From Planctomycetota bacterium (lineage in GTDB: Bacteria; Planctomycetota; SZUA-567; H5-PLA8), in NCBI GenBank assembly GCA_023150555.1, contig JAKLKQ010000020.1, forward strand, positions 1 to 64,000: a stretch of DNA of 64,000 bases. Direction: 5' to 3'. Positions within the stretch are counted from its first letter, which is position 1. Every line of letters begins with the position of its first letter. Both the position numbers and the translations under genes were made by a program. Positions 1 to 64,000 of this stretch are shown here, piece by piece. Below the pieces are notes generated by a model. It was given only the letters and a program-made list of their open reading frames with translations, had not been told where the DNA came from and did not search any database.

Positions 1-42
1 GCTCCGCCGGAGCGCCGCATTCGGATAGCGTTTGGAGGTCCC

Positions 43-1830
43 ATGGATCCCGTCGAAGCGATGGTCAGGCACCAGGTGCTCTTCTGCAAGCACTACCGCA
101 AGGAGCTCGACGCGATCCTGGACGCGCACGCGAAGCTGCAAAACGAAGGCGTCGAACACTGCAAGCACGAGACGTACCTGTACGGCCAGCTCCCCTGCGC
201 CTTGCTCTACCGCCTCGACCATCCGCACAACGAACTGAAGGGCCAGGCGTGGCTGAAGGACTGCGCGCTGCGCGCCGCGAACGTCTGGCTCAAGGCCGCC
301 GACGCGCCGCCGGCCGAACGCGAGGCCTTCATGCAACAGTTCGCGGAGTGGCCTTCGTTCATCCTCGGCCAAATCGTCGACCTGCTGGGCGAGGAGGCCG
401 GGCCGGGCGTGCGCGAAAAGGCCCACGCGATGGTCGCCGCGTGGGTCGCGCACGAATTCAAGAAGCCCTTCGGCAAGACCTCGCCCAACCACGAGTCCTG
501 GCGCTGCGGCTCGATGTACCGCTGCGGCGTGATCTTCGACGAGCCGGGCTGGTGCGAGCGCGCGCTCTTTTACTTCCGGCAGCTCTGCAAACTCCAGACG
601 CCCGAAGGCTTCTTCGAGGAAGGCCGCCACCACGGGCCCTCGATGAAGTACAACTGCCTGATGCTCAGCCCGCTGGCCTGGGTCGGGCGCATGTCCGGCG
701 AACAGTGGCTGCTCGATTCGGCGCGGCGCCTGGCGCAGTTCATGGCCACGTGGGTCTTCCCCGACGGCAACACCGTCGGCGCGTTCGACGGGCGGCAGAG
801 CACCTCGCCGGCCTATTGGGCGCCGGTCTGCCCGGGCCTGGACCTTACCGGCGAAGGCGTGACGCTGAACGAACGCGGTGCCGGGCTATGGAAGCTGCGC
901 CGGATGCTCGACGAAGAGCGCGCGCTCGGTCCCAGCAACTGGTACACGCACTTCGGCGTCTTCTTCACCGCCGACTCGCTGCGCTACTACGGCGAGTTCT
1001 TGAAGAACAGGCCGCAGCCCAAACCCGCGCCGCTGGCCGTGGACAAGCCCGCCGCGCGCCTGGAGAACCACAGCGCGACGTTCGACGGCGTCTTGCGCCG
1101 GGATGGCCCGTGGGTGCTGGCAGCCAGCGGGCAGAACAGCGACGTGCCGAAGGACGGCGGCGGGCGCTTCCGCCTCGAACGGCAGTCGCGCATCGAACTC
1201 TGGCACGCGAAGGGCGGGGTGGTGCTCGGCGGCGGCCACAACCGCGAAGGCTGGGCCGTGCCCTTCGCCAACGCCGCGCTGCAGACTGGCTACGAGGGGA
1301 AGATCGACTTCGGCGAGGCGCAGCCCGCCGGCGAGAAGGGCACCAAGGTCGTCTACATGCCGCGCCTGGCGGCCTCGCGGCTCGAAAACGACGGCGTGCG
1401 CCTGACGCTCGACTTCGCGCACGGCACCGTCGAGTTCGTGCTGAAACCCGGCGGCGACGCGAAGTACCGCATCGACGCGGCGTGGAACGTCTGCGCGATC
1501 GAACGCCTGGCGCTGCAAGTCCCGCTCGTCGTCTGGCGCGGCGGCAGCTTGAGCGCCGGCGGCAAGGCGCTCGCCTTCGATCGCCCGGGCCTGAGCGACC
1601 CCGTGCAGGCCTGCACGGTCGAGGACAAGATCGCGGGCGCACGCTTTGCGTATGCGCTGCCCGACGTGGGCGTCACGCGCCTGCGCCTGGGGCTCGAACC
1701 GCTGCGCAGCTACGGGCCGCTCTTCGAGCGCGAAAACTTCGACACGCCGTACCACATCGTGCTCGCCAGCACGCAGCTCGACGCGCCGCCGAAGACGGGC
1801 AAGGCCGCGTGGACGATCACGGCCAGCTGA
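43..1830 (+). CDS. Putative alpha/alpha-toroid protein with C-terminal beta-rich domain
   Basis: 595 aa, unknown function. The ATG at 43 has GGAGG at 34-38. No signal peptide is visible, so it is probably cytoplasmic. Residues 1-330 are helical and rich in Trp, His and Tyr (HHGPSMKYN and NHESWRCGS segments), as in six-hairpin glycosidases and the toroid of polysaccharide lyases or heparinase II/III-like proteins. Residues 350-595 look like beta strands, such as the beta-sandwich that often follows that toroid. I infer a carbohydrate-active enzyme by fold only; I cannot name a family or a catalytic residue. The upstream gene lies outside the window. About 1 kb of repeat-rich non-coding DNA follows. 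Confidence 0.6.
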   Translation: MDPVEAMVRHQVLFCKHYRKELDAILDAHAKLQNEGVEHCKHETYLYGQLPCALLYRLDHPHNELKGQAWLKDCALRAANVWLKAADAPPAEREAFMQQFAEWPSFILGQIVDLLGEEAGPGVREKAHAMVAAWVAHEFKKPFGKTSPNHESWRCGSMYRCGVIFDEPGWCERALFYFRQLCKLQTPEGFFEEGRHHGPSMKYNCLMLSPLAWVGRMSGEQWLLDSARRLAQFMATWVFPDGNTVGAFDGRQSTSPAYWAPVCPGLDLTGEGVTLNERGAGLWKLRRMLDEERALGPSNWYTHFGVFFTADSLRYYGEFLKNRPQPKPAPLAVDKPAARLENHSATFDGVLRRDGPWVLAASGQNSDVPKDGGGRFRLERQSRIELWHAKGGVVLGGGHNREGWAVPFANAALQTGYEGKIDFGEAQPAGEKGTKVVYMPRLAASRLENDGVRLTLDFAHGTVEFVLKPGGDAKYRIDAAWNVCAIERLALQVPLVVWRGGSLSAGGKALAFDRPGLSDPVQACTVEDKIAGARFAYALPDVGVTRLRLGLEPLRSYGPLFERENFDTPYHIVLASTQLDAPPKTGKAAWTITAS

Positions 1831-1860
1831 TTGCGGACTGCGGATTTCGGGTTGCGGAAT

Positions 1861-1909
1861 GAACGGCGTTTAGCCGCAGAGATCACAGAGGCCACAGAGA
1901 ACGGCGTTT
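1861..1909 (+). repeat. CACAGAG 9-bp minisatellite inside 11-nt direct repeats
   Basis: Three 9-bp units built on (C/G)(A/C)CAGAG lie at about 1873-1898. They are flanked by identical copies of GAACGGCGTTT at 1861-1871 and 1899-1909. A related three-unit element occurs at 63903-63931. The exact 11-nt flanks look like a target-site duplication, but a replication-slippage origin is also possible. Confidence 0.6.
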
Positions 1910-2110
1910 CCGGTTTCCCGTTTCCGGCTTGCCGCGCCGAAGCCGTACCGCTCCGAAGGAGCGGCATCAGATCGCTCAGGGTGAGCGGGAGTTGCCGTTA
2001 AGTCGGGTTGGTGCCACTGGATCGCGCGAGCATAGCGAGCGCTAGCCAGTGCCGGTGAACGGGTTTCCGGTCTCCCGGTTCCAGTTTCCGGTTCATGCAA
2101 AGCATCGAAA

Positions 2111-2150
2111 AACGCGTCAGCGCGTGGCGCGGGTTGCCAACCCGCGCCTA
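2111..2150 (+). repeat. REP-like palindrome, copy 1
   Basis: A 40-nt element whose 3' half is a perfect 10-bp hairpin, GGCGCGGGTT-GCC-AACCCGCGCC (2126-2148). It matches the reverse complement of 2326-2365 at 37 of 40 positions, and two of the three differences lie in the hairpin loop. Loop variation with conserved stems is typical of REP/BIME elements mobilised by REP-associated tyrosine transposases. No such transposase is in the window. Confidence 0.75.
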
Positions 2151-2325
2151 TCGGCAAGGGCCGCTCGCCCAAACGTCATCTCCCGAGAGTTCGTGCGCCT
2201 TGAGATACGGGCCGAATCCAATCGGCTAGGCTATAGCAAGGGACGTTGGAACTATGTAGCGTTGTTCGCCCAATAGGTAGCCCACACAGGCTGTGTCATT
2301 AGAAGAAGAAATGTTGTTCGCCATT

Positions 2326-2365
2326 TAGGCGCGGGTTAACAACCCGCGCCACGCGCTGGCGCGTT
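2326..2365 (-). repeat. REP-like palindrome, copy 2 (inverted)
   Basis: Inverted partner of 2111-2150, starting 175 bp beyond its end. Stem GGCGCGGGTT/AACCCGCGCC with loop AAC on the plus strand. The two copies facing each other form a BIME-like pair, and each can fold into a stable RNA hairpin. They may also help end transcription of the toroid gene, but no U tract follows. Confidence 0.75.
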
Positions 2366-2560
2366 CTGCGGCGCGCGCCGTTGGCCGGACCTGTTGGCCA
2401 TACCGGCCGTGTAACACCTCCGCCTTCGCGGCACGTTTTCCTTTCGCTGTTTTTCAGTTTTTTTGGATCTTGTCGTTTGCAGTTTGCTGTTTCCATTCCC
2501 GGATTCCGGGGTCCGGAGCCCGGTTCCCGCCGTAATACGCAAAGCGTATACTGCACCTTG

Positions 2561-2598
2561 CGCAATGTAACACATCCACATCGTGCAATGTAACACCC
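2561..2598 (+). repeat. Tandem GCAATGTAACAC motifs (left copy)
   Basis: GCAATGTAACAC occurs at 2562-2573 and again at 2586-2597, 24 bp apart. A shorter GTAACACC is at 2411-2418. The second copy, extended to GTGCAATGTAACACCC (2583-2598), is repeated exactly at 26887-26902. Spaced terminal repeats of this kind resemble the multiple terminal repeats of IS21-type elements, but I cannot confirm that match, and no istA/istB gene is present. Confidence 0.55.
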
Positions 2599-2762
2599 TT
2601 CGTTCACGTAACTCCTATTTGCACAGCGCGCAGCACCTCGCGCAAAAACGTCGCAAGTCCAATAATCCCGTTGAAGAAACGTCGATGCACCTTGTTTGAA
2701 TCGCGTAAGGATCGATACAAATCGCCAAGTGCACTCCAGCACGTCGCGCAGCACGAGGTGAT

Positions 2763-2832
2763 TCGCGAAATTTCGCGAGCAACTCGCGAAATCTCGCGAC
2801 TGACATTTCGCGTCACTCGCGAATTCTCGCGA
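2763..2832. repeat. Cluster of TCGCGA palindromes with helical spacing
   Basis: A perfect 16-bp palindrome TCGCGAAATTTCGCGA lies at 2763-2778, with near-perfect relatives at 2784-2799 and 2817-2832 and half-sites at 2807-2812 and 2836-2841. The three full sites start 21 and 33 bp apart, close to two and three turns of B-DNA. That fits cooperative protein binding on one face of the helix better than random drift. The cluster ends about 30 bp past the marR stop codon. Possible roles are an operator, a partition or origin-type site, or a relic of an inserted element. Confidence 0.6.
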
Positions 2833-2860
2833 CCTCTCGCGTTTTCGTTTTGGGCGGGAA

Positions 2861-3361
2861 CTATTGCGGCGAACGGTCGGCGGCGTCGCGGCAGGCGTTG
2901 GCGACGACCTCGAGCTTGACCAGGAAGGCTTCCATCTCGGCCTCGCCGACCGCCTCGAGGACCTCGCGCTGCAACTCCAGCGCCACGCGCCGCGCGTCCT
3001 TGTAGGCCTTTTTGCCCGCGGGCTTTAGGCGGATGCGGTGGGCGCGCTTGTCGCTCTCGTGCGCGCTGCGCTCCAGGAATCCGCCCTTCTCCATGCGTTT
3101 GAGCAGGCTCGAAATCGTGTTCGGATCGCTCGACATTTTCTCGACGAGTTCGCGCTGCGAGAGTCCGGTAGGGCTGGCTTCGCCTAACGTACGTAGAATG
3201 GTGAACTGGTCGGGGGTGATCGCCAGGTGCGAAATCCGGCGCCGGAAAGCCTGGTTAAGTCCATACCAGGCACGACGTAACAGCGGCGGGAGACGCCGTT
3301 TTTGGGGCGCATCGAGGCTCCCTTCATCGAAGTAAATAGCTGTTGCCTTCCTGGCGGACAT
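2861..3361 (-). CDS. MarR-family transcriptional regulator
   Basis: 166 aa, the usual MarR size. A winged helix-turn-helix spans about residues 45-120, with the recognition region around LSQRELVEKM and the wing around SAHESDKRAHRIRLKPAGKKA. Long N- and C-terminal helices should form the dimer interface. It is divergent from an 18-gene operon starting at 3504, and the 142-bp gap carries a perfect palindrome and a TATAAT box. MarR proteins are usually repressors released by phenolic or aromatic acids. A chorismate lyase in the operon suggests the ligand could be a hydroxybenzoate or a later product (inference). The ATG at 3361 has GGAGGG eight bases upstream, within the palindrome. Confidence 0.9.
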   Translation of the reverse strand: MSARKATAIYFDEGSLDAPQKRRLPPLLRRAWYGLNQAFRRRISHLAITPDQFTILRTLGEASPTGLSQRELVEKMSSDPNTISSLLKRMEKGGFLERSAHESDKRAHRIRLKPAGKKAYKDARRVALELQREVLEAVGEAEMEAFLVKLEVVANACRDAADRSPQ

Positions 3362-3368
3362 CCAATAT

Positions 3369-3401
3369 ACCCTCCGGAGGGTTTGTACGTGTTCGTATAA
3401 T
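3369..3401 (+). promoter_or_regulatory. Putative MarR operator overlapping the operon promoter
   Basis: The divergent marR/operon gap holds a 14-bp perfect palindrome, ACCCTCCGGAGGGT, at 3369-3382. A consensus TATAAT follows at 3396-3401, in the right orientation to serve the plus-strand operon, with a leader of about 95 nt to the ATG at 3504. The expected -35 position falls inside the palindrome, so a bound dimer would block RNA polymerase. The minus-strand GGAGGG of the palindrome also sits eight bases before the marR ATG, so one arm doubles as its Shine-Dalgarno sequence. No good -35 box is visible. Confidence 0.5.
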
Positions 3402-3503
3402 CTAACCGCTGTGCCGCCAACTGCAAGCTTTCATCCGCCGCCCGCCGGGTCTCCTGTAATTTCGGGTAACCCTGGGGATAGAAGGAACTTAGGAGGAATG
3501 GGG

Positions 3504-5900
3504 ATGACCAACCGAAAGATCCGCCCGGCCCTGCTTGCGTTCGGTCTCGCGGCGCTGGTGCTCGCCCTGTCCGGCTGCGACGAGGACGACGACGGCGGCG
3601 CGGCCAGGCCCAAGCAGGAGAAGCCGCCTAAGGAAGCCAAAGCCGAGAAGCCCAAGAAGCCCAAGGACGGCGGCGAGAAGGTTCCCGCAAAGCCCACCGC
3701 CGTAACGGGTTGGCTCGACTGGCGTGGCCCGCACCACAACGGCACTTCCGACGAAGTGAACCTCCCCGAGACCTGGGCGCCCGGCGGCGCGAACCATCTC
3801 TGGACCGCCGATCTGCCCGGCCGCGGCACGCCCGTCATCGCCGACGGCCGGCTCTACGTGCTCGGCTACAGTGGCGAGGGCGCCGACCTTCAGGAGTACC
3901 TCGCGTGCGTCGACCCCGAATCCGGTAAGGTCAAGTGGGAGCGGCGCTTCAACGATTTTCTCTCGGACATCGTCTACAACCGCTACAGCATCGGCGCGCC
4001 GGCTATCGATCCCGAGACCGGCAACGTCTACATCCTCACCTCGCCGGGGCTCTTCATCTGCTTCGACCGTAACGGCAAGGAGTTATGGCAGCACAGCCTG
4101 ATGGAAACCTTCGGGCGGCTGACCTTCCCCAACGGTCGCACGGGCGCGCCCATCGTCGAGGGCAACCTCGTGATCGTGCGTGGCATCACGGCGTTCTGGG
4201 GCAGCCAGGGCCCGGCTCGCGACCGCTTCTACGCCTACGACAAGCGCAGCGGCGAGCACATCTGGGCCAGCACGCCCGGCGTGGGCCCGCAGGACAGCAG
4301 CTGGGCGCATCCGCTGGCGGCGTGGTGGCAGGGCCGCCGCGTGCTCTACGTCGGAACCGGCTGCGGCAACGTGGCCTGCATCGACGTCGCGACGGGCGAT
4401 CCGCTGTGGCGCTACCGCATGTCGCTGGGCGGCATCAACGCGCAGCCGGTGCTGTTCGGCAACTCGGTGATCGCGGTGCACGACAAGGAGAACGTGGATA
4501 ACTCCAAGAACGGCGGCATGTTGGCACTCAAGCTGCCCAATGAGATACCGCTGGGCAAGGAGGAGACGGTGCTCGCCAAGGACCAGATCCTCTGGCGCAA
4601 TGACCTGAGCACCTTCAGCAGTTCGCCGGTGCCGGTGGGCGGGCGGCTGTACGTCACGACGATGACCGGCGAGCTGGCCTGCGTCGAGATGGCCAGCGGC
4701 AAGGTGCTCTGGAACCACAAGCTCGGCACCGAGCAGCTCCACGCCTCGCCCTTGTACGCCGACGGCAAGCTCTACATCCCCATGCTGGACGGGGGTTTCC
4801 ACATCGTCAAGCCGACCGACACCGGCGCACAGGTCCTCAGCACCTGCAAGCTGGAAGGCGCGCCGCTGGGCGCCCCAGCGATCTGGAACGGCAAGGTCTA
4901 CGTGCAGACGACGAAGCACCTCTACTGCTTCGGGCGCAAGGGCAAGGGCACCTTCAAGCCGCTGCCGCACTCGCCGTGGGAGGAAGCGCCGGCCAAGAAG
5001 GAAACCGGTCCTGGGCAACTGCAAGTCGTGCCTTCGGAAGTGCTTCTGAAGCCCGGAGAAACGGTGAAGCTGCACTTCCGGAGATCGGACCTGAACGTGC
5101 CTGCGGTCAAGGTGGCAGGCGCGTGGCAGCCCTTCGTTCCGGCGACGGCCAAGGTCAAAGCCATGCTGGGCGCGACCTTCGCCGATCCGTATACGCTAAC
5201 GGCCGACGAGGCCAACGTTCCGGGCGCCGGCATGTTCAAGTTCACCTCAGCCGACGGCAAGGAGACGGCCTTCCTGCGCGGGCGGATTCTTCAGAAGTTC
5301 CCGATCGAGCAGGACTTCGAGGCCTTCAAGCTCGGCGAGAAAGCCAAGGACGGCCCGGACTTCGCGTATCCGCCGCTGCCGTGGATCGGCGCGCGCTTCA
5401 AGTGGGAGATCCAGGACTTGGAGGGCAACAAGGTCCTCGCTAAGACCTTGGACAATCTGCTGTTCCAGCGCTCGCTGTCGTTCATCGGGCATCCGGACAT
5501 GTCGAACTACACTATGGAGGTGGACGTCTACAGCGACGGCAACCGCCGCATCATGTCGTCGGGCGGCGTGATCCATCAGCGCTACATCATCGCCCTGGTG
5601 GGCAGTTCGCAGATCCTGGAGGTCTCCTCAAACTACGACCGCATCAAGGTTTCCGTGCCCTTCACGTGGGCGGCGAAGACGTGGTACACGCTCAAGACGC
5701 GCGTCGACGTCGCCGCGGACGGTTCGGGCGTGGTGCGGGGGAAGGCCTGGAAGAAGGGCGATCCCGAGCCCGAGAAGTGGACCATCGAGGTGCCGCACAA
5801 GGTCGCCCACGCGCACGGTTCGCCGGGGCTGTACGGCTTCAGCCCGCAGAGCCTCAAGCGCGTATACCTGGACAACGTAAAGGTTTACCCGAGCAAGTAA
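3504..5900 (+). CDS. PQQ-type beta-propeller lipoprotein with C-terminal LamG/DUF1080-like domain
   Basis: 798 aa from the ATG at 3504, chosen because AGGAGG (3491-3496) is seven bases away; the ATG at 3498 is too close. A lipoprotein signal ends in LALSGC (Cys25), followed by Asp, which in proteobacteria favours inner-membrane retention. A Lys/Pro/Glu-rich linker (about 30-70) leads to PQQ-type propeller blades (about 70-490) that open with the typical W..RG...NGTS segment. The region from about 500 looks like an Ig-like domain followed by a concanavalin/LamG-like domain. The last 50 residues resemble those of the protein at 25252-25905. Such propellers are usually scaffolds rather than PQQ enzymes, and I see no quinoprotein dehydrogenase hallmarks. 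First gene of the operon. Confidence 0.85.
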   Translation: MTNRKIRPALLAFGLAALVLALSGCDEDDDGGAARPKQEKPPKEAKAEKPKKPKDGGEKVPAKPTAVTGWLDWRGPHHNGTSDEVNLPETWAPGGANHLWTADLPGRGTPVIADGRLYVLGYSGEGADLQEYLACVDPESGKVKWERRFNDFLSDIVYNRYSIGAPAIDPETGNVYILTSPGLFICFDRNGKELWQHSLMETFGRLTFPNGRTGAPIVEGNLVIVRGITAFWGSQGPARDRFYAYDKRSGEHIWASTPGVGPQDSSWAHPLAAWWQGRRVLYVGTGCGNVACIDVATGDPLWRYRMSLGGINAQPVLFGNSVIAVHDKENVDNSKNGGMLALKLPNEIPLGKEETVLAKDQILWRNDLSTFSSSPVPVGGRLYVTTMTGELACVEMASGKVLWNHKLGTEQLHASPLYADGKLYIPMLDGGFHIVKPTDTGAQVLSTCKLEGAPLGAPAIWNGKVYVQTTKHLYCFGRKGKGTFKPLPHSPWEEAPAKKETGPGQLQVVPSEVLLKPGETVKLHFRRSDLNVPAVKVAGAWQPFVPATAKVKAMLGATFADPYTLTADEANVPGAGMFKFTSADGKETAFLRGRILQKFPIEQDFEAFKLGEKAKDGPDFAYPPLPWIGARFKWEIQDLEGNKVLAKTLDNLLFQRSLSFIGHPDMSNYTMEVDVYSDGNRRIMSSGGVIHQRYIIALVGSSQILEVSSNYDRIKVSVPFTWAAKTWYTLKTRVDVAADGSGVVRGKAWKKGDPEPEKWTIEVPHKVAHAHGSPGLYGFSPQSLKRVYLDNVKVYPSK

Positions 5901-5936
5901 GCGCGGCGTTTTACACGGATTCAAGGAGCGAAGACG

Positions 5937-7463
5937 ATGCGGAGACTGAACTTTCTTACCTTGGCCTGCCTTCTTTGCGCGACCGGCGCCTGTGCGGGCG
6001 ACTGGCCAATGTGGGGCGGCACCGTCGAGCGCAACATGGTCTCGGCGGAGAAGAATCTGCCTTCCGAGTGGTCCGTCGGTAAAATGAAGGAAGGCACGGA
6101 GGAGGTTGACCTTGCGACGACGAAGAACATCAAGTGGGCGGCCAAGTTGGGCAGCCAGTCCTACGGCAACGTGACCGTCAGCGGCGGGCGCGTCTTCGTC
6201 GGGACGAACAACGAGACGCCGCGCGACAAGCGCTACCAGGGCGACCACGGCAACGTCTACTGCTTCGACGAGAAGACGGGCGAGTTCCAGTGGCAGTTGG
6301 TCGTTCCAAAGCTCGGCGCGGGCAAGGTTTCCGACTGGGAGTTCCTCGGCATTTGCTCCTCTCCGGAAGTCGAAGACGAGCGCGTGTACATCGTCACCAA
6401 CCGCTGCGAGGTCGTCTGCCTCGACGTGCAGGGCATGAAGAACGGCAACGACGGGCCGTACAAGGACGAGGCGAAGCACGCGGGCGTGGAGGGCGAGCCA
6501 TCGGCTACCGACGCGGACATCGTCTGGATCTTCGATATGCGCGAGGAGTTGGGCGTCTTCCCGCACAACATCACCAGCAGTAGCGTATTGATCGACACCG
6601 ACCGGATTTACGTGACGACCTCCAATGGCCAGGACTGGTCCCACGTCAACATCCCGCAGCCCAACGCGCCATCGCTTTGCGTGCTGGACAAGAAGGACGG
6701 GACGCTTGTTGCCGAGGAGGCCGTCGGCATCAGCAAGCGGATCTTTCACTGCACGTGGTCCTCGCCGGCGCTCATGAAGCAGGGCGAGCAGAAGACGGTG
6801 ATCTTCGGCGCCGGCGACGGTTTCGTCTACGGCTTCGATCCCACGCCCTCGAAGGATGCCGACGGCCTGATGGTTATCAAGGACCGCTGGCGCTTTGACT
6901 GCAATCCGCCTGAGTACAAGAAGGACAAGGACGGGAAACCCTTTAAGTATCCCAGTGACAAGGGGTTCAGCGAGATCATCGCCACGCCGGTCGTCTACAA
7001 GGACCGCGTCTACGTCGCGGTGGGGCAGGACCCCGAGCACGGCGAAGGCGTAGGCTGCCTGAGCTGCATTGACGCGACCAAGACCGGCGACGTCACCGCC
7101 ACCGGCGCCGTCTGGCAGTACAAGGGCATCAACCGGACCATCTCGACGGTCAGCATCGCCGACGGGCTGGTCTACGCCGCCGACTATGCCGGCGACATCC
7201 ACTGCCTGGACGCCGAGACGGGCAAGCTCTACTGGAAGCACGCAACCCGCAGCCACATCTGGAGTTCGACCCTTGCCGCCGACGGCAAGGTCTACATCGG
7301 CACCGAGGATGGGCAGGTCGTGATCCTGCAGCAGGGCAAGGAGAAGAAGGTCCTCGCCGCCGTCGAGATGGGCGCGCCGGTCTACAGCACGCCCGTCGTC
7401 GCCAACGGGGTGCTCTACGTCGCCACGCAGACTCACCTGTACGCGATTCAGCAGAAGCCGTAG
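5937..7463 (+). CDS. Secreted PQQ-type beta-propeller repeat protein
   Basis: 508 aa. The N-terminal signal peptide is cleaved probably after GACA, just before GDWPMWGG. The W-P-M-W-G-G start followed by an RN pair is the usual opening of planctomycete-type PQQ-like propellers. Repeating blades of about 40-60 aa contain Y/F-C-F/L-D-x-x-T-G-x-x-x-W (for example around FDEKTGEFQW and LDAETGKLYW). RBS AAGGAG at 5922-5927. It lies 36 bp after the first propeller gene and 10 bp before the DUF3311 gene. A periplasmic or surface binding or scaffold role is likely; ligand unknown. It lacks the C-terminal LamG-like domain of its neighbour. Confidence 0.85.
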   Translation: MRRLNFLTLACLLCATGACAGDWPMWGGTVERNMVSAEKNLPSEWSVGKMKEGTEEVDLATTKNIKWAAKLGSQSYGNVTVSGGRVFVGTNNETPRDKRYQGDHGNVYCFDEKTGEFQWQLVVPKLGAGKVSDWEFLGICSSPEVEDERVYIVTNRCEVVCLDVQGMKNGNDGPYKDEAKHAGVEGEPSATDADIVWIFDMREELGVFPHNITSSSVLIDTDRIYVTTSNGQDWSHVNIPQPNAPSLCVLDKKDGTLVAEEAVGISKRIFHCTWSSPALMKQGEQKTVIFGAGDGFVYGFDPTPSKDADGLMVIKDRWRFDCNPPEYKKDKDGKPFKYPSDKGFSEIIATPVVYKDRVYVAVGQDPEHGEGVGCLSCIDATKTGDVTATGAVWQYKGINRTISTVSIADGLVYAADYAGDIHCLDAETGKLYWKHATRSHIWSSTLAADGKVYIGTEDGQVVILQQGKEKKVLAAVEMGAPVYSTPVVANGVLYVATQTHLYAIQQKP

Positions 7464-7473
7464 GAGGCCGCCC

Positions 7474-7716
7474 ATGCGCGCCGTGCTGCCCTTTGCGCTG
7501 GTCCTGACCATGATCGTGCTGCACCAGGACGTCTGGTTCTGGGACAGCACCTATCTGGTCTTCGGCTTCCTGCCCATCGGGCTGGCGTACCACATCGGCT
7601 TCTCGATCCTGGCTGCGTGCCTGTTCGCGCTGCTGGTGTGGAAATACTGGCCCGCGGGTTTGGAGCCCGGCGCGGCGGACCGTCCCCAGGATCCGGCAGG
7701 GGGCGCCCAAGAATGA
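7474..7716 (+). CDS. DUF3311 small membrane protein, symporter partner
   Basis: 80 aa with two membrane spans (about residues 3-17 and 27-62, the second region broken by GFLPIGLAYH). LHQDVWFW and FGFLPIGLAYH match the DUF3311 pattern. DUF3311 genes typically lie directly before a sodium:solute symporter gene and are thought to be an accessory subunit, as YhdT is for PanF-type carriers. Here the TGA overlaps the ATG of the symporter (ATGA at 7713-7716), so the two are translationally coupled. RBS AGGAGG just upstream. Confidence 0.85.
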   Translation: MRAVLPFALVLTMIVLHQDVWFWDSTYLVFGFLPIGLAYHIGFSILAACLFALLVWKYWPAGLEPGAADRPQDPAGGAQE

Positions 7717-9329
7717 ATCCCGCCTGGATCGTCCTAATCTATCTATCGATAGTGGTTTACATCGGCATCTTCGCGTTTCGCAAAGGCAAGGAATCGGGCG
7801 AGGACTTCTTTCTGGCCAGCCGCAGCCTGGGCCAGTTCATCTTCCTGCTCTCGCTGTTCGGCACCAACATGACGGCCTTCGCCATCCTGGGCAGCTCGGG
7901 CATGGCCTATCACCGCGGGATCGGCGTGTACGGCCTGATGGCGTCTTCCTCGGGCCTCATCATCCCCCTGACGCTCTTCGTCATCGGCACGCGGCTATGG
8001 GCGCTGGGCAAGCGCTTCGGGCACATGACGCAGGTCCAGTTCTTCCGCGACCGCTGGGAGTGTTCGGGCATCGGCACCGTGATCTTCGCGCTCACCGCGG
8101 CCATGCTGGTTCCCTATATCATCATTGGCGTTATGGGTGGCGGACACACCCTGGCGACGATCAGCGCCTACAAGGCCGAGGACGGGCAGGTCGTCTCCTG
8201 GATCGGCTACGAGGTCGGCGGCGCCATCGTAGCGGTGGTGGTGATGAGCTACGTCTTCTTCGGCGGCATGCGCGGTACGGCCTGGGTAAACACCTTCCAA
8301 ACGATCCTCTTCCTGTGCTTCGGGACCATCGCCTTCGTGCTCATCGGCGCGAAGCTGGGCGGCTTCGACACCATCATGGAGAAGATGTCCCAGCAGCCGG
8401 CGACCGCCTCGCTGCTTAACCGCGCTCGCATAACGCCAGAAGAGTTCTTCAGTTACATGTTCATCCCGCTGTCCAGCATCATGTTCCCGCACATCGCCAT
8501 CATGTGCCTGACCGCCGAGAAGGTCACGCACTTCCGCAAGACCATTGTCTTCTATCCGATCTGTATCGCGCTGATCTGGATTCCCAGCGTCTACCTTGGA
8601 GTGATCGCCGCGAACGAGTTCCCCGGGCTAAAACCGGGTGAGACCAACGACGTGATCCCGCAGATGCTCACCAAGCACACCGACGCCTGGCTGGCCGGCC
8701 TGCTGGGAGCCGCCATCATGGCTTGTGTGATGGCCTCGGACAGCCAGATCCTGGCGCTCTGCACGATGTTTACCGAGGACATCTTCGCCTACTACGGCGG
8801 CAAGGAACGCTTCGGCGACAAGGCGCAAGTCTGGACCGGGCGAGCGTTTGTAGTGCTGGTGACCGGCGCCAGTTACCTGATCGCCCTAAAGCTGCACGAC
8901 AAGGAGAACATCTTCGAGTTGGCCATCCGCTTCGCCTTCTCGGGCTTTGCGGCCATGGCGCCGGTCATGCTTGCGGCGCTCTTCTGGAAGCGCAGCACCA
9001 AGTGGGGCGCGCTGGCCGCGACCCTTTGGGTGGCGCTTTCGTTGGCCGGGACCTGGATCCTGCACAGTCAGTCGGAGGCCATGGCCAAGGCGCTCAAGCC
9101 GGGGGAAACGGCGGCCATCATCCCCGAATTGGGCAATCTGTTTATGCGCACCAAAGGCGCTGTGGTCATGTATGGTTTTCTCCCGGTGATGTTTATGTGC
9201 ATCGGTTCAGCCCTGTTGATGGTCGTGGTATCCCTGCTGACCAGACCGCCCAGCCAAGGGACGATCGCCAAGTTCTTCCCCGGAGGCAAAGCCATCGGTG
9301 CCCTGCCGCCTGCCGGAGCGGCCACCTGA
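7713..9329 (+). CDS. Sodium:solute symporter (SSS family)
   Basis: 538 aa with about 13 hydrophobic segments. I start it at the ATG at 7713, which overlaps the DUF3311 stop. The open frame runs further upstream, but that part is a shadow of DUF3311. N-terminal features (RKGKESGEDFFLASRSLG, then the SLFGTNMTAFAILGSSG helix) are those of SSS transporters such as PanF, PutP and SglT, in which TM1 and TM8 bind sodium. Substrate cannot be told from sequence. Operon position suggests import of a precursor or re-uptake of an organic acid for the following ligase and reductase genes, or of a sugar for the glycosyltransferase. Confidence 0.85.
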   Translation: MNPAWIVLIYLSIVVYIGIFAFRKGKESGEDFFLASRSLGQFIFLLSLFGTNMTAFAILGSSGMAYHRGIGVYGLMASSSGLIIPLTLFVIGTRLWALGKRFGHMTQVQFFRDRWECSGIGTVIFALTAAMLVPYIIIGVMGGGHTLATISAYKAEDGQVVSWIGYEVGGAIVAVVVMSYVFFGGMRGTAWVNTFQTILFLCFGTIAFVLIGAKLGGFDTIMEKMSQQPATASLLNRARITPEEFFSYMFIPLSSIMFPHIAIMCLTAEKVTHFRKTIVFYPICIALIWIPSVYLGVIAANEFPGLKPGETNDVIPQMLTKHTDAWLAGLLGAAIMACVMASDSQILALCTMFTEDIFAYYGGKERFGDKAQVWTGRAFVVLVTGASYLIALKLHDKENIFELAIRFAFSGFAAMAPVMLAALFWKRSTKWGALAATLWVALSLAGTWILHSQSEAMAKALKPGETAAIIPELGNLFMRTKGAVVMYGFLPVMFMCIGSALLMVVVSLLTRPPSQGTIAKFFPGGKAIGALPPAGAAT

Positions 9330-9343
9330 CTAGGAGTAGCCGG

Positions 9344-10429
9344 ATGCCGCAGACCAAGACGCCGCTCGCCGCTTCCGCCGCCGCCATGCAAGCCCTGGAC
9401 GCGCAGGCGGTTGCGATCGTGAAATGGCACTTCTCGCCCGAGACGGGCACGCCCTTCTGGCTCGAGTGGGCCAAGCGCAATGCCTGGAACCCGGCCAAGG
9501 AGGTCTCGTCTTTCGCCGACCTCTCGCGCTTCCCGCACTTTCAGGACGAGTGGCTGCGCGACGAGCCCAATGAGCGCTGGGTGCCCAAGGCCTTCGCCGG
9601 CAAGCCGTTCCACGTCTTCGAGACCGGCGGCACCACCGGCATGCCCAAGCAGCGCCTGAGCTGGGAAGACCACAAGACCGACTACACGGAGTTCTCGCGG
9701 ACGCTCGACGAGCGCTACTTCCCGCGCGGCGCCTACTGGCTGATGCTCGGGCCCACCGGACCCCGCCGCCTGCGGCTGGCCATCGAGCACCTCGCTGGCG
9801 TGCGCGGCGGCAGCTGCTACCACGTGGACCTCGACCCGCGCTGGGTCGTGAAGTGCCTGGGCAAGCGCGATGTCGAGACCGCCAATCGCTACAAGGAACA
9901 CGTGATCGACCAGGCGGTTACGCTGCTCAAGAACCGCAAGGTGCAGTGCCTCTTCACGACGCCGAAGCTGCTCGAAGCGCTCGGCGAACGGCTCTCCGTG
10001 CCCGACGCCGGCATCCGCGGCGTCTTCTGCGGCGGCACCAGCATGACCCCGCAGATGATTCGCTTCCTGACCGAGGAAGTGCTGGAGAACCGCGCCCAGT
10101 TCGTCCCGACCTACGGCAACACGCTCATGGGCCTGGCTTGCAGTCGCCCCCTGAAGCCCGAGGACAACTGGAGCGTCACCTATTACGCGCCGCAGCCGCG
10201 CGCCGCGCTGCGCGTCGTCGATCCCAAGGACACCGTACGAACCGTGGGCTACGGCGAATGCGGGCGCGTCGAACTGACCACGCTGACCAAGGAGTTCTTC
10301 ATGCCGCGCTTCCTCGAGCGCGACGAGGCCATCCGCCGCGAGCCCTGCGACCTGTACCCCTGGGACGGCGTCGGCGACGTGCGGCCCTTCGGAATGCTCG
10401 AGAAGAAGGTCGTCGAGGGGGTGTATTAA
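9344..10429 (+). CDS. EhpF-like adenylate-forming enzyme (aryl/acyl acid activation)
   Basis: 361 aa from the ATG at 9344 (RBS TAGGAG). A P-loop of the adenylate-forming superfamily, FETGGTTGMPKQR, is at about residues 91-103. The protein is short and seems to lack the mobile C-terminal domain with the catalytic Lys found in full acyl-CoA synthetases. This architecture is that of EhpF, which activates a phenazine carboxylate for reduction by the aldehyde dehydrogenase EhpG, and it also recalls LuxE. The next two genes encode an aldehyde dehydrogenase and an Fe-alcohol dehydrogenase, so an acid-to-aldehyde-to-alcohol route is likely. Substrate is inferred: 4-hydroxybenzoate or another operon acid. 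A fatty acid is the alternative. Confidence 0.7.
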   Translation: MPQTKTPLAASAAAMQALDAQAVAIVKWHFSPETGTPFWLEWAKRNAWNPAKEVSSFADLSRFPHFQDEWLRDEPNERWVPKAFAGKPFHVFETGGTTGMPKQRLSWEDHKTDYTEFSRTLDERYFPRGAYWLMLGPTGPRRLRLAIEHLAGVRGGSCYHVDLDPRWVVKCLGKRDVETANRYKEHVIDQAVTLLKNRKVQCLFTTPKLLEALGERLSVPDAGIRGVFCGGTSMTPQMIRFLTEEVLENRAQFVPTYGNTLMGLACSRPLKPEDNWSVTYYAPQPRAALRVVDPKDTVRTVGYGECGRVELTTLTKEFFMPRFLERDEAIRREPCDLYPWDGVGDVRPFGMLEKKVVEGVY

Positions 10430-10433
10430 AGGC

Positions 10434-11876
10434 ATGAGCGTCCCGCTGCCGCATATCCCCGTCCTGCGTTTTGGCCAGCCCTACGAGAGCCTGGACGTCA
10501 GCGAGCTTGCCGACTACCGCACCGGCCGCCCGCTGGCGAAGCTGTCCATCGCCAATCCGGGTCTGGTGCGCCGCGACCTGCGCAAGGTGGGGTCCGCCGC
10601 CGCCGCGCTGCGGGCGCTCTCCTGCGCGAAGCTGATCGAGATCTGCGCAAAGGCCGGCGAGCTCTTCTTAAAGGAGGCGCTGCCACTGGGCGTCGGCGGG
10701 CAGACCCAATCGCCCGACGACTACGTGGAGAGGTTGAGCGCGACCAGCGGTCTGCCGCATAATCTCTGCCGCGCCAACATGTTGAAGATCCACCAGGTCT
10801 TCGTCGAGATGCCTACGGTCTTGAAGGGCCTGACGCGCGGGCTCGACCTGCGTGCACTGGACAATGGGCTTGGCGAGCAGTCCGGCGTGCCGGTGAGTTA
10901 CTTCGCGGCGACCGACGCGCTGGGCGTGGTCCTGCCGAGCAACTCGCCCGGCGTGAACTCGCTCTGGATCCCCGCCATCGCGTTGAAGGTGCCCGTGATC
11001 CTCAAGCCCGGCGGCACCGAACCCTGGACGCCGTACCGAGTTATCCAGGCGCTGATCGCGGCGGGCTGCCCGAAGGAAGCCTTCGGCTTCTATCCGACCG
11101 ACCACGAAGGCGCTTCAACGATCCTCGAACGTTGCGCGCGCGGCATGATCTTCGGCGACGACACCACCACCGAACGGTACCGAAACAACCCGGCCGTCTC
11201 GGTGCACGGCGCCGGCCGCAGCAAGATCGTCATCGGCGAGGACCAGATCGAGCACTGGCGCGAGCATCTCGACGTGCTGGCCGAGTCCATTCTTGCCAAC
11301 GGCGGGCGCAGCTGCGTGAACGCCTCGGCCGTGGTCGTGCCGAAGTACGGCCGCGAGATCGCGCAGGCCCTGGCCGAACGCCTGGGCCCGATCGACGCGC
11401 GCGCCGCGACCGATCCGCAGGCGCAGCTTTCCGGCTTCGCCAACCCGAAGATGACCGAGTGGCTCGACGAGACGCTCGAGGAGGGTCTGCGCGAGCCCGG
11501 CGCGGAGGACGTGACCGCGCGCTTTCGCAGCGGCCCGCGAAAGGTGACCTTTGACGGCGGGCACTACATGCGCCCGACGGTGGTCTTCTGCGCATCCTTC
11601 GAGCACCCGCTGGCCAACCGCGAATTCCTGTTTCCTTACGCCAGCGTCGTCGAAGTGCCACAGGCCAAAGTCCTCGCCACCATCGGGCCGTCGCTGGTGG
11701 TCACGGCCATCACGAAGGACGAGGCGTTTGTGCGGCAACTGCTCGCCGCGCCGCACATCGACCGCCTGAACATCGGACCCATTCCCACGCCCAAGGTGCG
11801 CTGGGACCAGCCGCACGAGGGGAATCTCTTCGAGTTCCTCTACACGCGCCGCGCCTTCCAGCGCGTCGGCGCTTGA
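10434..11876 (+). CDS. Aldehyde dehydrogenase superfamily protein, acylating (reductive) type
   Basis: 480 aa, four bases after the ligase stop. The nucleophile Cys294 lies in NGGRSCVNAS, matching the G-Q-x-C region of the superfamily. The ELGGK-type segment with the general-base Glu of hydrolytic aldehyde dehydrogenases is replaced by GAGRSKIVIG. Loss of that Glu is seen in acylating members (acyl-CoA reductases, LuxC, EhpG), which reduce an activated acid rather than oxidise an aldehyde. Substrate-pocket and cofactor segments (VLPSNSPGVNSLW, ILKPGGTEPWTP) are present. With the EhpF-like enzyme upstream it should reduce an acyl/aryl adenylate or thioester to the aldehyde. Oxidation in the reverse direction cannot be excluded. 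Confidence 0.75.
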   Translation: MSVPLPHIPVLRFGQPYESLDVSELADYRTGRPLAKLSIANPGLVRRDLRKVGSAAAALRALSCAKLIEICAKAGELFLKEALPLGVGGQTQSPDDYVERLSATSGLPHNLCRANMLKIHQVFVEMPTVLKGLTRGLDLRALDNGLGEQSGVPVSYFAATDALGVVLPSNSPGVNSLWIPAIALKVPVILKPGGTEPWTPYRVIQALIAAGCPKEAFGFYPTDHEGASTILERCARGMIFGDDTTTERYRNNPAVSVHGAGRSKIVIGEDQIEHWREHLDVLAESILANGGRSCVNASAVVVPKYGREIAQALAERLGPIDARAATDPQAQLSGFANPKMTEWLDETLEEGLREPGAEDVTARFRSGPRKVTFDGGHYMRPTVVFCASFEHPLANREFLFPYASVVEVPQAKVLATIGPSLVVTAITKDEAFVRQLLAAPHIDRLNIGPIPTPKVRWDQPHEGNLFEFLYTRRAFQRVGA

Positions 11877-11897
11877 ACCAGGGAGCAATGCCCGCAG

Positions 11898-13145
11898 ATG
11901 AACGACCTGACCGGCTTCGATTTCAATCCCCGAACCCGCATTGTCTTCGGCGCCGGCGCAGCGGAGCGCCTGGGCGAACTGGCACGCGAATTGGGCCTGA
12001 AGAAGGTGCTGCTGGTCTCCGATCCGGGCGTGGCTGCGGCCGGCCATGTGGACGCCGGAAGGAAATCGCTTGATGCCGCCAAGATCAGCGTCGCCGTCTT
12101 CGACAAGGTCATCGAGAATCCCACTACGCGCGAGGTCGATGCGTGCGTAGAGGCCGCGAAGAAGGCGGGCATCGACGGTATCGTGGGCCTGGGCGGTGGC
12201 AGCAGCATGGACACCGCCAAGGGCTGCAACTTTTTGCTCACCAACGGCGGCAAGATGCAGGACTATTGGGGCATCGGCAAGGCCGCCAAACCGATGCTGC
12301 CGCTGATCGCCGTACCGACCACTGCGGGCACCGGCAGCGAATGCCAGTCCTTCGCGCTGATCGCCGACGCCGATTCGCACCAGAAGATGGCCTGTGGCGA
12401 CGTGAAGGCCGCCGCAGCCGTCGCCGTCTTGGACCCTAAGCTCACGCTTTCTCAGCCGCCGCAGGTCACCGCTTGCACCGGCATCGACGCCGTCGCCCAT
12501 GCGCTGGAGACCGCCGTCACCACGCGCCGCACGGAACTCTCGTGGCTGTACTCGCGCGAGGCCTTCACCCTTACGCTCGAGGCCCTGCCGCAGGTGCTCC
12601 GCGACCCCAGCGACCTCGACGCGCGCGGCCGCATGCTCCTGGGTGCCGCCTACGCCGGTACCGCCGTCGAAAACAGCATGCTCGGTGCTGCGCACAGCGC
12701 CGCCAATCCGCTGACCGCGCGCTTCGGCGTCGTACACGGCCGCGCCGTGGGGCTGATGCTGCCGCTGGTGGTCCGCTTCAACAGCAAGGAGCCCCCCGCG
12801 CGCATGACCTACGCCGAACTCGCCGCGCTGGCCGGCCTGCTGCGCCGCAAGGACCATCCGGACACCGCCATCGGGGCCCTGGTCGAACGCCTCGACTGGC
12901 TGCTGAATTTCGCTTCCATCCCGAGCGCCCTCTCCGACTGCGGCGTGAGCCGGGACGCGATTCCGGCGCTCGCGAAGGAGGCCGCGGGGCAGTGGACCGC
13001 GAAGTTCAATCCGCGTCGCGTCGACGAGAGCGACTTCGCCGAGTTGTACGAGGCCGCCTTCCACAAGCGCGGCGAAGGCGACGGCGGCCTGGGTCCGCCC
13101 GACCGCCGCACCGAAGCCGCTCCCGCTGAGGGTTTGGCCGGATGA
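11898..13145 (+). CDS. Iron-containing alcohol dehydrogenase
   Basis: 415 aa, group III Fe-ADH. The dinucleotide-binding GGGSSMD (about 99-105) and PTTAGTGSE (about 140-148) are present. The metal-ligand set is visible: Asp in TGIDAVAHALE, its following His, His in LGAAHSAANP, and His in VVHGRAVGL. The likely role is NAD(P)H reduction of the aldehyde made by the preceding gene product to a primary alcohol. The C-terminal tail after residue 390 is Pro/Gly-rich and non-conserved in look. Its TGA overlaps the ATG of the next propeller gene (ATGA at 13142-13145). The start has a weak GGGAG 12 bases upstream. Confidence 0.9.
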   Translation: MNDLTGFDFNPRTRIVFGAGAAERLGELARELGLKKVLLVSDPGVAAAGHVDAGRKSLDAAKISVAVFDKVIENPTTREVDACVEAAKKAGIDGIVGLGGGSSMDTAKGCNFLLTNGGKMQDYWGIGKAAKPMLPLIAVPTTAGTGSECQSFALIADADSHQKMACGDVKAAAAVAVLDPKLTLSQPPQVTACTGIDAVAHALETAVTTRRTELSWLYSREAFTLTLEALPQVLRDPSDLDARGRMLLGAAYAGTAVENSMLGAAHSAANPLTARFGVVHGRAVGLMLPLVVRFNSKEPPARMTYAELAALAGLLRRKDHPDTAIGALVERLDWLLNFASIPSALSDCGVSRDAIPALAKEAAGQWTAKFNPRRVDESDFAELYEAAFHKRGEGDGGLGPPDRRTEAAPAEGLAG

Positions 13146-14416
13146 GCGGGAAGGCAACGGTGATCCTGCTGCTGGTGCTGGGCGCCAGCGTGGTGCTGGG
13201 CATCTACGTGCTGGCGGCGGGCCAAGGATACATGAAGGGCTCGCAGACTAAGCCCCCCGAAATTACCGCTCAGGAACCGGACAAGCCGGATAGGCTTCCG
13301 CCGGTCGCGCCGCGCGGCGATCCGCGTCCCTTTGCGAAGACTCCGCAGGGCACGCCGTGGCCGATGTTCCGAGGCGGCCGCGCGCTCTTGGGCGTGGCCG
13401 AGGACCCGCTGCCCGAGTCGCTGGAACTCCTCTGGAGCACCAAGACCGGCGGCGCGGTGGTGGCCTCGGCGGCGATTGTGGATGGCCGGGTCTACGTCGG
13501 CTCCTCCGGCCGGACGTTCTACGCGCTGAACCTGAACGACGGTTCGGTGGCGTGGACCTTTGAAGCGGGCGACCAGATCGAGTCCTCGCCGCTGGTACTG
13601 AACGGCAGCGTCTATTTCGGCTGCCACGACGGGAACGTGTACGCACTCAAGGCGTTCGACGGCTCCAAGCGCTGGACCTTCCACACCGAGGACAAGGTCG
13701 TCGCGGGGCCCACCTGGGCCGAACGCAAGGACGGCACCGTCGTGATCCTGGCCGGCAGCCACGACTTCAGTCTCTACGCCATCGACGCGGAAACGGGCAA
13801 GGAAGCCTGGGCGTACAAGTCCGAAAGCTTCGTCAATGCCACGCCCGCGGTTGCCGGCGAAGAGGCGGTCTTCGCCGGCTGCGACGCCAAGATGCACGTC
13901 GTCTCCGTCGTGACGGGGAAGAACATCGACCGCTTCGAGGCCGGCGCATACATCGCGGCCTCGGCAGCGGTGGAGGACGGCCGGGCGTACGTGGGCCACT
14001 ACGAGAACACCTTTCTCTGCATCGACCTGAAATCCGGGAAACGGGTCTGGTCCTTCTCGGAGAAGAAGTTTCCCTACATGTCCTCGCCGGCGATCGCCGG
14101 TGACCGCGTGGTGGTGGGCGGCAACGACAAGCTGGTGCACTGTTTCGACCGCGATTCCGGCAAGGAACGCTGGAGCTTCGCCACGAAGGGCAAGGTCGAG
14201 AGCTCCCCCGTCGTCTGTGGCGACCGGGTGGTCGTCGGCAGCGACGACGGACGCCTGTACGTGCTCGGCCTGGCCGACGGCAAGGAACGCTGGGCCTACG
14301 AGATCGGCGGCGGCATCAAAGCCAGCCCGGCCGTAAGCGGCGGGCGGATCGTGATCGGCAGCGAGGACGGCAGCATCTACGCTTTTGGGTCGAAGCAATG
14401 GGAGCCTGCGAAATGA
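13142..14416 (+). CDS. Membrane-anchored PQQ-type beta-propeller (BamB-like)
   Basis: 424 aa. An uncleaved-looking TM anchor spans residues 6-27, followed by a Pro-rich linker and a seven- or eight-bladed propeller of near-identical 40-aa units (W-T-F-x-x-G, SSP-x-V-x-x-G-x-V-Y-x-G-x-x-D-G-x-V-Y-A-L pattern). The opening WPMFRGG is shared with the two earlier propellers of the operon. It lies between the alcohol dehydrogenase and the radical SAM gene with overlaps at both ends, so it is made with the enzymes. It might hold the enzymes at the membrane or bind product in the periplasm. BamB proper belongs to the outer-membrane assembly machine and would not normally lie here. Confidence 0.85.
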   Translation: MSGKATVILLLVLGASVVLGIYVLAAGQGYMKGSQTKPPEITAQEPDKPDRLPPVAPRGDPRPFAKTPQGTPWPMFRGGRALLGVAEDPLPESLELLWSTKTGGAVVASAAIVDGRVYVGSSGRTFYALNLNDGSVAWTFEAGDQIESSPLVLNGSVYFGCHDGNVYALKAFDGSKRWTFHTEDKVVAGPTWAERKDGTVVILAGSHDFSLYAIDAETGKEAWAYKSESFVNATPAVAGEEAVFAGCDAKMHVVSVVTGKNIDRFEAGAYIAASAAVEDGRAYVGHYENTFLCIDLKSGKRVWSFSEKKFPYMSSPAIAGDRVVVGGNDKLVHCFDRDSGKERWSFATKGKVESSPVVCGDRVVVGSDDGRLYVLGLADGKERWAYEIGGGIKASPAVSGGRIVIGSEDGSIYAFGSKQWEPAK

Positions 14417-15744
14417 GCGCCCAATCCTCTTCCGCCCCCGCGCCGAAGGACGCGACCGCCGCGGGCAACTATTTCGTATCGAACTACCCTCCATATTCGG
14501 TTTGGAAGCCCGAGTTCACCGCGGACGTCCGCAAGGCGCTGGAGCGTCTGCCCGCGCCCGGCACGCCGCTGGGCATCTACGTGCACGTGCCCTTCTGCCG
14601 CAAGCGCTGCCACTTCTGCTACTTCAAGGTGTACACGGACAAGACCTCGACCGAGATCAAGTCGTACCTCGACGAAACCGTACACGAGATGGAGCAGTAC
14701 GCGCGCATGCCTTTCATCGGCGGGCGCAAGGCGAACTTCGTCTACTTTGGCGGCGGCACGCCCTCGTACCTGTCCTCGGAGCAGCTCTTTGAGCTCAGCG
14801 ACGGCCTTAAGCGACTGGTTTCCTGGGACGAAGCGGAAGAGATTACCTTCGAATGCGAGCCCGGGACGCTCACCGAGCACAAACTGCGCGGCATCAAGAA
14901 GATCGGCGTCACGCGCCTGAGCCTGGGCATCGAGAACTTCGACGACCACATTTTGGAGGTCAACGGCCGTGCGCACCGCTCGAAGGAGGTGCAGCGCGCC
15001 TACGACTTCGCGCGCGGATTGGGGTTCGAGCAGGTCAACATCGACCTGATCGCAGGGATGGTCGACGAGACCGAGGAAAACTGGAAGCGCTGCGTCGAAA
15101 AGGCCATCGAACTCGAACCCGACAGCATCACGATCTACCAGATGGAGATCCCTTTCAACACCACCATCTACAAGGAAATGAAGGCGCAGGGAAAGCTGAC
15201 CGCGCCCGTCGCCGACTGGGACACCAAGCGCGAGTGGGTCCGCTATGCATTCGAAACGCTCGAGGCGCGCGGGTACGCGGTCGCCAGCGCCTACACGGCC
15301 GTACGCGATCCGAAGCGCACGAAATTCATCTACCGCGACCGCCTGTGGCAGGGCGCTGACCTCGTCGGCCTGGGCGTCGCGTCCTTCTCGCACGTCGGCG
15401 GCACGCATTTTCAGAACGAGACGGATTGGGAGTCGTACCTCGCGCGCCTGAACGCCGGCGAACTGCCCACGAAGCGCGCGCTGACGCCGACCGCCGAGGA
15501 GCGCCTGATCCGCGAGTGGATCCTGCAGCTCAAGCTGGGCCGCGTGCAGTTCACGTACTTCGACCGAAAATTTGGCGGCAATGCCCGCGAACGGTTCGCG
15601 GAGCCGCTGCGCAGGCTGGAGGAGCAGGGCCTTCTGAAGGTGTCTGGTGAGGGCGTGGTGCTGACGCGTGACGGTCTGCTGCGCGTCGACGGCCTGCTGC
15701 CGAACTTCTATCTCCCGCAGCACCGGGATATCCGTTACGTGTGA
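14413..15744 (+). CDS. HemN/HemW-like radical SAM protein
   Basis: 443 aa from the ATG at 14413, which overlaps the previous TGA and has GGGAG nine bases upstream; an ATG at 14398 is possible. The radical SAM cluster motif is C62-x3-C66-x2-C69 (PFCRKRCHFC), followed by FGGGTPSYL, the SAM-binding GGGTP. A HemN-type C-terminal domain starts at about 355. It lacks the fourth Cys of true HemN, so coproporphyrinogen oxidation is unlikely. HemW heme chaperones, HutW/ChuW-type enzymes and class C radical SAM methyltransferases or cyclopropanases share this layout. Placement directly before chorismate lyase suggests a biosynthetic role, perhaps C-methylation of the aromatic product (inference). Confidence 0.8.
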   Translation: MSAQSSSAPAPKDATAAGNYFVSNYPPYSVWKPEFTADVRKALERLPAPGTPLGIYVHVPFCRKRCHFCYFKVYTDKTSTEIKSYLDETVHEMEQYARMPFIGGRKANFVYFGGGTPSYLSSEQLFELSDGLKRLVSWDEAEEITFECEPGTLTEHKLRGIKKIGVTRLSLGIENFDDHILEVNGRAHRSKEVQRAYDFARGLGFEQVNIDLIAGMVDETEENWKRCVEKAIELEPDSITIYQMEIPFNTTIYKEMKAQGKLTAPVADWDTKREWVRYAFETLEARGYAVASAYTAVRDPKRTKFIYRDRLWQGADLVGLGVASFSHVGGTHFQNETDWESYLARLNAGELPTKRALTPTAEERLIREWILQLKLGRVQFTYFDRKFGGNARERFAEPLRRLEEQGLLKVSGEGVVLTRDGLLRVDGLLPNFYLPQHRDIRYV

Positions 15745-16313
15745 CGAGCGAGACAGGCATGGCGAAGAAGATTGTCAATCCGTTGCTGGAGCCGCTGGCC
15801 GTTTTCTACGCCAGGGTCAAACGGGTGCTGCCGAAGGCGGAGCAGGTGGACGGCGAGGCCATTCCGCAACCCCACCGCCGCCTGCTGGCGCACAAAGGCG
15901 ACATGACGCCGACGCTCGAAGCCTTCCACGGCAAGACGATCCACCTGAAGGTGATCGAATGCAACAAGGACTGCCACCGCTACGAACGTCAGGTCGTGCT
16001 GCTGCTGGACGGCAGCGAGCGCCCCGTCGAGTTTGGTGCCATCCGTATCCACCTCGAGAATTTTCCAGAAGCGGCCCGCGAGGCGATCGTGGAAGGCCAC
16101 CGCCCGCTCGGCACCATCCTCGCGCGCCGGAAGATAGCCCATCACAGCCGGCCCAGCGCGTACTTCCGGATCCAACCGGACGATTTCATTCGGAGCGCGC
16201 TCGGGTTGAGCGGCCATCAGGTGCTGTACGGCCGGCGCAATACGCTCACCAACGGAGAAGGTAGGGTGCTTGCGGAGATCGTCGAGATCCTTCCGCCGGA
16301 AAGGGAGGCTTAA
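15741..16313 (+). CDS. Chorismate pyruvate-lyase family protein (4-hydroxybenzoate synthase-like)
   Basis: 190 aa from a GTG overlapping the previous TGA (GTGA at 15741-15744); an ATG at 15759 is an alternative. The pattern matches the chorismate lyase/DUF98 family: NPLLEPLAVFY, HKGDMTPTLEAFHG, RPVEFGAIRI, a following LGTIL, SRPSAYFRI, LYGRRNTL and a closing AEIVEILPP. The acidic residue near the end and the conserved Arg residues fit the buried active site of UbiC-like enzymes, which convert chorismate to 4-hydroxybenzoate plus pyruvate. No other ubiquinone gene is nearby, so the product probably feeds this operon. 3-Hydroxybenzoate is possible, since related enzymes differ in product. Confidence 0.8.
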   Translation: MTSETGMAKKIVNPLLEPLAVFYARVKRVLPKAEQVDGEAIPQPHRRLLAHKGDMTPTLEAFHGKTIHLKVIECNKDCHRYERQVVLLLDGSERPVEFGAIRIHLENFPEAAREAIVEGHRPLGTILARRKIAHHSRPSAYFRIQPDDFIRSALGLSGHQVLYGRRNTLTNGEGRVLAEIVEILPPEREA

Positions 16314-16320
16314 AACAATC

Positions 16321-17586
16321 ATGAGCAAAAATGGGATGGCCTACGATGCGATCGTCTGCGGCGGCGGGCCGGCGGGCTCGACGGCTGCGGCCGTGCTTTC
16401 AGATTTTGGGCGGCGCGTGGTGCTCCTGGAGAAGGAAGCCTTTCCGCGTTATCACATCGGCGAATCGCTGATGCCGTACTGCTATTTCCCGCTCAAGCGG
16501 ATCGGCGTGATCGAGAAGATGAAGGCTTCACATTTCCCAAAGAAGTACAGCGTCCAGTTCGTCAGCACAAACGGAAAGGTCTCGCAGCCTTTCTATTTCT
16601 TTCATCACCTGGACCATGAGGCGGCTGTCACGTGGCAGGTCCTGCGAAGCGAGTTCGACCAGCTTCTGCTGGAGAACGCCGCCGCGAAGGGCGCGGAGGT
16701 CCGCCAAGGCGTAGCGGTGAAGGCATTGATTAAGGATGGACAGGGGAGGGTCGTCGGCGTCGAGGCCGAAGCGAAGGGCTCGAAGTTCGAACTGCGCGCG
16801 CCGGTGACCATAGACGCTACCGGGCGCGATGCGCTGTCCGTCGCGCGGCACGACTGGCGCGTGCGCGACGCCTACCTGAACAAGATCGCAATCTGGACAT
16901 ACTACAAGGGTGCCAAGCGCGACCCGGGCCTGGACGAAGGCGCCACCACCGTCGCGTACGTGCCCGAGAAGGGCTGGTTCTGGTACATCCCCCTTCCGAA
17001 TGACGTGGTGAGCGTCGGCATCGTCGCTGAGCGTGAATATCTCTACCGAGACACGCGTGACCCCGCCGAAATCTTCCAGCGCGAGATCAAAGAGAACGCC
17101 TGGATCGCCGACCACCTGTCTACGGGGCAGGTCTGCGACTCGTTTCGGACGACGGGAGAGTACTCGTACCGCTCGAAGCATTGTGCTGCCGACGGTCTGG
17201 TGCTGGTGGGCGACGCTTTCGCCTTCCTGGACCCGGTCTTCTCGTCGGGCGTCTTCCTGGCTCTGCGCAGCGGGGAACTGGCCGCCGAGGCCGTCGACGC
17301 GGCCTTACGTGACGGCGACGTCTCGGCCGCACGCTTCAAGGACTACGGCGCGAAGGTCTGCCAGGGCATCGAGGCCATGCGCAAGCTGGTCTATGCGTTC
17401 TACGACCACAACTTTCACTTCCGCGACCTGATCATAAAGCATCCGGCCATGAAGGGCGACTTGACGGACTGCCTGATCGGGGACCTCTTCCGCGACTTCG
17501 ATCCGCTCTTCAAGGCCGTCGCTGGGTTCGCGAAGCTGCCCGATCCCGTCAAACATGGCGCTCCGGTGGGCTGCGACACGCCATGA
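16321..17586 (+). CDS. Flavin-dependent halogenase-like FAD oxidoreductase
   Basis: 421 aa from the ATG at 16321. The FAD-binding GGGPAGS is at residues 14-20 and GESLMP at about 44-49. The halogenase signature W-x-W-x-I-P is present at 219-224 (WFWYIP), and F-x-x-P-x-x-S-x-G at 302-310. Lys75 (KKYSVQF) aligns by eye with the catalytic Lys79 of PrnA and RebH. It is thus closest to variant-B halogenases that act on free or carrier-bound phenols. Related non-halogenating hydroxylases and geranylgeranyl-reductase-like proteins share much of the fold, so chlorination of a hydroxybenzoyl unit is a good hypothesis, not a fact. No flavin reductase is in the operon. The stop overlaps the next start (ATGA). 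Confidence 0.75.
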   Translation: MSKNGMAYDAIVCGGGPAGSTAAAVLSDFGRRVVLLEKEAFPRYHIGESLMPYCYFPLKRIGVIEKMKASHFPKKYSVQFVSTNGKVSQPFYFFHHLDHEAAVTWQVLRSEFDQLLLENAAAKGAEVRQGVAVKALIKDGQGRVVGVEAEAKGSKFELRAPVTIDATGRDALSVARHDWRVRDAYLNKIAIWTYYKGAKRDPGLDEGATTVAYVPEKGWFWYIPLPNDVVSVGIVAEREYLYRDTRDPAEIFQREIKENAWIADHLSTGQVCDSFRTTGEYSYRSKHCAADGLVLVGDAFAFLDPVFSSGVFLALRSGELAAEAVDAALRDGDVSAARFKDYGAKVCQGIEAMRKLVYAFYDHNFHFRDLIIKHPAMKGDLTDCLIGDLFRDFDPLFKAVAGFAKLPDPVKHGAPVGCDTP

Positions 17587-18890
17587 AGATCATCCAGTTG
17601 ACGCCCGGCGCCGGCGGCATGTACTGCGGCGGCTGCATGCGCGACAACGCCCTGGTTGCCGGCTTGCGAAAACTCGGCCATGATGCGCTGCTGGTCCCGC
17701 TTTACCTGCCGCTGCAAATCGACGAAGACGACATGAGCAGCGGCTCGCCGCTCTTCTTCGGCGGCGTCAATGTGTATCTGCAACACAAGTCGGCCGTATT
17801 CCGCAAGACGCCCGCGTGGGTCGACCGCGCGTTCGACACGCCGGGCTTGCTGCGCTGGGCGGGCCGCATGACCGGTTCGACGAAGCCGGAGGACTTGGGC
17901 TCGCTGACGGTCTCGATGCTGCGCGGCGAGAGCGGCAACCAGGCGAAGGAACTCGAGAAGCTCGTTCGCTGGCTAAAGGACGATGCTCGGCCCGACGTGG
18001 TGTGCCTCTCAAACCTCCTGCTGGTCGGTATGGCGCGGCGCATCAAGGAGGCGCTGCGTGGGCCCGTGGTCTGCTCGCTGCACGGCGAGGACTATTTTCT
18101 CAACGCGCTGCCCGCGCCGCACGGCGAGGCCGCATGGAAGGAAGCCCGCACGCGCGCGGCGGAGGTCGACTGCTTTATCGCCGTCAGCAGGTACTACGGC
18201 GATGTCATGCGGAGTCGCCTCGGCCTGCGCGAGGAGCAGCTCAAGGTCGTTCACAACGGCATCGCGCTTGATGGGTACACGCCTGCGGAGACGCCACCCG
18301 AACATCCTACGCTCGGCTATTTCGCGCGATTGTGCCCTGAGAAGGGCCTGGCGACCCTCATCGACGCGTTCCTCCTCATAAAGGAGGCCGGCCGGCTGCC
18401 GGGATTGAGGTTGCGCATCGGCGGCAGTCTGAGTCCGGGCGACGAGGCTTTTGTCGAGGCGCAGCGCGAGAAACTCGCGAAGGCCGGGATCGTAGGTGAC
18501 GTGGAGATAGCGCCCAACCTGGACCGCGCGCAGAAGCTGGCCTTCTACCGCTCCCTGACGGTCTTCTCGGTGCCGGCGACCTATGGCGAGGCCTTCGGGC
18601 TCTTCGTCCTGGAAGCGTTGGCCGCGGGCGTGCCGGTCGTGCTGCCGCGGCACGGGGCGTTTCCGGAGTTGGTGGAGGCGCTCGGCGGTGGCAAACTATG
18701 TGCGCCGGACGATCCGAATGCCCTGGCCGATGTAATCGTCGAGGTTGCTGCCGACCGTGCGCGGGCTCGAGCGCTGGGCGAGGCAGGACGAAAGGCCGTA
18801 CGGGCCGGGTATACGGTCGAGCACATGGCGCGAAACGTGGCGGCCGTACTGCAGGCAACGGTTTCCGCGCCCCGTCGCGTGAGCGGATAG
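17583..18890 (+). CDS. Glycosyltransferase family 4-type (GT-B)
   Basis: 435 aa. The N-terminal half opens with IIQLTPGAGGMYCGGCMRDN, the glycine-rich acceptor-side loop of GT-B enzymes. The C-terminal half holds the donor site with E-x7-E (EAFGLFVLE, about residues 336-344) and the preceding NLDR, LGYFARLCPEKG. These indicate a retaining transferase using a nucleotide sugar. It is coupled to the halogenase-like gene by ATGA. In this setting it most likely glycosylates the phenolic or alcohol group of the operon product, making it exportable or less toxic. Lipid or polysaccharide acceptors remain possible. Confidence 0.85.
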   Translation: MKIIQLTPGAGGMYCGGCMRDNALVAGLRKLGHDALLVPLYLPLQIDEDDMSSGSPLFFGGVNVYLQHKSAVFRKTPAWVDRAFDTPGLLRWAGRMTGSTKPEDLGSLTVSMLRGESGNQAKELEKLVRWLKDDARPDVVCLSNLLLVGMARRIKEALRGPVVCSLHGEDYFLNALPAPHGEAAWKEARTRAAEVDCFIAVSRYYGDVMRSRLGLREEQLKVVHNGIALDGYTPAETPPEHPTLGYFARLCPEKGLATLIDAFLLIKEAGRLPGLRLRIGGSLSPGDEAFVEAQREKLAKAGIVGDVEIAPNLDRAQKLAFYRSLTVFSVPATYGEAFGLFVLEALAAGVPVVLPRHGAFPELVEALGGGKLCAPDDPNALADVIVEVAADRARARALGEAGRKAVRAGYTVEHMARNVAAVLQATVSAPRRVSG

Positions 18891-18902
18891 GTGGAGCGAG
18901 CG

Positions 18903-19352
18903 ATGCCCTACGAATTCCGTTTCCGGCGGCGCGTCGAGTTCGCCGAGACCGACATGGCCGGCATCATGCATTTCTCGAACTATTTCCGCTTCATGGAAGC
19001 CGCGGAGCACGCCTTCTTCCGTTCGCTGGGCCATTCCATCGTTCCGAAGGAAGGGGACGCGAAGGTGGGCTGGCCGCGCGTGCATGCCGAGTGCGACTAC
19101 CGGCGCCCGCTGCGTTTCGAGGACGAAGTCGAGGTTCGGCTGCTGGTCGAGGAGAAGTCGCAGAAGACGATTCGCTACCGTTGCGTCTTCAGCAGGGTTA
19201 ACGCCGGCGCGCCGGAGGAAGTCGCTCGTGGCGTCCTGGTCGTGGCGTGCGTGGCACACGCCGCCGACGGTTCGATGAAGGCGGTGCCGATTCCTGATGC
19301 GATTGGGAAGAAGATCGAGGTCGCGCCGCCTGACGCGTTGAAGAACTGCTGA
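18903..19352 (+). CDS. Hot-dog acyl-CoA thioesterase (YbgC/4-hydroxybenzoyl-CoA type)
   Basis: 149 aa from the ATG at 18903; a GTG at 18891 would add four residues without a better RBS. The 4-hydroxybenzoyl-CoA thioesterase signature is present: catalytic Asp17 in FAETDMAGIMHFSNYFRFME, with the H-F-x-x-Y-F and E-x-A helix following. It hydrolyses aryl- or short acyl-CoA esters. The PaaK-like ligase two genes later could make such an ester, so the pair would control release of the free aryl acid. True substrates of YbgC-like proteins vary. Confidence 0.88.
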   Translation: MPYEFRFRRRVEFAETDMAGIMHFSNYFRFMEAAEHAFFRSLGHSIVPKEGDAKVGWPRVHAECDYRRPLRFEDEVEVRLLVEEKSQKTIRYRCVFSRVNAGAPEEVARGVLVVACVAHAADGSMKAVPIPDAIGKKIEVAPPDALKNC

Positions 19353-19373
19353 CGAAACGAAAGGGTTGCACAC

Positions 19374-19931
19374 ATGCCTGCGGGATCGCAATCGTCGGAT
19401 GGAATGGGCTGGCTGGCGTTCAGCCTGATGACCGTCGCGTGCTGGGGCCTGTACGGGGCCTTCCTGCACGGCGGCGCGATGGGCATGAAGGATCCGGCCA
19501 ACGGCCGCTACAAGGCCTTCCTCCTGGTCGGCATCGCCTATTTCGTGACTGCGGTGATCGCGCCCGCGGTAATGCTCAAACTCGGCGGCGCGGAATGGAA
19601 GTTCCCCGGGCCGGGGCTGAAGTGGTCGCTGCTCGCGGGCCTGGTCGGCGCGGCGGGCGCGTTCTGCGTGCTGCTGGCCTTCGGCGCCAAGGGCCAGCCG
19701 GCCGTCGTGATGTCCATCATCTTCGCCGGCGCGCCGGTGGTGAACGCGATCTACGTGATGGCGCTCCATCCGCCGGAAGGCGGCGTGGGCAGTGTGGACA
19801 AGCGCTTCTTCCTCGGAATCTTGCTGGCGGCCGTCGGCGGTTGCCTGGTGACGCTGTACAAGCCCGACCCTCCGAGGGCGCCCGCCGCCGTGCAAGCGGC
19901 GCCGGCCGAGGCCAAGCCGGCCAGCCCCTAG
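19374..19931 (+). CDS. Half-size DMT (EamA-like) membrane protein
   Basis: 185 aa with about five membrane helices (about residues 11-33, 46-64, 83-104, 108-130, 143-160) and a hydrophilic Pro/Ala-rich tail. This is half of a ten-helix drug/metabolite transporter. Small members act as dimers, as in EmrE-like or EamA half-proteins. It is embedded in the operon (21 bp before, 13 bp after), and I infer transport of an operon intermediate or product. RBS GAAAGGG is moderate. Confidence 0.65.
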   Translation: MPAGSQSSDGMGWLAFSLMTVACWGLYGAFLHGGAMGMKDPANGRYKAFLLVGIAYFVTAVIAPAVMLKLGGAEWKFPGPGLKWSLLAGLVGAAGAFCVLLAFGAKGQPAVVMSIIFAGAPVVNAIYVMALHPPEGGVGSVDKRFFLGILLAAVGGCLVTLYKPDPPRAPAAVQAAPAEAKPASP

Positions 19932-19944
19932 GCAAGGAACCGAG

Positions 19945-21237
19945 ATGTCCGGATTCCCCGACCGCCCGAGCATCGAACAGGCGCAGCAGGAACGCCTGCG
20001 CGTGTTGCTCGGGGCCATGGCGCCGGGCAATCGATTCTATGCGCCGCGGTTGGCGGCGTCAGGCTTGAAACCCGCGTCGGCTATGCTGGAAGAGTTCTCG
20101 AAGCGATTCTCCTTTACGCTGAAGTCCGAGGTCGTCGAAGACCAGCGCGCGCATCCGCCGTACGGCACGAACCTGACCTTTCCGATGGAAAAGTATTCGC
20201 GCTACAACCAGACCAGCGCGACGACCGGCACGCCGATGCGCTGGCTCGACACGCCCGAAGACTGGAGGTGGATGCTCGGAAACTGGCAGGAAGTGTACCG
20301 CGCAGCGGGCGTGGGCGCCGCCGACCGGCTCTTCTTCGCGTTCTCCTTTGGGCCGTTTCTGGGTTTCTGGACCGCCTTCGAGGCCGCCGCCGCAAACGGA
20401 TGGCTGTGCCTGCCCGGCGGTGGCCTGAGCAGCGTCGCGCGCCTGCGCATGATGCGCGACAACGCAGTGACGGTGCTCTGCTGCACGCCCACGTACGCAT
20501 TGCGGTTGGCCGAGGTCGCCGCCGAAGAGAAGATCACTGGCGCGGGCGATGCGCTGAAAGCGGTCATCGTGGCAGGCGAACCGGGCGGTTCGATCCCCTC
20601 GACGCGCAAACGTATCGAGGCTGCCTGGCCGAAGGCGCGGGTCGTCGATCACCATGGCATGACGGAAGTCGGGCCGGTGAGCTACGAATGCCCCAAGCGT
20701 CCCGGTGTCCTGCATGTGATCGAGACCTCGTATTTTGCCGAAGTCATCGATCCGGCCACCGGCGCGCCTGTGGGTCCGGGTGGGGCGGGGGAGTTGGTCT
20801 TGACGACATTGGGCCGCTTCGGTTCGCCGCTGTTGCGCTACCGCACCGGCGACGGCGTGCGGCGCGCGTCCGGCGGCGTCTGCGCGTGCGGGCGCAGCGA
20901 GTTGGCCCTGGAAGGCGGCATCCTGGGACGCACCGACGACATGATTCTGGTACGCGGCGTCAACGTGTACCCGGCGGCGGTCGAGGAAGTGGTGCGCCGC
21001 ATGTCGGAGGTCGCGGAGTACCGCGTGGAGGTATCCGGCGCGCGGGGCCTCGCGGAGATGCGCGTCGATATCGAATGCGCGGTGAATGTTGCCGACGGCG
21101 ACGCTGTGGCGCGCCGCCTGGAAGACGAGTTGCGCGCGACTTTCAATTTGCGTGTACCGGTGAAGGCGCTGCCGGCCGGCGCGTTGCCGCGTTTCGAGAT
21201 GAAAGCGAAGCGCTGGTTTCGCGACGCCAAGGTCTGA
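19945..21237 (+). CDS. Phenylacetate-CoA ligase (PaaK)-like aryl-CoA ligase
   Basis: 430 aa, the usual PaaK length. The P-loop QTSATTGTPMRW is at about residues 88-99. HHGMTEVGPVSYEC is the A5-type motif, YRTGDGVR the A7 region, and GRTDDMILVRGVNVYP the hinge, followed by a C-terminal ferredoxin-like domain. Unlike the ligase at 9344, it has the full C-terminal domain and should make an aryl-CoA thioester from acid, ATP and CoA. The natural candidate acid is the chorismate-lyase product. Phenylacetate itself is less likely, since no paa pathway genes are nearby. Confidence 0.85.
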   Translation: MSGFPDRPSIEQAQQERLRVLLGAMAPGNRFYAPRLAASGLKPASAMLEEFSKRFSFTLKSEVVEDQRAHPPYGTNLTFPMEKYSRYNQTSATTGTPMRWLDTPEDWRWMLGNWQEVYRAAGVGAADRLFFAFSFGPFLGFWTAFEAAAANGWLCLPGGGLSSVARLRMMRDNAVTVLCCTPTYALRLAEVAAEEKITGAGDALKAVIVAGEPGGSIPSTRKRIEAAWPKARVVDHHGMTEVGPVSYECPKRPGVLHVIETSYFAEVIDPATGAPVGPGGAGELVLTTLGRFGSPLLRYRTGDGVRRASGGVCACGRSELALEGGILGRTDDMILVRGVNVYPAAVEEVVRRMSEVAEYRVEVSGARGLAEMRVDIECAVNVADGDAVARRLEDELRATFNLRVPVKALPAGALPRFEMKAKRWFRDAKV

Positions 21238-21249
21238 AAGGAGCAGGCC

Positions 21250-21951
21250 GTGCTGCTGGAACTGCAGGGCGTCGGGAAACGCTTCGAGTCCGCGGGCGGC
21301 GGCGCGGTCTTGGAGATCCTTAAGGATATCAACCTGTCGGTGGAGGCGGGTGAGTCCCTGGCCGTGGTGGGACCATCGGGGTCGGGCAAAAGCACGCTGC
21401 TGAACATCATCGGCGCGCTCGACCGCCCTACCACTGGGCGCGTCGCGTTTGAAGGCCGAGACCTGGCCGCGCTCGACGACGACGCGCTGGCCGAGCTGCG
21501 CAGCCGGAGAATTGGCTTCATCTTCCAGGCGCACCACCTGCTGCCGCAGTGCTCAGTGCTGGAGAACGTGCTGGTGCCCACGCTGATCCTGCGGGATGCG
21601 GACCTGAAGGCGAGCGCCGAGGTCCGGGCGCGCGAACTGCTTCAGCGGGTGGGACTGACCGAGCGCATTGCGCACCATCCGGGGCAACTCTCCGGCGGCG
21701 AGCGGCAGCGCGTGGCCGTCGTGCGAGCGTTGATCAATCGCCCCAAGCTGCTGCTCGCCGACGAGCCGACCGGCGCATTGGACGCGGGTACGGCCTCGCA
21801 ACTCGGTGAGCTGTTGGTAGAACTCAACCGCGACCTTGGCGTGACCCTGATCACGGTTACGCATGCGGCGGGGCTGGCCGAGCGCATGGGGCGCCGGCTT
21901 GAACTGCGCGGCGGCACCCTGGTCCAGAGCTCCGAGGCGAACAATCCGTGA
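21250..21951 (+). CDS. ABC transporter ATP-binding protein (LolD/MacB type)
   Basis: 233 aa with GTG start (AAGGAGC upstream). Walker A GPSGSGKST, Q-loop FQAHHLLPQ, signature LSGGERQRVAV and Walker B LLLADEPTGALD are all intact, and ADEPTGALD is typical of the LolD/MacB/FtsE group. It pairs with the FtsX-type permease that follows (GTGA overlap at 21948-21951). This class drives mechanotransmission: extraction of lipoproteins, or export of small molecules and peptides through a periplasmic partner. Placed after the enzymes, it most likely exports the finished product or sorts the operon's lipoprotein. Confidence 0.9.
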   Translation: MLLELQGVGKRFESAGGGAVLEILKDINLSVEAGESLAVVGPSGSGKSTLLNIIGALDRPTTGRVAFEGRDLAALDDDALAELRSRRIGFIFQAHHLLPQCSVLENVLVPTLILRDADLKASAEVRARELLQRVGLTERIAHHPGQLSGGERQRVAVVRALINRPKLLLADEPTGALDAGTASQLGELLVELNRDLGVTLITVTHAAGLAERMGRRLELRGGTLVQSSEANNP

Positions 21952-24900
21952 CGCTCTGGACGCTCGCTGCGGCCGGCCTGCGCCATCATTGGCGCGCGCA
22001 TGTGGGTGTCGTGCTCGGCGCGGCGGTCGGCTGCACGGTGTTGGTCGGAGCCCTGCTGGTTGGCAGTTCGGTCAAATTAAGCCTGCGCGTGCTGGCCGAC
22101 CAGCGCCTGGGCCGCACGGCCTGGGCCCTCTCTGGGCGCGACCGCCTATTTCGCGAAGAACTTGCGGCGAATATGACCGAGACGCTGGGCGATCCGGTAG
22201 CGCCCGTCCTGCAACTCAGCGGCAAGGCGGGGCGCAGCGACGGGTCGGCGCGCGCCAACCGAGTTTCAGTGTTGGGCGTGGACGAACGCTTTTCGGAATT
22301 GAGCATCGAAGATGCGCTGCCCGTGCCCGGACCGGGGGAGGTGGTGCTCAACGAGCGCCTTGCGCTGCAGCTCAATGCCGTGCCCGGCGACCAGCTGGTG
22401 CTCCGCGTGCGCAAGGCCAGCGCGATCTCCCTCGACGCGCCGCTTGCCCCGCACGAAGACGATTCCGTTGCGCTGGGTGTTAGAGTCAAAGCCGTGGCCG
22501 GCGGCGACCGTCTGGGGAATTTCAGCCTACAGGCCAACCAGGTGCCGCCCTTCAACGCGTTTTGTGCCCTTCGCGATTTGCAGACCGCGACGGGCCTTGC
22601 CGGTAAGGACGGCGAACCGGCGCGCGCGAACCTTCTGCTGGGCGGCACGGCCGCCGGAAGCGAGACGCTAAGGTCTGCCTTGAGCAAAGTCTGGACGCTG
22701 GCCGACGCGGAACTAAAGGTCATGCCCTGCACGCAGGGCGGCCTCGAGTTGCGCACGGACCGCATTTTTTTTGACGCCGAGACCGAGGCCGTCGCGCTGC
22801 AGGCGGCTCCGGGCGCGCGCGGCATCTTCTCCTACTTCGTCAACGAGATTCGCGCGGGCGAGCGCGCCACGCCGTATTCGATGGTGGCCGCGATGGGCAC
22901 TCCGATGGTTCCGGATGAGATGAAAGACGACGAGATACTGCTCAACGCGTGGCTGGCGGAGGATCTTAACGCGAAGACGGGCGCGGAGGTCGAGCTGGCC
23001 TACTTCGTCGTCGGTCCGATGCAGAAGCTCGAGGAACACCGCCGCCGTTTCACCGTGCGCGGCGTGCTACCGCTGGAAGGCGCCACCGACGATCCGACGC
23101 TGATGCCGGATTTCCCCGGTCTGGCCCACACCGACAACTGCAAGGACTGGGATCCGAGTTTCCCGGTCGATTTGGACCGCATTCGCGACAAAGACGAGAG
23201 CTATTGGGACGATTACCGCGGCACGCCCAAGGCCTTCGTGACGCTGGCCGCCGGGCGCGATATGTGGACCAGCCGATTCGGTGCACTGACGGCCGTGCGC
23301 TATCCGGACGCGAAGGACCGCGAAGCGCTGGCCGGCGAAATGCGAAAGCGCCTGGACCCTGCGCAGTTGGGTCTTGCTATCGTGCCCGCGCGAGCGAACG
23401 CAGATGCATCCACCGCGGACGCGCTGGACTTCGGGCCGCTCTTCGTCGGATTCAGCTTCTTTCTGATCGTTGCCGCGGTGCTGCTGATGGCTCTGCTGTT
23501 CGTCTTCGGCGTGGAACGCCGCGCCGAGGAAGTCGGCGTGCTGCTGGCGGTGGGATTCACGCCGGTGCAGGTTCGCCGCGTTCTGATGCTCGAAGGCGCT
23601 GCGTTGGCCTTGGCCGGCGGCGTGTTCGGATCGCTGTGCGGCATTGCTTACGCACAATTCATGCTATACGGGTTAGCGACGATCTGGCGCGACGCCGTGC
23701 AGACCTCGGCGCTGTCCTTCCATTTCGATGCCCTGGCGCTTGCCGCGGGTGCGATGGGCGGCGTGGCGGTGTGCCTGATCGCGGTGATTCTGGCGGTTCG
23801 CAAGCAGGTCCGGCGCCCGGCGCGTGACCTGCTCTCGGGGAGCGTGACGGATGAGCCGGTCCGGATGGGACGCAGCCGAGGGCGTTGGGTGGCGATCGTC
23901 AGTACGGTTGCTGCGCTGGGTATCGTGGTTGCGATGGGTGCGCGCCGCGACATGGTGGCGGCCGGTGGTTTCTTTGGCGCGGGCGCGCTGCTGCTCAGCG
24001 CCGGGTTGGGCGCGCTGGCTGCGTTGCTGTCGGGCCTGCGCGGAAAAGGAGGCGCCGCCGCGTCGTTCGGCCTAGGCGTGTTGGCCGTTCGCAACGGTAC
24101 GCGCCGGCGAGGGCGCAGCCTAGCCACAGCGGGCTTGCTGGCCAGCGGCAGCTTTCTGATCGTGGCCATCGGCGCCTTCCGGCTCGATGCGCAGTTGGAC
24201 GCCACCAGTCGTGCGTCCGGCACCGGTGGGTTCGCGTTGCTGGCACAGTCGGCGCTTCCGATTGCGCGTGATCTTAATGCGAAAGCAGTGCAGGATGCCT
24301 ACAACTTCACGGACGGTGAGTTGAAGAATGTGCAGTTCGTGCCGCTGAGGCTGAGGGAAGGCGACGACGCAAGTTGCCTGAACCTGAGCCGAGCGCAGCA
24401 GCCGCAGGTGTGGGGCGTGGATCCTTCGGTGCTGGCAGAGCGCAAGGCGTTCTCGTTCGCGGCGGCGGAAGATGGTTCGGGTGCGAACCCATGGCTGCTG
24501 CTCGACGCGCCCGCTGAAGGCGATGTAGTGCCATGCATCCTCGACCAGAACACTGCGCAGTGGGGCCTGCATAAGGGCATCGGGGATACGATCGAATACA
24601 CCGACGGACTTGGGCGTCGATTCTACATGCGCATCGTTGCGACGGTGGCCAATTCGATCCTGCAAGGTGCGGTGCTGGTCTCCGAGGCGCGCTTTGTCGA
24701 GAAGTTTCCGGGCGTTAGCGGCTATCGCATCTTCCTGATCGATGCACCTTCGGAACGCGCCGAGGCAGTTTCCGCTGTGCTGAGTATGCAGCTGGGTGAC
24801 TTGGGCTTTGAAGCCACGCCGGCGCCGCGGCGATTGGCGGAGTTCAACGCGGTGCAAAACACCTATCTCTCCACCTTCCAGGTGCTGGGCGGCCTGGGCT

Positions 24901-25241
24901 TGCTGCTGGGCAGTATCGGGTTGGGGGTGGTGGTGCTGCGCAACGTGCTGGAACGCCGCGGCGAGTTGGCGCTGCTGCGTGCGGTCGGGTTCACGCGAGG
25001 CGGCCTGAGGCGCATGGTATTTGGCGAACACGGCGCGCTGCTGGTGGCTGGGCTGGGTTGCGGGGTCGTGGCGGCCTTCGTGGCGGTGGTTCCCGCACTC
25101 CGGGCGCCGGGCGGCGGCTTTCCGTTCGCCTCATTGTCCGTTACCCTCGCTGCGGTGCTCATGAATGGCCTGCTCTGGACCTGGGCGGCCACCGTCTTCG
25201 CGCTCCGCGGGCCCATGCTGAACGCGCTGCGCAACGAGTGA
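21948..25241 (+). CDS. Large FtsX-type ABC permease (two FtsX units)
   Basis: 1097 aa from the GTG overlapping the ATPase stop. One N-terminal TM (about 15-35) precedes a periplasmic domain of about 450 aa. A first FtsX core (about 497-610) contains the VGVLLAVGFTPVQVRRVLMLEG segment. Central TMs lie around 640-760. A second periplasmic domain precedes a C-terminal FtsX core (about 977-1090) with ALLRAVGFTRGGLRRMVFGEHG. Two FtsX cores in one chain suggest it replaces a LolC/LolE or YtrF-like pair, so the ATPase would act as a dimer on a single polypeptide. Substrate unknown; co-expression with the biosynthetic genes suggests product export. Confidence 0.88.
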   Translation: MTLWTLAAAGLRHHWRAHVGVVLGAAVGCTVLVGALLVGSSVKLSLRVLADQRLGRTAWALSGRDRLFREELAANMTETLGDPVAPVLQLSGKAGRSDGSARANRVSVLGVDERFSELSIEDALPVPGPGEVVLNERLALQLNAVPGDQLVLRVRKASAISLDAPLAPHEDDSVALGVRVKAVAGGDRLGNFSLQANQVPPFNAFCALRDLQTATGLAGKDGEPARANLLLGGTAAGSETLRSALSKVWTLADAELKVMPCTQGGLELRTDRIFFDAETEAVALQAAPGARGIFSYFVNEIRAGERATPYSMVAAMGTPMVPDEMKDDEILLNAWLAEDLNAKTGAEVELAYFVVGPMQKLEEHRRRFTVRGVLPLEGATDDPTLMPDFPGLAHTDNCKDWDPSFPVDLDRIRDKDESYWDDYRGTPKAFVTLAAGRDMWTSRFGALTAVRYPDAKDREALAGEMRKRLDPAQLGLAIVPARANADASTADALDFGPLFVGFSFFLIVAAVLLMALLFVFGVERRAEEVGVLLAVGFTPVQVRRVLMLEGAALALAGGVFGSLCGIAYAQFMLYGLATIWRDAVQTSALSFHFDALALAAGAMGGVAVCLIAVILAVRKQVRRPARDLLSGSVTDEPVRMGRSRGRWVAIVSTVAALGIVVAMGARRDMVAAGGFFGAGALLLSAGLGALAALLSGLRGKGGAAASFGLGVLAVRNGTRRRGRSLATAGLLASGSFLIVAIGAFRLDAQLDATSRASGTGGFALLAQSALPIARDLNAKAVQDAYNFTDGELKNVQFVPLRLREGDDASCLNLSRAQQPQVWGVDPSVLAERKAFSFAAAEDGSGANPWLLLDAPAEGDVVPCILDQNTAQWGLHKGIGDTIEYTDGLGRRFYMRIVATVANSILQGAVLVSEARFVEKFPGVSGYRIFLIDAPSERAEAVSAVLSMQLGDLGFEATPAPRRLAEFNAVQNTYLSTFQVLGGLGLLLGSIGLGVVVLRNVLERRGELALLRAVGFTRGGLRRMVFGEHGALLVAGLGCGVVAAFVAVVPALRAPGGGFPFASLSVTLAAVLMNGLLWTWAATVFALRGPMLNALRNE

Positions 25242-25251
25242 GGAGTTTCCG

Positions 25252-25905
25252 ATGAGATGCGTTCTCGTCCTTTTACTGTTCGCAGTGCCCGCGGTGTTCG
25301 CTGCGGACGCTGAGGAACCCAAGCCCGAGCTGCGGTACGCGAACGACTTCGAGACACTGAAGCCCGAGCAGATCAAGGATGAGTTCTTGATCATGGCGGG
25401 TGAGTTTGCGCTTCAGAAAGACGGCGCGAACACGGTGATCGAACTGCCCGGCAAGCCGGTGGACGACGTTGGCCTGCTTTTCGGGCCGACCAGCACTCAG
25501 CCCATCGTGGTGCAGGCGCGGATTTTCGCCACTAAGGTTCGGCGGCGCACGCCGGCCTTCTGCGTGGGAGTGAACGGGCGGCGGGACTATCGCCTGCGCG
25601 TGAATCCGGCCTCCGAAGCGATGGAACTCCTGCGCGACGGCAAAGTCCTGGCCAGCGCCGAGTACAAATGGGCCTCCGGCCAATGGACCGTGATGCGCCT
25701 GCAGGTCACGAGCGGCGGCGAAGGAGTCTCGCGCCTCGAAGGCAAGGTCTGGACCGAGGGCCAGGACGAGCCGAAGGAATGGATGGTCGCGCACGAGTTG
25801 AAGGAAGCTGTTCTTCCGGCGCGCGCGAGTCTCTACGGTGCACCGTACTCGGAAAAACCGATTCGCTTTGACGATTTGAAGGTGGAGCCGGCGGAGAAGA
25901 AGTGA
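25252..25905 (+). CDS. Secreted LamG/DUF1080-like protein
   Basis: 217 aa with a signal peptide cleaved near VFAADA. The mature part looks like one concanavalin-type beta-sandwich. The C-terminal segment (GK-x-W-x-x-G-x-x-EP-x-x-W, later LYG and a D-x-x-KV-x-P ending) closely resembles the end of the first gene of the operon (3504-5900), so the operon begins and ends with the same domain type. RBS GAGGAG, 10 bp after the permease. Function unknown; I infer binding of a glycan or hydrophobic ligand outside the cytoplasm. It is the last gene of the run; no clear terminator follows. Confidence 0.7.
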   Translation: MRCVLVLLLFAVPAVFAADAEEPKPELRYANDFETLKPEQIKDEFLIMAGEFALQKDGANTVIELPGKPVDDVGLLFGPTSTQPIVVQARIFATKVRRRTPAFCVGVNGRRDYRLRVNPASEAMELLRDGKVLASAEYKWASGQWTVMRLQVTSGGEGVSRLEGKVWTEGQDEPKEWMVAHELKEAVLPARASLYGAPYSEKPIRFDDLKVEPAEKK

Positions 25906-26203
25906 GCGTGCGTCCGCCCTGCCAAGACGTGCGTTGAAATCCAACATCGATTCCTTTTGCCGTGTGTCGTAATTCCCGCCATTCGCGCGCTGCGCGCGCG
26001 AGACGCGCCTTCACGAGAAAAATTCTCCCTGGCAATGCGTTTGTTTGTTCACTTGTGATTCGCCCGAATCCGGAGAATCCGGCAGCCGCCGTGGACTTTT
26101 GTCTAAGGCCCGGCACTTTCGTCCGTCTCAAGCCAGCCCCGCGCTGCCGCTAGGGCTTCGATTGTTGTCTGATCGAACGGTCGGGGGAGAAGCGAGGAGC
26201 CGA

Positions 26204-26782
26204 ATGGTTGGATTGGTCGAGTTGCCGGCCTGCGATGAGGCGGAGCTGATCGAGCAGGTCCAGGACGGAAGGGAGGATGCCTTCGAACGGCTCTTCGAGG
26301 TGCATCACGGCTGCGTGGTTCGCTTGGCCTACAACGTCCTGCGCAACGGCGACGGAGCGTTGGACGTCGCGCAGGAGGTCTTCACGCGCGTGTACGAGGA
26401 ACTGCCCTACTGGCGCGGCGAGGCGCGGCTGGGCACGTGGCTCTACCGCGCGACGCTGAACGTCTGCTTCGAGCGCATTCGCAGCGAGGAGCGACAGCGC
26501 CGCATTCGCGAACGTTCGTCGGAAGATCGCGAGGAACCGTTGCCCGACGAACGCGTCCTGCAGTTCGAGGTCTTCCGCGCGATCGATCGCGCCGTCTGCG
26601 AACTGCCCCCGCAGCAGCAGTGCATCTTCCGCCTGAAGCAGTACTGGGGCCTGCCTTTCCGCGAGATCGCCGAGAAGTTGGAGATCACCGTCGGCGGCGC
26701 GAAGGCCAGCTACCACAAAGCCCTGTGCGGGCTGCGCGAACGCCTGCGCCACCACGAACCGCACTGGGCCTCCGTCCAATAG
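26204..26782 (+). CDS. ECF-type RNA polymerase sigma factor
   Basis: 192 aa from the ATG at 26204 (GCGAGGAG upstream); the frame is open further upstream but without a start context. Sigma-2 (about residues 20-90, with DVAQEVFTRVYEELPYWRG) and sigma-4 (about 125-180, ELPPQQQCIFRLKQYWGLPFREIAEKL) are present. A Pro-Asp-Glu linker lies between. No anti-sigma gene is adjacent, so its control is unknown. It lies 298 bp after the biosynthetic operon in the same direction and inside the same pair of 16-nt direct repeats, and may regulate it. The final TYHKAL-like segment fits the recognition helix region. Confidence 0.9.
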   Translation: MVGLVELPACDEAELIEQVQDGREDAFERLFEVHHGCVVRLAYNVLRNGDGALDVAQEVFTRVYEELPYWRGEARLGTWLYRATLNVCFERIRSEERQRRIRERSSEDREEPLPDERVLQFEVFRAIDRAVCELPPQQQCIFRLKQYWGLPFREIAEKLEITVGGAKASYHKALCGLRERLRHHEPHWASVQ

Positions 26783-26840
26783 CTGTCGCCTTGGCCAATA
26801 CGCGTGCCTATATAAGGAGTAAGTGACGAATTGAACCAAG

Positions 26841-26866
26841 TAGGTGCAGCACTACGTGCTCACCTA
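26841..26866. terminator. Bulged hairpin between convergent genes
   Basis: TAGGTG-C-AGCAC-TAC-GTGCT-CACCTA folds into an 11-bp stem with one bulge and a three-base loop. It lies between the convergent ECF sigma gene (stop 26782) and sbcC (stop 27023). No clean U tract follows on either strand, so it may be a Rho-independent terminator of weak type or an operator. Confidence 0.4.
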
Positions 26867-26886
26867 AAATCGATTTAACAGACCAT

Positions 26887-26902
26887 GTGCAATGTAACAC
26901 CC
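26887..26902 (+). repeat. Right copy of the 16-nt direct repeat
   Basis: GTGCAATGTAACACCC is identical in sequence and orientation to 2583-2598. An inverted relative of its TCGTGCA flank (TGCACGA) follows at once. The surrounding 26783-27022 is A+T-richer than the genes and holds no gene. The two copies bracket the MarR regulator, the 18-gene operon and the ECF sigma gene (about 24.3 kb). Confidence 0.6.
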
Positions 26903-27022
26903 TGCACGATGGGCACTCATTTCACAACAAAGAGTTGTAGAGATAATCGCGATATTGTTCGTCGACGAGCATTATCGCAAAATTGCAATTTCAAACGGCC
27001 TATGTGCACAAGACTTACGCGA

Positions 27023-30004
27023 TCACGACACGACCGCAGTTCCGTTCGCGGGCGAATAGTTCAGGTGGACAGTGTGTTCGATGCAGCCGTCGAAGGCGTC
27101 GTCGTGGCTGACGATGAACATCTGCTGGAAGCCGGCGACCCGTTGCGCTTCCAGGGTGGCCTCGGCCAGCAGCGCGCGCGATTCGGCGTCCAGCGCGGAG
27201 GTGGGTTCGTCGAAAATGCACAGGCCCGCACGGCTGAACTGCTGCACCAGCGCCAGTTGCAGCGCCAGCGCCGCCTTGACCTTCTGCCCGCCGGATAGAG
27301 TCGCGAAGCGGCGTTGCCCGCTGCTGGTCGCGACCTGCAGTTCGTAGTCCGGCTGCCACGCCAGTTGGCCGGGGTCGTGCGGCGAGAGGGCGGTGTAGAT
27401 CTTCTGGGCGCGGCCGTTGACGGCATCGACCAGGTGCGCGGCCACGCGCGGGCCGGCATCGCGCAGGATGCGCCGGGCGTGTTCCAGCAGCGCGCGGCGC
27501 GCTTCCAGCAGCACACGGCGTTCCTCGTGGGTGCGCAGCTTCTGCATCGCTTCCTCGCGGCGCTGCGCGCGGCGGGTGGCGTCGTCCAGCTGCGCGCGGT
27601 CGCGTTCCATGTCCTTTTCCAGCGCGGCGACCTGTGCGGTGGCCTTGTGCAGAGTGCCGCGCGCCTGGTCGTGCGCGGCCGGGTCGTAGGCGGCGACGGA
27701 GGCCTTGCGCGCGGCGAGCGCCTGTTCGGCGGCCTTGCGTGCGGCGTCCAGCGCGCCGAGCGCCATGGCGACCTCCGCGCGCGCCGGCCCCAGGCGCCCG
27801 GCGTCTGCTTCGGCGGTCAGGAATTTGCGGTGCCCTTCGGCGCAGCGCTGCTGCGCGCGCTCGGCTTCGCGCGCGATGGCTTCCAGGCGAGCAAAGTCGC
27901 CGCCATGCGTCTCGATTTCCTTCAGGCTGTTGACCAGCGCCTCGGCTTCGGCATGGGCGGTCTGCGTCTTGCCGTTCTCGTCGTCGAGTTTGCGCCGCAG
28001 CCGTGCGAGTTCTTCCTCGCTCTCGCGCAGGCGAATAACCTCCTGCTCCAGGCCCTGCGCTTCGAGGTCGCGTTGGCGGCGTACGGCGTCGCTCGCTTCT
28101 CGTTCGCATTCGAGGCGCGCTTTCCACAGCTCGGCGGCCTCGCCGACGCCGGTGGCGAAGCGCACGAAATCGTCGGCGACCTCCGGTGCTGCGCCCAGGG
28201 CCTGCCATGGATCGACGCCGGGGTTCGGCAGCGCGCGAACTTCAGGCAGCGCCGCGCGTCCATCGGCGAGCGGGAGGGCCTGTGCCAATTGCGCGTGCGC
28301 TATGCGAGGCTTTTCGTCCAGCACCAGGGCGCGGCCTTTGGCAATCTCTTCCAGCGCATTGCCGGCGCTCCGGCGGATGCCTTCGGTCTCGTTCTGCTCG
28401 GATTGCGCGGCAGCCAGGGCGTCCTCGGCCTGCTGGCGCGCGGCGTCGGCGCCGGCCAGGTACGCGCGGGCTCGCTCGAGTTCCTCGTCGAGTTGCACCT
28501 CGCTGAGCACCAGCTTGCCTCGGTCGAACTGCCGGCAGCGCTCGGCCAGGAGCGGGCACTGGCCGCTCTGTGCGAGGTTCTCCGCCATTTCCATGCGCGC
28601 GCGCTTGCGCGTTTCCATCTCGTTGAAGATCAGCCGTGCCGTGTCGTGCTGCTCGCGCGCGGCCGCCAGGGCGTCCTCGCCGGCCTGCACCCGTGCGGGG
28701 TCGAAGCGCGCCAGCGCCCGGTCGGCCTCGACGGCCTTCTCGCCGGCCTGCCGCACGCCGCGAGCGGCGTTGTTGAGCACGGCGGACCAGCGCTGCACTT
28801 CGCCCAAGGCATCGTCGAGTTCGCGCAGCTGCTCGCCGCGGGGCCGGTCGGCCTTCAGCAGGGCGCCGTCGAATTTCGCGCGGCGCTCGCCCAGCGAGGC
28901 GGCCTTTGCCTTGTGTCCCTTCAGGCGGGCTTCAAGTTCTTCTCCGAGCTCCCGCGCGCGCGTCTGCGCTTCCGAGGCGACAGTGTCCTGTTCGGCGAGG
29001 CGCTTCTTGATGCCCTCGACGCGCTTTCGCGCCTCCTGCATCTCCTCGCGGCGCGCGGCGATGGAGGCGAGGTCGTCCTGCGCCTTCAAGTAGGTCTCGT
29101 GGTCCTGGGCGTGCGCCTCGCGGACCTTTTGCGCGTCTTCCGCGCGCTTCAGCAGCGTGCGGCGCTCGAAGAGCCGCTGGTCGAGTACCTCGACGTCCTT
29201 GCACGCGGCCTTGTGTGCGCTCTCGGCCTCGCCGATGGCGCGCTCCTTCGAGGTCCAATGGCCAAGCAGTTCCTCTGCCTTGCGTAGCGTTTCCTTGTGC
29301 GCGGCCAACTGCGGTGCGGCGGACTCCAGGCGCGCCGAAAGCTGCGCGATCTCCTCCTCCGCGCCGGAGAGACTGTCGGCGATGCCGCGGGCGTGCTCGA
29401 TCTGCTTCTCGGCCTGGTGAATGGACTCCTTAAGGATGTCCGTGGGATCCTTCAGCCGGTCGAAGCACTGCTGGTAGATCTCGACGTTCAGGATCGGCGA
29501 GAAGTGCTTGCGGGCCTCGCCGGGCGTCAGCTCGAACGGATCGAGCAGGCGGCCCTGGCGCACGCCGATGAGCTTTCGGAAGAGGTCCGGCAGGCCCTCA
29601 GGCGCGTTGAGGCCCGCGGCGGTAGCGAGGAAGCGCCGCACGTCGTCCGGGTCGTCGTGGATGATGAAGCCGTTTTCGTCGCTGACAGTCCAGCGGAGCT
29701 TAGATTTCTTGCCCACGCCGCGGCGCACGCGGAAGCCCGCGCCTTCGCTGGCGATTTCGAATTCGATCTCGCCATCTCCGGTGCCGCTGCGCAGCAGGGC
29801 CGTGTCTAGGTCCATCCGCGCGCCGAGTTCCGGAGGAGCGTCAAAGAGTGCGTAGCCCAGGGACTCGATGACGGTGCTCTTGCCCGCGCCGTTGCAGCCG
29901 GCGATGCGGTTGAGCCCGCCCTCGAAGGTCAGGCGCAGCCCCGTACCGTCGGGACCTTCCCCGAAGGACTTTATGTTGCGCAGGCGGACCGAGCGGATCT
30001 GCAT
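27023..30004 (-). CDS. sbcC: SbcC-like SMC-family ATPase, exonuclease subunit
   Basis: 993 aa. Walker A CNGAGKST is near residue 37 after the N-terminal IKSFGEG segment. Two long Glu/Arg/Ala-rich coiled coils flank the midpoint. The C-terminal signature LSGGQKVKAALAL and Walker B LCIFDEPTSALD complete the ATPase head. With SbcD it forms the Mre11-Rad50-like nuclease that opens hairpins and processes DNA ends. At the coiled-coil apex the usual Cys-x-x-Cys zinc hook is replaced by C483-x6-C490 (CPLLAERC). It starts three bases after the sbcD stop, so the pair is coupled. Start ATG at 30004; members of this size are normal for the family. Confidence 0.92.
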   Translation of the reverse strand: MQIRSVRLRNIKSFGEGPDGTGLRLTFEGGLNRIAGCNGAGKSTVIESLGYALFDAPPELGARMDLDTALLRSGTGDGEIEFEIASEGAGFRVRRGVGKKSKLRWTVSDENGFIIHDDPDDVRRFLATAAGLNAPEGLPDLFRKLIGVRQGRLLDPFELTPGEARKHFSPILNVEIYQQCFDRLKDPTDILKESIHQAEKQIEHARGIADSLSGAEEEIAQLSARLESAAPQLAAHKETLRKAEELLGHWTSKERAIGEAESAHKAACKDVEVLDQRLFERRTLLKRAEDAQKVREAHAQDHETYLKAQDDLASIAARREEMQEARKRVEGIKKRLAEQDTVASEAQTRARELGEELEARLKGHKAKAASLGERRAKFDGALLKADRPRGEQLRELDDALGEVQRWSAVLNNAARGVRQAGEKAVEADRALARFDPARVQAGEDALAAAREQHDTARLIFNEMETRKRARMEMAENLAQSGQCPLLAERCRQFDRGKLVLSEVQLDEELERARAYLAGADAARQQAEDALAAAQSEQNETEGIRRSAGNALEEIAKGRALVLDEKPRIAHAQLAQALPLADGRAALPEVRALPNPGVDPWQALGAAPEVADDFVRFATGVGEAAELWKARLECEREASDAVRRQRDLEAQGLEQEVIRLRESEEELARLRRKLDDENGKTQTAHAEAEALVNSLKEIETHGGDFARLEAIAREAERAQQRCAEGHRKFLTAEADAGRLGPARAEVAMALGALDAARKAAEQALAARKASVAAYDPAAHDQARGTLHKATAQVAALEKDMERDRAQLDDATRRAQRREEAMQKLRTHEERRVLLEARRALLEHARRILRDAGPRVAAHLVDAVNGRAQKIYTALSPHDPGQLAWQPDYELQVATSSGQRRFATLSGGQKVKAALALQLALVQQFSRAGLCIFDEPTSALDAESRALLAEATLEAQRVAGFQQMFIVSHDDAFDGCIEHTVHLNYSPANGTAVVS

Positions 30005-30007
30005 GGG

Positions 30008-31327
30008 CTAAACCAAACTCTTTTCGCGGTCGTTCATGCGTGCGGGCAGCGGCGATTGCTCAAGCAGCTCCAATACGGCCTGCGCGTCGGCGCCGCGTTC
30101 GACCAGTTCGCGCAGCTTGACGCAGAACTCGGCCAGTTCGGTGGCGTGCTCTTCCAGTTCGTTCATCGGGCGCTCGCGGAGCAGTTCTTCCAGCGCGAGG
30201 CGCTCGATTTGCGCGGTCGTCAGGCCATCGGCGGCGCTTGCGGAGCCCGGACGGCCAGTGAAGAGCTTGACACCGTCGAGGTTCACTTCGACGCCGGCGA
30301 CCTTCGCTTCCTCGGCTAGGCGCTGGCCCAGCGCGAGCGGTTCGACGGCGATGCGCCCGATGTTCAGTTCGCCGTGCAGGAACAGCCGCACGATGGCCTC
30401 CGGCTTCGGCTTGGCGTCGGCGATGGCCTTCAGCGCGGCTTTCTCGATGGCTTCCGCGCCGGCCTTGAGCTTGTTGCCGAAGGGCGCGACGTCCAGCTGC
30501 ACGCGCAGCACCGGCCGGCGAGCTTCGAAGTCGCGGATCACCGCGCGCGACAGCGCCATGCCGGGCAGCGCGCCAGTCTCGATCTCCACTTCGGCCCAGC
30601 CGCGCGGCTTGGCCTGGTCGGCTTCCTCCAGGCGGCAGCACTCGGGCGCGCCGGGGTTGACGGCCCACGGCCGGTTGCCTTCGCCGCCGTGAGTCATGGG
30701 CTTGTGAATATGGCCCAGCGCGCAGTAGGTGATCTTCTCGCGCAGCGCGTCGAGCGTCTCCTTTTTGAAGCCGCCGCCTTCGCCGACGAAGTACTCGGGC
30801 CCGGCGTGCAGCAACAGCACCGTCGGGCGCCCGTCGGCGGGCAAGGCATCGGCGATGGCGCGCGCCTTGCGGTCTGTGCCCGCGCCCAGGTAGCCTGCGC
30901 CGACAAAGCGCACGCCGCCGGTCTCAAGGATCGCGCCGCTGCCGCTTTGCGTATCATAGGGTTTCAGTTCGGGGCCGCTCTCGCGGAAGGGCGTCGCCAG
31001 TAGGGTCAGCAGGCCTTCCTCGGCCAAGTACTTCACCCAGGTGGCGCGTTCGGTGCCGCCGCCGTGGCGGTCGTGGTTACCTTCGACGGCGATCGCTGGA
31101 ATGCTTGCGGCCTTCAGCGGCGCGAGCGCTCGGCAGGCCTGGCGCAGGACGGGCGGAGGAATCTGAGGCGTGTCGAAGAGGTCGCCGGCGATCAGGAAGA
31201 CGTCGGCCTTCCACGCTACCGCGCGCGCGACGATGTGCTCCAACGCGCGTGCGAAGTCGTCGTCCGGCAGGCGCCCGTCGAGGCGCTGGCGGCCGAGATG
31301 GATATCGGCGCAGTGAACAATACGCAT
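30008..31327 (-). CDS. sbcD: SbcD-like metallophosphoesterase, exonuclease subunit
   Basis: 439 aa. Metal ligands of the Mre11/SbcD phosphoesterase are visible: D8-x-H10 (CADIHLG), GDLFD (about 48-52), GNHD, a later LLLHA and GHIH. The C-terminal part after about residue 270 is helical and longer than a minimal SbcD; it should form the capping and SbcC-binding region. First gene of the sbcDC pair, with only 3 bp between stop and the sbcC ATG. It supplies Mn-dependent nuclease activity. The upstream region is shared with the ffs-dnaX side; a TATAGATT-like -10 is faint. Confidence 0.92.
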   Translation of the reverse strand: MRIVHCADIHLGRQRLDGRLPDDDFARALEHIVARAVAWKADVFLIAGDLFDTPQIPPPVLRQACRALAPLKAASIPAIAVEGNHDRHGGGTERATWVKYLAEEGLLTLLATPFRESGPELKPYDTQSGSGAILETGGVRFVGAGYLGAGTDRKARAIADALPADGRPTVLLLHAGPEYFVGEGGGFKKETLDALREKITYCALGHIHKPMTHGGEGNRPWAVNPGAPECCRLEEADQAKPRGWAEVEIETGALPGMALSRAVIRDFEARRPVLRVQLDVAPFGNKLKAGAEAIEKAALKAIADAKPKPEAIVRLFLHGELNIGRIAVEPLALGQRLAEEAKVAGVEVNLDGVKLFTGRPGSASAADGLTTAQIERLALEELLRERPMNELEEHATELAEFCVKLRELVERGADAQAVLELLEQSPLPARMNDREKSLV

Positions 31328-31530
31328 AAGCTGCCCTGCCCATGAAGCATGGCCAACATCCCCCTTAATCTATAGAATCGTGCTCTTTGCAGATTTAGGC
31401 AAGGCCAAAGCAGGCGCTTTTTACCGCCGTGCGATGCTTGATGATGCGCACGGCGAATCTCTCTACTCGCATTGCGTTCGATTCGGCGACGGGAATCTGC
31501 AACAATAAGGAGGCGACGGGCAATTTCCCG

Positions 31531-31559
31531 TTGACATCCCCAATTTCCAGAGCTAGGTT
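31531..31559 (+). promoter_or_regulatory. Candidate sigma-70-type promoter for ffs/dnaX
   Basis: Perfect -35 TTGACA (31531-31536), 17-bp spacer, then TAGGTT (31554-31559), which keeps only three of six consensus bases. Orientation and position fit transcription of the SRP RNA with a leader of about 110 nt. Confidence 0.35.
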
Positions 31560-31569
31560 GTAGTGAGAT

Positions 31570-31584
31570 TGGCATGGAGCGTGC
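31570..31584 (+). promoter_or_regulatory. Sigma-54-like -24/-12 site
   Basis: TGGCAT-GGAGC-GTGC has GG and GC with the correct 12-bp register of a sigma-54 promoter (TGGCAC-N5-TTGC), with two deviations. It lies before the ffs-dnaX-ybaB-recR-rpoN cluster, which encodes sigma-54. It could be a chance match; no enhancer-binding site is evident. Confidence 0.25.
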
Positions 31585-31676
31585 GAGAACAAAGTTTTAG
31601 GGCTACGAGTTCGCGCATTCTTGGAATTCGCAACTGCTTAGATGGAAAAGGGTTGCGTGCCTCGGACGGCTTCAGG

Positions 31677-31778
31677 CCGGGGCCAGGCCTCATGCAACGA
31701 GAGGGGACGAACCTGGTCAGGGCGAAAGCAGCAGCCATAAGTCTTCCGCCTCGTGTGCCGTGAGTCTCCTGGCCTCGG
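31677..31778 (+). ncRNA. ffs: Bacterial SRP RNA (4.5S-type)
   Basis: About 102 nt. The Ffh-binding domain IV core is GGTCAGG-GC-GAAA-GC-AGCAGCC (31715-31736), with the symmetric CAGG/AGCAG loop and a GNRA tetraloop that define bacterial SRP RNA. The ends pair over 11 bp, 31677-31687 with 31768-31778 (one G-U). Inner helices CTCA/TGAG (31689-31692 with 31761-31764) and GGGGAC/GTCTTC support the hairpin. It directs nascent membrane proteins to the translocon with Ffh and FtsY. Location just upstream of dnaX is common in bacteria. No Alu-type extension is seen. Exact ends are set by pairing, so they may be off by a few bases. Confidence 0.9.
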
Positions 31779-31924
31779 TTTAAAGCCGCCCGAAGCACGC
31801 AGCAGCCGGATCGATCGAAGGAAAAGCTCAAAGCGTTCGGAAGCTCCAGGCGAGGGCAAGGGGCAGGGGCCTTTTGTCGGCGTGGCACTATGCCTGGACG
31901 CGTAGGGGAACGGGGACGGAACGC

Positions 31925-33916
31925 ATGACTGCGAAGAAGGCGAAAGAGAAGGGAGAGGGCGAGGCCTACGTAGTCTTTGCCCGCCGCTTCCGCCCGCAGG
32001 CGTTCGAGGACGTCGTCGGGCAGAGCACCGTCACTGCCGCGCTGCGCCACGCGCTCAAGTCCGGCCGCCTCGCGCAGGCCTACCTGCTCGCCGGTCCGCG
32101 CGGCGTCGGCAAGACCAGCCTCGCGCGCATCTTCGCGAAAGCCCTTAACTGCCAAAAAGGCAAGGGGCCGGGCGGCCTCGCCGTCGAGCCCTGCAACGAA
32201 TGCGACGCGTGTCTCTCGATTCAGGAAGGCCGCGCGCTGGACGTGATCGAGATGGACGCCGCGACCAACCGTGGCATCAATGAGATCCGCGAGTTGCGCG
32301 ACAACGTTGGCTTGGCACCCAGCGAACTGCGCTTCAAGATTTATATCGTCGACGAAGTCCACATGCTCACCAACGAAGCGTGGAACGCGTTCCTGAAGAC
32401 CCTCGAGGAACCCCCCGTGCACGTGAAGTTCGTCTTCGCCACCACCGACCCCGACCGCATTCCCGAGACCATCCTTTCGCGCTGCCAGCGTTTCGACCTG
32501 CGCCGCATCGGCTTGCCCGAGATCGTGCAGCGCCTGAGGCAGATCTGCGACGCCGAAAAGGTAAAGGCCGCGCCTGCCGCGCTGGAGCGCATCGCCGCGC
32601 TGTCCAAGGGCGGCCTGCGCGACGCCGAGAGCATGCTCGACCTAGCCGTGAACCTGGGCGAAGGTAGCGTCGACGACGAAGTCGTTCGGCAGATCGCCGG
32701 CGCCGCGCCCGACGAACTAGTTTTCGGCCTGCTTCAGGCTTGCGCCGAAGGCCGCGTGGCCGACGCGCTGGGCGAAGCCTCCAAGGCGCTGGACGCCGGC
32801 GCCGACCCCGACGACCTGCTCGTCGAGATCGCCGAACGCCTGCGCGGCACGCTGCTGGCGCGTACCTGCGGCGCCGAAAGCCCGCTGCTGGCCGGGCAGA
32901 GCCACCTCAAGGATTCGTACGCGAAACTCGCGGGCCTCTTGAGCGAAGACCAGTTCCTGATGCTGCTGCAGCTCTTTGGCAACGCGCGCCGCCAGGTGAA
33001 GGACGCCGCGCAGGCACGCCTGCCGCTGGAGATGGCCATCGTGCGCGCTGCACGCGCAAAGGATCTGGTCGATTTGGGCAAACTCGTGGAGGCTCTGGAA
33101 ACGGGTACCGGCGCGGGGCCGGCGGCTTCGGGAGCCAGGCCACCCGCTGTGAGGGAGGGCCCCCGCCCAAACGCCCCAGGCCGCCCGGCAGGCACTAGCG
33201 TCCGCCCGGCGGCCATGCCCCAGGCAAGCGGCAGCGGCGCATCGGTTCCGGCGGTGGCTTCGGCGCCGCGTGCGGGCTTGCCCGAACGCTGGGACGAAGT
33301 CCTCGCGGCGGTGCGGCCCGTGCCGGGCGGTTCGATCATTGCCAGCGCGCTGTCGCATCTTGAGGTTCGGCTGGAGACCGAGGGCGGGCGGCTGCAGTTG
33401 GGCTTCGGCGCCGCGCAGAGTTTTTATAGCGAGACGCTGGAGCGCCCCGAGCGGCTCTACGCGCTGAAGGTTGCGCTGGAGCAGGTCTACGGCAAGGCGT
33501 TCGAGATCGCCTTCGAGCGTCTGCAGGGTGTGCGCCCGGTGTTTACGCTGCCGCTCCCGCCGCCGCCACGCGCGGTCGGACAGGTGCCGGCGGTTCCGGA
33601 ACGCGCGGCCGAGGAAAGCCCAGCGGCGGCGCAGGTCGCCGAGGAGGACTTCGACGACGAGGGCGCGCTGCCGTTGCCGCACACGGCGGCGTCCGCTCCG
33701 GAACCGGAAGTGGAGATCGATGTGGACGCGGACGAGCCTGACGACGTGGGCCCGGCCGCCGTGCAGGCTCCAGTGGTGCACGAGCAGGTCTTCGAACGCG
33801 CGACGGAAGAGGAACGCGAGGCGGCCAAGGAGCACCCGCTGGTGAAGGCGCTGCTCGAGAAGGTCGGCGGCGAGGTGATGGACGTGCGCAAGCTGCGCGC
33901 CGCGCGGAAAGGATGA
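31925..33916 (+). CDS. dnaX: DNA polymerase III gamma/tau subunit
   Basis: 663 aa from the ATG at 31925; the frame is open 17 codons upstream, but that part overlaps leader DNA. The clamp-loader AAA+ domain opens with FARRFRPQAFEDVVGQ, Walker A GPRGVGKTS, four Cys of the zinc module (C in LNCQKGKG, then EPCNECDACLS), Walker B IYIVDEVHML, and the Ser-Arg-Cys sensor at ILSRCQRF. A collar domain follows, then a Pro/Ala linker (about 410-460) and a tau-specific C-terminal part. I see no A-rich slippery site late in the gene, so a frameshifted gamma form is not evident. It leads a dnaX-ybaB-recR operon. Confidence 0.95.
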   Translation: MTAKKAKEKGEGEAYVVFARRFRPQAFEDVVGQSTVTAALRHALKSGRLAQAYLLAGPRGVGKTSLARIFAKALNCQKGKGPGGLAVEPCNECDACLSIQEGRALDVIEMDAATNRGINEIRELRDNVGLAPSELRFKIYIVDEVHMLTNEAWNAFLKTLEEPPVHVKFVFATTDPDRIPETILSRCQRFDLRRIGLPEIVQRLRQICDAEKVKAAPAALERIAALSKGGLRDAESMLDLAVNLGEGSVDDEVVRQIAGAAPDELVFGLLQACAEGRVADALGEASKALDAGADPDDLLVEIAERLRGTLLARTCGAESPLLAGQSHLKDSYAKLAGLLSEDQFLMLLQLFGNARRQVKDAAQARLPLEMAIVRAARAKDLVDLGKLVEALETGTGAGPAASGARPPAVREGPRPNAPGRPAGTSVRPAAMPQASGSGASVPAVASAPRAGLPERWDEVLAAVRPVPGGSIIASALSHLEVRLETEGGRLQLGFGAAQSFYSETLERPERLYALKVALEQVYGKAFEIAFERLQGVRPVFTLPLPPPPRAVGQVPAVPERAAEESPAAAQVAEEDFDDEGALPLPHTAASAPEPEVEIDVDADEPDDVGPAAVQAPVVHEQVFERATEEEREAAKEHPLVKALLEKVGGEVMDVRKLRAARKG

Positions 33917-33920
33917 GCGG

Positions 33921-34265
33921 ATGAATATGGGCGGCATGGGTCCGTTGGATCTGATGAAGCTCGTCTCGCAGGCGGGCAAGATCCGCGAGAACATGAGCCA
34001 GCTGAAGGACAAGGCCGCGAAGCGCACCGTCGAGGGCGCCGCCGGCGGGGGCCTGATTAAGGTCCTTGTCAACGGCGCGGGCGAGGTCCTTTCTGTGACG
34101 GTCGATCCCGAGGCCCTGCAGGATTCCGAGGCGCTGGGTCCGCTGGTGGCCGCGGCGGTGAATGACGGGCTGCGCAAGAGCAAGGAAGTCCTGCTGGAGG
34201 AGACGAAGGCTGCGATGGGCGGCCTGGACCTCCCGCCGGGCATGATGGACGGCCTGGGCTTCTAG
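33921..34265 (+). CDS. ybaB: YbaB/EbfC family nucleoid-associated protein
   Basis: 114 aa; the family is usually 100-115. A helix at 1-35 is followed by three strands with the conserved GGGLIKVLVNGAGEVLSVTVDPE and the LGPLVAAAVNDGLRKSKE helix. EbfC dimers bind DNA with tweezers-like arms. It lies four bases after dnaX and two before recR, the classical order. The Met-Gly-rich end (MGGLDLPPGMMDG) is typical. Confidence 0.95.
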   Translation: MNMGGMGPLDLMKLVSQAGKIRENMSQLKDKAAKRTVEGAAGGGLIKVLVNGAGEVLSVTVDPEALQDSEALGPLVAAAVNDGLRKSKEVLLEETKAAMGGLDLPPGMMDGLGF

Positions 34266-34267
34266 CC

Positions 34268-34894
34268 ATGGCAATGCGACCCGGAAACGAACCGCCTGCC
34301 GACAGTTTCGAGCGGCTGATTCGCGAACTGGAGCGGCTGCCCGGCATCGGGCGGCGCAGCGCCGAGCGCATCGCGTACCACCTGCTCAGCGCGTCCAGCG
34401 AGGAAGCCATGGCCCTTGCCGTGGCGATCCGCGATGTGAAGAAGAACCTGCACCCCTGCGCCGACTGCGGGGATCTGACCGAGGCCGAACACTGCGCGAT
34501 CTGCAGCGACGGCGCGCGCGACCCGTCGGTGCTGTGCGTGGTGGAATGGCCCCGTGAGGTGCGGGCGATCGAGAAGAGCGGCGTCTTCCGCGGGCGCTAC
34601 CACGTCCTGATGGGGCGCATCAGCCCGATCAACGGCGTGGAACCCGAGGACCTGCGCATCGGCGAGTTGCTGACGCGGGCGCGCGCCGGGGAAGTGAAGG
34701 AAGTCGTCCTGGCCTGCAGTCCGACGGTGGAAGGCGACGCCACGGCGTCGTTTCTCACCGGACAGCTTCGCGGGCTGCCGTCGCCGGTGAAGGTCACACG
34801 CTTGGCTCGGGGCCTGCCGGAAGGCAGCGACCTCAGCTTCGCGCAGGCCGGCACCATCGGCGAGGCCTTGAAGGGCAGGCGCGAGACGCCGTAG
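34268..34894 (+). CDS. recR: Recombination mediator RecR
   Basis: 208 aa, about 10 longer than E. coli RecR at the N terminus; an ATG at 34274 is also possible. Helix-hairpin-helix ELERLPGIGRRSAERIAYHLL, C4 zinc finger (CADCGDLTEAEHCAIC), Toprim domain with VVEWPREVRAIEKSG and a Walker-like HVLMGRISPINGV are present. It loads RecA on SSB-coated gaps with RecF/RecO. Neither recF nor recO is in the window. Coupled to ybaB. Confidence 0.95.
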   Translation: MAMRPGNEPPADSFERLIRELERLPGIGRRSAERIAYHLLSASSEEAMALAVAIRDVKKNLHPCADCGDLTEAEHCAICSDGARDPSVLCVVEWPREVRAIEKSGVFRGRYHVLMGRISPINGVEPEDLRIGELLTRARAGEVKEVVLACSPTVEGDATASFLTGQLRGLPSPVKVTRLARGLPEGSDLSFAQAGTIGEALKGRRETP

Positions 34895-34936
34895 GCCGGG
34901 CGTCGAATCGCGCCAGGGGATGGAAAGGAACAGGGT

Positions 34937-36409
34937 ATGCATCTGACCCAATCGCTCAGCCAGCGCATGGAACAGAAGCTGGTCATGACGCGGCAGATGA
35001 TCCAGTCCATTGAGATGCTTCAGCTGCCGCTGATGGACCTGCAGCAGAGCATCAACATGGAGCTTACGTCCAATCCCTGGCTTGACCTCGTGGACGGCGA
35101 ACTCGCGCCCGACCGCACCAACGTCGAATTGAAGCGCGTCGAGGACAAGCCGGCGGCCGACGGCAACGAAGACGACGCCCGCGTCAAGCGGGTTGAACTC
35201 CTGCTGAAGGAATGGAATGATCCGAACACCCGCGGCAGCGGCGGCGTGGCCCGGCGCATGGGCGAAGAAGACGCGAAACTCGAGGCGATGCAGAACACCG
35301 CCGCGCCCAGCACCTCACTGGAAGAGCACCTGCTCACGCAGCTTCACCTGGTCAAGGAAGAGCCTCACCTGAAGGAACTGGCCGAGGTCATCATCGGTTC
35401 GCTGGACACCAACGGCTACCTGAACACGCCGCTGATGGACCTCTTCTACAAGAACGAAGGCGGCATCCGGCGCCCCGTTGTGAAGGATGGGATCACCGAG
35501 GACGAGGCGGAGCTGGCCCTGGCGCTGGTGCAGGGCTTCGACCCGCCCGGCGTCGGCGCGCGCGACGTCCGCGAATGCCTGCTGCTGCAGATGCGGCGCA
35601 TGGACGAGGATTTCTCGTTCGAGGAGCAGCTCGTCGAGCATCACCTCGACGACCTGAGCCACAACCGGTTGCCCAAGATCGCCAAGGAGATGGCCGTGCC
35701 CGTCGAACGGGTGAAGGAAGGCCTGGCACGCATCGCGCACCTGAACCCCAAGCCCGGCCGCGCCTTCGGCGGGCGTCGCCCCCAGTACGTGGTGCCGGAC
35801 GTGGTCGTCGACGAGATCGAAGGCGAGTTCCACGTGCGGATCAACGAGCACTTCCTGCCCGCGCTGCGCATTTCGCAAGACAGCCTGAACATGCTCAAGC
35901 GCGAGCCCAAGGACTCCGCCGTGCGCGAGTACATCATGGGTAAGCTTGGAAGCGCGGTGTGGCTGATGGAGTCGGTCCTGCAGCGGCGCAACACCCTGGA
36001 GCGCATCGCGCAGCAGATCGTGGATATCCAAAAGCCCTTCTTTGAACACGGCCCCACGCACCTCAAGCCGCTGATGATGCAGGAGGTCGCCGAGCGCATT
36101 GGCATGCATGTCTCTACCGTCTCGCGCGCGCTCAGCGGAAAATACATGCAGACGCCGCAGGGCCTGTTCCCCATGAAGTACTTCTTCACCGGCGGATTCA
36201 GTACCGCCGACGGCGAGAGCGAGTCCAACCGCGCGATCATGCTCAAGATCCAGGAGATGGTGAAACACGAGGACAAGAAGAGTCCGCTCAGCGACCAGGA
36301 AATCGTGGAACGCCTGATGGCCGAGAACATCAACATCGCGCGCCGCACCGTCGCGAAGTATCGCGAGAAACTCAACATTCCCTCCAGCCGGCAGCGCAAG
36401 GAATACTAA
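34937..36409 (+). CDS. rpoN: RNA polymerase sigma-54 factor
   Basis: 490 aa. Gln/Leu-rich region I (LTQSLSQRMEQKLVMTRQMIQSIEMLQLP) binds bacterial enhancer-binding proteins. An acidic linker follows, then the core-binding domain, the HTH (MMQEVAERIGMHVSTVSRALSGKY) and the RpoN box ARRTVAKYRE at about 470-479. All parts are present, so it should be functional. It lies 42 bp after recR in the same direction. In most bacteria rpoN neighbours are lptB, hpf and ptsN; those are absent here. No sigma-54 activator is in the window. Confidence 0.95.
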   Translation: MHLTQSLSQRMEQKLVMTRQMIQSIEMLQLPLMDLQQSINMELTSNPWLDLVDGELAPDRTNVELKRVEDKPAADGNEDDARVKRVELLLKEWNDPNTRGSGGVARRMGEEDAKLEAMQNTAAPSTSLEEHLLTQLHLVKEEPHLKELAEVIIGSLDTNGYLNTPLMDLFYKNEGGIRRPVVKDGITEDEAELALALVQGFDPPGVGARDVRECLLLQMRRMDEDFSFEEQLVEHHLDDLSHNRLPKIAKEMAVPVERVKEGLARIAHLNPKPGRAFGGRRPQYVVPDVVVDEIEGEFHVRINEHFLPALRISQDSLNMLKREPKDSAVREYIMGKLGSAVWLMESVLQRRNTLERIAQQIVDIQKPFFEHGPTHLKPLMMQEVAERIGMHVSTVSRALSGKYMQTPQGLFPMKYFFTGGFSTADGESESNRAIMLKIQEMVKHEDKKSPLSDQEIVERLMAENINIARRTVAKYREKLNIPSSRQRKEY

Positions 36410-36452
36410 GCAACCCTTCCGCACCGCCGAGGCATCGGGTAGTATTCTCGAA

Positions 36453-37259
36453 ATGAGCCAGGCTGATTCAGTCGCGCCCGCGTCCCCCGAGGCGCCCGGC
36501 GTTCCACGTTGCGGCCGCTGCGCACGGGAACTTTCGGGCGAGCGCCCCGTGAGGCTTCCCGATGGCGCCGAATACTGCGCCGCCTGCTGCGAACGCATGG
36601 CGACCGACGCCTTCGAGATGGAGACGGGCGAGCCTTTCGTGAAGTGGATCGAGAAACATCCCGAGTTGGTAATGGCGCACCAGCCCATGGAACTGGCGGT
36701 GCGGCGCATGGGATTCCTTTTTCCGCTGGCCTGCGCGGTCCTGGGCCTGGGGCTTGCGGTCTTCGGCACGCTGCGGCTGCTGAATCCGCCGCCGGAGGAT
36801 ACCGCGGCGGTTCCGGTGTCTCCCGCGCCCAGCGCCGGCCGCACACCCAAGAAGTTGCCGCCACCCAGCGGCAAAGGCTATCTGGCCGCGGGCCTCGCGG
36901 CGATGCTCCTGTTCGGCTGGCTGGTACTGCGGCAGGGCAAGGGCTACCTGCGCGCGGCGGGCTTCCGGTTGACGTTGCGCGACGGCGTTTTTCACCTCAA
37001 GCACCGCGACCGCGAAGAGTCTTTTCCCGTTGGTGATGTCACGCAGGCCTGTGTCGTGCGCCCGGGCACTGTCGGCGCCCGCGAAGGCGCGCTGGGCTTG
37101 AGCGACGGGCGCATGCTGACGCTCGACACCTGCCTCAGCGACCTGCATGCGCTGGGCGTGGTGATGGACCTGCGATTCCGCGAGGATTTCCCGCCGTCCC
37201 TGGAGGAGCGCGACCGCGAGCGCCGCGAACGTCTGCGCAAGATCCGAGGGCTGTCCTGA
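36453..37259 (+). CDS. Zinc-ribbon protein with two membrane spans
   Basis: 268 aa. N-terminal C-x2-C pairs (CGRC, later CAACC at about residues 40-47) suggest a small zinc ribbon. Two TMs lie at about 88-107 and 145-160, followed by a cytoplasmic domain with FRLTLRDGVFHL (PH-like strands) and a basic tail. No family recognised. It sits 43 bp after rpoN and 2 bp before the GntR/LacI-type gene, in the same direction. It may respond to a membrane signal and pass it on, but that is a guess. Confidence 0.65.
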   Translation: MSQADSVAPASPEAPGVPRCGRCARELSGERPVRLPDGAEYCAACCERMATDAFEMETGEPFVKWIEKHPELVMAHQPMELAVRRMGFLFPLACAVLGLGLAVFGTLRLLNPPPEDTAAVPVSPAPSAGRTPKKLPPPSGKGYLAAGLAAMLLFGWLVLRQGKGYLRAAGFRLTLRDGVFHLKHRDREESFPVGDVTQACVVRPGTVGAREGALGLSDGRMLTLDTCLSDLHALGVVMDLRFREDFPPSLEERDRERRERLRKIRGLS

Positions 37260-37261
37260 CC

Positions 37262-38377
37262 ATGCGCCAGTCGCTGAAGGTGCGCGACGTTGCAGAGCGC
37301 ATCCGAGCGTTGCTGGATGCCGAGGCCCCGCACGGCGGCGGCATGGTTTCCTGCCGCGGTATCGCCAAGCGCGTCGGGGCCACTTACAGCACCGTCCGCC
37401 GGGCCTTCAGGTTGCTCGCGGAGGAAGGCCGCTTGCGCCTGGAACACGGACGCGGCACCTTCGTCGCCTCTGGCGCAACTCTCGCGCCGGCCGCCGCGAC
37501 GCTTGCGAAACCGGAGCCCCCGCCGTTCAAAGTCTGGACCCTGATCTCGCACGGTGGCATCGCCAGCGGCAGCGGCTGCTATGCGTCGATCCACACCGGG
37601 GCCCTCAAGGAGGCGATGCGCGCAGACGAGGCGTTGATGGTGGTCGGCGAACGCGATGAGCCCGCCGATCTGGTGCGTGCGTCGGCTTCCGGCATCCTGC
37701 TGATGGGCGCCTTCTGGCCGGAGACGCAGCGCAAGTGCGCGAGTTCGCCGCTGCCGGTCGTGGTGGTGGACGACGTTCCGCTGGTGCGTGGGATGGACCA
37801 CGTCGTCACCGACAACCGCCGTGGCGCCGACCTGATCGTGCAGCGCCTGCTGGCCCTGGGGCACCGGCGCTTCGCCGTGATCCGTTCGATGATCCGGCGC
37901 AGCGAGAGCCGCACCGACCTGCATCCCGACGCCGACAGCGAGGAACGCGCGCGTTTCGTGCGCATGGCCCTGCGCCGCAGGGGCCTGGACCTGCCCGACA
38001 AGAATGTCATCGACAACTACGGCGGCCGTGCACGGAAGCGCGAGTTCGCCGCGCAGCATTTCCTCACGCTCAAGCCCCGGCCGACGGCGGTCATCTGTTC
38101 GGGCGAGGACCGCGCCGTCACGCTGCTGCGCATCCTGCGGCAGGAAGGCATCGCCGTGCCGGGGGATGTCAGCATCGCGGCCTTCTGCACTCCGGGCGGC
38201 GACGACGGCGTGACAATCAGCGGGGTCGAGGTCGACTTCGAGGAGATGGGCCGCCTGGGCGTCGAGCGCTTGCGCGCGAGGGCGGATGGCCGCGTGCTGC
38301 GCGGCGCCGCGCGCAGAATCCAGGTGCCGGTGGCGCTCGTGGACGGCGAGACGTGGGGTCCGGCGCCGCGCGATTAG
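37262..38377 (+). CDS. GntR-HTH/LacI-type ligand-domain transcriptional regulator
   Basis: 371 aa. The N terminus is a winged helix of GntR type (VRDVAERIRALL, CRGIAKRVGATYSTVRRAFRLL, AEEGRLRLEHGRGTFV, about residues 8-75). From about 95 to the end is a periplasmic-binding-protein (LacI/PBP1-like) sugar-sensor domain, including VVTDNRRGADLIVQRLLALGH and PTAVICSGEDRA. This architecture is frequent in Planctomycetota and PVC bacteria (AraR-like). It likely controls the secreted NHL gene downstream, which has a palindrome between. It starts two bases after the zinc-ribbon gene. Confidence 0.88.
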   Translation: MRQSLKVRDVAERIRALLDAEAPHGGGMVSCRGIAKRVGATYSTVRRAFRLLAEEGRLRLEHGRGTFVASGATLAPAAATLAKPEPPPFKVWTLISHGGIASGSGCYASIHTGALKEAMRADEALMVVGERDEPADLVRASASGILLMGAFWPETQRKCASSPLPVVVVDDVPLVRGMDHVVTDNRRGADLIVQRLLALGHRRFAVIRSMIRRSESRTDLHPDADSEERARFVRMALRRRGLDLPDKNVIDNYGGRARKREFAAQHFLTLKPRPTAVICSGEDRAVTLLRILRQEGIAVPGDVSIAAFCTPGGDDGVTISGVEVDFEEMGRLGVERLRARADGRVLRGAARRIQVPVALVDGETWGPAPRD

Positions 38378-38394
38378 GATCAGTATGAATCAGT

Positions 38395-38413
38395 TTTTAG
38401 ACCTGGTCTGAAA
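38395..38413. promoter_or_regulatory. Palindromic operator candidate (AGACC-T-GGTCT core)
   Basis: The 19-bp site TTTTAGACCTGGTCTGAAA has arms matching at eight of nine positions around a central T. It lies 18 bp past the regulator stop codon and about 120 bp before the NHL gene start. The TGGTCT/AGACC half-sites recall GntR-family sites such as those of DasR/NagR, but with arms in the opposite order. Probable target of the adjacent GntR/LacI-type regulator. Confidence 0.45.
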
Positions 38414-38536
38414 GCGGTTCTTTCGGCGCGGCTCGCGGGGAGCGGCCGGGTTATGAAGGAAGGGAACGCGGGAAAAAGGGGCGGCGGGCGGGAAAGTGAA
38501 ATTGCAGTAACCCTATACAGCACAGGAGCATGCGGT

Positions 38537-41374
38537 ATGCGCGGTTTCCCGGCCCAGGTTCTGGTACTCCTCCTATTGACCGCGCTGGGCATTCAGAGCG
38601 TGTTGCACGCCGCCGGCGCCGACGAGTTCAAAATCAAGCGCGAGGCCGTCTTCGAATTCTCCGAGTCGCCCGTCGTGATTCGTTCGGGCGATCGCATCGA
38701 GGTGCGTTTCGCGGCCAAAGGCCGCTGCGACGTGACAGTGGCCGTCGAGGACGCGAACGGGAATATCGTGCGCCATCTCGCCAGCGGCGTGCTGGGCGAT
38801 AATGCGCCGGCCCCGTTTGCCAAAGGCGTCTTGAAGCAGGCGCTGGTCTGGGACGGAAAGGACGACACCGGGAAGTACATCGATGACAAGGACAGCCACG
38901 CCATCCGCGTCTCGCTGGGCCTGAAGCCGCAGTACGAGAAGGACCTCCTGTACAGTCCCTACCGCCGCGTTTCCAACGGATTGCCGGTGCTGGCGGCGAC
39001 ACCCGAGGGCATGCTGGTCTACGATGGGCTTGGTGTCGACATCATCCGGCTCTTCGGCCACGACGGCGCGTACAAGCGCACGGTCTACCCGTTTCCCGCT
39101 GACAAAATCGAAAAGACGCAGGGCCTGCATTGGGGCACCTTCCCGCAGGACGGCAAAAAACTGCCGCTGCGCGAAGGCCACGTGCAGGCGACGCTGCTGA
39201 GTTCCGGAAGCAACGCGGGTTTCAAAGAGTATGGCATCGACAAGTACAACAACTATCTCGTTGATACCGTCGGCCGCGGAGCGTCGGCACTGGCGGCGAG
39301 CGGCTCGCGCGTTGCGGTGGTAGGCTTCGCACTCAACCGCCTGGACCTGGACGGCAGCACCGGCGGCCTGCCGCTGGGCGGAGCGAAGACGCGGATCCTG
39401 CAGCACAACCAGGGCCTGAATCACAACGGCTTCGGCGGCACCATGCCGGGCGGACAGGACATGCCCATCGGCCCGGGCAGTGTGGCGCTGTCGCCTGACG
39501 GCAAGTGGGTGTATTTGACCAACTACGTCTGGGCCGAGTACGTGGGCAGCGGAAGGATGGTCTATCCGTATCTGCACGGCGTGGCCAAAGTTCCGTTCGA
39601 GGAAGACGGTGAGCCCGTTGTCTTCGCGGGCAAACTGGATCGCAAAGCCGAAGGCGCGAAGCCGGGCGAGTTCAACCGGCCGGTTGCCGTCGCCTGCGAC
39701 TCGGCGGGCCGCGTGTACGTCGCCGACCAGGGCAACAACCGCGTGCAGGTCTTCGCGCCCGACGGCAAGTTCCTCAAGAATTTCGCGGTGCAGGAACCTG
39801 TGCACATCGCCGTGCACCCTAAGACCGGCGAGGTCTACGTCGTTTCGGCGGATGAGGGGCATAAGGCGCTGAGGCTTTCGGTCTTCGGCGCGTTCGAGAA
39901 ACTCGAGCGCAAGGCGAGCGCGTCGGTCGAGACGGCCTTCGCCGACCGCACCTACGGGCAGGCGCACGCCCTTGCCACAGCGGTGGACTCCCTGGCCGAT
40001 CCGCCCACGCTCTGGGTGGCGGCGCGCACCGGCCGCCGGGACTCGGAGTCCAACCAGGACTTGAAGGTGTTTGCGTTCAAGGAAGGAAAGCTGGAGTTGC
40101 TGCGCGACTTCGCTGCCGAGGCTAAGAAGGTGCTGGCGCGCCTCGATCCGCCGTCGCTCTCGCGGCAGCGCCTGGTCGTGAATCCGAAGACCGGGGACCT
40201 GTGGGTGCTGGAAGGCGACGGCGGCACGTCCAAGGCAGTCCTCGAGCCGCAGGTGATCGATCCCGAGACCGGCAAGCAGCAGGTCGTCACGCTGCCGCAC
40301 GACTGCGAAGATCTCGCGTTCGACATTAACGGCCTGGCCTATCTGCGCGGACTGCGGTACGTCACCCGATGGGAGACGAAGGTCTGGCGCGAGGTGCCGT
40401 GGGACTACGGCGAGGAACGCGACGGCGTGAACATGAACAACGAGACCGGCAAGAAGCGCCGCGCCAGCGTGCTGGGCGGGCTTTCCGTGCCGGTGCGCCG
40501 TTACAACCATCAGGGCGGGCTGTGGGTCTCGGCCAAGGGGAACCTGGGCGTCTGCTCCTTCATGAGTTCGGTGGAGGCGGAGAACCGCGGCCAGGCGCCC
40601 GTTGCCGTTGAAGAGATGAGGTCGTTCACGCCGCAGCTCTTTCCAGGGCGTTCGGCCTTCGGTCTGGTCAGCGTCTGGGACAAGCACGGGCAATTGGTGA
40701 AGGACGATGCTTTGCAGGGGCTCTCCTTCTCGCACGGACTGGGCCTCGACTGCGAGGACAACATTTACGTCATGCTGGTGGGCGCGCGCGTAATCAACGG
40801 CGAGCGGTACTGGAACCACTCCACCGATACGGTGGTCAAGTTCCCCCTGGGGCGCGGGCGCATTCTGACTACGCACAAGATCGCACCGGTGCCGCTGGCC
40901 GAAAAGCCCAAGCGCGATCCCGACATCGTATCGCCCGGCGGCGGACGCTTGGACAATGCCTGGGTCGAGTGCGCCGAATGGTTCTACGGCGGCGTCGGGT
41001 ATCAGGGACGCAACGAGAGCGCTCCGGGCTACGGCTGCGAGTGCTGGAATAGCCGCTTCACCATCGATTACTTCGCGCGTACCTTCGCGCCGGAAGTCGA
41101 CCACTACAGCGTTGCGGTGCTGGACACCGCCGGCAACTTGATCCTGCGCGTCGGGCAGTACGGCAATGCAGACAGCGCGGGCGAGAAGAGCGCCGTGCCG
41201 CTGGACGGCGACGGGGTGGGGCTCTTCTACGCGCCGTACGTCGCGACGCAAAGCGACCGGCGGCTCTACATCGCCGATCCTGGAAACCGCCGCATCGTCA
41301 GCGTGTGGCTGGGCTACCACGAAGAGAAACGCGTCGCACTCAAGGATGTGCCCGACGCGGAAGCAGGGAAGTAA
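38537..41374 (+). CDS. Large secreted NHL beta-propeller protein
   Basis: 945 aa from the ATG at 38537 (CAGGAG eight bases upstream); the frame extends 28 codons further upstream without an RBS. A signal peptide ends near LHAAGA. A FlgD-like Ig domain (about 45-125) carries VEDANGNIVRHLASG and WDGKDDTGKYID. NHL units follow (for example FNRPVAVACDSAGRVYVADQ with N-N-R-V-Q-V-F). A second propeller-like part with a WFYGG-rich segment is at about 800-870. Such proteins bind sugars or proteins at the surface of planctomycetes. The GntR/LacI regulator before it suggests sugar-controlled expression. It ends eight bases from the convergent M55 peptidase gene. Confidence 0.8.
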   Translation: MRGFPAQVLVLLLLTALGIQSVLHAAGADEFKIKREAVFEFSESPVVIRSGDRIEVRFAAKGRCDVTVAVEDANGNIVRHLASGVLGDNAPAPFAKGVLKQALVWDGKDDTGKYIDDKDSHAIRVSLGLKPQYEKDLLYSPYRRVSNGLPVLAATPEGMLVYDGLGVDIIRLFGHDGAYKRTVYPFPADKIEKTQGLHWGTFPQDGKKLPLREGHVQATLLSSGSNAGFKEYGIDKYNNYLVDTVGRGASALAASGSRVAVVGFALNRLDLDGSTGGLPLGGAKTRILQHNQGLNHNGFGGTMPGGQDMPIGPGSVALSPDGKWVYLTNYVWAEYVGSGRMVYPYLHGVAKVPFEEDGEPVVFAGKLDRKAEGAKPGEFNRPVAVACDSAGRVYVADQGNNRVQVFAPDGKFLKNFAVQEPVHIAVHPKTGEVYVVSADEGHKALRLSVFGAFEKLERKASASVETAFADRTYGQAHALATAVDSLADPPTLWVAARTGRRDSESNQDLKVFAFKEGKLELLRDFAAEAKKVLARLDPPSLSRQRLVVNPKTGDLWVLEGDGGTSKAVLEPQVIDPETGKQQVVTLPHDCEDLAFDINGLAYLRGLRYVTRWETKVWREVPWDYGEERDGVNMNNETGKKRRASVLGGLSVPVRRYNHQGGLWVSAKGNLGVCSFMSSVEAENRGQAPVAVEEMRSFTPQLFPGRSAFGLVSVWDKHGQLVKDDALQGLSFSHGLGLDCEDNIYVMLVGARVINGERYWNHSTDTVVKFPLGRGRILTTHKIAPVPLAEKPKRDPDIVSPGGGRLDNAWVECAEWFYGGVGYQGRNESAPGYGCECWNSRFTIDYFARTFAPEVDHYSVAVLDTAGNLILRVGQYGNADSAGEKSAVPLDGDGVGLFYAPYVATQSDRRLYIADPGNRRIVSVWLGYHEEKRVALKDVPDAEAGK

Positions 41375-41382
41375 GCCGGCGC

Positions 41383-42240
41383 CTATTCTCCGAAGTACTC
41401 GCTGATTGTCTTGACCTTTCGCGCGACGGTGTACGCGTCGAGGCGATCCGCGCCGCGCTCCTTCGCCGCCGCGTCGGCCTGCGACTCCCACTTGTAGACG
41501 CACTCGACGACGTGCGGGCCCTTGACTACGTAGGGCTTACGCTTGGCTGCGTTCTCGACGGCGCGCTTTATGCCCACTTCGGTCAACTCCTGCGCGCGCT
41601 GCGGCGACAGCGAGACGGCGCAGTTTCGCGATAGGCCCTTCTTCGTCGCCACCGTGACCAAGTCCTTGCCCAGGAACGCGTGCGCCTCGTCGCAGCCGGC
41701 CTCGTCGCTGCTGACGAAGATCACCGGCACGCCGATTTCGCCGGCGTGTGCGGCGTCCATGGCGATCTCGCCGACGGGCTTGCCGTTCAGGCGCATCTCG
41801 TGGACCGAGACCGAGGAGTAGCTGTGCGAGAGTATCCCGCCCTGCACGCCGGCCATGGCGTGGTGGGCGACCAGCGCCAAGCCGGCGAAGGAGTCGTCCA
41901 GGAGCGGGAAGCGGCAGGGCCGCGGGCCGCCGAAGATCACCCTCGCGTCAGGGTGCAGCTCTTCGTAGAGCAAATTGTGCCCGGAGCCGTGATTGTCGAT
42001 GACGATGACTTCGGTTGCGCCGCCGGCGAACGCGCCGCGGATCGCGGCGTTGGTCTCGGCGGTGACCAGGCGCTGCGCCTGCCGGAAGACCGCGGTGTTG
42101 GTCTCCAGGCCGCTGCCCAGGGTCTCCATCGGTTTGCTCGGAAAGCCGATGACGCAGGCGGCGCCCTCGAAATCCACCGCGATGTAGATCTTGCATGAAT
42201 TCTTCGAAGCGTTGGCCTTCGCCCGGGCGCCCTTGGCCAT
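41383..42240 (-). CDS. M55 family D-aminopeptidase (DppA-like)
   Basis: 285 aa from the ATG at 42240 (AGGAGA eight bases upstream); the open frame runs 34 codons longer without an RBS. Zinc ligands of DppA can be placed: D23-x-E25 (IAVDFEG), His in DNHGSGHNLL, HH in VAHHAMAG, and Glu in VGEIAMDAAHAGEIGVPVIFVSSDEA. These enzymes release D-amino acids, such as D-Ala from peptidoglycan peptides. The N terminus is Lys/Ala-rich with no signal, so it is cytoplasmic. It follows the anti-sigma gene, separated by a terminator, so it has its own promoter. Confidence 0.92.
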   Translation of the reverse strand: MAKGARAKANASKNSCKIYIAVDFEGAACVIGFPSKPMETLGSGLETNTAVFRQAQRLVTAETNAAIRGAFAGGATEVIVIDNHGSGHNLLYEELHPDARVIFGGPRPCRFPLLDDSFAGLALVAHHAMAGVQGGILSHSYSSVSVHEMRLNGKPVGEIAMDAAHAGEIGVPVIFVSSDEAGCDEAHAFLGKDLVTVATKKGLSRNCAVSLSPQRAQELTEVGIKRAVENAAKRKPYVVKGPHVVECVYKWESQADAAAKERGADRLDAYTVARKVKTISEYFGE

Positions 42241-42297
42241 GGCTCGTCTCCTGGGAATGGGATGTGGATACTGAATCGAGCATGACCGGCGCGGCGC

Positions 42298-42334
42298 AAA
42301 AAACAAGGTGCCCCGGCCGAACGGACGGGGCACC
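42298..42334 (-). terminator. Intrinsic terminator of the sigma/anti-sigma operon
   Basis: Nine-bp stem, 42307-42315 (GGTGCCCCG) with 42326-42334, loop of 10. In the minus direction it is followed by a TTGTTTTTTG tract at 42306-42297. It lies 27 bp past the stop codon of the anti-sigma toroid gene and separates it from the M55 peptidase. Confidence 0.85.
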
Positions 42335-42360
42335 GGATTCATCGATCTAAAAAAATGAGG

Positions 42361-44220
42361 TCAACGGTTCATGGGCAGGTAGCGGTAGTAGACTTCCAGG
42401 CAAAGTGCGCCGATGGCGGTGGTGAAGACGCGTCCGCCCTGGCTCTCGGCGCCCTCGACCGAGTGCCCCTTCGGGTCCCAGCTGCCGTCTTCGTCGCCGC
42501 CCCTGCGCTGCATGGCCAGGAGGGCGGTCTTCAGGGCTTCGTTCCACTGCTTCCATTCGTCGCCGCCGACCTGGAAGGTGGCCAGGGTCGCGTAGTACCA
42601 GTGGTAGAACTCGGGGTGATCGGCGCGCGGCAGGCCGCCCTCCTTGATGAAGTAGTCCACGCCGCCGCGGACCTCGTCGGCGGGCACGCCCAGGAACAGG
42701 CGACCCAGGATGCCGATCGACGTGTTGCCGTGGTTGCTCTTGATGCGGATCGGCGCGCCGTCACGGCGGTAACCGTAGCGGTGACCGCTGTACGCGTCAT
42801 TGGGATTGACCTTCTCGACCTCGACGCTGTCGAGAAAGCGCATGGCGCCCTCGAAGGCCGCCGGGTCGACCTTCAGGCCCGCGACCTTGGCGCTCTTGAG
42901 CTGCATGATGTACCATCCGCTGACGGAGGTGTCGCCCAGCGGATCCTGGGGCGCGTAGCGCCAGCCGAACTTCTCCGACGGGCCGTTACCTTCCTTCTGG
43001 TGGATGTCGACGCTGTAGTCGACGGCTTTCTGGGCGGCCGCGGCGGTCTCGGGCTGGCGCGCCATGGCGGAAGCCTCAGCCAGCGCCAGCGCAGCCATCG
43101 GGTGGCCGTAGTTGTTGTCCGTGTCGCCGGCGGCCTTGATGAAACCTTGCGCGTTCTGCTGCGCGATCAGCCACTTCACCGCACGCTGGACGTTGTCCTT
43201 GTACTTGCCGATCTTCTCCGTGTGCCCGGCGCCGAGGAAGGCCAGCAGGGCCACGCCTGTGCAGGCGGTGTCGCCCTTCGTGGAGGCTTCGTATTTCTTG
43301 GTGTCCCAGTGGCCGTCGGCTTCCTGGTGCTTGGCGAGCCACTCCAGCGCCTTGTCCACCGCCGATTCGGTGCCCTTGCCGCCGCCGCCAGCGATCGCGC
43401 GGCGCAGGCGGCCTCCGGCGCCGCCGGGCCGCCCGAAGGCCCCCGCGCGTCCGCCGCCGCCGACACCGATGGATCCGACGGTGCCTTGCCCGCCAAGCCA
43501 GATGTCGCTGATGCCGTCCTCGCCCTTGCTGTCGCGAGCGTCGCTGTCGTTGTTGGTTTCTACCTGCTCAGCGAACTCGACGACCTCGTGCGTCACGATC
43601 GGCTGCTGGTCGCTGACGACCTCGCTCTGCACGATGGGCACGGGTTTCTCGATGACGTCGCGCTCGAGTTTCTTCTCCGGCTCCGGCGGTTTTTCCTGCT
43701 TCTCGAGGTTGGTCACGATGACCATATCGTTCTGCTTGGCCTGCATCACGACCATTCCGATCAGGAAGACGAGCAGGATCAACAGCGCGTGGAACGCGCC
43801 GCTGATAATCCACCAGGGCGCGGCGCCGAACTGCCGGCTGAGGCTGTCCAGGAAACCGCCGCCCGCCGGCACGGCCTCTTCGATCTCTTCCTGTTCACCG
43901 GTGCCGAGATGAAGGGCCGTCAGCGCCTTCGCGGACGTGCCGTCTTCGGCGAGCCTGCGGCGTTCCAGCAGCCGGCGGTTGGCCTTCTCGTCGAAGCCGC
44001 GGCCGATCTGCCGCGCGCCCAGCGTCGAGTTCATCAGCGCGTGGAGCTGCTGGTGGTCGCGGTAGGCGCGGGCGCAGCGCGGGCAGCTTTGGATGTGCGC
44101 GCTGATATCCGCGGCGGCGTCGTCGCTGAGTTGCCCATCCAGCATGGGGCGCAGGGACTCGGCGACTTCGTCGCAGTCGATGCGTACGGGGTCCAGGGCG
44201 TGTGCGGACGTCGAGTTCAT
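42361..44220 (-). CDS. Anti-sigma zinc-finger/TM protein fused to terpenoid-cyclase-like toroid
   Basis: 619 aa. ATG at 44220 overlaps the stop of the ECF sigma gene (ATGA). The ZAS-type zinc finger has C16 and H42-x3-C46-x2-C49 (HIQSCPRC). One TM spans about 138-160 (the ISGAFHALLILLVFLIG segment). A Pro/Glu/Lys linker, TonB-like, runs about 165-230, then a Gly-rich stretch at 250-280. From about 290 to the end is a prenyltransferase/squalene-oxidase repeat-type alpha/alpha toroid (repeats such as ALEWLAKHQEADGHWD, then AVKWLIAQQNAQGFI). The finger should hold the ECF sigma factor in the cytoplasm while the toroid senses something outside. Enzyme activity of the toroid is doubtful. Confidence 0.85.
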   Translation of the reverse strand: MNSTSAHALDPVRIDCDEVAESLRPMLDGQLSDDAAADISAHIQSCPRCARAYRDHQQLHALMNSTLGARQIGRGFDEKANRRLLERRRLAEDGTSAKALTALHLGTGEQEEIEEAVPAGGGFLDSLSRQFGAAPWWIISGAFHALLILLVFLIGMVVMQAKQNDMVIVTNLEKQEKPPEPEKKLERDVIEKPVPIVQSEVVSDQQPIVTHEVVEFAEQVETNNDSDARDSKGEDGISDIWLGGQGTVGSIGVGGGGRAGAFGRPGGAGGRLRRAIAGGGGKGTESAVDKALEWLAKHQEADGHWDTKKYEASTKGDTACTGVALLAFLGAGHTEKIGKYKDNVQRAVKWLIAQQNAQGFIKAAGDTDNNYGHPMAALALAEASAMARQPETAAAAQKAVDYSVDIHQKEGNGPSEKFGWRYAPQDPLGDTSVSGWYIMQLKSAKVAGLKVDPAAFEGAMRFLDSVEVEKVNPNDAYSGHRYGYRRDGAPIRIKSNHGNTSIGILGRLFLGVPADEVRGGVDYFIKEGGLPRADHPEFYHWYYATLATFQVGGDEWKQWNEALKTALLAMQRRGGDEDGSWDPKGHSVEGAESQGGRVFTTAIGALCLEVYYRYLPMNR

Positions 44221-44813
44221 GGCTTGGCTCCCTCGCGCTCGGCCCACAGCCGCCGCAGCTTGCTCACCAGCATGCGGTCGGCGCGGGCCAGCCGGCTCTT
44301 AACGGTGCCGAGGGGCACGCCCAGGACCTCCGCCATCTCCTCGTAGGAACGCTTCTCCCAGTAGCGCAGCACGACCGCTTCCCGGAAGGGCTCCGGCAAC
44401 GCATCGACGGCGCGGGCCACCAGTTCCACGTTGGTGCGGCGGCGCGCGTCGTCGAGGTTCGTGCCGGTCGGGGTCGTCTCCGGTGCGGCCAGGTCGGCGC
44501 CGCTGCCGGCCGCGCGGAGTTTTTCCCGCGCGCGCTTGCGCTGAAGGTCCAGCGCGTTGCAGCGGTTGATCTGCCGCAACCAGACGCCCAGGCGCTTGGG
44601 ATCCGCGAGCGAATGCAGATCCTGGAAGGCCTGGCACAGGCTCTCCTGCGCCACGTCTTCCGCGTCGGCTTGGTTCCCGAGGATGGCGAAGGCCTGATTG
44701 ACCAGACCGGCCCGGAAGCGTTCCACCAATTGCCAGAAATGCTCCGGCGAGACGCCGCCGGGATCGGTGCGCATCTCCAGCAGCGCTTCGATCATCATGG
44801 CCGTGGTGGGCAT
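44217..44813 (-). CDS. ECF RNA polymerase sigma factor with cognate anti-sigma
   Basis: 198 aa. Sigma-2 (about 27-95, LVNQAFAILGNQADAEDVAQES) and sigma-4 (about 138-185, LPEPFREAVVLRYWEKRSYEEMAEVLGVPLGTVKSRL) are clear. AAGGGA precedes the ATG. Coupled by ATGA to the membrane anti-sigma gene, so release by a surface signal is likely. Targets unknown; the DUF5107 lipoprotein and transporter genes upstream are possible, as they run in the same direction. A possible ECF-type promoter lies at about 44855-44885. Confidence 0.92.
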   Translation of the reverse strand: MPTTAMMIEALLEMRTDPGGVSPEHFWQLVERFRAGLVNQAFAILGNQADAEDVAQESLCQAFQDLHSLADPKRLGVWLRQINRCNALDLQRKRAREKLRAAGSGADLAAPETTPTGTNLDDARRRTNVELVARAVDALPEPFREAVVLRYWEKRSYEEMAEVLGVPLGTVKSRLARADRMLVSKLRRLWAEREGAKP

Positions 44814-44854
44814 CGCACTTCCCTTGAGCCGGTCGGGGTTTCGGTCCCTCGTAC

Positions 44855-44885
44855 CCCTAAGCCGAGCCCAGGGGGCGAAAGTTCC
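44855..44885 (-). promoter_or_regulatory. Possible ECF-type promoter (autoregulation)
   Basis: On the minus strand GGAAC (44885-44881), the core of many ECF -35 elements, is followed after about 17 bp by GGCTTAG, a rough -10. It lies 70-40 bp before the sigma gene start, the right place for autoregulation. Weak match. Confidence 0.25.
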
Positions 44886-44957
44886 CGAAACCTGCCTAGA
44901 TTATTTGCCGTGCGGGCGGCGAATGGAACGAAAATAATGCAACTTCTGGAATTAGCT

Positions 44958-44991
44958 GGAGTTAGGAGATCTCCGTGCGGCCGCTAACTCC
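44958..44991 (-). terminator. Hairpin after the DUF5107/propeller lipoprotein gene
   Basis: GGAGTTAG (44958-44965) pairs with CTAACTCC (44984-44991) over eight bp, around an 18-nt loop that itself holds GAGATCTC. It lies 25 bp past the stop of the lipoprotein gene at 45016. No tight U tract follows in the minus direction, though ATTATTTT occurs about 25 bp on. Probable terminator, or an operator for the sigma gene. Confidence 0.4.
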
Positions 44992-45015
44992 TTACATGGA
45001 GCCGGAATAGAAGGT

Positions 45016-48000
45016 TCACGGGGCCTTTTCCGGCGGCTTCTCGCCGGGCGGCAGAGGCGCGTAGAACAGGAGTTCCTCGGCGCCGCCGCGGGGATAAAGG
45101 AGCAGGCGGCCGTCGGAGAGGACCTCGCCGGCGTTGAGTTCACCGGGCGCGACGAGCACGGGCTTCTCGCCGGCCGCGTCGATGCGCAGCACGCCCAGGT
45201 CGTTGATGAAAGCCAGGAAGCTTCCATCCGGCTCCGCGTGCAGGTTAAGTACCTGGCTGCGGCCTTGAAGCTCGATCTTTTTGGCGACCTTGTCGTCCTC
45301 GCCCACTTTAAAGAGGATCATACCGCGGCGGGTCCAGCGGGAGAACCACCAGGTGCCGTCCGTGAGTTTCACGCCCTGGTGGAGCCAGAGGTCCTCTTCT
45401 TTGGCCCACTCCGGAAGCGGGAGGGCCTCGGCCGCGTCGCCGGTGCCGCGGAAGTAGCGCAGGCCCTTTTCGGTTCCGATGAGCCATTCGTTGTCCTTCA
45501 ACTCGATCGTCATCCAGAACTTGTCGACGCCCTTGAATGCCAACGGTTTTCCCGGCTGTCCGTCTCGGCCGAAGAGAAGGTGGTTTGTGCCGTTTCCGCC
45601 GACCGCCTGCAGGCCGTTGGGAAGGCTCTGGATCCAGAATCCATCCATCCCATCGACCGCAACGGGCTCGCGAAACGTCCCGTCGGCATTGAAGCGGAAG
45701 AGATGGCTGCCGCGGCTGTTGTAGGTATAGAAACCCCCATCGTCGAGTGCGAAGATGGTGCGCGTCCCTTCGATCTCGCCGGGCACCAGCGGCAGCGGCG
45801 GGTAGCCGATGCGTTTGGCCATCTTCCCGTCCTGGTCGGCGGCGTAGGCGTTGGGGTTGTCGGTGTGGGACTGGACGATCCAGATTTCCTTGCCGGCGTG
45901 AATCAGATCCGACGGCGAATAGATCGCCTCGGCGTCCCAGGACCGCATGAGGCTCTTGTTGGAGTTGTAGCGCCAGAGCTGATGCGGCGGCCAGCGCATG
46001 TCGCTCTTTCCGGCGGCCCAGAAGCCGCCGTCTTCGTCCCACGCGACGACCCACGGCTGCAGGATGTCATGGCTGAACGCGATGTGGCGCTCGGGGTTCC
46101 GGCGGTCGTTCTTGTCGAGGATCAACAGTTCGGGACGGAAGCTGTTGGCGACGATCACGCGCCCCTTGGCGTCGACGTCCAGGCCCAGCGGATGAAAGTT
46201 CTCTCCGAGTTCGATCGCGCGCTCGAACTTGTTCTCCGGTGCGGGCGAGTACACGCGCACGCAGCGGTGTGCGTGGTCGGATACGTACAGCCGGTTCTCG
46301 CTGTCCACCGCCAGCCCGTGCGCGTACCAGAAGCTGGTCTTCAGCTCGCCGTTAGTGCGGGCGTTCTCGAGTTCCACCGCGCCGAGCGGCTTGAGCTGCG
46401 GATCGAAGCGCAGTACGCGGTAGTTCAGCAGGTCAGAGACGTACACGAAGCCCCTGGCGTCGGCGCGCACACAGGGCGTGACCCAAAGCTGTCCGTCCTC
46501 GCGGCCCCACGCTCCGGAGCTGTACAGCGGCTTGCCCTCGGCATCGAAGACGTGCAGTCGCCCTCCGTTGAGGTCGGCCATGACGGAGCGCCCGTCGGGC
46601 AGCTTCGCCATGCTGCCGGGGTAGCGGTAGCTGCGCGTGCCGTTCGAGGCCATGGTGTAGCGCTGTTTCACCTGCAGGTCCGGGCCCAGCCGCACCAGTT
46701 GCGCCGGATCGGCCGTCACCACCAGCAGATCTTTGCCCAGTGGAAGCAGGTCCGACGGGATTGCCAGCGAGACCGGCTGCAGGAGCCCTCCATCGAGCGC
46801 CTCGGTACAGCCGCCGCCTATCAGTTCGAAGAGCTTCGCGCGCCCGGCGTCGGCCACGAGCACGCGACCGCCGAAACGGCAGATGCGGGAGGGCTTGTTC
46901 AGGCCCATGGCTTCGTCCGCGAGCGTAGTCGTCCTTCCGTCCGGCGCGATGTGCAGGACGCGGGCGTTGAGCGTGTCGGCGGCCAGCACCGCGCCGTCGT
47001 CGGCGTAGCAGAGACCGAAGGGCGCGCGCAGGTCCTTCGCCAGTATCTTGGCTTCGACCGCCCCGGCCGGCGCGTCGTCGCGGAAGGTGACGATCTCCTC
47101 CTTGAGCGGCAGCGAACAGGCAACCGTGCCGTCGCGCCAGGCCAAACCGGCGGGGCGCGCGTCGAGTTTCCATTCGCGCTCGACGGCCCAGGTTTCGCCG
47201 AGCTTCATGCGCAGCACGCGGCGGTTGCCCGTGTCGGCGACGAGCAGTCGTCCGTCGGCGTCGGAGGCCAGACCCATGGGGCAGAAGAGCTGCTCCGTGC
47301 CGCCCCACTTGCCCAGGTACTTGAATGCGGCGTCGAAGTGCAGCAGGTGATTGGCGTCGGCAATCACCAGCGTGCCGTCCTTCAACGCAGTGGCGGCGTT
47401 GGGCCGGAAGAGGCGCATGCCCGTGTCAACCGTGATCGCCTTCTCGCGCTTGTAGGCCGGTGCGCTGGGGAAGGCGCTCTCGCGGCGCCTGCGGCGTGGC
47501 GGCTTGGTTGCGTCCTCCGCATTGGCCTCGGGGCCAGGCGCGGCTTCGGGTGGTGGCTTCAAAGTTTCGCGGTATCCGGCGCGCGCCTTTTCGAGTTCCT
47601 CGTCCTCGAAAGGCGCCTTCAACTGCTCGCCAGCCACTGTCCACGCATACGTCTTTCCTTCGTATGACACGCGGCAGGTCACGAAGCCCGGCGTCTCTGC
47701 GAGCGCGGGGAACTCGGCCGCCGCTGCGGATCCCACCGGCACCGCGCCCTTCCACTCGCCCAGGCGCACCGTGCGGCCGTTGCCTTTGGGCGTGACTTCG
47801 ATCTCGACTCGAGCCTCCTTAATGTTCTGTGCGGAAGCCAGGTTCGCGCGTGTGGACCTCTTGTCGCGTTCGAGGTGCAGCGCAATGTTCGCGTCGCCGG
47901 CGTCGATGCCGCGCAGGCCGCGCACGAGCGTCCATCGTTCGGACCAGGCGCGTTCCTTGCCCGGCGCCAGCGAACTGCGCTCGTCGTGCGTCGGGTTGGA

Positions 48001-48945
48001 CCCGCTGAAAAGTTCGCCCAGGTCGGCCGAGGCGTTGGGCCACGGCATCCAGAACTTGGTGCCGATGCTCTGCGCGGGATCGAAGGTGCGCAGCACGCCC
48101 TGTTCGCGTTCGTGGCAGTAGAAGCCCGCGAATCCGTCGGAGTGGGTGAGCGGGAAGAGGCCATTCGAGTTGTACCACTTTTTGAGGTAGCGCAGATCGC
48201 TCGTGTTTCGGAAGGGAAAGGGAATGATCATATTGCGGCGTACGTTGTGGCCTTCCTGGTGCGTGATCACGCGGTCGGTGGGCAGTGCGATTTCGGTGAA
48301 GGTCGAAGCCGGCACGTACCCGTCGACCCAGAGATCGTACGGCTGCGCGCGCTTGGTCGGGTTGGAGACGGTGAAGGTGAAGTCCAGCGCTGTGCTGCCG
48401 GGAGAGAGTCTTGCGCGCACGTCGCAGCGCAGGCCCGTCTCGTGGGGCTCCACGCACCATGCGTGGAAGACAGCTGCGCCGTCCTTCTCGCGCAGGACTT
48501 CGTGCTGCCACGGGCCGTGGTCCATCGGCGTGTGGCCAAAGTTCGGGAAGCCCCATTTCATCGAGCCCACGTGGACCATGTAGCCGTGGCCCTCGTCGCC
48601 GGACATCTGCTGGAAGATCGTCTTCTCGACGCGGTAGAGCGGGCTCGAACCGTCGTTCTTCCAGACGACGTCGTACAGGCGCGCACCGATCTCAGGCAAA
48701 AAGCGCATGCGAAGGAACTCGTTCTCGATCATGACGAGCTTGACCTCCTTGGGCGCCGTCTTAAAGGGGCGCTCGGTGTCTTTGCGCGGCGTGGGATAAC
48801 CCATGCAGCCGGGCAGCCAGACAAACAGCGACGCGTCGAGGTCCGGGGCCTCGATTTTGAGCGTGCCTTCGCCGATGGCGACATCCGCTGCGGGCGCGCA
48901 CCCGGCGAGGGTGCAGGCAAGAAGAAGATAAAGCGTGAAACGCAT
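45016..48945 (-). CDS. Giant lipoprotein with DUF5107-like and NHL propeller domains
   Basis: 1309 aa from the ATG at 48945, which has GAGG close upstream; an ATG at 48957 would add four residues. Lipobox LAGC lies in CTLAGCAP. Residues 60-330 look like DUF5107, an aldose-epimerase-like beta-sandwich (NEFLRMRFLPEIGARLYDVVW, VHVGSMKWGF). After an Arg/Pro linker (about 480-500) come two NHL-type propellers with repeating L-x-x-ADTGNRRVL and DLLNYRVLRFD units. DUF5107 is frequent with sugar-processing TPR proteins. Probably surface-exposed sugar or protein binder. It lies 60 bp after the DUF6785 operon on the same strand. Confidence 0.78.
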   Translation of the reverse strand: MRFTLYLLLACTLAGCAPAADVAIGEGTLKIEAPDLDASLFVWLPGCMGYPTPRKDTERPFKTAPKEVKLVMIENEFLRMRFLPEIGARLYDVVWKNDGSSPLYRVEKTIFQQMSGDEGHGYMVHVGSMKWGFPNFGHTPMDHGPWQHEVLREKDGAAVFHAWCVEPHETGLRCDVRARLSPGSTALDFTFTVSNPTKRAQPYDLWVDGYVPASTFTEIALPTDRVITHQEGHNVRRNMIIPFPFRNTSDLRYLKKWYNSNGLFPLTHSDGFAGFYCHEREQGVLRTFDPAQSIGTKFWMPWPNASADLGELFSGSNPTHDERSSLAPGKERAWSERWTLVRGLRGIDAGDANIALHLERDKRSTRANLASAQNIKEARVEIEVTPKGNGRTVRLGEWKGAVPVGSAAAAEFPALAETPGFVTCRVSYEGKTYAWTVAGEQLKAPFEDEELEKARAGYRETLKPPPEAAPGPEANAEDATKPPRRRRRESAFPSAPAYKREKAITVDTGMRLFRPNAATALKDGTLVIADANHLLHFDAAFKYLGKWGGTEQLFCPMGLASDADGRLLVADTGNRRVLRMKLGETWAVEREWKLDARPAGLAWRDGTVACSLPLKEEIVTFRDDAPAGAVEAKILAKDLRAPFGLCYADDGAVLAADTLNARVLHIAPDGRTTTLADEAMGLNKPSRICRFGGRVLVADAGRAKLFELIGGGCTEALDGGLLQPVSLAIPSDLLPLGKDLLVVTADPAQLVRLGPDLQVKQRYTMASNGTRSYRYPGSMAKLPDGRSVMADLNGGRLHVFDAEGKPLYSSGAWGREDGQLWVTPCVRADARGFVYVSDLLNYRVLRFDPQLKPLGAVELENARTNGELKTSFWYAHGLAVDSENRLYVSDHAHRCVRVYSPAPENKFERAIELGENFHPLGLDVDAKGRVIVANSFRPELLILDKNDRRNPERHIAFSHDILQPWVVAWDEDGGFWAAGKSDMRWPPHQLWRYNSNKSLMRSWDAEAIYSPSDLIHAGKEIWIVQSHTDNPNAYAADQDGKMAKRIGYPPLPLVPGEIEGTRTIFALDDGGFYTYNSRGSHLFRFNADGTFREPVAVDGMDGFWIQSLPNGLQAVGGNGTNHLLFGRDGQPGKPLAFKGVDKFWMTIELKDNEWLIGTEKGLRYFRGTGDAAEALPLPEWAKEEDLWLHQGVKLTDGTWWFSRWTRRGMILFKVGEDDKVAKKIELQGRSQVLNLHAEPDGSFLAFINDLGVLRIDAAGEKPVLVAPGELNAGEVLSDGRLLLYPRGGAEELLFYAPLPPGEKPPEKAP

Positions 48946-49005
48946 GGTGGACCTCATGCCTATAAGAGGAGCGAAGGTCGAAAGGCTCAGATTACCCTAC
49001 GATTT

Positions 49006-50985
49006 TCAGTATGGCAAACTGACCAGCGAATTGATGAGCGCCGCGGTGCTGGCGAAGAGGCCCAGGATCACACCCATGCCCATCGCCAGGCCGGCGACGA
49101 TCACGTAGCGGTACTTCTCGAACCATTCGTCGCCCTTCCAGCGCCGGAAACCCTGTGCCACCAGCCCGCCGATGAAAAGCGAGACCGCGAAAGGGAAGGG
49201 GAAGGCCATGCCTACCGCCACGCCGATCAGGCTTAATTCGAAGCGTTTGAAGAGCCGCCCCAGCCCGTACAGCGCGAGGAAGGCCAGAAACGCATAGAGC
49301 ATCCAGTCGACGCGGAAGACGTTGCGGATGATCTCCGCGCCGGCCTCGCCGCCGAACTGCGCGCCTTCGACGGTGGTGGACATCCAGAAGCACAGCTGCG
49401 TCGTCCACACCGGCAGGATCGTCGCCGCGTACGGGTAGGTGCTCGACGGGATCGGCGCGATCGACCAGAAGACCGACATGAAGAAGAGGTTCGCCGCCAT
49501 GCCCGCCAGCATGCCAAGCACCGCGGCCTTGATGTAGCTGCGCGGCTTGCAGCGGGTCATCTCGCAGACCTTGAAGTCCTCCACCCAGCCCGCGCTGCCC
49601 AGCGAGATCGGCCACGGCGCGAACCAGACGCCGGGCGACAGGTGCCGCCCCGTCTCGGCGCGGACCATGTCGTTGCTGGCGATGATCAGGCCCTCGCGCA
49701 CGTACGGCGGGTCGACGCGGAAGCCCGTGTCGCCCTTGGCGCGGATGTCGATCATCGAGAAGACGAACGACCAGATCAGCGCGAACGGCGCGATGAAATA
49801 CCACGGGAAGTCAGGGATCAGGAGGCGGAACAGCAGCACGGCGAAGACGATCGAGCCGAAGAAGAGGAACAGCAGCCAGCGGATCGAGACGGTGCGCTCG
49901 CCTTCGGTGGCCGTGCCTTCCTGTACAGCCCGACGCGTCTTGCTCAGGTTCGCGAACGTGCGGTACAGCGTCTTCGGCTGGAAGACCAGAGGGATCACCG
50001 CCGCAGCGAGCATGCCGCCGATGAAAACCGGCATCCAGACGAAGAGCTGCTGCAGCAGCGTCGAGCGGATCGACATGCCCGCCGCAAAGCGTTCGTGGAA
50101 GATCGGGTGGTACTTCGCGGCCCACGCGTTGCCGATCACCTGAATCGCGAAGCCGCCCAGCAGCATGCTCACGATCACCCGCATGCGCAGGATGAACCCG
50201 CCGGCGAAGGTCATCAGGTTCGTGCCGATGCCAATCGCCGGGCCGGGCAGCCACTGGTGGACCAGCGAATTGAAGTCCGCCCAGGGGATAGGCCAATCGA
50301 GGATCTTGCGGCCCAGCATTACTGGGAAATACACCACCGCGCCCCACACCGTCCCGACCATCCCGCTGAGCGTAAACGCGTGGCGAATGTCGCCGTCGCC
50401 GCGGGTCAGCGTCTCGCAGGCCGCCGCGGTGGGCTTGGCGAACGGGAAATCCAGCTTCTCGACCTTGATGAACATCTCGCGCCCGACGATGCCCAGCGAC
50501 AGGTCCGCCACGATGTGGAAGATCCACACCGCCGCGCTGACGCCCAGCGGCGCCAGCCACGCCGGATGCAGGAAGCTGCGCAGCCGCGAGACCTCCGCCG
50601 GCGGCGCCCACCACGACGGCGCCAGGTCCGTGAAGGGCGTGCCGTGCGCGTCCTTGAAGGTGTGCGCGACCTCCGCGACGCGGAAGTACGCCGGATGCAC
50701 TGCGTAGTTGTAGAAGAGCAGCTGTCCCGCGGCCATGCCGCTGATCGAATACACGATGAAGGCTTCGGCCGGTGAGAGCGGCTTGCGGCCCAGCCGCGCG
50801 AACTCGACCCACAGGATCAACGCGACGAAGCTGACCGCGCCGGTCAAACTCGTTCCCGCCACCAGCAGCAGGTAGATGTTCGCAGGCATCAGGATGAACG
50901 CGCCGTAGAGAATCACCATCCAGGTGCGGCGGGTGAGGCCCTCTTCCAGCGGGCCATCGGGCGCGATAGCCTGCGACAGGCTCAT
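49006..50985 (-). CDS. DUF6785/OPT-like membrane protein
   Basis: 659 aa with about 14 hydrophobic helices. KLDFPFAKPTAAACETL matches the P-F-P-x-x-x-A-type loop of oligopeptide (OPT) transporters and DUF6785 proteins. The start ATG overlaps the stop of the giant FtsX fusion (ATGA at 50982-50985) and has GAGGAGG. It likely carries peptides, siderophore-like chelates or another organic substrate using a proton or sodium gradient. Third gene of the coupled membrane operon. Confidence 0.75.
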   Translation of the reverse strand: MSLSQAIAPDGPLEEGLTRRTWMVILYGAFILMPANIYLLLVAGTSLTGAVSFVALILWVEFARLGRKPLSPAEAFIVYSISGMAAGQLLFYNYAVHPAYFRVAEVAHTFKDAHGTPFTDLAPSWWAPPAEVSRLRSFLHPAWLAPLGVSAAVWIFHIVADLSLGIVGREMFIKVEKLDFPFAKPTAAACETLTRGDGDIRHAFTLSGMVGTVWGAVVYFPVMLGRKILDWPIPWADFNSLVHQWLPGPAIGIGTNLMTFAGGFILRMRVIVSMLLGGFAIQVIGNAWAAKYHPIFHERFAAGMSIRSTLLQQLFVWMPVFIGGMLAAAVIPLVFQPKTLYRTFANLSKTRRAVQEGTATEGERTVSIRWLLFLFFGSIVFAVLLFRLLIPDFPWYFIAPFALIWSFVFSMIDIRAKGDTGFRVDPPYVREGLIIASNDMVRAETGRHLSPGVWFAPWPISLGSAGWVEDFKVCEMTRCKPRSYIKAAVLGMLAGMAANLFFMSVFWSIAPIPSSTYPYAATILPVWTTQLCFWMSTTVEGAQFGGEAGAEIIRNVFRVDWMLYAFLAFLALYGLGRLFKRFELSLIGVAVGMAFPFPFAVSLFIGGLVAQGFRRWKGDEWFEKYRYVIVAGLAMGMGVILGLFASTAALINSLVSLPY

Positions 50986-53900
50986 GCGGGCGCCTCCTCT
51001 CGCGGTGCGGTACCTTCAAGCGCCTGTTCGCCGTGTGCGACGTACTCGTTGACGGCGTTCTCGCTGAGGCTGCGCCAGATCAGCATCTGTTTGCGCAGGC
51101 CGTCGACGAAGGCGTGGTTGCTGTCGCGCCACAGGTCCTCGGGGCCCGAGAGCCGCCGTAGCTGCAGGTCGAAGTGGTAGCGCTCTTTGCCGGGGTCGTG
51201 GCGCGGCACCAGGCGCAGTTCGTGCACGAGGTTCTGCTCGAAGGGCGCCAGCCAAACGCGCCCGCGCAATTCGGGGTCGGGCCCTACGCGTGCGAGTTCC
51301 GGATCGATCTCCAGCGCGAACGCGCCGCTGCGCTCGCCGCGGTGGAAGCCCAGGAACTCGAGCAGGAACTGCAGCATCCCGGTGACCTCGCGTAAGTCCG
51401 ACGCGACGAATGGCAGGTGGATCGTCCAGCGGTCGCCTTCGGGCTTGGTGTCGATGCGCCAGATGCGTTCCAGCGAGGGGTTCACCAGGCGCGATGCGAT
51501 GCGCATGGGGTACAGCACCGAGAGCAGGCTGGCGCTCGTCGCCAGCACCGCCGACCAGATCACGACCTTGCCGAAGTAATTCGGATAAAAGTTCTCGGGC
51601 AGCCAGCCCGCGCGGCGGAAGACGTCGAGCAGGATGATGCCGAGGAAGTAGCCCAGGACCGACGCGATACCCGCGTACACCAGCGCTTCGGCCAGGAACA
51701 TCCCCGCGACGTGCCTCGGCGCCAGGCCCACCGACGAAAAGACGTGGATCTCGCGGCGGCGCTCGTAGACGTTGCCGATCATGATCGCCAGCAGCATCAG
51801 GAAGGAGACCAAGAACGGCAGCAGCAGAAGGCTGCCCGACTTCAGCGATACGCGCGCGAAAGCGCTGAGCAACTCGACGCGGTCCTGCGCCTCCGGGTCC
51901 CACGGTGGCGCAATGCTGCTCAGGAATACGTCCAAGTGCTCGTGGTCGGCGGCGATGGACTCGGCGATTGCCCGGATCGTGCGCCGCTCGGCATTGTAGG
52001 CAGCCAGCGCGCGCAGCGCATCCGCATCGCCCGCCGGCAGCGCCGCCAGGCGCTCGGCCTCCGGCAACTCCAGCGTGCCCTGCGCTGCCTGCAGTACGCG
52101 CTCGGTCGTCGTGCCCAGCGCGCCGGCCTGGGCCGTATCGAGATACGCGCGCATTTCCTTCGTGCGCGCGTCGATCTCGGCGTCCGTGGGCGAGTCGGGC
52201 ACAAGTACCACGCTGTAAGCAGGCAGTAGTGCGGCCTTCTCGACGCGCAGCAGCGCTTCGGGAATGAAAAGCGCTTCGCGGGCGAGCAGGTGGTCGGGGC
52301 TGCTACCGTCGATGACGTTGCGGTAGAAGGCGACCGGCGTGACTGCCTTGCCGTCCAGGTCCACCAGTTCCGCGTCGGTGACGGTCGACCGCAGCAGACC
52401 GATCAGTTCCAGATCCTCGCCGAAGACGTTGACGCGGTCGCCTACCTTCAGCCGTTGGGTTCGCGCGGTCTCCTCGGCCAGCAGGCACGCGCGCACGTCG
52501 CTTTCGTTGAAAAAGCGTCCGTCGGTGATGGCCCGGTCCAGTCGCGAGATCGACGCTTCCTGCGGGCCTACGGCGATGGCGCCCTGCAGCGAGAAGGCGC
52601 GCGGCGGCTGCGCGGGTTCGCCGTCCTTCGCGCGCGGATGGGCGAAGGCGTTAAGCACCGCCATGTAATACGGCGTGTAGTACCGCCGCACCGCGACGTG
52701 CGCGCGGCCTTCGAAGCGCCGCACGATCAGGTCGACGGTCGCCTCGTTCATGCCCTTGGTGTGGTCGCCGGCGTTCATCACCTGCACGCCGCGGTAGCGG
52801 GCCTTCGGAAGCAGCTGCGCCTCGCGGTAGAAGCTGGTGTCGGCGGCGGTGCTGGTCAGCAGCACAAGGCTGGTGACAAGAATGGTGATCGTCGCGAGCG
52901 TCAGGCTGGTGCGCAGCCTGCGGCGGCGCATGTTGTTGACGGCCAGCGACAGCGCCGCGCCCAGCACGCCCCACTTCTCGGCGCCGGCCGCGTGGCGGCG
53001 CTTGAACTTCGCGCCTGGCTCGAGGGCCATCGCCACGCCTCGCTGGGCGATAATGAACAGCGCCGGAAGCGTCATGATCACGATCACGAACGTCACCACG
53101 GTGACGAAGATGTTGCTGGCGAGGTGGAAGCCCGGGTGGAAGACGTACAACAGCCCCGTGAAGGCGAAGAAGACAAACGCTGCGAAGCCGAAGGTCCGCA
53201 GATGCGTCGGCTGCGGGAAGAGCAGGCGCTCGACGAGGTATCCGAAGGGTACGAGCAGGAGGAAGTAAAAGATCGTCGTGGAGACGACATCCAGCAGCAG
53301 GCGGAAGGCGCCGCGGTACGCCATGGCCTCGGCGGACCAGAAGAGTTCCCCGGCGGCCTCGGCTGCGGAGGATTTTCCTCTCTGCCGCAGCTCGGCGGCC
53401 TCCTCGCGATGCAGGTCGGCGCGAGCCTGGAAGAGGTTGGCCTCGGGACTCTTCACGTTCAGGCTCGCGTAATCCGCGAGGCGCTTCTCGGTCAACCGCG
53501 CCAGCTGCTCGCCGCCGAGTTTTGTCGTGCGCAGCAGCTTGCGGTCCTCGCCTTCGTACACGCGGAAACCCAGGTAGTCGGAGTCGGGCAGCAGCCGCGC
53601 GTCGATGGGCGCGCCGTGCGCGGGCGGCGCCGCATCGCCCGGGCGCACCTTGGCGTCGGCGTCGAGTTCCGCGAGGACGTGGGCCAGCGGCAGGCCATCT
53701 TTTTCGGCGCGCGCGGTCAGTTCGGCGCGGAGCTTGGGATCGTCGTTGAAGAGGGCGGGCTTCTTCTCCAGTGTCCCGGCCAGGATCTCGCAGCGCAGGC
53801 CGGGCTTGAGGAAGACCATGGCGGTGTTGCGGAACTGGATCCACGCGTAGCTGTCGGCTTCCGTGTGCGTGCCGACCTCGCGCACGTTCCGCACGGGCAG

Positions 53901-56249
53901 CCAGGGGTCTTCGCAGTCGTCCTGGGACATGCCGATGCCGCCCTGCCGTTTGTACTCGTTCTCGACGGGCTTGCTCCGGTTCACGCGGTCGCGGTCCACG
54001 AGGGAGAAAAGCGTCAACGCGCCGCAGGGGAAGATCGGCACCTGCAGCTGGATGCGCGGCGCGGTCAGCGCGCGGTCGAGGAAGTGGAACTCCGCGTCGC
54101 CATGAAAGCCCTGGTCGAAGGCGTGCGTGATGCGCCCTGCGCCGTCGAGGGTGAAGGCCAGCGCGTCGTACGCGACGTCGATGCTGGCGGAATACACGTT
54201 GCGGAAGGTGGCCGTGCCGTCGGGCCCGGCCTCGGCAACGTAGGCCGTCGCGAAGGCGTCCATCTGCCGGTGGATGAAGCGCGACGGCGAGAGCGGGCGG
54301 GGCCAATACGCGTAGCTGCGCCCGCGCAGGAAGCGCGTGTCGGAGGGCACCAGCACGACGAAGGTGCTGCCGTGGTCGGGCGGCTTCTTGTCGTACCAGA
54401 CGATCTCGGGATTCCAGCGCACGACCTGCACGTCTATGCGGTTGTAGCCGCCGCTGCCGCGGTACGGCTGCGCGGCGTGCGCGGGGAACAGGTTTGGTTC
54501 CAGGTCTGCCAGCCCGCCCAGCAGCGCGGCGGAAAGTTCCAACTGCGGGCGCAGGTTCTCCGCCTGAGGCATCCACGGGTCGATGGTATCGATGCAGGAG
54601 AAGTGGCGCTGGCGGTGGGCGTTGCACGTTTTCAGCGCGATAGAGAGCCCTCCGATCTGCGTCAACATCTGGTTCGCGGTGGGATGGCTAACGGCATCGC
54701 TGTTCGGCGGCCAGTACTCAAGCGGCGCGAGCCACAGCTGCCACTGGTTGCCGGGCATCGTCGGGCGCCCGCTGTAGAAGGCGTACTTCGAGAGCCGGTC
54801 GCCGCGGTCCTGCAGCGGGCGGTTGCTGAGGTCCTCGAGCTGGTCGACCCAGCCGGGCTCGCGGCGGTCGACGGTGAAGAGCATCTTCTTGAGGAATCCG
54901 AAGTGCGCGCCGTGCACGGCGTCGGCAGCGGATTCGTCGGTGAGGATCAGCGCGTCGGACTCGGGGTTCAGGTCCACGCCGACGGCCATCGCGATACGGT
55001 CGCCCACGGCATCCTTGATCGCGTCGCAATAGGCCCGCGCGGGGGCCTGCTCCTGCCAGTGCCCGCTCACGAGCACGAAGCGCAGGGAGAAGGCCGGCGG
55101 GTGTTCCGCGAAGTACTCGAAGAGCGCCAGCCACGCCGCGGGCCCGAAGGCCTCCTGCCCGCCGAAGCTCAGCGCGGGGGCGATCGACTGCGCGTCGGCG
55201 TGCGCCATGACCAGGAATTCGCGCGCTCTCTGCGTGCCCGGTACGAAGGCCTCCAGTACGGGCGCTTGGACGGTGCGCAGTGTCGCGTTCACGCGCAGCG
55301 TGCCGCCGCGTCCGGCGCGCGCGGCTTCGCGCACCGCGTCGGTCTCGTCCTTCACGTACGCGCGGGGGAGGTTCAGCGGCACGAGCTTGAGGAACTTCTC
55401 GCTGGCCTGCCGCGTCGTCTCGCCCAGGCCGTCGTCCGAGGCCAGGAAGACGGCGCCCACGGCGCCGCGTTCGGCGGCTTTCAGCCAGGCGCGCCCGCTG
55501 CCGAACTCGAAGACCGCGATGCACCCTTCGACGGTGCGCGCGTTGAAGTCCTCGTCTTCGCCCTCGCCGAGGTACACCAACGGCGCGCGCAGGCCCTCCT
55601 TGGGCGTGGCGCAGGGCTGGATCAGGTTGGGCTGCAGGGCGTAGGCCATGACGTTCGTGGTTGTGCCGTCCGCGCCGGCGAACTCGAAGGCGCTGCCTTC
55701 GTCCAGCGCCACGGCGACGGGAAAGTTCGTGCGCCGAAGCGCGCGTTCGGGCGGCGGATCGGCCAGGGCTGCGGCGTCGCCGTCTTGCGTCTGCGTCCAG
55801 CCGCGCGCGGCAAACACTTCCGCGGCGTAGGCGAAGCATTTCTCCAGGCCGGGCGTGCCGGTTTGCCGCGGGCCCAGCCCAGCGATACGCTTTGCGTGCT
55901 CGATCGTGCGGTCGAAGGCCGGCCCGCCGCCTTCGGTCAGGCGCGCGCGGGCGGTGGCCTCGTCGAGTTTCGGGATTCCGTAGTCTGAGACGCGCCCGGG
56001 TGAGGCCAGCCAGCCCAGTGCGAGAATCTCCACGATGGCCGCGACCAGGGCCAGGCGCATCAACCGCCCGCTTTCGCGTTGCCGCCCTGCGGCGAAGATG
56101 GCCGTCGGCACGACGGCCGCCGCCGCGGCCGCGCCCGCCGCCAGAAGCGCGCCCGCCGGGGCGACGCCGTTGGCCATCGCGCCGAAGAGCGTTGCGGCGC
56201 CGAGGTACAGCGGCGCCAGCGCGACGTGCAGGAGCTTTGGCTTCGCCAT
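50982..56249 (-). CDS. PA/M28 peptidase-like domain fused to FtsX-type permease
   Basis: 1755 aa from the ATG at 56249 (GGAGG about 10 bases upstream, 14 bp after the preceding stop). Open reading continues much further upstream, but there it is a shadow of the DUF6785 gene. Three TMs lie in the first 90 residues. A PA-like insert (about 225-270, VEGCIAVFEFGSGRAW) and an M28-like domain (about 340-480) follow. The latter keeps H-x-D (MAHADAQ), but the loop after it (SFGGQEAFGPAAW) lacks an obvious Asp/Glu pair, so peptidase activity is doubtful. TMs at about 970-1060 come next, then two FtsX-type blocks (about 1110 and 1480 on) with YERRREIHVFSSVGLAPRHV. No ATPase gene is near. Confidence 0.8.
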   Translation of the reverse strand: MAKPKLLHVALAPLYLGAATLFGAMANGVAPAGALLAAGAAAAAAVVPTAIFAAGRQRESGRLMRLALVAAIVEILALGWLASPGRVSDYGIPKLDEATARARLTEGGGPAFDRTIEHAKRIAGLGPRQTGTPGLEKCFAYAAEVFAARGWTQTQDGDAAALADPPPERALRRTNFPVAVALDEGSAFEFAGADGTTTNVMAYALQPNLIQPCATPKEGLRAPLVYLGEGEDEDFNARTVEGCIAVFEFGSGRAWLKAAERGAVGAVFLASDDGLGETTRQASEKFLKLVPLNLPRAYVKDETDAVREAARAGRGGTLRVNATLRTVQAPVLEAFVPGTQRAREFLVMAHADAQSIAPALSFGGQEAFGPAAWLALFEYFAEHPPAFSLRFVLVSGHWQEQAPARAYCDAIKDAVGDRIAMAVGVDLNPESDALILTDESAADAVHGAHFGFLKKMLFTVDRREPGWVDQLEDLSNRPLQDRGDRLSKYAFYSGRPTMPGNQWQLWLAPLEYWPPNSDAVSHPTANQMLTQIGGLSIALKTCNAHRQRHFSCIDTIDPWMPQAENLRPQLELSAALLGGLADLEPNLFPAHAAQPYRGSGGYNRIDVQVVRWNPEIVWYDKKPPDHGSTFVVLVPSDTRFLRGRSYAYWPRPLSPSRFIHRQMDAFATAYVAEAGPDGTATFRNVYSASIDVAYDALAFTLDGAGRITHAFDQGFHGDAEFHFLDRALTAPRIQLQVPIFPCGALTLFSLVDRDRVNRSKPVENEYKRQGGIGMSQDDCEDPWLPVRNVREVGTHTEADSYAWIQFRNTAMVFLKPGLRCEILAGTLEKKPALFNDDPKLRAELTARAEKDGLPLAHVLAELDADAKVRPGDAAPPAHGAPIDARLLPDSDYLGFRVYEGEDRKLLRTTKLGGEQLARLTEKRLADYASLNVKSPEANLFQARADLHREEAAELRQRGKSSAAEAAGELFWSAEAMAYRGAFRLLLDVVSTTIFYFLLLVPFGYLVERLLFPQPTHLRTFGFAAFVFFAFTGLLYVFHPGFHLASNIFVTVVTFVIVIMTLPALFIIAQRGVAMALEPGAKFKRRHAAGAEKWGVLGAALSLAVNNMRRRRLRTSLTLATITILVTSLVLLTSTAADTSFYREAQLLPKARYRGVQVMNAGDHTKGMNEATVDLIVRRFEGRAHVAVRRYYTPYYMAVLNAFAHPRAKDGEPAQPPRAFSLQGAIAVGPQEASISRLDRAITDGRFFNESDVRACLLAEETARTQRLKVGDRVNVFGEDLELIGLLRSTVTDAELVDLDGKAVTPVAFYRNVIDGSSPDHLLAREALFIPEALLRVEKAALLPAYSVVLVPDSPTDAEIDARTKEMRAYLDTAQAGALGTTTERVLQAAQGTLELPEAERLAALPAGDADALRALAAYNAERRTIRAIAESIAADHEHLDVFLSSIAPPWDPEAQDRVELLSAFARVSLKSGSLLLLPFLVSFLMLLAIMIGNVYERRREIHVFSSVGLAPRHVAGMFLAEALVYAGIASVLGYFLGIILLDVFRRAGWLPENFYPNYFGKVVIWSAVLATSASLLSVLYPMRIASRLVNPSLERIWRIDTKPEGDRWTIHLPFVASDLREVTGMLQFLLEFLGFHRGERSGAFALEIDPELARVGPDPELRGRVWLAPFEQNLVHELRLVPRHDPGKERYHFDLQLRRLSGPEDLWRDSNHAFVDGLRKQMLIWRSLSENAVNEYVAHGEQALEGTAPREEAPA

Positions 56250-56263
56250 CCGGCGGGCCTCCG

Positions 56264-58693
56264 CTACAGGGCCAGGCCGCGTGCGAGCAGCACGGCCGAG
56301 AGGAACAGGTAGAGCATCATCCCCATGACGATGCCCATCAGCGCGTAGACCAGCCATGGCATGACCTTCTCCTGGAAGGCGCGCACGCCGTACCAGCGGA
56401 AGATGACGCTCTTGGCCAGCCACGCCAGCAGCCAGGTGAACCAGCAGTCGTCGGTGCCCAGCGCGGTGTGGCTGCTCCAGGCCGCGGCGATGAACATGCC
56501 CATGGGCTCGATGGGGAAGCGCGCGTAGCGCCGCCGCAGCGCGAAGCAGACGATGTAGATCCCCGCGCCCAGCAGTACCCATTCGACGCCGTAGGTCGTG
56601 AACTGGCCCGGGCGCATCTTCACGTAGTAGTTGTAGGCCTTGTTCGTGGTGAGGAAGTAATTGCCCCATGCGCCGGCCATGGGCATGTTGTCGTAGCCGA
56701 TGTAATGCACGGCGACCAGGAACAGCGGCATGCCGATGGCCAGCGCCAGCACCGTGGCGATCGCGACGCCCTTGAAGATGTCCCGCACCTTCGCCTTGGT
56801 GCTGTCGGCCAGCGCGAAGGCGTCGAGGATCTGGCCGCTGGAGCCCAGGCCCTGGCTGTACCCGCCGAAGGTCTCCATCTGGTACAGGCTCTGGTAGCTC
56901 AGCACGTTGTCGGGCACGGCGATGGCGCTGCCCGGCGCCATGGGCACGGTGTGGGTCAGGCCGAAGGTGTGCCAGTTGAACCAGACGCCGGTGTGGAGGA
57001 TGGCGTTGAAGTCGAAGTACTGGAAGCCGCCGTAGGCGCGCATGCGGATGTGGTGGAAGTTGAAGACGAAAATCATCGCCAGCGCGTAGACCAGGACGCC
57101 CGCGCGGGAGAGTGCCGGGTAGCCGGTCTCGCCTTCGCCGAAGAAGACGAGCCCCACGAAGAACGCGAAGCTGAGGAAGAAGCCGAAGGCCAGTTCGCGC
57201 GGGCCCAGGGCGTCGGTCTCCTTCCGCACCGCGCGCGACCACAGGCCCCGCACCAGGTCTCGGATCTCGCGCCGGTTGAACCACAGCGCCGAGACGGTGA
57301 TGCCCACGTAGCCGCCGTAGCGGAATACGTAATTGAGCACGCTCATGCCGAACGAGACGCCCAGCGTGTTCAGCGCGGCCTTGAGCCCGAAGTAGAAAAG
57401 CACGAACGTCAGCACGGTCGTGAAAAGCAGGTCCAGCGGGAAGAGCAGGATGAACAGCAGCACCAGCGGCAGCAGCGTCAGCTTGAAGTCCACGCCGGAA
57501 ATCAGGTTGAGCCCGGTCAGGTCCAGGTCGAGAAGCGGCGCCGACGGCGCCATCGACGGCGCGTCGGTCTCGCTGATCGTCGTCAGGCCCTTTACGCACA
57601 GCAATAACCCCAGCAGGAAGGCTACGGCCAGGGCGGGGCGCGGGAAGCTGACCTGCTTCTTGGCGTCGTCCTGCGGCGCGCCGGGGGTGGGGAAGAGCGC
57701 GTGCTCGGTCAGGCGCGCGTACGGGAAGGGCAGGCGTTCGCGTTCGATCCAACTTGCGCGGAAGACCATCAGCCCGAAGACGATCGCCAGGTGGAAGGCC
57801 AGCATCGTGAAGAACCAGTAGGCCAGCGGCTTGGCCCAGGCGCCCCACGGCACGGCGACCTTGCCCTTGCGGAAGCTACGCAGCGCGTCGGCGTTGCGGA
57901 TGCACTGCGGCCCGCGTTCGGCCAGGTCCGCGGCCGTCTCGGCGACCCACACCAGGTAGGCCTTCTGGCGCGCGTCGAGTTCAACGCCCGGCGAAGCCAG
58001 GGCCTCCTGCGCGTCGCGGGCGGCCTGCGCGGCGCCTTCGATCTCGCGCAGCGCGGCGAGCACGTCCTGGCTGGGGTCGAGTGCCTCGGCCACCGCGCGC
58101 GATTCGGCCAGCGCGGCCTCGCAGCGCGCGCGCGCGGCCTCGATGCGCCCCGGCGCCTCGGCGGGCGGCGGCGGATCCTGCGGCGCGCGGCGCGGGGTGC
58201 CGTCCTCCTCCGGCGGCAGTTCCAGGTACGGGCAGCGCCCGTCGGGCGGTTCGACGCGCGGCACCGGCCCGATGTGCGGGTTGGGCGCCCAAAAGTCCGG
58301 CACCAGGGCGCGCTCCCCGGCCTCGACTTTGCTCTTGTTGGTGAAGTGGTTGACGATCGCCGATTCCAGCGACAGGCGTCCCATCGCGGCCGTCGGGATG
58401 CCCGCCAGCAGCAGCGCGAAGATGAAGGTGTACTCCGCGCCCGTCGGACGGCGGTGCTCGGGCAGGAAGTCGGCGAAGAGTTTCAGCGCGAAGAGCGTGA
58501 AGATCGCGCCGAAGCCGCCGACCAGCAGCAGGTGCTGGTCGCGCAGGGCTTCGTGGGGTTCGGCGAAGGCGAGCAGGACGATCCACAGCAGCAGGAGCGG
58601 CAGGCCCAGCGCCAGGCTGCGCTTCGTCAGCGCCGGGGCCTGCAGCGGGCCGCCGGATTCGGCGGCGGACGGGTGGGCGTCGGGTTCGGCCAT
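56264..58693 (-). CDS. DUF6785-family polytopic membrane protein with coiled insert
   Basis: 809 aa. Four TMs lie in the first 130 residues. A soluble Pro/Ala/Glu-rich insert with coiled-coil-like helices (about 140-275) follows, then at least ten TMs. W-I-E-R-E-R-L-P-F-P-Y-A-R-L-T is the DUF6785 signature at about 320. The last third (MRAYGGFQYFDFNAILH, then GTDDCWFTWLLAWLAK) corresponds to the DUF6784-type end. A distant OPT-transporter relation is likely. First gene of the operon, 14 bp before the M28/FtsX fusion. Function of DUF6785 is unknown. Confidence 0.78.
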   Translation of the reverse strand: MAEPDAHPSAAESGGPLQAPALTKRSLALGLPLLLLWIVLLAFAEPHEALRDQHLLLVGGFGAIFTLFALKLFADFLPEHRRPTGAEYTFIFALLLAGIPTAAMGRLSLESAIVNHFTNKSKVEAGERALVPDFWAPNPHIGPVPRVEPPDGRCPYLELPPEEDGTPRRAPQDPPPPAEAPGRIEAARARCEAALAESRAVAEALDPSQDVLAALREIEGAAQAARDAQEALASPGVELDARQKAYLVWVAETAADLAERGPQCIRNADALRSFRKGKVAVPWGAWAKPLAYWFFTMLAFHLAIVFGLMVFRASWIERERLPFPYARLTEHALFPTPGAPQDDAKKQVSFPRPALAVAFLLGLLLCVKGLTTISETDAPSMAPSAPLLDLDLTGLNLISGVDFKLTLLPLVLLFILLFPLDLLFTTVLTFVLFYFGLKAALNTLGVSFGMSVLNYVFRYGGYVGITVSALWFNRREIRDLVRGLWSRAVRKETDALGPRELAFGFFLSFAFFVGLVFFGEGETGYPALSRAGVLVYALAMIFVFNFHHIRMRAYGGFQYFDFNAILHTGVWFNWHTFGLTHTVPMAPGSAIAVPDNVLSYQSLYQMETFGGYSQGLGSSGQILDAFALADSTKAKVRDIFKGVAIATVLALAIGMPLFLVAVHYIGYDNMPMAGAWGNYFLTTNKAYNYYVKMRPGQFTTYGVEWVLLGAGIYIVCFALRRRYARFPIEPMGMFIAAAWSSHTALGTDDCWFTWLLAWLAKSVIFRWYGVRAFQEKVMPWLVYALMGIVMGMMLYLFLSAVLLARGLAL

Positions 58694-58928
58694 GAGGCTT
58701 CGCGGCGTTCTCCGGGTCCCGGGCCGCCACGCGCGGCGCCGCCTCCTTTTAAAGGGGCGTTACGGGACGGTTCATAAAGCTTAGAAGGCACCCTATGTTG
58801 ACCGTTTGCACAGGGTGAGCAACCGCATTTCCCGGCCCGCCGGAGGGCGACGCGGCCCCCGCCTTGCATGGGGCGGCGTGTCGGGGATAGGATGGCCTCC
58901 GGTGCGAGGTGCTCTTGCGTTGAACGCG
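58694..58928. other. Divergent intergenic region
   Basis: Between the minus-strand DUF6785 operon and the plus-strand TPR-transglutaminase gene. It holds an A+T-rich patch (CCTTTTAAAGG at about 58745-58755, TTCATAAAGCTTAG at about 58771-58784) and TTGACC at 58798-58803. These are plausible promoter parts for either direction, but no full -35/-10 pair is convincing. Confidence 0.4.
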
Positions 58929-61900
58929 ATGCTCCTTCTTGCGCAGGCGGCGGAGACGGAGGCGGTGGCCCCGGATGGCGGCGTACCGCGCCCGCTGCTG
59001 GGCGTGCTGGTGCTGCTTGCCGCGGCGGCGGCGTGGGTCTGCGCCCGGGCCGCCCGGAACCCGCTCGCTAACGCGCGCTGCTTCCACGGGCTGGCGCTGG
59101 TGCTTGGTGCGGCGGCGCTGGCGCTGCCGGTCTATATCGCGATCGGCGGAAGCGGGGGGCTGGCGGCCGCGGCGGCGTCGGCCGGCGCGCTGGCGCTGGT
59201 CGGCGCGGTGGTCGCGGTGCTGGGCCTGAGCGAGGCCGCGCAGGTGAAGACGTACGTCCGCGGGCGCGCCGCCGCCGTGGCCGCGCTGGCGCTGACGGCG
59301 GCGCTGTTCGGGACCCTCGGTTACGCCTGGCAGAGCGGCAGCGAACCCGCCGTGGCCTTGGCTCCGTTGCCGCCGCCTTCCGAGCTCGCACCGGCACCGC
59401 ATGCGCCGCCCGCGCCCGTCGAACCCGCCGTACCGGCGGCGCCGACGCCCGCACCACCGGTCGAAGCCGCCCAGCCGGAGGGCGAGACGGTACCGGTCTA
59501 CGATTACAGACAGGTGCGTGAGATCTCGAAGCGCTTCGGCCACACGCTTCGTTACCTCGAAGACAAGGACTGGAAGATTTGGAAGAACCTCGCGTCCGAT
59601 CTGCCCGAGGCCGAGTTGGGGCTGCTGGCCGGCGATACCGCGGCGTTCATCGTCGTGCCGGTGTGGATGCGCGAAGCCGACCTGCCAATGGACGCCGTGG
59701 CGGCCGGCCTGCTGGACGTGCTCGAGATTGACTATCCGAGCCCGAGGGTGCATGCGGAACCCATGCGCAGGATGGGCGACACCGAGATTCAGGAACTCAC
59801 GTTCGGACGCCAAAAAGCGGACGAGGGCTGGCTTTATCGCTTCCGCGTGTACCGCCGCGGCGCCTTCGCCTGGCTGGTGGGCGGGTGGTGGGAACCGGAA
59901 TCCGACGTGAGCGCGAAGCAGGTCGCCGAGTTGCTCGATGGATTCGCGCTGTCGGAGGATCTGCCCGAAGCGCCGGACCTGGCCAAGGCGAAGCCGGGCG
60001 AACAGGACCGCCACCGCGGCTTCTTCAACGTGGTGGGCCTGTACTACTACGACAAGCGCCAGTACGGGAAGGCGCTGGACTTCTTTCGCGCCGGCTTCGA
60101 GACCGGGCGCGCCGACGCGGCGATACTCGGAAACGTGGCCGAGACCTTCAAGCAGCTCAAGCGCGCCGAAGAGGGCCTTGAGTACCTGGAGGCGCACACG
60201 TCGAAGTTCCCCGGCGACCACGGCCTGGCGGTGCGGCGCGCCGAGTTCCTGATGCAACTGGGCCGCACGGCGCGGGCGCTGGACGCCTACGCGCAGGTCT
60301 TCGGCGGGGGCTGGGTGGACGACGCGGCCTTCGCGGACCTCGTGCGCGCGCTCAACCGAGCCGGGCGCATGGAGGACGCGGTCCGCTGGCTGGACATCTA
60401 CGCCAAGCGCAGCAACACCGCCGGCGTGCAGCTGCTGCGTGCCGAGACCCTGCGCGCGCTGCAGAAGGACGACGAGGCCGCCGGGGTGCTGGAGAAGCTG
60501 CTGGCCGCCGAACCTCGCAACGCGGGCGCGGTCTTCACGCTCATCGACCTGCACGCCGACAACGAGCGCCACCGCGAGGCCCTGGAGTTGTGCACCAAGG
60601 CTATCGGCAACAGCCTGGCCAGCGCGGACCTCTATTACGCCAAGGGCGACGCCGAGTGCGGCCTGAAGTGGTACCGCGACGCGAAGGCGTCGTTCGAGGA
60701 AGCGCTGCGCCGAAGCCCCAACGACGAGGAAATCCAGGCGTACCTAGCCTACGTCAACGGGCTGCTGGGCGAAGGCGCCAACACCGCGATCAAGGCGCCC
60801 ATCCCCGAAGTGCCGCTGCCCGTGGAACTCGCGACGAATCCCGATCCCGCCGCGCACGCCGCGTACCTGAAGGACGCCGGCGCCTACTACCTGCTGCGTG
60901 CCACCGGCGTCGCGTTGACCCCCGGCGAGGCCCTGCGCACCACCGAGTACCTGAAGGCGAAGGTCGTCCAGGCGCGCAGCCTGGAGGCCTTCAGCACCTT
61001 CCAGTTCGCTTTCGACCCGCTGGGCGAAGCCATCTTCGTCAACCGCCTGCGCGTCCTCGACGGCGACGGGAAACTGGTCAGCGAGGGCCGCGTCGAGGCC
61101 TATTACGTGCTCGACCATCCCGCCCAGGAGATGGCGACCAACGACAAGCTGCTGACGGTGCCCGTGCCGGGCCTGCAGACGGGCTACACGGTGGAGCTGG
61201 TGGTCACGCGCCGGGAGTTCGCGCCCTGCGAGCGCCTGCCGTTCGCGCGCCGGGTCCTTGCGCACGCCACCCCGGTGCTCGCGATGGCCTACTGGATCCA
61301 GGGGGACCTCGCCAACGTCAAGACGGGCGAACTGCGCCTGCCCGTACCCGTCGTGCGCGACGGATTGAAGCTGTGGCGCGTGGACGCGCCCGAGGTCTAC
61401 CGCTGGGAGCCGCTGCAGGACGAGGCCGAGGAGTTCCTGCCCATGCTCTTTGCCGGCGACGCGCGCGACGAATGGGCCGCGCAGGGCCGCGAGCACCTGG
61501 ACGAGATGAAGGAGAAACTCGTCCTCGACGAAAATACGCGCGCGATGGCCGCCGCCGCGCTGAAGGGCATCGTAGGTCGGCCGGAAAAGATCCGCGCGGC
61601 GGTGAAGTTCATCCAGGACAACCTGACCTACCGCGCGATCGAGTTCGGCGAGCGCGCGCGCATCCCCAACGACACCGCGCGGATCATGAAGGACCGCTAC
61701 GGCGACTGCAAGGACCACGCGCTGCTGCTGCACCTGATCTTGAAGGACGCCGGGATCGCGTCGCACCTTGCGCTGGTCAGCACCGACACGCCCGTTGCCG
61801 CCGACTTCCCTTCGCTGGACCAGTTCGACCACATGATCGTCTGCGTGCCGGACGGCATCGCCGGCGGCGGAAAGGGCCCGGCCTTCATCGACCCCACCGA

Positions 61901-62660
61901 CCACGACGTGAACCCGCTCGACGGCGCGCCGGTGGACCTGGACGGCGGAAAGGCCCTGGTGCTCGATCCCGCGAACCCGCGCCTGGAAACGATCCCCGCG
62001 TGCGCGGAAGCGGAGATGGACGTGAAGATCAGGCGCGACTGCCGGCCCGATCCGGCCGGGGGCCTGCGCGTGGCGGAGACGATTGTCTTCTCCGGCGCGA
62101 GCGCTGTGGACATGCGCGGCTTCCTGCGCGGGCGCGACGCCGAGGGCGTGAAGAACGCGCTGAAGGAGGACCTGGCGTACGCACGCGCGGACGTGGAGGT
62201 GTCGGAGGCGAAAGTCGAGCGGTTGGACGACAGTGCCGCGCCGGTGGAAGTGGCACTCGAGTACCGCGTCAAGGACGCCGCGTGGACGATGGAGGAGCAG
62301 TGGGTGGCCGTGGCGCCGGTGCTGTGGGAGCGCCTCTACGCGTCGGCGGAAGCCTCGGCCGAACGCCGCACGCCCTTCCGCCGCCGCAGGGCGCTGACCC
62401 TCCAGAGCGTCACGACGATCCTGCCGCCCGAAGGCTACGCGCTGGCCGCGAAGGACTTGGGCGGTGCGGGCGACCGCAAACCTTTCGTATCGTGGGCGCT
62501 GAAGGCCGCGCCCGAAGGCGCCGGCGTGACCTTCGACTACCGCCTGCGCCTGGAGCCCGGGCGCTATGGCAAGGAGCGCTACGGCGAATACAAAGCGGCA
62601 CTCGACGCGGCCGCCGAAAAACTCAACGCGCGCCTGCCTTGGAAAAAGGCCGCGAAGTAG
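58929..62660 (+). CDS. TPR-transglutaminase-like membrane protein
   Basis: 1243 aa from the ATG at 58929; GTG at 58902 or 58878 in the same frame are possible, as no RBS is decisive. Up to four TMs lie in the first 140 residues, then a Pro/Ala-rich linker to about 200. TPR-type helices run about 360-620 (for example YYYDKRQYGKALDFFRAGFETG and ALRRSPNDEEIQAYLAYVNG). A DUF3857-like sandwich follows, then a transglutaminase core with Cys at about 926 (RYGDCKDHALLL), His in FDHMIV and Asp in FIDPTDHD. The triad is present. It may modify or cleave proteins outside the membrane; many such proteins are secreted hydrolases. Confidence 0.82.
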   Translation: MLLLAQAAETEAVAPDGGVPRPLLGVLVLLAAAAAWVCARAARNPLANARCFHGLALVLGAAALALPVYIAIGGSGGLAAAAASAGALALVGAVVAVLGLSEAAQVKTYVRGRAAAVAALALTAALFGTLGYAWQSGSEPAVALAPLPPPSELAPAPHAPPAPVEPAVPAAPTPAPPVEAAQPEGETVPVYDYRQVREISKRFGHTLRYLEDKDWKIWKNLASDLPEAELGLLAGDTAAFIVVPVWMREADLPMDAVAAGLLDVLEIDYPSPRVHAEPMRRMGDTEIQELTFGRQKADEGWLYRFRVYRRGAFAWLVGGWWEPESDVSAKQVAELLDGFALSEDLPEAPDLAKAKPGEQDRHRGFFNVVGLYYYDKRQYGKALDFFRAGFETGRADAAILGNVAETFKQLKRAEEGLEYLEAHTSKFPGDHGLAVRRAEFLMQLGRTARALDAYAQVFGGGWVDDAAFADLVRALNRAGRMEDAVRWLDIYAKRSNTAGVQLLRAETLRALQKDDEAAGVLEKLLAAEPRNAGAVFTLIDLHADNERHREALELCTKAIGNSLASADLYYAKGDAECGLKWYRDAKASFEEALRRSPNDEEIQAYLAYVNGLLGEGANTAIKAPIPEVPLPVELATNPDPAAHAAYLKDAGAYYLLRATGVALTPGEALRTTEYLKAKVVQARSLEAFSTFQFAFDPLGEAIFVNRLRVLDGDGKLVSEGRVEAYYVLDHPAQEMATNDKLLTVPVPGLQTGYTVELVVTRREFAPCERLPFARRVLAHATPVLAMAYWIQGDLANVKTGELRLPVPVVRDGLKLWRVDAPEVYRWEPLQDEAEEFLPMLFAGDARDEWAAQGREHLDEMKEKLVLDENTRAMAAAALKGIVGRPEKIRAAVKFIQDNLTYRAIEFGERARIPNDTARIMKDRYGDCKDHALLLHLILKDAGIASHLALVSTDTPVAADFPSLDQFDHMIVCVPDGIAGGGKGPAFIDPTDHDVNPLDGAPVDLDGGKALVLDPANPRLETIPACAEAEMDVKIRRDCRPDPAGGLRVAETIVFSGASAVDMRGFLRGRDAEGVKNALKEDLAYARADVEVSEAKVERLDDSAAPVEVALEYRVKDAAWTMEEQWVAVAPVLWERLYASAEASAERRTPFRRRRALTLQSVTTILPPEGYALAAKDLGGAGDRKPFVSWALKAAPEGAGVTFDYRLRLEPGRYGKERYGEYKAALDAAAEKLNARLPWKKAAK

Positions 62661-62703
62661 CGGCTATCCTTTTCCCTCATCTATTGTCTGTTATCTCTAT
62701 TTC

Positions 62704-63762
62704 TTAACTCTTGCCTGTCTTTTCCAGGTACGCGTCGATCTTCTCGATCCCGATCTGCCACGTGGCGGACTCGCGGTAGAGCCGGAAGCCCAACTCGTGG
62801 TTGATCTTCAGCATCGGCGCGTTGCTGCCCGCGTTGCCGGTGCGGATGAACTTCGCCTCGGGATGCCGCGCGCCATCGTCCAGCACGCGATCCAGCATCG
62901 CGGCCTTGAGCCAGCGCCCCAGACCCAGGTTGCGGTACTTGGGCCAGACGCCGGTGTCGCCCTGGAAGTACAGGTGCGGCTCGGCGGGATCCCAATACAG
63001 CACCGTCAAACCCGCAAGCGCGCCGGAGGCCGTCTCGCGCGCGGCCAGGACCGTGCGTTCGACCTTGCGCTCGGCGCGTACGCGTTCGTACTCGCGCATC
63101 TGCGCCGGCGTGATCTTCCAGTCCTCCATCTTCAGCTTGTCGCGCGGCGCGGTGTTCATCACCGCGGCCAGGTCGCAGACCGCCTGCAGGTCTTCCTCGG
63201 GATACGGCCCGTCCCAGCAGACGAGTTCGAAGCCGGCCGCGCGCTCCCGGGCGCGGTTTTGCCAATCGCGCAGAAGGGCGCGGTCGACCTCGCTCAGCAC
63301 GAGCTGGTTGATGTGCATCACCAGGCCGCGTTCGGCGCCCAGGCGCTCCAGCACCGCGGCGGCGGCGGGCACCGAGTTGAGGGACTGGAAGAAGACCAGC
63401 GTGCGCCCGGTCTCGTGCGCGACGCCGGCGATCTCGCGCAGCAGCCTGCGCGCCATTCCGCGGCGGCGGTGCTCCCGCCGCACGCCGATGCCGGCGCGCA
63501 GGAGGTGCCGGTTTTCCTTGATGTCTTCGAAGTACGTGTGCGCCGTCGCGGCGAAGCCCGGCGTGCCGTCCTCGGACAGCATCCAGAAGCGCATGTCCTC
63601 GTGGGCCGTGCGCGTGCGCATGAAGCGCTTGGTGTCCGCCAGGCTCACCGGCGGGTCGTCGGGCATCTTCTCGAGGCCGATCGTGGTGGAGAGGTCGTGG
63701 ACCGCCTTCCAACGGGCTTCGTCTTCGCACTTCGGATCGAACGGTTCGACGTGCCAGGGCAT
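62704..63762 (-). CDS. Double GNAT-family N-acetyltransferase
   Basis: 352 aa from the ATG at 63762 (GAGGA six bases upstream); 31 extra codons upstream are open but lack an RBS. The first GNAT half has the acetyl-CoA loop GVRREHRRRGMARRLL (about 105-120), the second VWPKYRNLGLGRWLKAAML (about 270-290). Tandem GNAT proteins of this sort resemble mycothiol synthase-like or uncharacterised acetyltransferases. Only the first loop has the full R/Q-x-x-G-x-G/A pattern with basic residues. Substrate unknown. Convergent with the TPR-transglutaminase gene. Confidence 0.85.
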   Translation of the reverse strand: MPWHVEPFDPKCEDEARWKAVHDLSTTIGLEKMPDDPPVSLADTKRFMRTRTAHEDMRFWMLSEDGTPGFAATAHTYFEDIKENRHLLRAGIGVRREHRRRGMARRLLREIAGVAHETGRTLVFFQSLNSVPAAAAVLERLGAERGLVMHINQLVLSEVDRALLRDWQNRARERAAGFELVCWDGPYPEEDLQAVCDLAAVMNTAPRDKLKMEDWKITPAQMREYERVRAERKVERTVLAARETASGALAGLTVLYWDPAEPHLYFQGDTGVWPKYRNLGLGRWLKAAMLDRVLDDGARHPEAKFIRTGNAGSNAPMLKINHELGFRLYRESATWQIGIEKIDAYLEKTGKS

Positions 63763-63902
63763 AGAATCCTCGCTGCGCTCCAGATTGCTGGGGAGCGTTA
63801 AGTGCCGCGTTGGTCCTCGCGGGATAGGTTGGGGCGTGGGCCTCCGGTCCTGCAATTAACCCCACGCACCCCCCGGTGCGCAAGTGCGCCAACGAAATTT
63901 TA

Positions 63903-63931
63903 ACCACAGAGCACACAGAGAACACAGAGGT
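63903..63931 (+). repeat. CACAGAG minisatellite (second locus)
   Basis: Three 9-bp units of CACAGAG plus two variable bases, related to the element at 1873-1898 and in the same orientation. It lies in the non-coding 63763-64000 upstream of the GNAT gene, which otherwise shows no gene or clear promoter. Confidence 0.65.
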
Positions 63932-64000
63932 GGGATTGGTGAGTACTTCCACAGGGCGGGGCGTATGCATGCCGGAAGAATACGGGGACCACACGGCAGG

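Follow-up and report, generated by a model that had tools for sequence, protein, structure and literature searches.

An MarR-linked 18-gene operon conserved across phyla and predicted to make a modified 4-hydroxybenzoate-derived aldehyde or alcohol

What does a planctomycete make with 18 genes, all read in one direction, that join a predicted chorismate lyase to aryl-acid activation, reduction and export functions? We addressed this question in a window of 64,000 nt (positions 1 to 64,000 of contig JAKLKQ010000020.1, assembly GCA_023150555.1, Planctomycetota bacterium); positions are those of the window. A first-pass annotation, made from the letters alone, had proposed an operon for an exported hydroxybenzoate-derived aldehyde or alcohol. 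That interpretation is partly supported: the probable product of the operon is an aldehyde or alcohol derived from 4-hydroxybenzoate, modified and then exported. The analysis supports predicted chorismate lyase chemistry, an aryl-acid-to-aldehyde module, an exporter, an alcohol dehydrogenase, a flavoenzyme with halogenase hallmarks, linkage to MarR and the lack of ketosynthase, carrier protein and NRPS genes. Methylation, glycosylation and halogenation of the product stay conjectural.

Gene content and organization

All 18 genes are present on the forward strand (about 3504–25905), behind a divergent MarR gene (Table 1). The uniform direction, gaps of 0–36 bp, overlaps and divergent regulator described earlier were confirmed by coordinates and junction lengths. 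The 11 non-overlapping junctions leave gaps of 36, 10, 14, 4, 21, 10, 0, 21, 13, 12 and 10 bp, and the other six share 4 bp each (DUF3311/SSF, Fe-ADH/PQQ3, PQQ3/rSAM, rSAM/CL, FMO/GT and ABC/FtsX), the rSAM/CL overlap holding if GTG at 15741 is the start of CL. PQQ1 starts at an ATG at about 3498 or 3504; position 3411 is merely the first GTG of its frame.

Table 1. Genes and candidate regulatory sites of the locus
Feature	Position	Strand	Basis
MarR-family regulator, divergent	2861..3361	-	PF01047 2.6e-14
Palindrome ACCCTCCGGAGGGT beside MarR start, second operator candidate	3369..3382		perfect sequence symmetry
Putative MarR operator TACGTGTTCGTA, TACG-N5-GTA type	3386..3397		pattern common to relatives' intergenic regions
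PQQ1, lipoprotein-like beta-propeller protein	3504..5900	+	PF13360; lipobox-like LSGC
PQQ2, exported beta-propeller protein	5937..7463	+	PF13360 6e-22
DUF3311 small membrane protein	7474..7716	+	PF11755 5e-5, below cut-off; kept ahead of SSF in relatives
Sodium:solute symporter (SSF)	7713..9329	+	PF00474 2e-41
AMP1, EhpF-like aryl-acid adenylating enzyme (predicted)	9344..10429	+	EhpF profile match
ALDH, EhpG-like reductase partner (predicted)	10434..11876	+	similarity to ALDH beside EhpF homologue
Iron-type alcohol dehydrogenase (Fe-ADH)	11898..13145	+	PF00465 8e-52; D197/H201/H266 in 41/41
PQQ3, membrane-anchored beta-propeller	13142..14416	+	PF13360/PF13570; adjoins rSAM in most loci
rSAM, HemN-like radical SAM enzyme	14413..15744	+	PF04055, PF06969
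CL, DUF98-type chorismate lyase (predicted)	15759..16313 (GTG 15741 alternative)	+	profile, fold, UbiC product-site residues
FMO, flavin-dependent halogenase-like enzyme	16324..17586	+	halogenase profile matches, motifs
GT4-type glycosyltransferase (GT)	17583..18890	+	PF00534 1e-24
4HBT-fold acyl-CoA thioesterase	18891..19352	+	PF13279 5e-13; catalytic-type Asp in 50/50
TM185, unclassified membrane protein	19374..19931	+	co-inherited with pathway genes
AMP2, PaaK-like aryl-CoA ligase	19945..21237	+	PF00501 + PF14535
ABC exporter ATPase	21250..21951	+	PF00005 2e-36
FtsX-like permease, 1097 aa	21948..25241	+	PF02687 1.7e-20
LP217, exported protein, function without assignment	25252..25905	+	signal peptide-like start

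Pfam and NCBIfam bore out the families named from the letters: three propellers, two AMP-binding enzymes, an ALDH, an Fe-ADH, a HemN-like radical SAM enzyme, a halogenase-like FAD enzyme, a GT4-type glycosyltransferase, a 4HBT thioesterase, an ABC ATPase and an FtsX permease. AMP2 scored 165–198 bits against the NCBIfam PaaK models, below their cut-offs. Three genes were additional to the earlier list, namely the DUF3311 and symporter pair (7474–9329) and TM185 (19374–19931); a Pfam search with TM185 gave no match, and its AF2 model had a pLDDT of 49 and was hence left uninterpreted. LP217, at the end of the operon, had no Pfam match and is weakly conserved at the same place in relatives.

The absence of a ketosynthase, acyl carrier protein (ACP) or NRPS module was upheld among the operon genes (Pfam and NCBIfam); the large downstream ORFs are not PKS genes, and the ketosynthase matches of the genome sit on contigs other than the operon's. 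Aryl polyene, dialkylresorcinol and type II polyketide clusters are recognized by a ketosynthase together with an ACP, and the operon has neither. A polyketide or aryl polyene cluster was rejected, with no ketosynthase or ACP within or near the operon.

MarR regulators often control aromatic catabolism. Orthologues of the divergent regulator (47%–61% identity) occupied the same place in six of 10 relatives tested. The TACG-N5-GTA pattern occurred in six of seven MarR–PQQ1 intergenic regions and in none of 2000 shuffles, the pattern having been picked after looking. The palindrome ACCCTCCGGAGGGT is the sole copy in the genome with one mismatch allowed; since it was not found in the relatives' loci, we prefer TACG-N5-GTA, here TACGTGTTCGTA, as the putative operator. 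A sigma-70 promoter scan gave no match above chance. MarR bound to the intergenic sites would repress the operon, and binding of an aromatic ligand would relieve the repression.

Conservation and co-inheritance

The first-pass annotation had suggested a search of related genomes for the gene set, and dozens of genomes there share the gene order, the complete arrangement being found in two phyla and a portion of it in a third, which places the operon far beyond chance. Synteny extends over many families of Planctomycetota and to Verrucomicrobiota, and Acidobacteriota carry a partial set. Scattering of the genes in relatives had been named as evidence against a single operon. In Pirellulaceae-like genomes the genes are indeed scattered, but they are still co-inherited, which argues for one pathway.

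Of 392 genomes, 83 have both AMP1 and rSAM and seven are discordant, counts that ignore shared ancestry and leave out AMP1-like matches near 200 bits or less (mainly our family f47). We rejected those matches as a distant paralogue (33%–35%) in a different gene context. Both FMO and TM185 were found in 36 out of 36 scattered-gene genomes, TM185 being present in none of 21 control genomes, and AMP1 was found in 14 of 15 genomes, most of which have the rSAM locus without the remaining operon nearby. Co-inheritance kept after the loss of linkage suggests selection for the whole gene set. On the other hand, one 97% complete genome (G328) has rSAM and lacks AMP1, FMO and TM185, which counts against a single pathway. 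CL is often absent near the Acidobacteriota loci, and in some Verrucomicrobiaceae just rSAM and CL stay linked; the genes may therefore serve more than one product.

Literature searches (MIBiG being outside their scope) found no paper on the gene set and no characterized cluster matching the operon; a match with a known product had been named as grounds against the earlier interpretation. With its wide conservation in three phyla, the gene set does not resemble a secondary-metabolite cluster of a single strain.

A predicted route from chorismate to an exported product

On balance we favor reading the operon as encoding a conserved pathway that builds a small aromatic compound of non-polyketide type, from CL to export under MarR. 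Each reaction on its proposed substrate is predicted, as are the product and its role. CL would convert chorismate to 4-hydroxybenzoate, AMP2 would load the acid onto CoA, and the halogenase-like FMO and HemN-like rSAM would modify the ring, in a presumed order and by presumed chemistry. The 4HBT thioesterase would release the acid from CoA; AMP1 would adenylate it, and ALDH would turn the acyl-AMP into the aldehyde, as in GriC/GriD and EhpF/EhpG. Fe-ADH would then interconvert the aldehyde and the alcohol. A sugar may be added by GT, export may fall to ABC–FtsX, and SSF–DUF3311 may re-import the product or a relative; the exported propeller proteins would have the product as their target beyond the inner membrane.

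FMO matched the halogenases 8zop, PltA, ChlB4 and CndH (E 1e-77 to 1e-84) and has the motifs GGGPAGST (GxGxxG), GWFWYIP (WxWxIP) and FLDPVFSSG (Fx.Px.Sx.G). Its catalytic Lys74, which aligns with the KK of PltA, was present in 64 of 65 sequences. WxWxIP and Fx.Px.Sx.G together with the catalytic Lys mark halogenases (PMC7336383). The suggestion of a halogenated product thus stands as far as the enzyme, which keeps the sequence hallmarks of flavin-dependent halogenases; the halogenation itself we only infer. It is a real possibility, if a somewhat doubtful one, that FMO works in the same pathway as a hydroxylase or reductase, leaving the product free of halogen: the FMO superfamily includes monooxygenases and reductases, NCBIfam matched FMO to QhpG and geranylgeranyl reductases, and the operon has no flavin reductase gene, whereas almost every full-length orthologue retains the two halogenase motifs and the Lys.

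In rSAM, CxxxCxxC was conserved in 103 of 103 sequences and a HemN-like C-terminal domain is present. Profile matches were to HemN (1olt, 1e-48) and NocN (7e-34). Its NCBIfam scores lay below the curated cut-offs for hemN (189 of 325 bits), HutW (186 of 400) and HemW (179 of 205). A weak sequence similarity to class C methylases hints that rSAM may methylate. The genome encodes a second HemN_C protein elsewhere.

AMP1 matched EhpF (3hgu/3l2k) over its full length (E = 2.6e-59), is 36% identical to the EhpF homologue of a phenazine cluster and falls among the EhpF-family adenylating enzymes without the large C-terminal domain. ALDH resembles the ALDH encoded beside an EhpF homologue (27% over 449 aa, 8e-43), and its catalytic Cys294 was present in 42 of 42 sequences. 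GriC/GriD reduce 3-amino-4-hydroxybenzoate via an acyl-AMP (PMC10179220). These similarities support AMP1 and ALDH as a predicted two-component aryl-acid reductase like GriC/GriD and EhpF/EhpG. The earlier label of an acylating-type ALDH was right as to family; the type is better read as an EhpG/GriD-like partner of AMP1 that uses acyl-AMP.

We think it unlikely that AMP1, ALDH and Fe-ADH instead reduce a fatty acid, giving a 4-hydroxybenzoyl ester or another aryl lipid whose fatty chain may be chlorinated. Such a product would be like alichondrichlorin of the planctomycete Alienimonas chondri, which contains 4-hydroxybenzoate, and a chlorinated fatty acid is reported from R. baltica (PMC12078418). 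The operon does have both a halogenase-like enzyme and a supply of 4-hydroxybenzoate, and in one genus AMP1–ALDH adjoin a type I PKS with FabA-like domains. That neighborhood is not general, however; EhpF, the solved relative of AMP1, and GriC/GriD use aryl acids, no ester-forming acyltransferase was recognized in the operon, and FMO is closest to halogenases with mostly aromatic substrates.

The earlier identification of CL as a chorismate lyase is supported by fold and product-site residues despite the lack of a Pfam match at E ≤ 0.01. With the AF2 model (pLDDT 91.8), Foldseek returned the DUF98 protein AF1396 first and then UbiC (1fw9), and a profile search matched 2nwi (2e-6). Residues equivalent to UbiC Met34, Arg76, Gly90 and Glu155 are invariant, and Leu114 is mostly kept. 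Sequence and model together thus support a DUF98/UbiC fold and predicted lyase chemistry. CL has one copy and is the sole chorismate lyase recognized in the genome, in which no member of the UbiC family (PF04345) was found.

Sodium:solute symporters are an importer family, regulators of the MarR type often govern aromatic catabolism, and Fe-ADH and ALDH could work oxidatively; these points count against biosynthesis and export. An operon that imports an aromatic from the environment and oxidizes it from alcohol through aldehyde to acid, MarR being the sensor and CL incidental, would fit the SSF–DUF3311 pair, the regulator and two dehydrogenase families that commonly oxidize. We consider it improbable, given a biosynthetic-type lyase within the operon, an ALDH of the EhpG reductase type, the absence of a ring-cleavage gene and the presence of an exporter. 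Far less probable still is that CL supplies 4-hydroxybenzoate for tetrahydromethanopterin and lies in the operon by accident: AF1396, its nearest solved relative, comes from a methanopterin-using archaeon and a second sequence type of CL is found chiefly where the genome has beta-RFAP synthase, but no such synthase was found in the source genome, which excludes the role there, or in 11 other operon-bearing genomes, and CL holds a similar position within the operon across many families.

Significance and comparison with known systems

Roughly one in five of the sampled Planctomycetota have the gene set, as do members of two or more further phyla, and the literature searched names no product for it. 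The pathway would bring a new branch of the HemN family together with a chorismate lyase of its own, an aryl-acid reductase that works without CoA and a halogenase-like enzyme, and it has no PKS or NRPS genes, a type that rule-based cluster finders may overlook. Tentatively, and with considerable doubt, we suggest a small molecule at the level of whole phyla, assembled on a modified 4-hydroxybenzyl unit and serving as redox mediator, signal or part of the envelope, on which many Planctomycetota, Verrucomicrobiota and Acidobacteriota would depend and which would not be an accessory secondary metabolite. If so, the co-inheritance of chromosome-scattered genes reflects that role.

Aryl polyene, xanthomonadin and flexirubin clusters have an aryl CoA ligase, a halogenase-like FMO, a 4HBT thioesterase and a glycosyltransferase, as does the operon, which differs in having no ketosynthase, ACP, ketoreductase or dehydratase. 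FMO shares GxGxxG, WxWxIP, Fx.Px.Sx.G and the catalytic Lys with PltA, ChlB4, CndH and CmlS, but its operon has neither a carrier protein nor a flavin reductase. With the UbiC/DUF98 lyases (AF1396, Rv2949c) CL shares the fold and product-site residues, in contrast to its missing Pfam match and to a genome without a UbiC-family gene or beta-RFAP synthase. Alichondrichlorin and the R. baltica compound are halogenated and come from the phylum of the operon's host; in the operon, which spans three phyla, acid reduction and export come in addition. GriC/GriD (grixazone) and EhpF/EhpG (griseoluteic acid) take aromatic carboxylic acids as substrates, and in the operon AMP1, of the EhpF family over its full length, is followed by an EhpG-like ALDH. 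The identity is just 27%–37% and the operon has no recognized phenazine or 3-amino-4-hydroxybenzoate genes; unlike those pairs, AMP1–ALDH is accompanied by a predicted chorismate lyase, an Fe-ADH, a radical SAM enzyme and a halogenase-like FMO.

A tightly packed operon behind a MarR gene

The window lies in a 6.6-Mb draft genome (G000:C96) belonging to Planctomycetota and holds a series of 18 plus-strand genes, from the beta-propeller gene PQQ1 to LP217, which encodes an exported protein (end 25905). The first-pass annotation had described this single-direction run behind a divergent MarR gene (2861–25905), and all its genes are present; gaps are 0–36 bp and six junctions overlap by 4 bp. The PQQ1 frame has its first GTG at 3411 and its likely ATG at 3498 or 3504, so ∼140 bp separates MarR from the operon. 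The sigma factor past LP217 was left out of the gene count. On the minus strand, a 2288-aa protein (50982–57848) adjoining an OPT transporter and an NHL-repeat protein has FtsX and MacB-like domains confined to its C-terminal third.

Operon-associated features in the window and pathway gene sites in genome G075
Feature	Position	Strand	Remark
MarR gene	2861-3361		divergent from operon
DUF3311-SSF symporter pair	7474-9329	+	within operon; unnamed in first-pass annotation
TM185, membrane protein	19374-19931	+	within operon; unnamed in first-pass annotation
ECF-type sigma factor	26045-26782	+	operon strand; 139 bp past LP217
G075: FeADH-PQQ3-rSAM-CL-FMO	2.0 Mb		
G075: AMP1-ALDH	3.96 Mb		
G075: DUF3311-SSF-4HBT-ABC-FtsX-TM185	0.52 Mb		

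MarR orthologues lie divergently beyond PQQ1 at six of 10 loci tested. The pattern TACG-N5-GTA occurs in six of seven intergenic regions (the window and those six loci), a count reached in 0 of 2000 shuffles (mean 0.1), although this probability is optimistic because the pattern was picked after inspection. A sigma-70 promoter scan found none, which weighs little in this phylum.

Co-inheritance of dispersed genes

The same or nearly the same gene order recurs in relatives within the window's family and, beyond it, across many further families of Planctomycetota. In three families (f30, f72, and f98, which we infer are probably Pirellulaceae and Planctomycetaceae; mostly near-complete genomes) the genes are dispersed, and in G075 they occupy three sites on one chromosome. 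The first-pass annotation had named scattering in relatives as something that would refute its reading of the operon; scattering is literally what we found, but it points the opposite way. The scattered genes are still co-inherited, which argues that they are retained as one functional unit. Across 392 genomes of the phylum, the EhpF-like adenylating enzyme AMP1 and the HemN-like radical SAM enzyme rSAM were both present in 83 and both absent from 302, with AMP1 alone in four (completeness 79%, 84%, 83%, and 62%) and rSAM alone in three (Fisher p 6e-76, uncorrected for ancestry). The halogenase-like flavoenzyme FMO and TM185 were each found in 36/36 genomes of the three families; of 21 controls in which neither AMP1 nor rSAM matched strongly, none had TM185 and four had FMO-like matches, all weak paralogues.

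An rSAM profile scan recovered at least 571 relatives, of which 80 were kept. Verrucomicrobiota (Opitutaceae, Chthoniobacter, Roseibacillus, Akkermansiaceae, and others) made up most of these, and many of them have the operon complete; the Acidobacteriota in the set carry an rSAM-FMO-4HBT-AMP2 block. In 15 genomes from Verrucomicrobiota and Acidobacteriota, most of which do not have the remaining genes close to rSAM, AMP1 was present in 14. The rSAM tree broadly groups the phyla but places some Planctomycetota with Acidobacteriota, which may reflect old transfer or shared ancestry.

Enzymes and proposed pathway

The only chorismate lyase recognized in the window's genome, CL, had no Pfam match; its predicted fold is DUF98, with high confidence (pLDDT 91.8), and Foldseek ranked AF1396 first and Escherichia coli chorismate lyase (1fw9) tenth. 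Profile alignment equates UbiC Met34, Arg76, Gly90, Leu114, and Glu155 (mature numbering), which we take to be the residues holding product in the UbiC structure, with CL Met49, Arg77, Gly93, Leu117, and Glu176; the Met34 and Glu155 pairings, at or just past the hhalign alignment ends, were assigned by eye from flanking sequence. Among 83 orthologues the Met, Arg, and Gly are invariant, Glu is kept in 80/80, and Leu becomes Phe in 13.

DUF98 lyases form two sequence types, with DMT or HMT motifs (alignment A1; L020–L025 against the window CL), which may serve different pathways. HMT-type CL occurs mostly in genomes with beta-RFAP synthase, although G053 has this type without it. Methanopterin use of CL's product was excluded for the window's genome, since it and 11 other operon-bearing genomes lack this synthase, which most tested genomes with the other CL type possess. 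In G037 (L018:8934-11015), CL and FMO share a single 693-aa open frame with an Ala/Gly/Pro-rich stretch between them; this may be a natural fusion, or else two in-frame genes that no stop codon separates.

The nearest solved structures to FMO are halogenases, and it retains WxWxIP and Fx.Px.Sx.G together with the catalytic Lys (64/65); it may instead be a hydroxylase. Judged by sequence, rSAM is a new HemN-family branch: it scores under every NCBIfam cut-off and keeps CxxxCxxC in 103/103, and the window's genome holds another HemN_C protein. Catalytic residues are retained in every operon enzyme examined.

We infer each reaction on its proposed substrate. CL would convert chorismate to 4-hydroxybenzoate, the PaaK-like ligase AMP2 would form the CoA ester, FMO and rSAM would alter the ring, and the thioesterase 4HBT would release the acid; AMP1 adenylation and ALDH reduction would yield an aldehyde and FeADH an alcohol. 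GT may glycosylate the product and ABC-FtsX would export it, the propeller proteins would act outside the inner membrane, and SSF might permit re-uptake. The most specific rival product is a 4-hydroxybenzoyl lipid resembling alichondrichlorin, whose biosynthesis genes are not known (PMC12078418). An oxidative or catabolic role is possible and would suit SSF and MarR, but it leaves CL, the EhpG-type ALDH, and the exporter unexplained.

The proposed acid-reduction module and known systems

AMP1-ALDH also occurs in G292 of family f30 (L068:9723-19901, L201:1-9435), where the next genes encode a 2274-aa type I PKS (ketosynthase, acyltransferase, four FabA-like stretches) and then KAS III. In one genus, this arrangement could link an aryl aldehyde module with a PUFA-synthase-like PKS. 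A distant AMP1 paralogue (29–35%) is found in families f47, f95, f97, and f67 (L079–L085). Its f47 neighborhood (epimerase-like gene, U32-like peptidase, aminotransferase-like gene) suggests another conserved pathway, in planctomycetes that are probably anammox.

The enzyme kinds are already known; the gene combination, its distribution, and its co-inheritance had no description in the literature searched. EhpF aligns with AMP1 across its whole length (E=2.6e-59), and on a phenazine-gene plasmid an ALDH gene directly follows the EhpF homologue, its product matching the window ALDH at 27% over 449 aa (8e-43). In grixazone biosynthesis, GriC/GriD reduce 3-amino-4-hydroxybenzoate via an acyl-AMP (PMC10179220).

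Follow-up and report, generated by a model that had tools for sequence, protein, structure and literature searches.

A probable type VII ABC cassette with a pseudo-peptidase permease and OPT-superfamily partners, found without an adjacent motor gene in a planctomycete

Related systems

Models for type VII ABC systems come from a handful of cases, namely LolCDE, MacAB-TolC, FtsEX, BceAB and YbbAP-TesA. OPT proteins, in turn, are known as stand-alone proton-coupled carriers, and the transferrin receptor TfR1 is a dead M28 protein that is used for binding. In the Escherichia coli system YbbAP-TesA, a type VII ABC transporter has a hydrolase partner, with a 2:1:1 stoichiometry (PMC12646458). In group II ECF systems, one motor is combined with substrate-specific membrane proteins that are encoded elsewhere (PMC7755397, PMC4820897).

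The locus analyzed here consists of three genes, designated A, B and C, in a 64,000-nucleotide stretch of a planctomycete genome (the window). By analogy, its closest precedent is YbbAP-TesA, which shares with it an FtsX/MacB-type permease, a LolD-like ATPase and coupling, outside the membrane, to a module with a hydrolase fold. However, TesA is an active, separate protein of another fold, whereas the M28/PA domain of B is inactive and belongs to the permease chain itself. YbbP is a duplicated FtsX protein, while B combines a single FtsX module with an unrelated three-helix block and is likely to pair with a short FtsX permease, b. YbbAP-TesA also lacks OPT partners. LolCDE and MacB have in common with the cassette the fold seen in B's C-terminal half and a LolD-type ATPase, but the cassette shows no partners of the lipoprotein or efflux-pump type, and it adds both a giant pseudo-peptidase head and the proteins A and C. 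The transferrin receptor and glutamate carboxypeptidase II have the same PA-inserted M28 fold; unlike in those proteins, an ABC permease of bacteria and archaea carries it here as its head. From the OPT family, two divergent members travel here with an ABC motor. Group II ECF systems, despite other folds and another ATPase type, may offer a parallel to a set of scattered DUF6785 genes described below, for which motor sharing is hypothesized from the genomic pattern. No published description of the cassette or of DUF6785 was found in the open-access literature, nor any paper there in which PqqD is connected to FtsX-like permeases, or M28 to LolD and OPT. The most probable reading is that A-B-C supplies the membrane components of a conserved type VII ABC machine, with A and C as its partners from the OPT superfamily.

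Organization of the locus

The three genes form a tight operon on the minus strand. Gene A (58693-56264) encodes an 809-aa polytopic protein with DUF6785 and DUF6784. It is followed after 14 nt by gene B (56249-50982), which encodes a 1755-aa fusion of PA/M28-like domains with a type VII (FtsX) permease and starts at an ATG at 56249 that is preceded by GGAGG. Gene C (50985-49006) encodes a 659-aa polytopic protein that matches Pfam OPT. The stop codon of B and the start codon of C overlap in an ATGA (50982..50985, minus strand) that can be read directly in the sequence. A coupled operon had been proposed in a sequence-only reading of the window, and the overlap and the gene order A, B, C bear it out. 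The same reading placed no ATPase in the operon, in agreement with the window gene survey, in which no ATPase gene was seen adjoining A-B-C.

All three genes are intact, and their GC3 of 0.89-0.94 gives a clear coding signal. For each of them, dN is lower than dS against the orthologues at both sister-genus loci (L042 in genome G005 and L043 in genome G001; the window genome is G000), as expected under purifying selection. Between the window and L042, the dN/dS pairs are 0.43/0.73 for A, 0.35/0.85 for B and 0.17/0.56 for C.

On either side of the operon are long genes. At 45016-48957 on the minus strand, 48 nt downstream of C, is a gene whose 1313-aa product contains DUF5107 as well as NHL repeats. 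In the window it is possibly co-transcribed with C, but it was left out as a part of the cassette because L042 has no such gene adjoining C. At 58806-62660 on the plus strand, divergent from gene A, is a gene for a 1284-aa TPR/DUF3857/transglutaminase-like membrane protein.

Domain structure of protein B

Protein B is matched by Pfam MacB_PCD (PF12704) and FtsX (PF02687). Its two halves were modeled separately with AlphaFold from a 52-row alignment, giving mean pLDDT values of 85.0 (N-terminal) and 88.8 (C-terminal). All features described here are on the minus strand. The protein begins with three hydrophobic helices (residues 6-81, 56007..56234; hydropathy and model), whereas most relatives have one as judged by hydropathy. 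A PA-inserted M28-like domain follows (residues ~97-590, 54480..55961; Foldseek matches 2ek8, 3iib, 6hc6 and 1de4). For the N-terminal half as a whole, Foldseek returns PA-inserted M28 proteins (2ek8 with E 1.9e-18; 3iib with a target TM-score of 0.63) as well as the transferrin receptor and glutamate carboxypeptidase II, and so confirms the PA and M28-like assignment that had been made from the letters. With several domains in each half, B receives low composite TM-scores.

The C-terminal half resembles MacB (5gko, E 1e-9), LolC/LolE (E ~1e-6), LolCDE, HrtBA and YbbP (9ge6, E 4e-6). It contains TM1 and the start of a MacB-like extracytoplasmic domain (residues ~1114-1311, 52317..52910; MacB_PCD E 8e-9 and model), then FtsX TM2-4 with the conserved coupling helix YERRREIHVFSSVGLAP (residues ~1475-1587, 51489..51827; FtsX E 5e-13). 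Within the coupling-helix motif, R1497, E1500, G1508 and P1511 are invariant in 52 sequences. These MacB_PCD and FtsX parts together (residues ~1114-1587) are the single detectable FtsX module. The two FtsX blocks of the sequence-only reading are thus reduced to one: a three-helix membrane block at residues ~960-1067 (53049..53372), recognized by hydropathy and in the model, has no detectable FtsX similarity by hhalign against the last FtsX block (probability 1.1%). By hydropathy, members of the family mostly have one helix, an ectodomain, three helices, one helix, the MacB-like domain and then three to four helices, a topology that may parallel a doubled FtsX unit. With regard to a dimeric or duplicated FtsX core, B has one module, and the short FtsX gene b is the candidate for its partner.

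The former M28 active site lies in a strip at B residues 350-400 (55050..55202), for which alignment columns were counted in 52 relatives. In B, the catalytic Glu pair is replaced by a His and an aromatic residue. In the relatives, the Glu-Glu pair is kept in 0/52, with His in its place in 44 of the 52 and the next residue usually aromatic. Eight sequences retain the first His and five the bridging Asp, and the last His is lost throughout. Two other Asp residues mostly persist, that of the HxD motif in 50/52 sequences and that of the final motif in 48/52. This check of the metal ligands bears out the view that the M28-like domain is degraded, and the loss of the Glu pair and the last His in every sequence led to the rejection of an active M28 peptidase. 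Since the loss is common to 52 relatives, it represents a conserved non-catalytic form and not decay within one genome. Judged by these columns, the M28 domain of B is a family-wide pseudo-peptidase, and it is probably a binding module.

Proteins A and C

The sequence-only reading described both proteins flanking B as DUF6785/OPT-like. For A, this is correct as to DUF6785 (PF20581, E 7e-26, 91.2 bits against a cut-off of 25), with an additional match to DUF6784 (PF20580, E 3e-7), and a Pfam search gave no direct PF03169 match for A. C, on the other hand, matches Pfam OPT (PF03169, E 4e-17, 62.5 bits against a Pfam cut-off of 25.8) and not DUF6785; just 4/15 C homologues match PF03169. Yet A and C are homologous at the profile level (probability 99.3%, E 2.7e-20, 531 columns), and both therefore belong to the OPT superfamily. 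The orthologues in L042 and L043 are 52-54% identical for A and 78-79% identical for C. NCBIfam assigns no family name above its cut-off to A, B or C. A PDB sequence search with P0003 found no solved relative, and one with the A9 profile gave a single insignificant match (E 0.53).

Additional DUF6785 genes are scattered through other genomes of the same planctomycete family, with 7-12 per genome in G001, G003, G005 and G006 (L169-L187). These are mostly lone genes, with three in tandem in L183, and a comparison of neighbors found no common operon around them. The scattered genes of the window's planctomycete family form one clade, except for one row from another family.

Identity of the ATPase

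At the sister-genus loci L042 and L043, a LolD-type ATPase gene (E) and a short FtsX gene (b) are located directly upstream of A-B-C, and L045 also has a dedicated adjacent ATPase. In the window genome, the ATPase gene at C113:12383-13159 encodes a protein that is 84% identical to the ATPase linked in the sister genus. It has an intact Walker A motif and LSGGQ signature, and its gene overlaps a 219-aa FtsX gene (b) by 4 nt. A tree of 72 ATPases groups the ones whose genes adjoin B on its strand into a single clade (support 100/99); the archaeal B-strand ATPase of L124 lies outside it, as do several unrelated ABC proteins that are large or encoded on the opposite strand. Of the window genome's own ATPases that the tree includes, only three fall inside this cassette clade, namely the C113 protein and a tandem pair on C111, and the C113 protein is the sister of the linked ATPases of L042 and L043 (100/99). 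On sequence grounds, the C113 gene is the true orthologue of the linked ATPase; together with its clade membership and the invariant coupling helix, this means that the A-B-C locus is not motorless. It looks so because E and b are on another contig.

In the sequence-only reading, the missing gene was attributed either to use of an ATPase encoded elsewhere, such as the LolD at 21250, or to a loss of ATP use. The first suggestion is supported in its general form by the C113 orthologue, which is in the same clade as the linked ATPases, but the partner named for it is not the right one. The gene at 21250 shares a contig with B and has intact motifs, as would suit a partner; however, it falls outside the cassette clade and is 44% identical to the linked orthologue, compared with 84% for C113. 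It also has a permease of its own: at 21250-25241 on the plus strand, the LolD-type ATPase gene has a 4-nt overlap with the gene for a 1097-aa permease that carries two FtsX modules. This pair is a separate type VII system, and it is most improbable that the 21250 LolD, or a general LolD, serves the B permease.

The second suggestion, that B is an ATPase-free permease which has lost ATP use, would fit an A-B-C operon without an ATPase gene. Nevertheless, the coupling helix is invariant, adjacent ATPases accompany L042, L043 and L045, and the orthologous ATPase is kept in the window genome and in every genome with a window-type B: the five genomes with the latter (G000, G001, G005, G010 and G059) are the same five that have a window-type ATPase (at least 391 bits). 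A dedicated adjacent ATPase at orthologous loci, which the sequence-only reading itself had named as evidence against it, is present at 40/93 tallied loci. Loss of ATP use is accordingly very hard to credit.

The window genome has a second, paralogous system at G000:C113:56000-64100 (L009), in which a 2010-aa M28-FtsX protein (B2) is followed by a 666-aa C-type protein (C2), likewise with no adjacent ATPase. The tandem ATPase pair within the cassette clade is located at C111:15.5-17.1 kb. In genomes of the family with the second type of B, a tandem ATPase pair occurs instead of the window-type ATPase; the window genome has both systems, and the C111 pair would be the one to serve B2.

Distribution and cassette composition

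Co-occurrence was assessed in 60 relatives, with thresholds of E < 1e-20 for B, E < 1e-50 for C, scores above the cut-off for DUF6785 and at least 261 bits for the clade ATPase (next best 222). B is found in 16/60 genomes and C in the same 16, adjacent to B where the contig allows. DUF6785 is present in 15 of these 16, and the clade ATPase in 14; both are missing from all 44 B-negative genomes. Both B-positive genomes that lack the clade ATPase are represented by assemblies that are incomplete (86% and 61%). Fisher tests with B give 7e-15 for C, 3e-13 for DUF6785 and 7e-12 for the ATPase, for relatives that are non-independent and cut-offs that were set post hoc.

These data bear on a different model, in which B, b and E are an extracting or signaling machine like YbbAP-TesA or FtsEX, while A and C act on their own as secondary transporters and have only its operon and regulation in common with it. 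The type VII systems studied so far move no substrate through a central pore (PMC12646458), lone DUF6785 genes occur beside unrelated genes, and some loci have A alone or C alone adjoining B, all of which would be consistent with such an arrangement. However, the restriction of C to B-positive genomes, the position of both C genes of the window genome next to a B gene, and the absence of DUF6785 from B-negative genomes argue against it, and we consider it unlikely.

The cassette extends well beyond the planctomycetes. A scan of 84,980 species genomes yielded 336 confirmed stretches, and 80 of these were retained. Relatives of B occur in about ten bacterial phyla (Planctomycetota, Armatimonadota, Abditibacteriota, Latescibacterota, Poribacteria, Gemmatimonadota, Desulfobacterota, Omnitrophota, Desantisbacteria and Zipacnadia) and, among archaea, in Thermoproteota, Bathyarchaeota and Brockarchaeota. 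The co-occurrence of the three genes elsewhere, on which the sequence-only reading depended, is thus confirmed by the neighborhood survey in both bacteria and archaea. In the tally of 93 loci, in which A- or C-type genes were counted on the same strand within 9 kb, 81 have an A/C neighbor, 45 have two such neighbors and 30 have both E and b. Among the 40 loci with at least 6 kb on both flanks, the corresponding numbers are 36, 26 and 18, with an ATPase at 22. The 18/40 well-flanked loci without an ATPase within 9 kb, a count of linked genes only, are mainly from Armatimonadota, Latescibacterota and some archaea. The usual order in Desulfobacterota is b-E-B-A-C.

Two further genes recur: X, which encodes a protein of ~300 aa with no family, in 18 loci, and D, which is PqqD-like (PF05402), in 17. 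The X protein appears to consist of a W...P.W.....G.L domain repeated in tandem, and its gene adjoins the PqqD-like gene in bacteria and an archaeon (L046, L057, L089, L096, L101, L106, L113, L119, L156, L157, L149 and L144). A single 528-aa protein of the window genome (C99:3000-4586, L163) is a fusion of X with D, which supports a link between them; X-type ORFs of similar length (~450-570 aa) are present in G003, G005 and G006. Beside Desulfobacterota cassettes, large ABC exporter-like proteins (780-895 aa; ABC_membrane and ABC_tran in L135) recur, as does a cyclic-nucleotide-binding protein (loci with such neighbors: L103, L108, L114, L115, L117, L120, L121 and L135).

Proposed mechanism and substrate

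In the type VII machine proposed here, the FtsX module of B and the short permease b would be the docking sites for two copies of the dedicated LolD-type ATPase. ATP-driven motion would then be passed to the large extracytoplasmic head, composed of the MacB-like domain and the PA/M28-like pseudo-peptidase, which may bind a ligand without cutting it. A and C would work with this motor, probably as the substrate path or as a substrate-binding part. Sequence evidence stands behind the gene content, the family-wide loss of catalytic residues from M28, the identification of the unlinked ATPase with its short permease, and both the phyletic and the physical linkage among A, B, C and E; the assembly of a complex, its stoichiometry, the transport direction and the substrate are what we infer.

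The sequence-only reading suggested a machine that handles a peptide or a glycan, and clues to the substrate come from gene context. Desulfobacterota cassettes are flanked by genes for glycosyltransferases (GT28-C and GT4), a DUF2334-like protein (weak match) and a histidine phosphatase. Among the scattered DUF6785 genes, that of L174 adjoins genes for a DeoR regulator, a xylose-isomerase-like enzyme and an aldolase-dehydrogenase, and others are found beside GH123 (L172), LacI and AXE1 (L182) and a fucosidase (L177). The context leans, weakly, toward a sugar or glycan-containing substrate.

PqqD and OPT point weakly in another direction, toward a peptide. It may be that a peptide such as a modified ribosomal peptide is moved by the OPT-type proteins, bound in the cytosol by the PqqD-like protein and outside by the pseudo-M28 head. 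The OPT-type C and OPT-superfamily A, the PqqD-like gene in the 17 loci with PF05402 matches and the derivation of the head from a peptidase are compatible with this model. However, no radical SAM or other peptide-modifying gene was found among the recurrent neighbor clusters, and some lone DUF6785 genes are located beside the sugar genes of L174, L172, L182 and L177. A peptide substrate is therefore somewhat unlikely.

A broader and tentative possibility is that the cassette represents a hybrid class of transporter, in which OPT-superfamily proteins are powered by a type VII ABC motor that bears a pseudo-peptidase head. In some planctomycetes, one such motor might serve up to about 12 DUF6785 proteins encoded elsewhere, some of them beside sugar-use genes, as in group II ECF systems.

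Significance

The cassette adds to the type VII systems a form, spread over many bacterial phyla and archaea, in which an inactive peptidase is built into the permease and two OPT-type proteins are partners. The locus also illustrates that a motor gene which appears to be missing can simply be unlinked. If the proposed machine is correct, it would tie ATP-driven mechanotransmission to carriers that have been thought of as stand-alone, it would provide a functional setting for DUF6785 and DUF6784, and it would identify ATPase partners that make the system testable.
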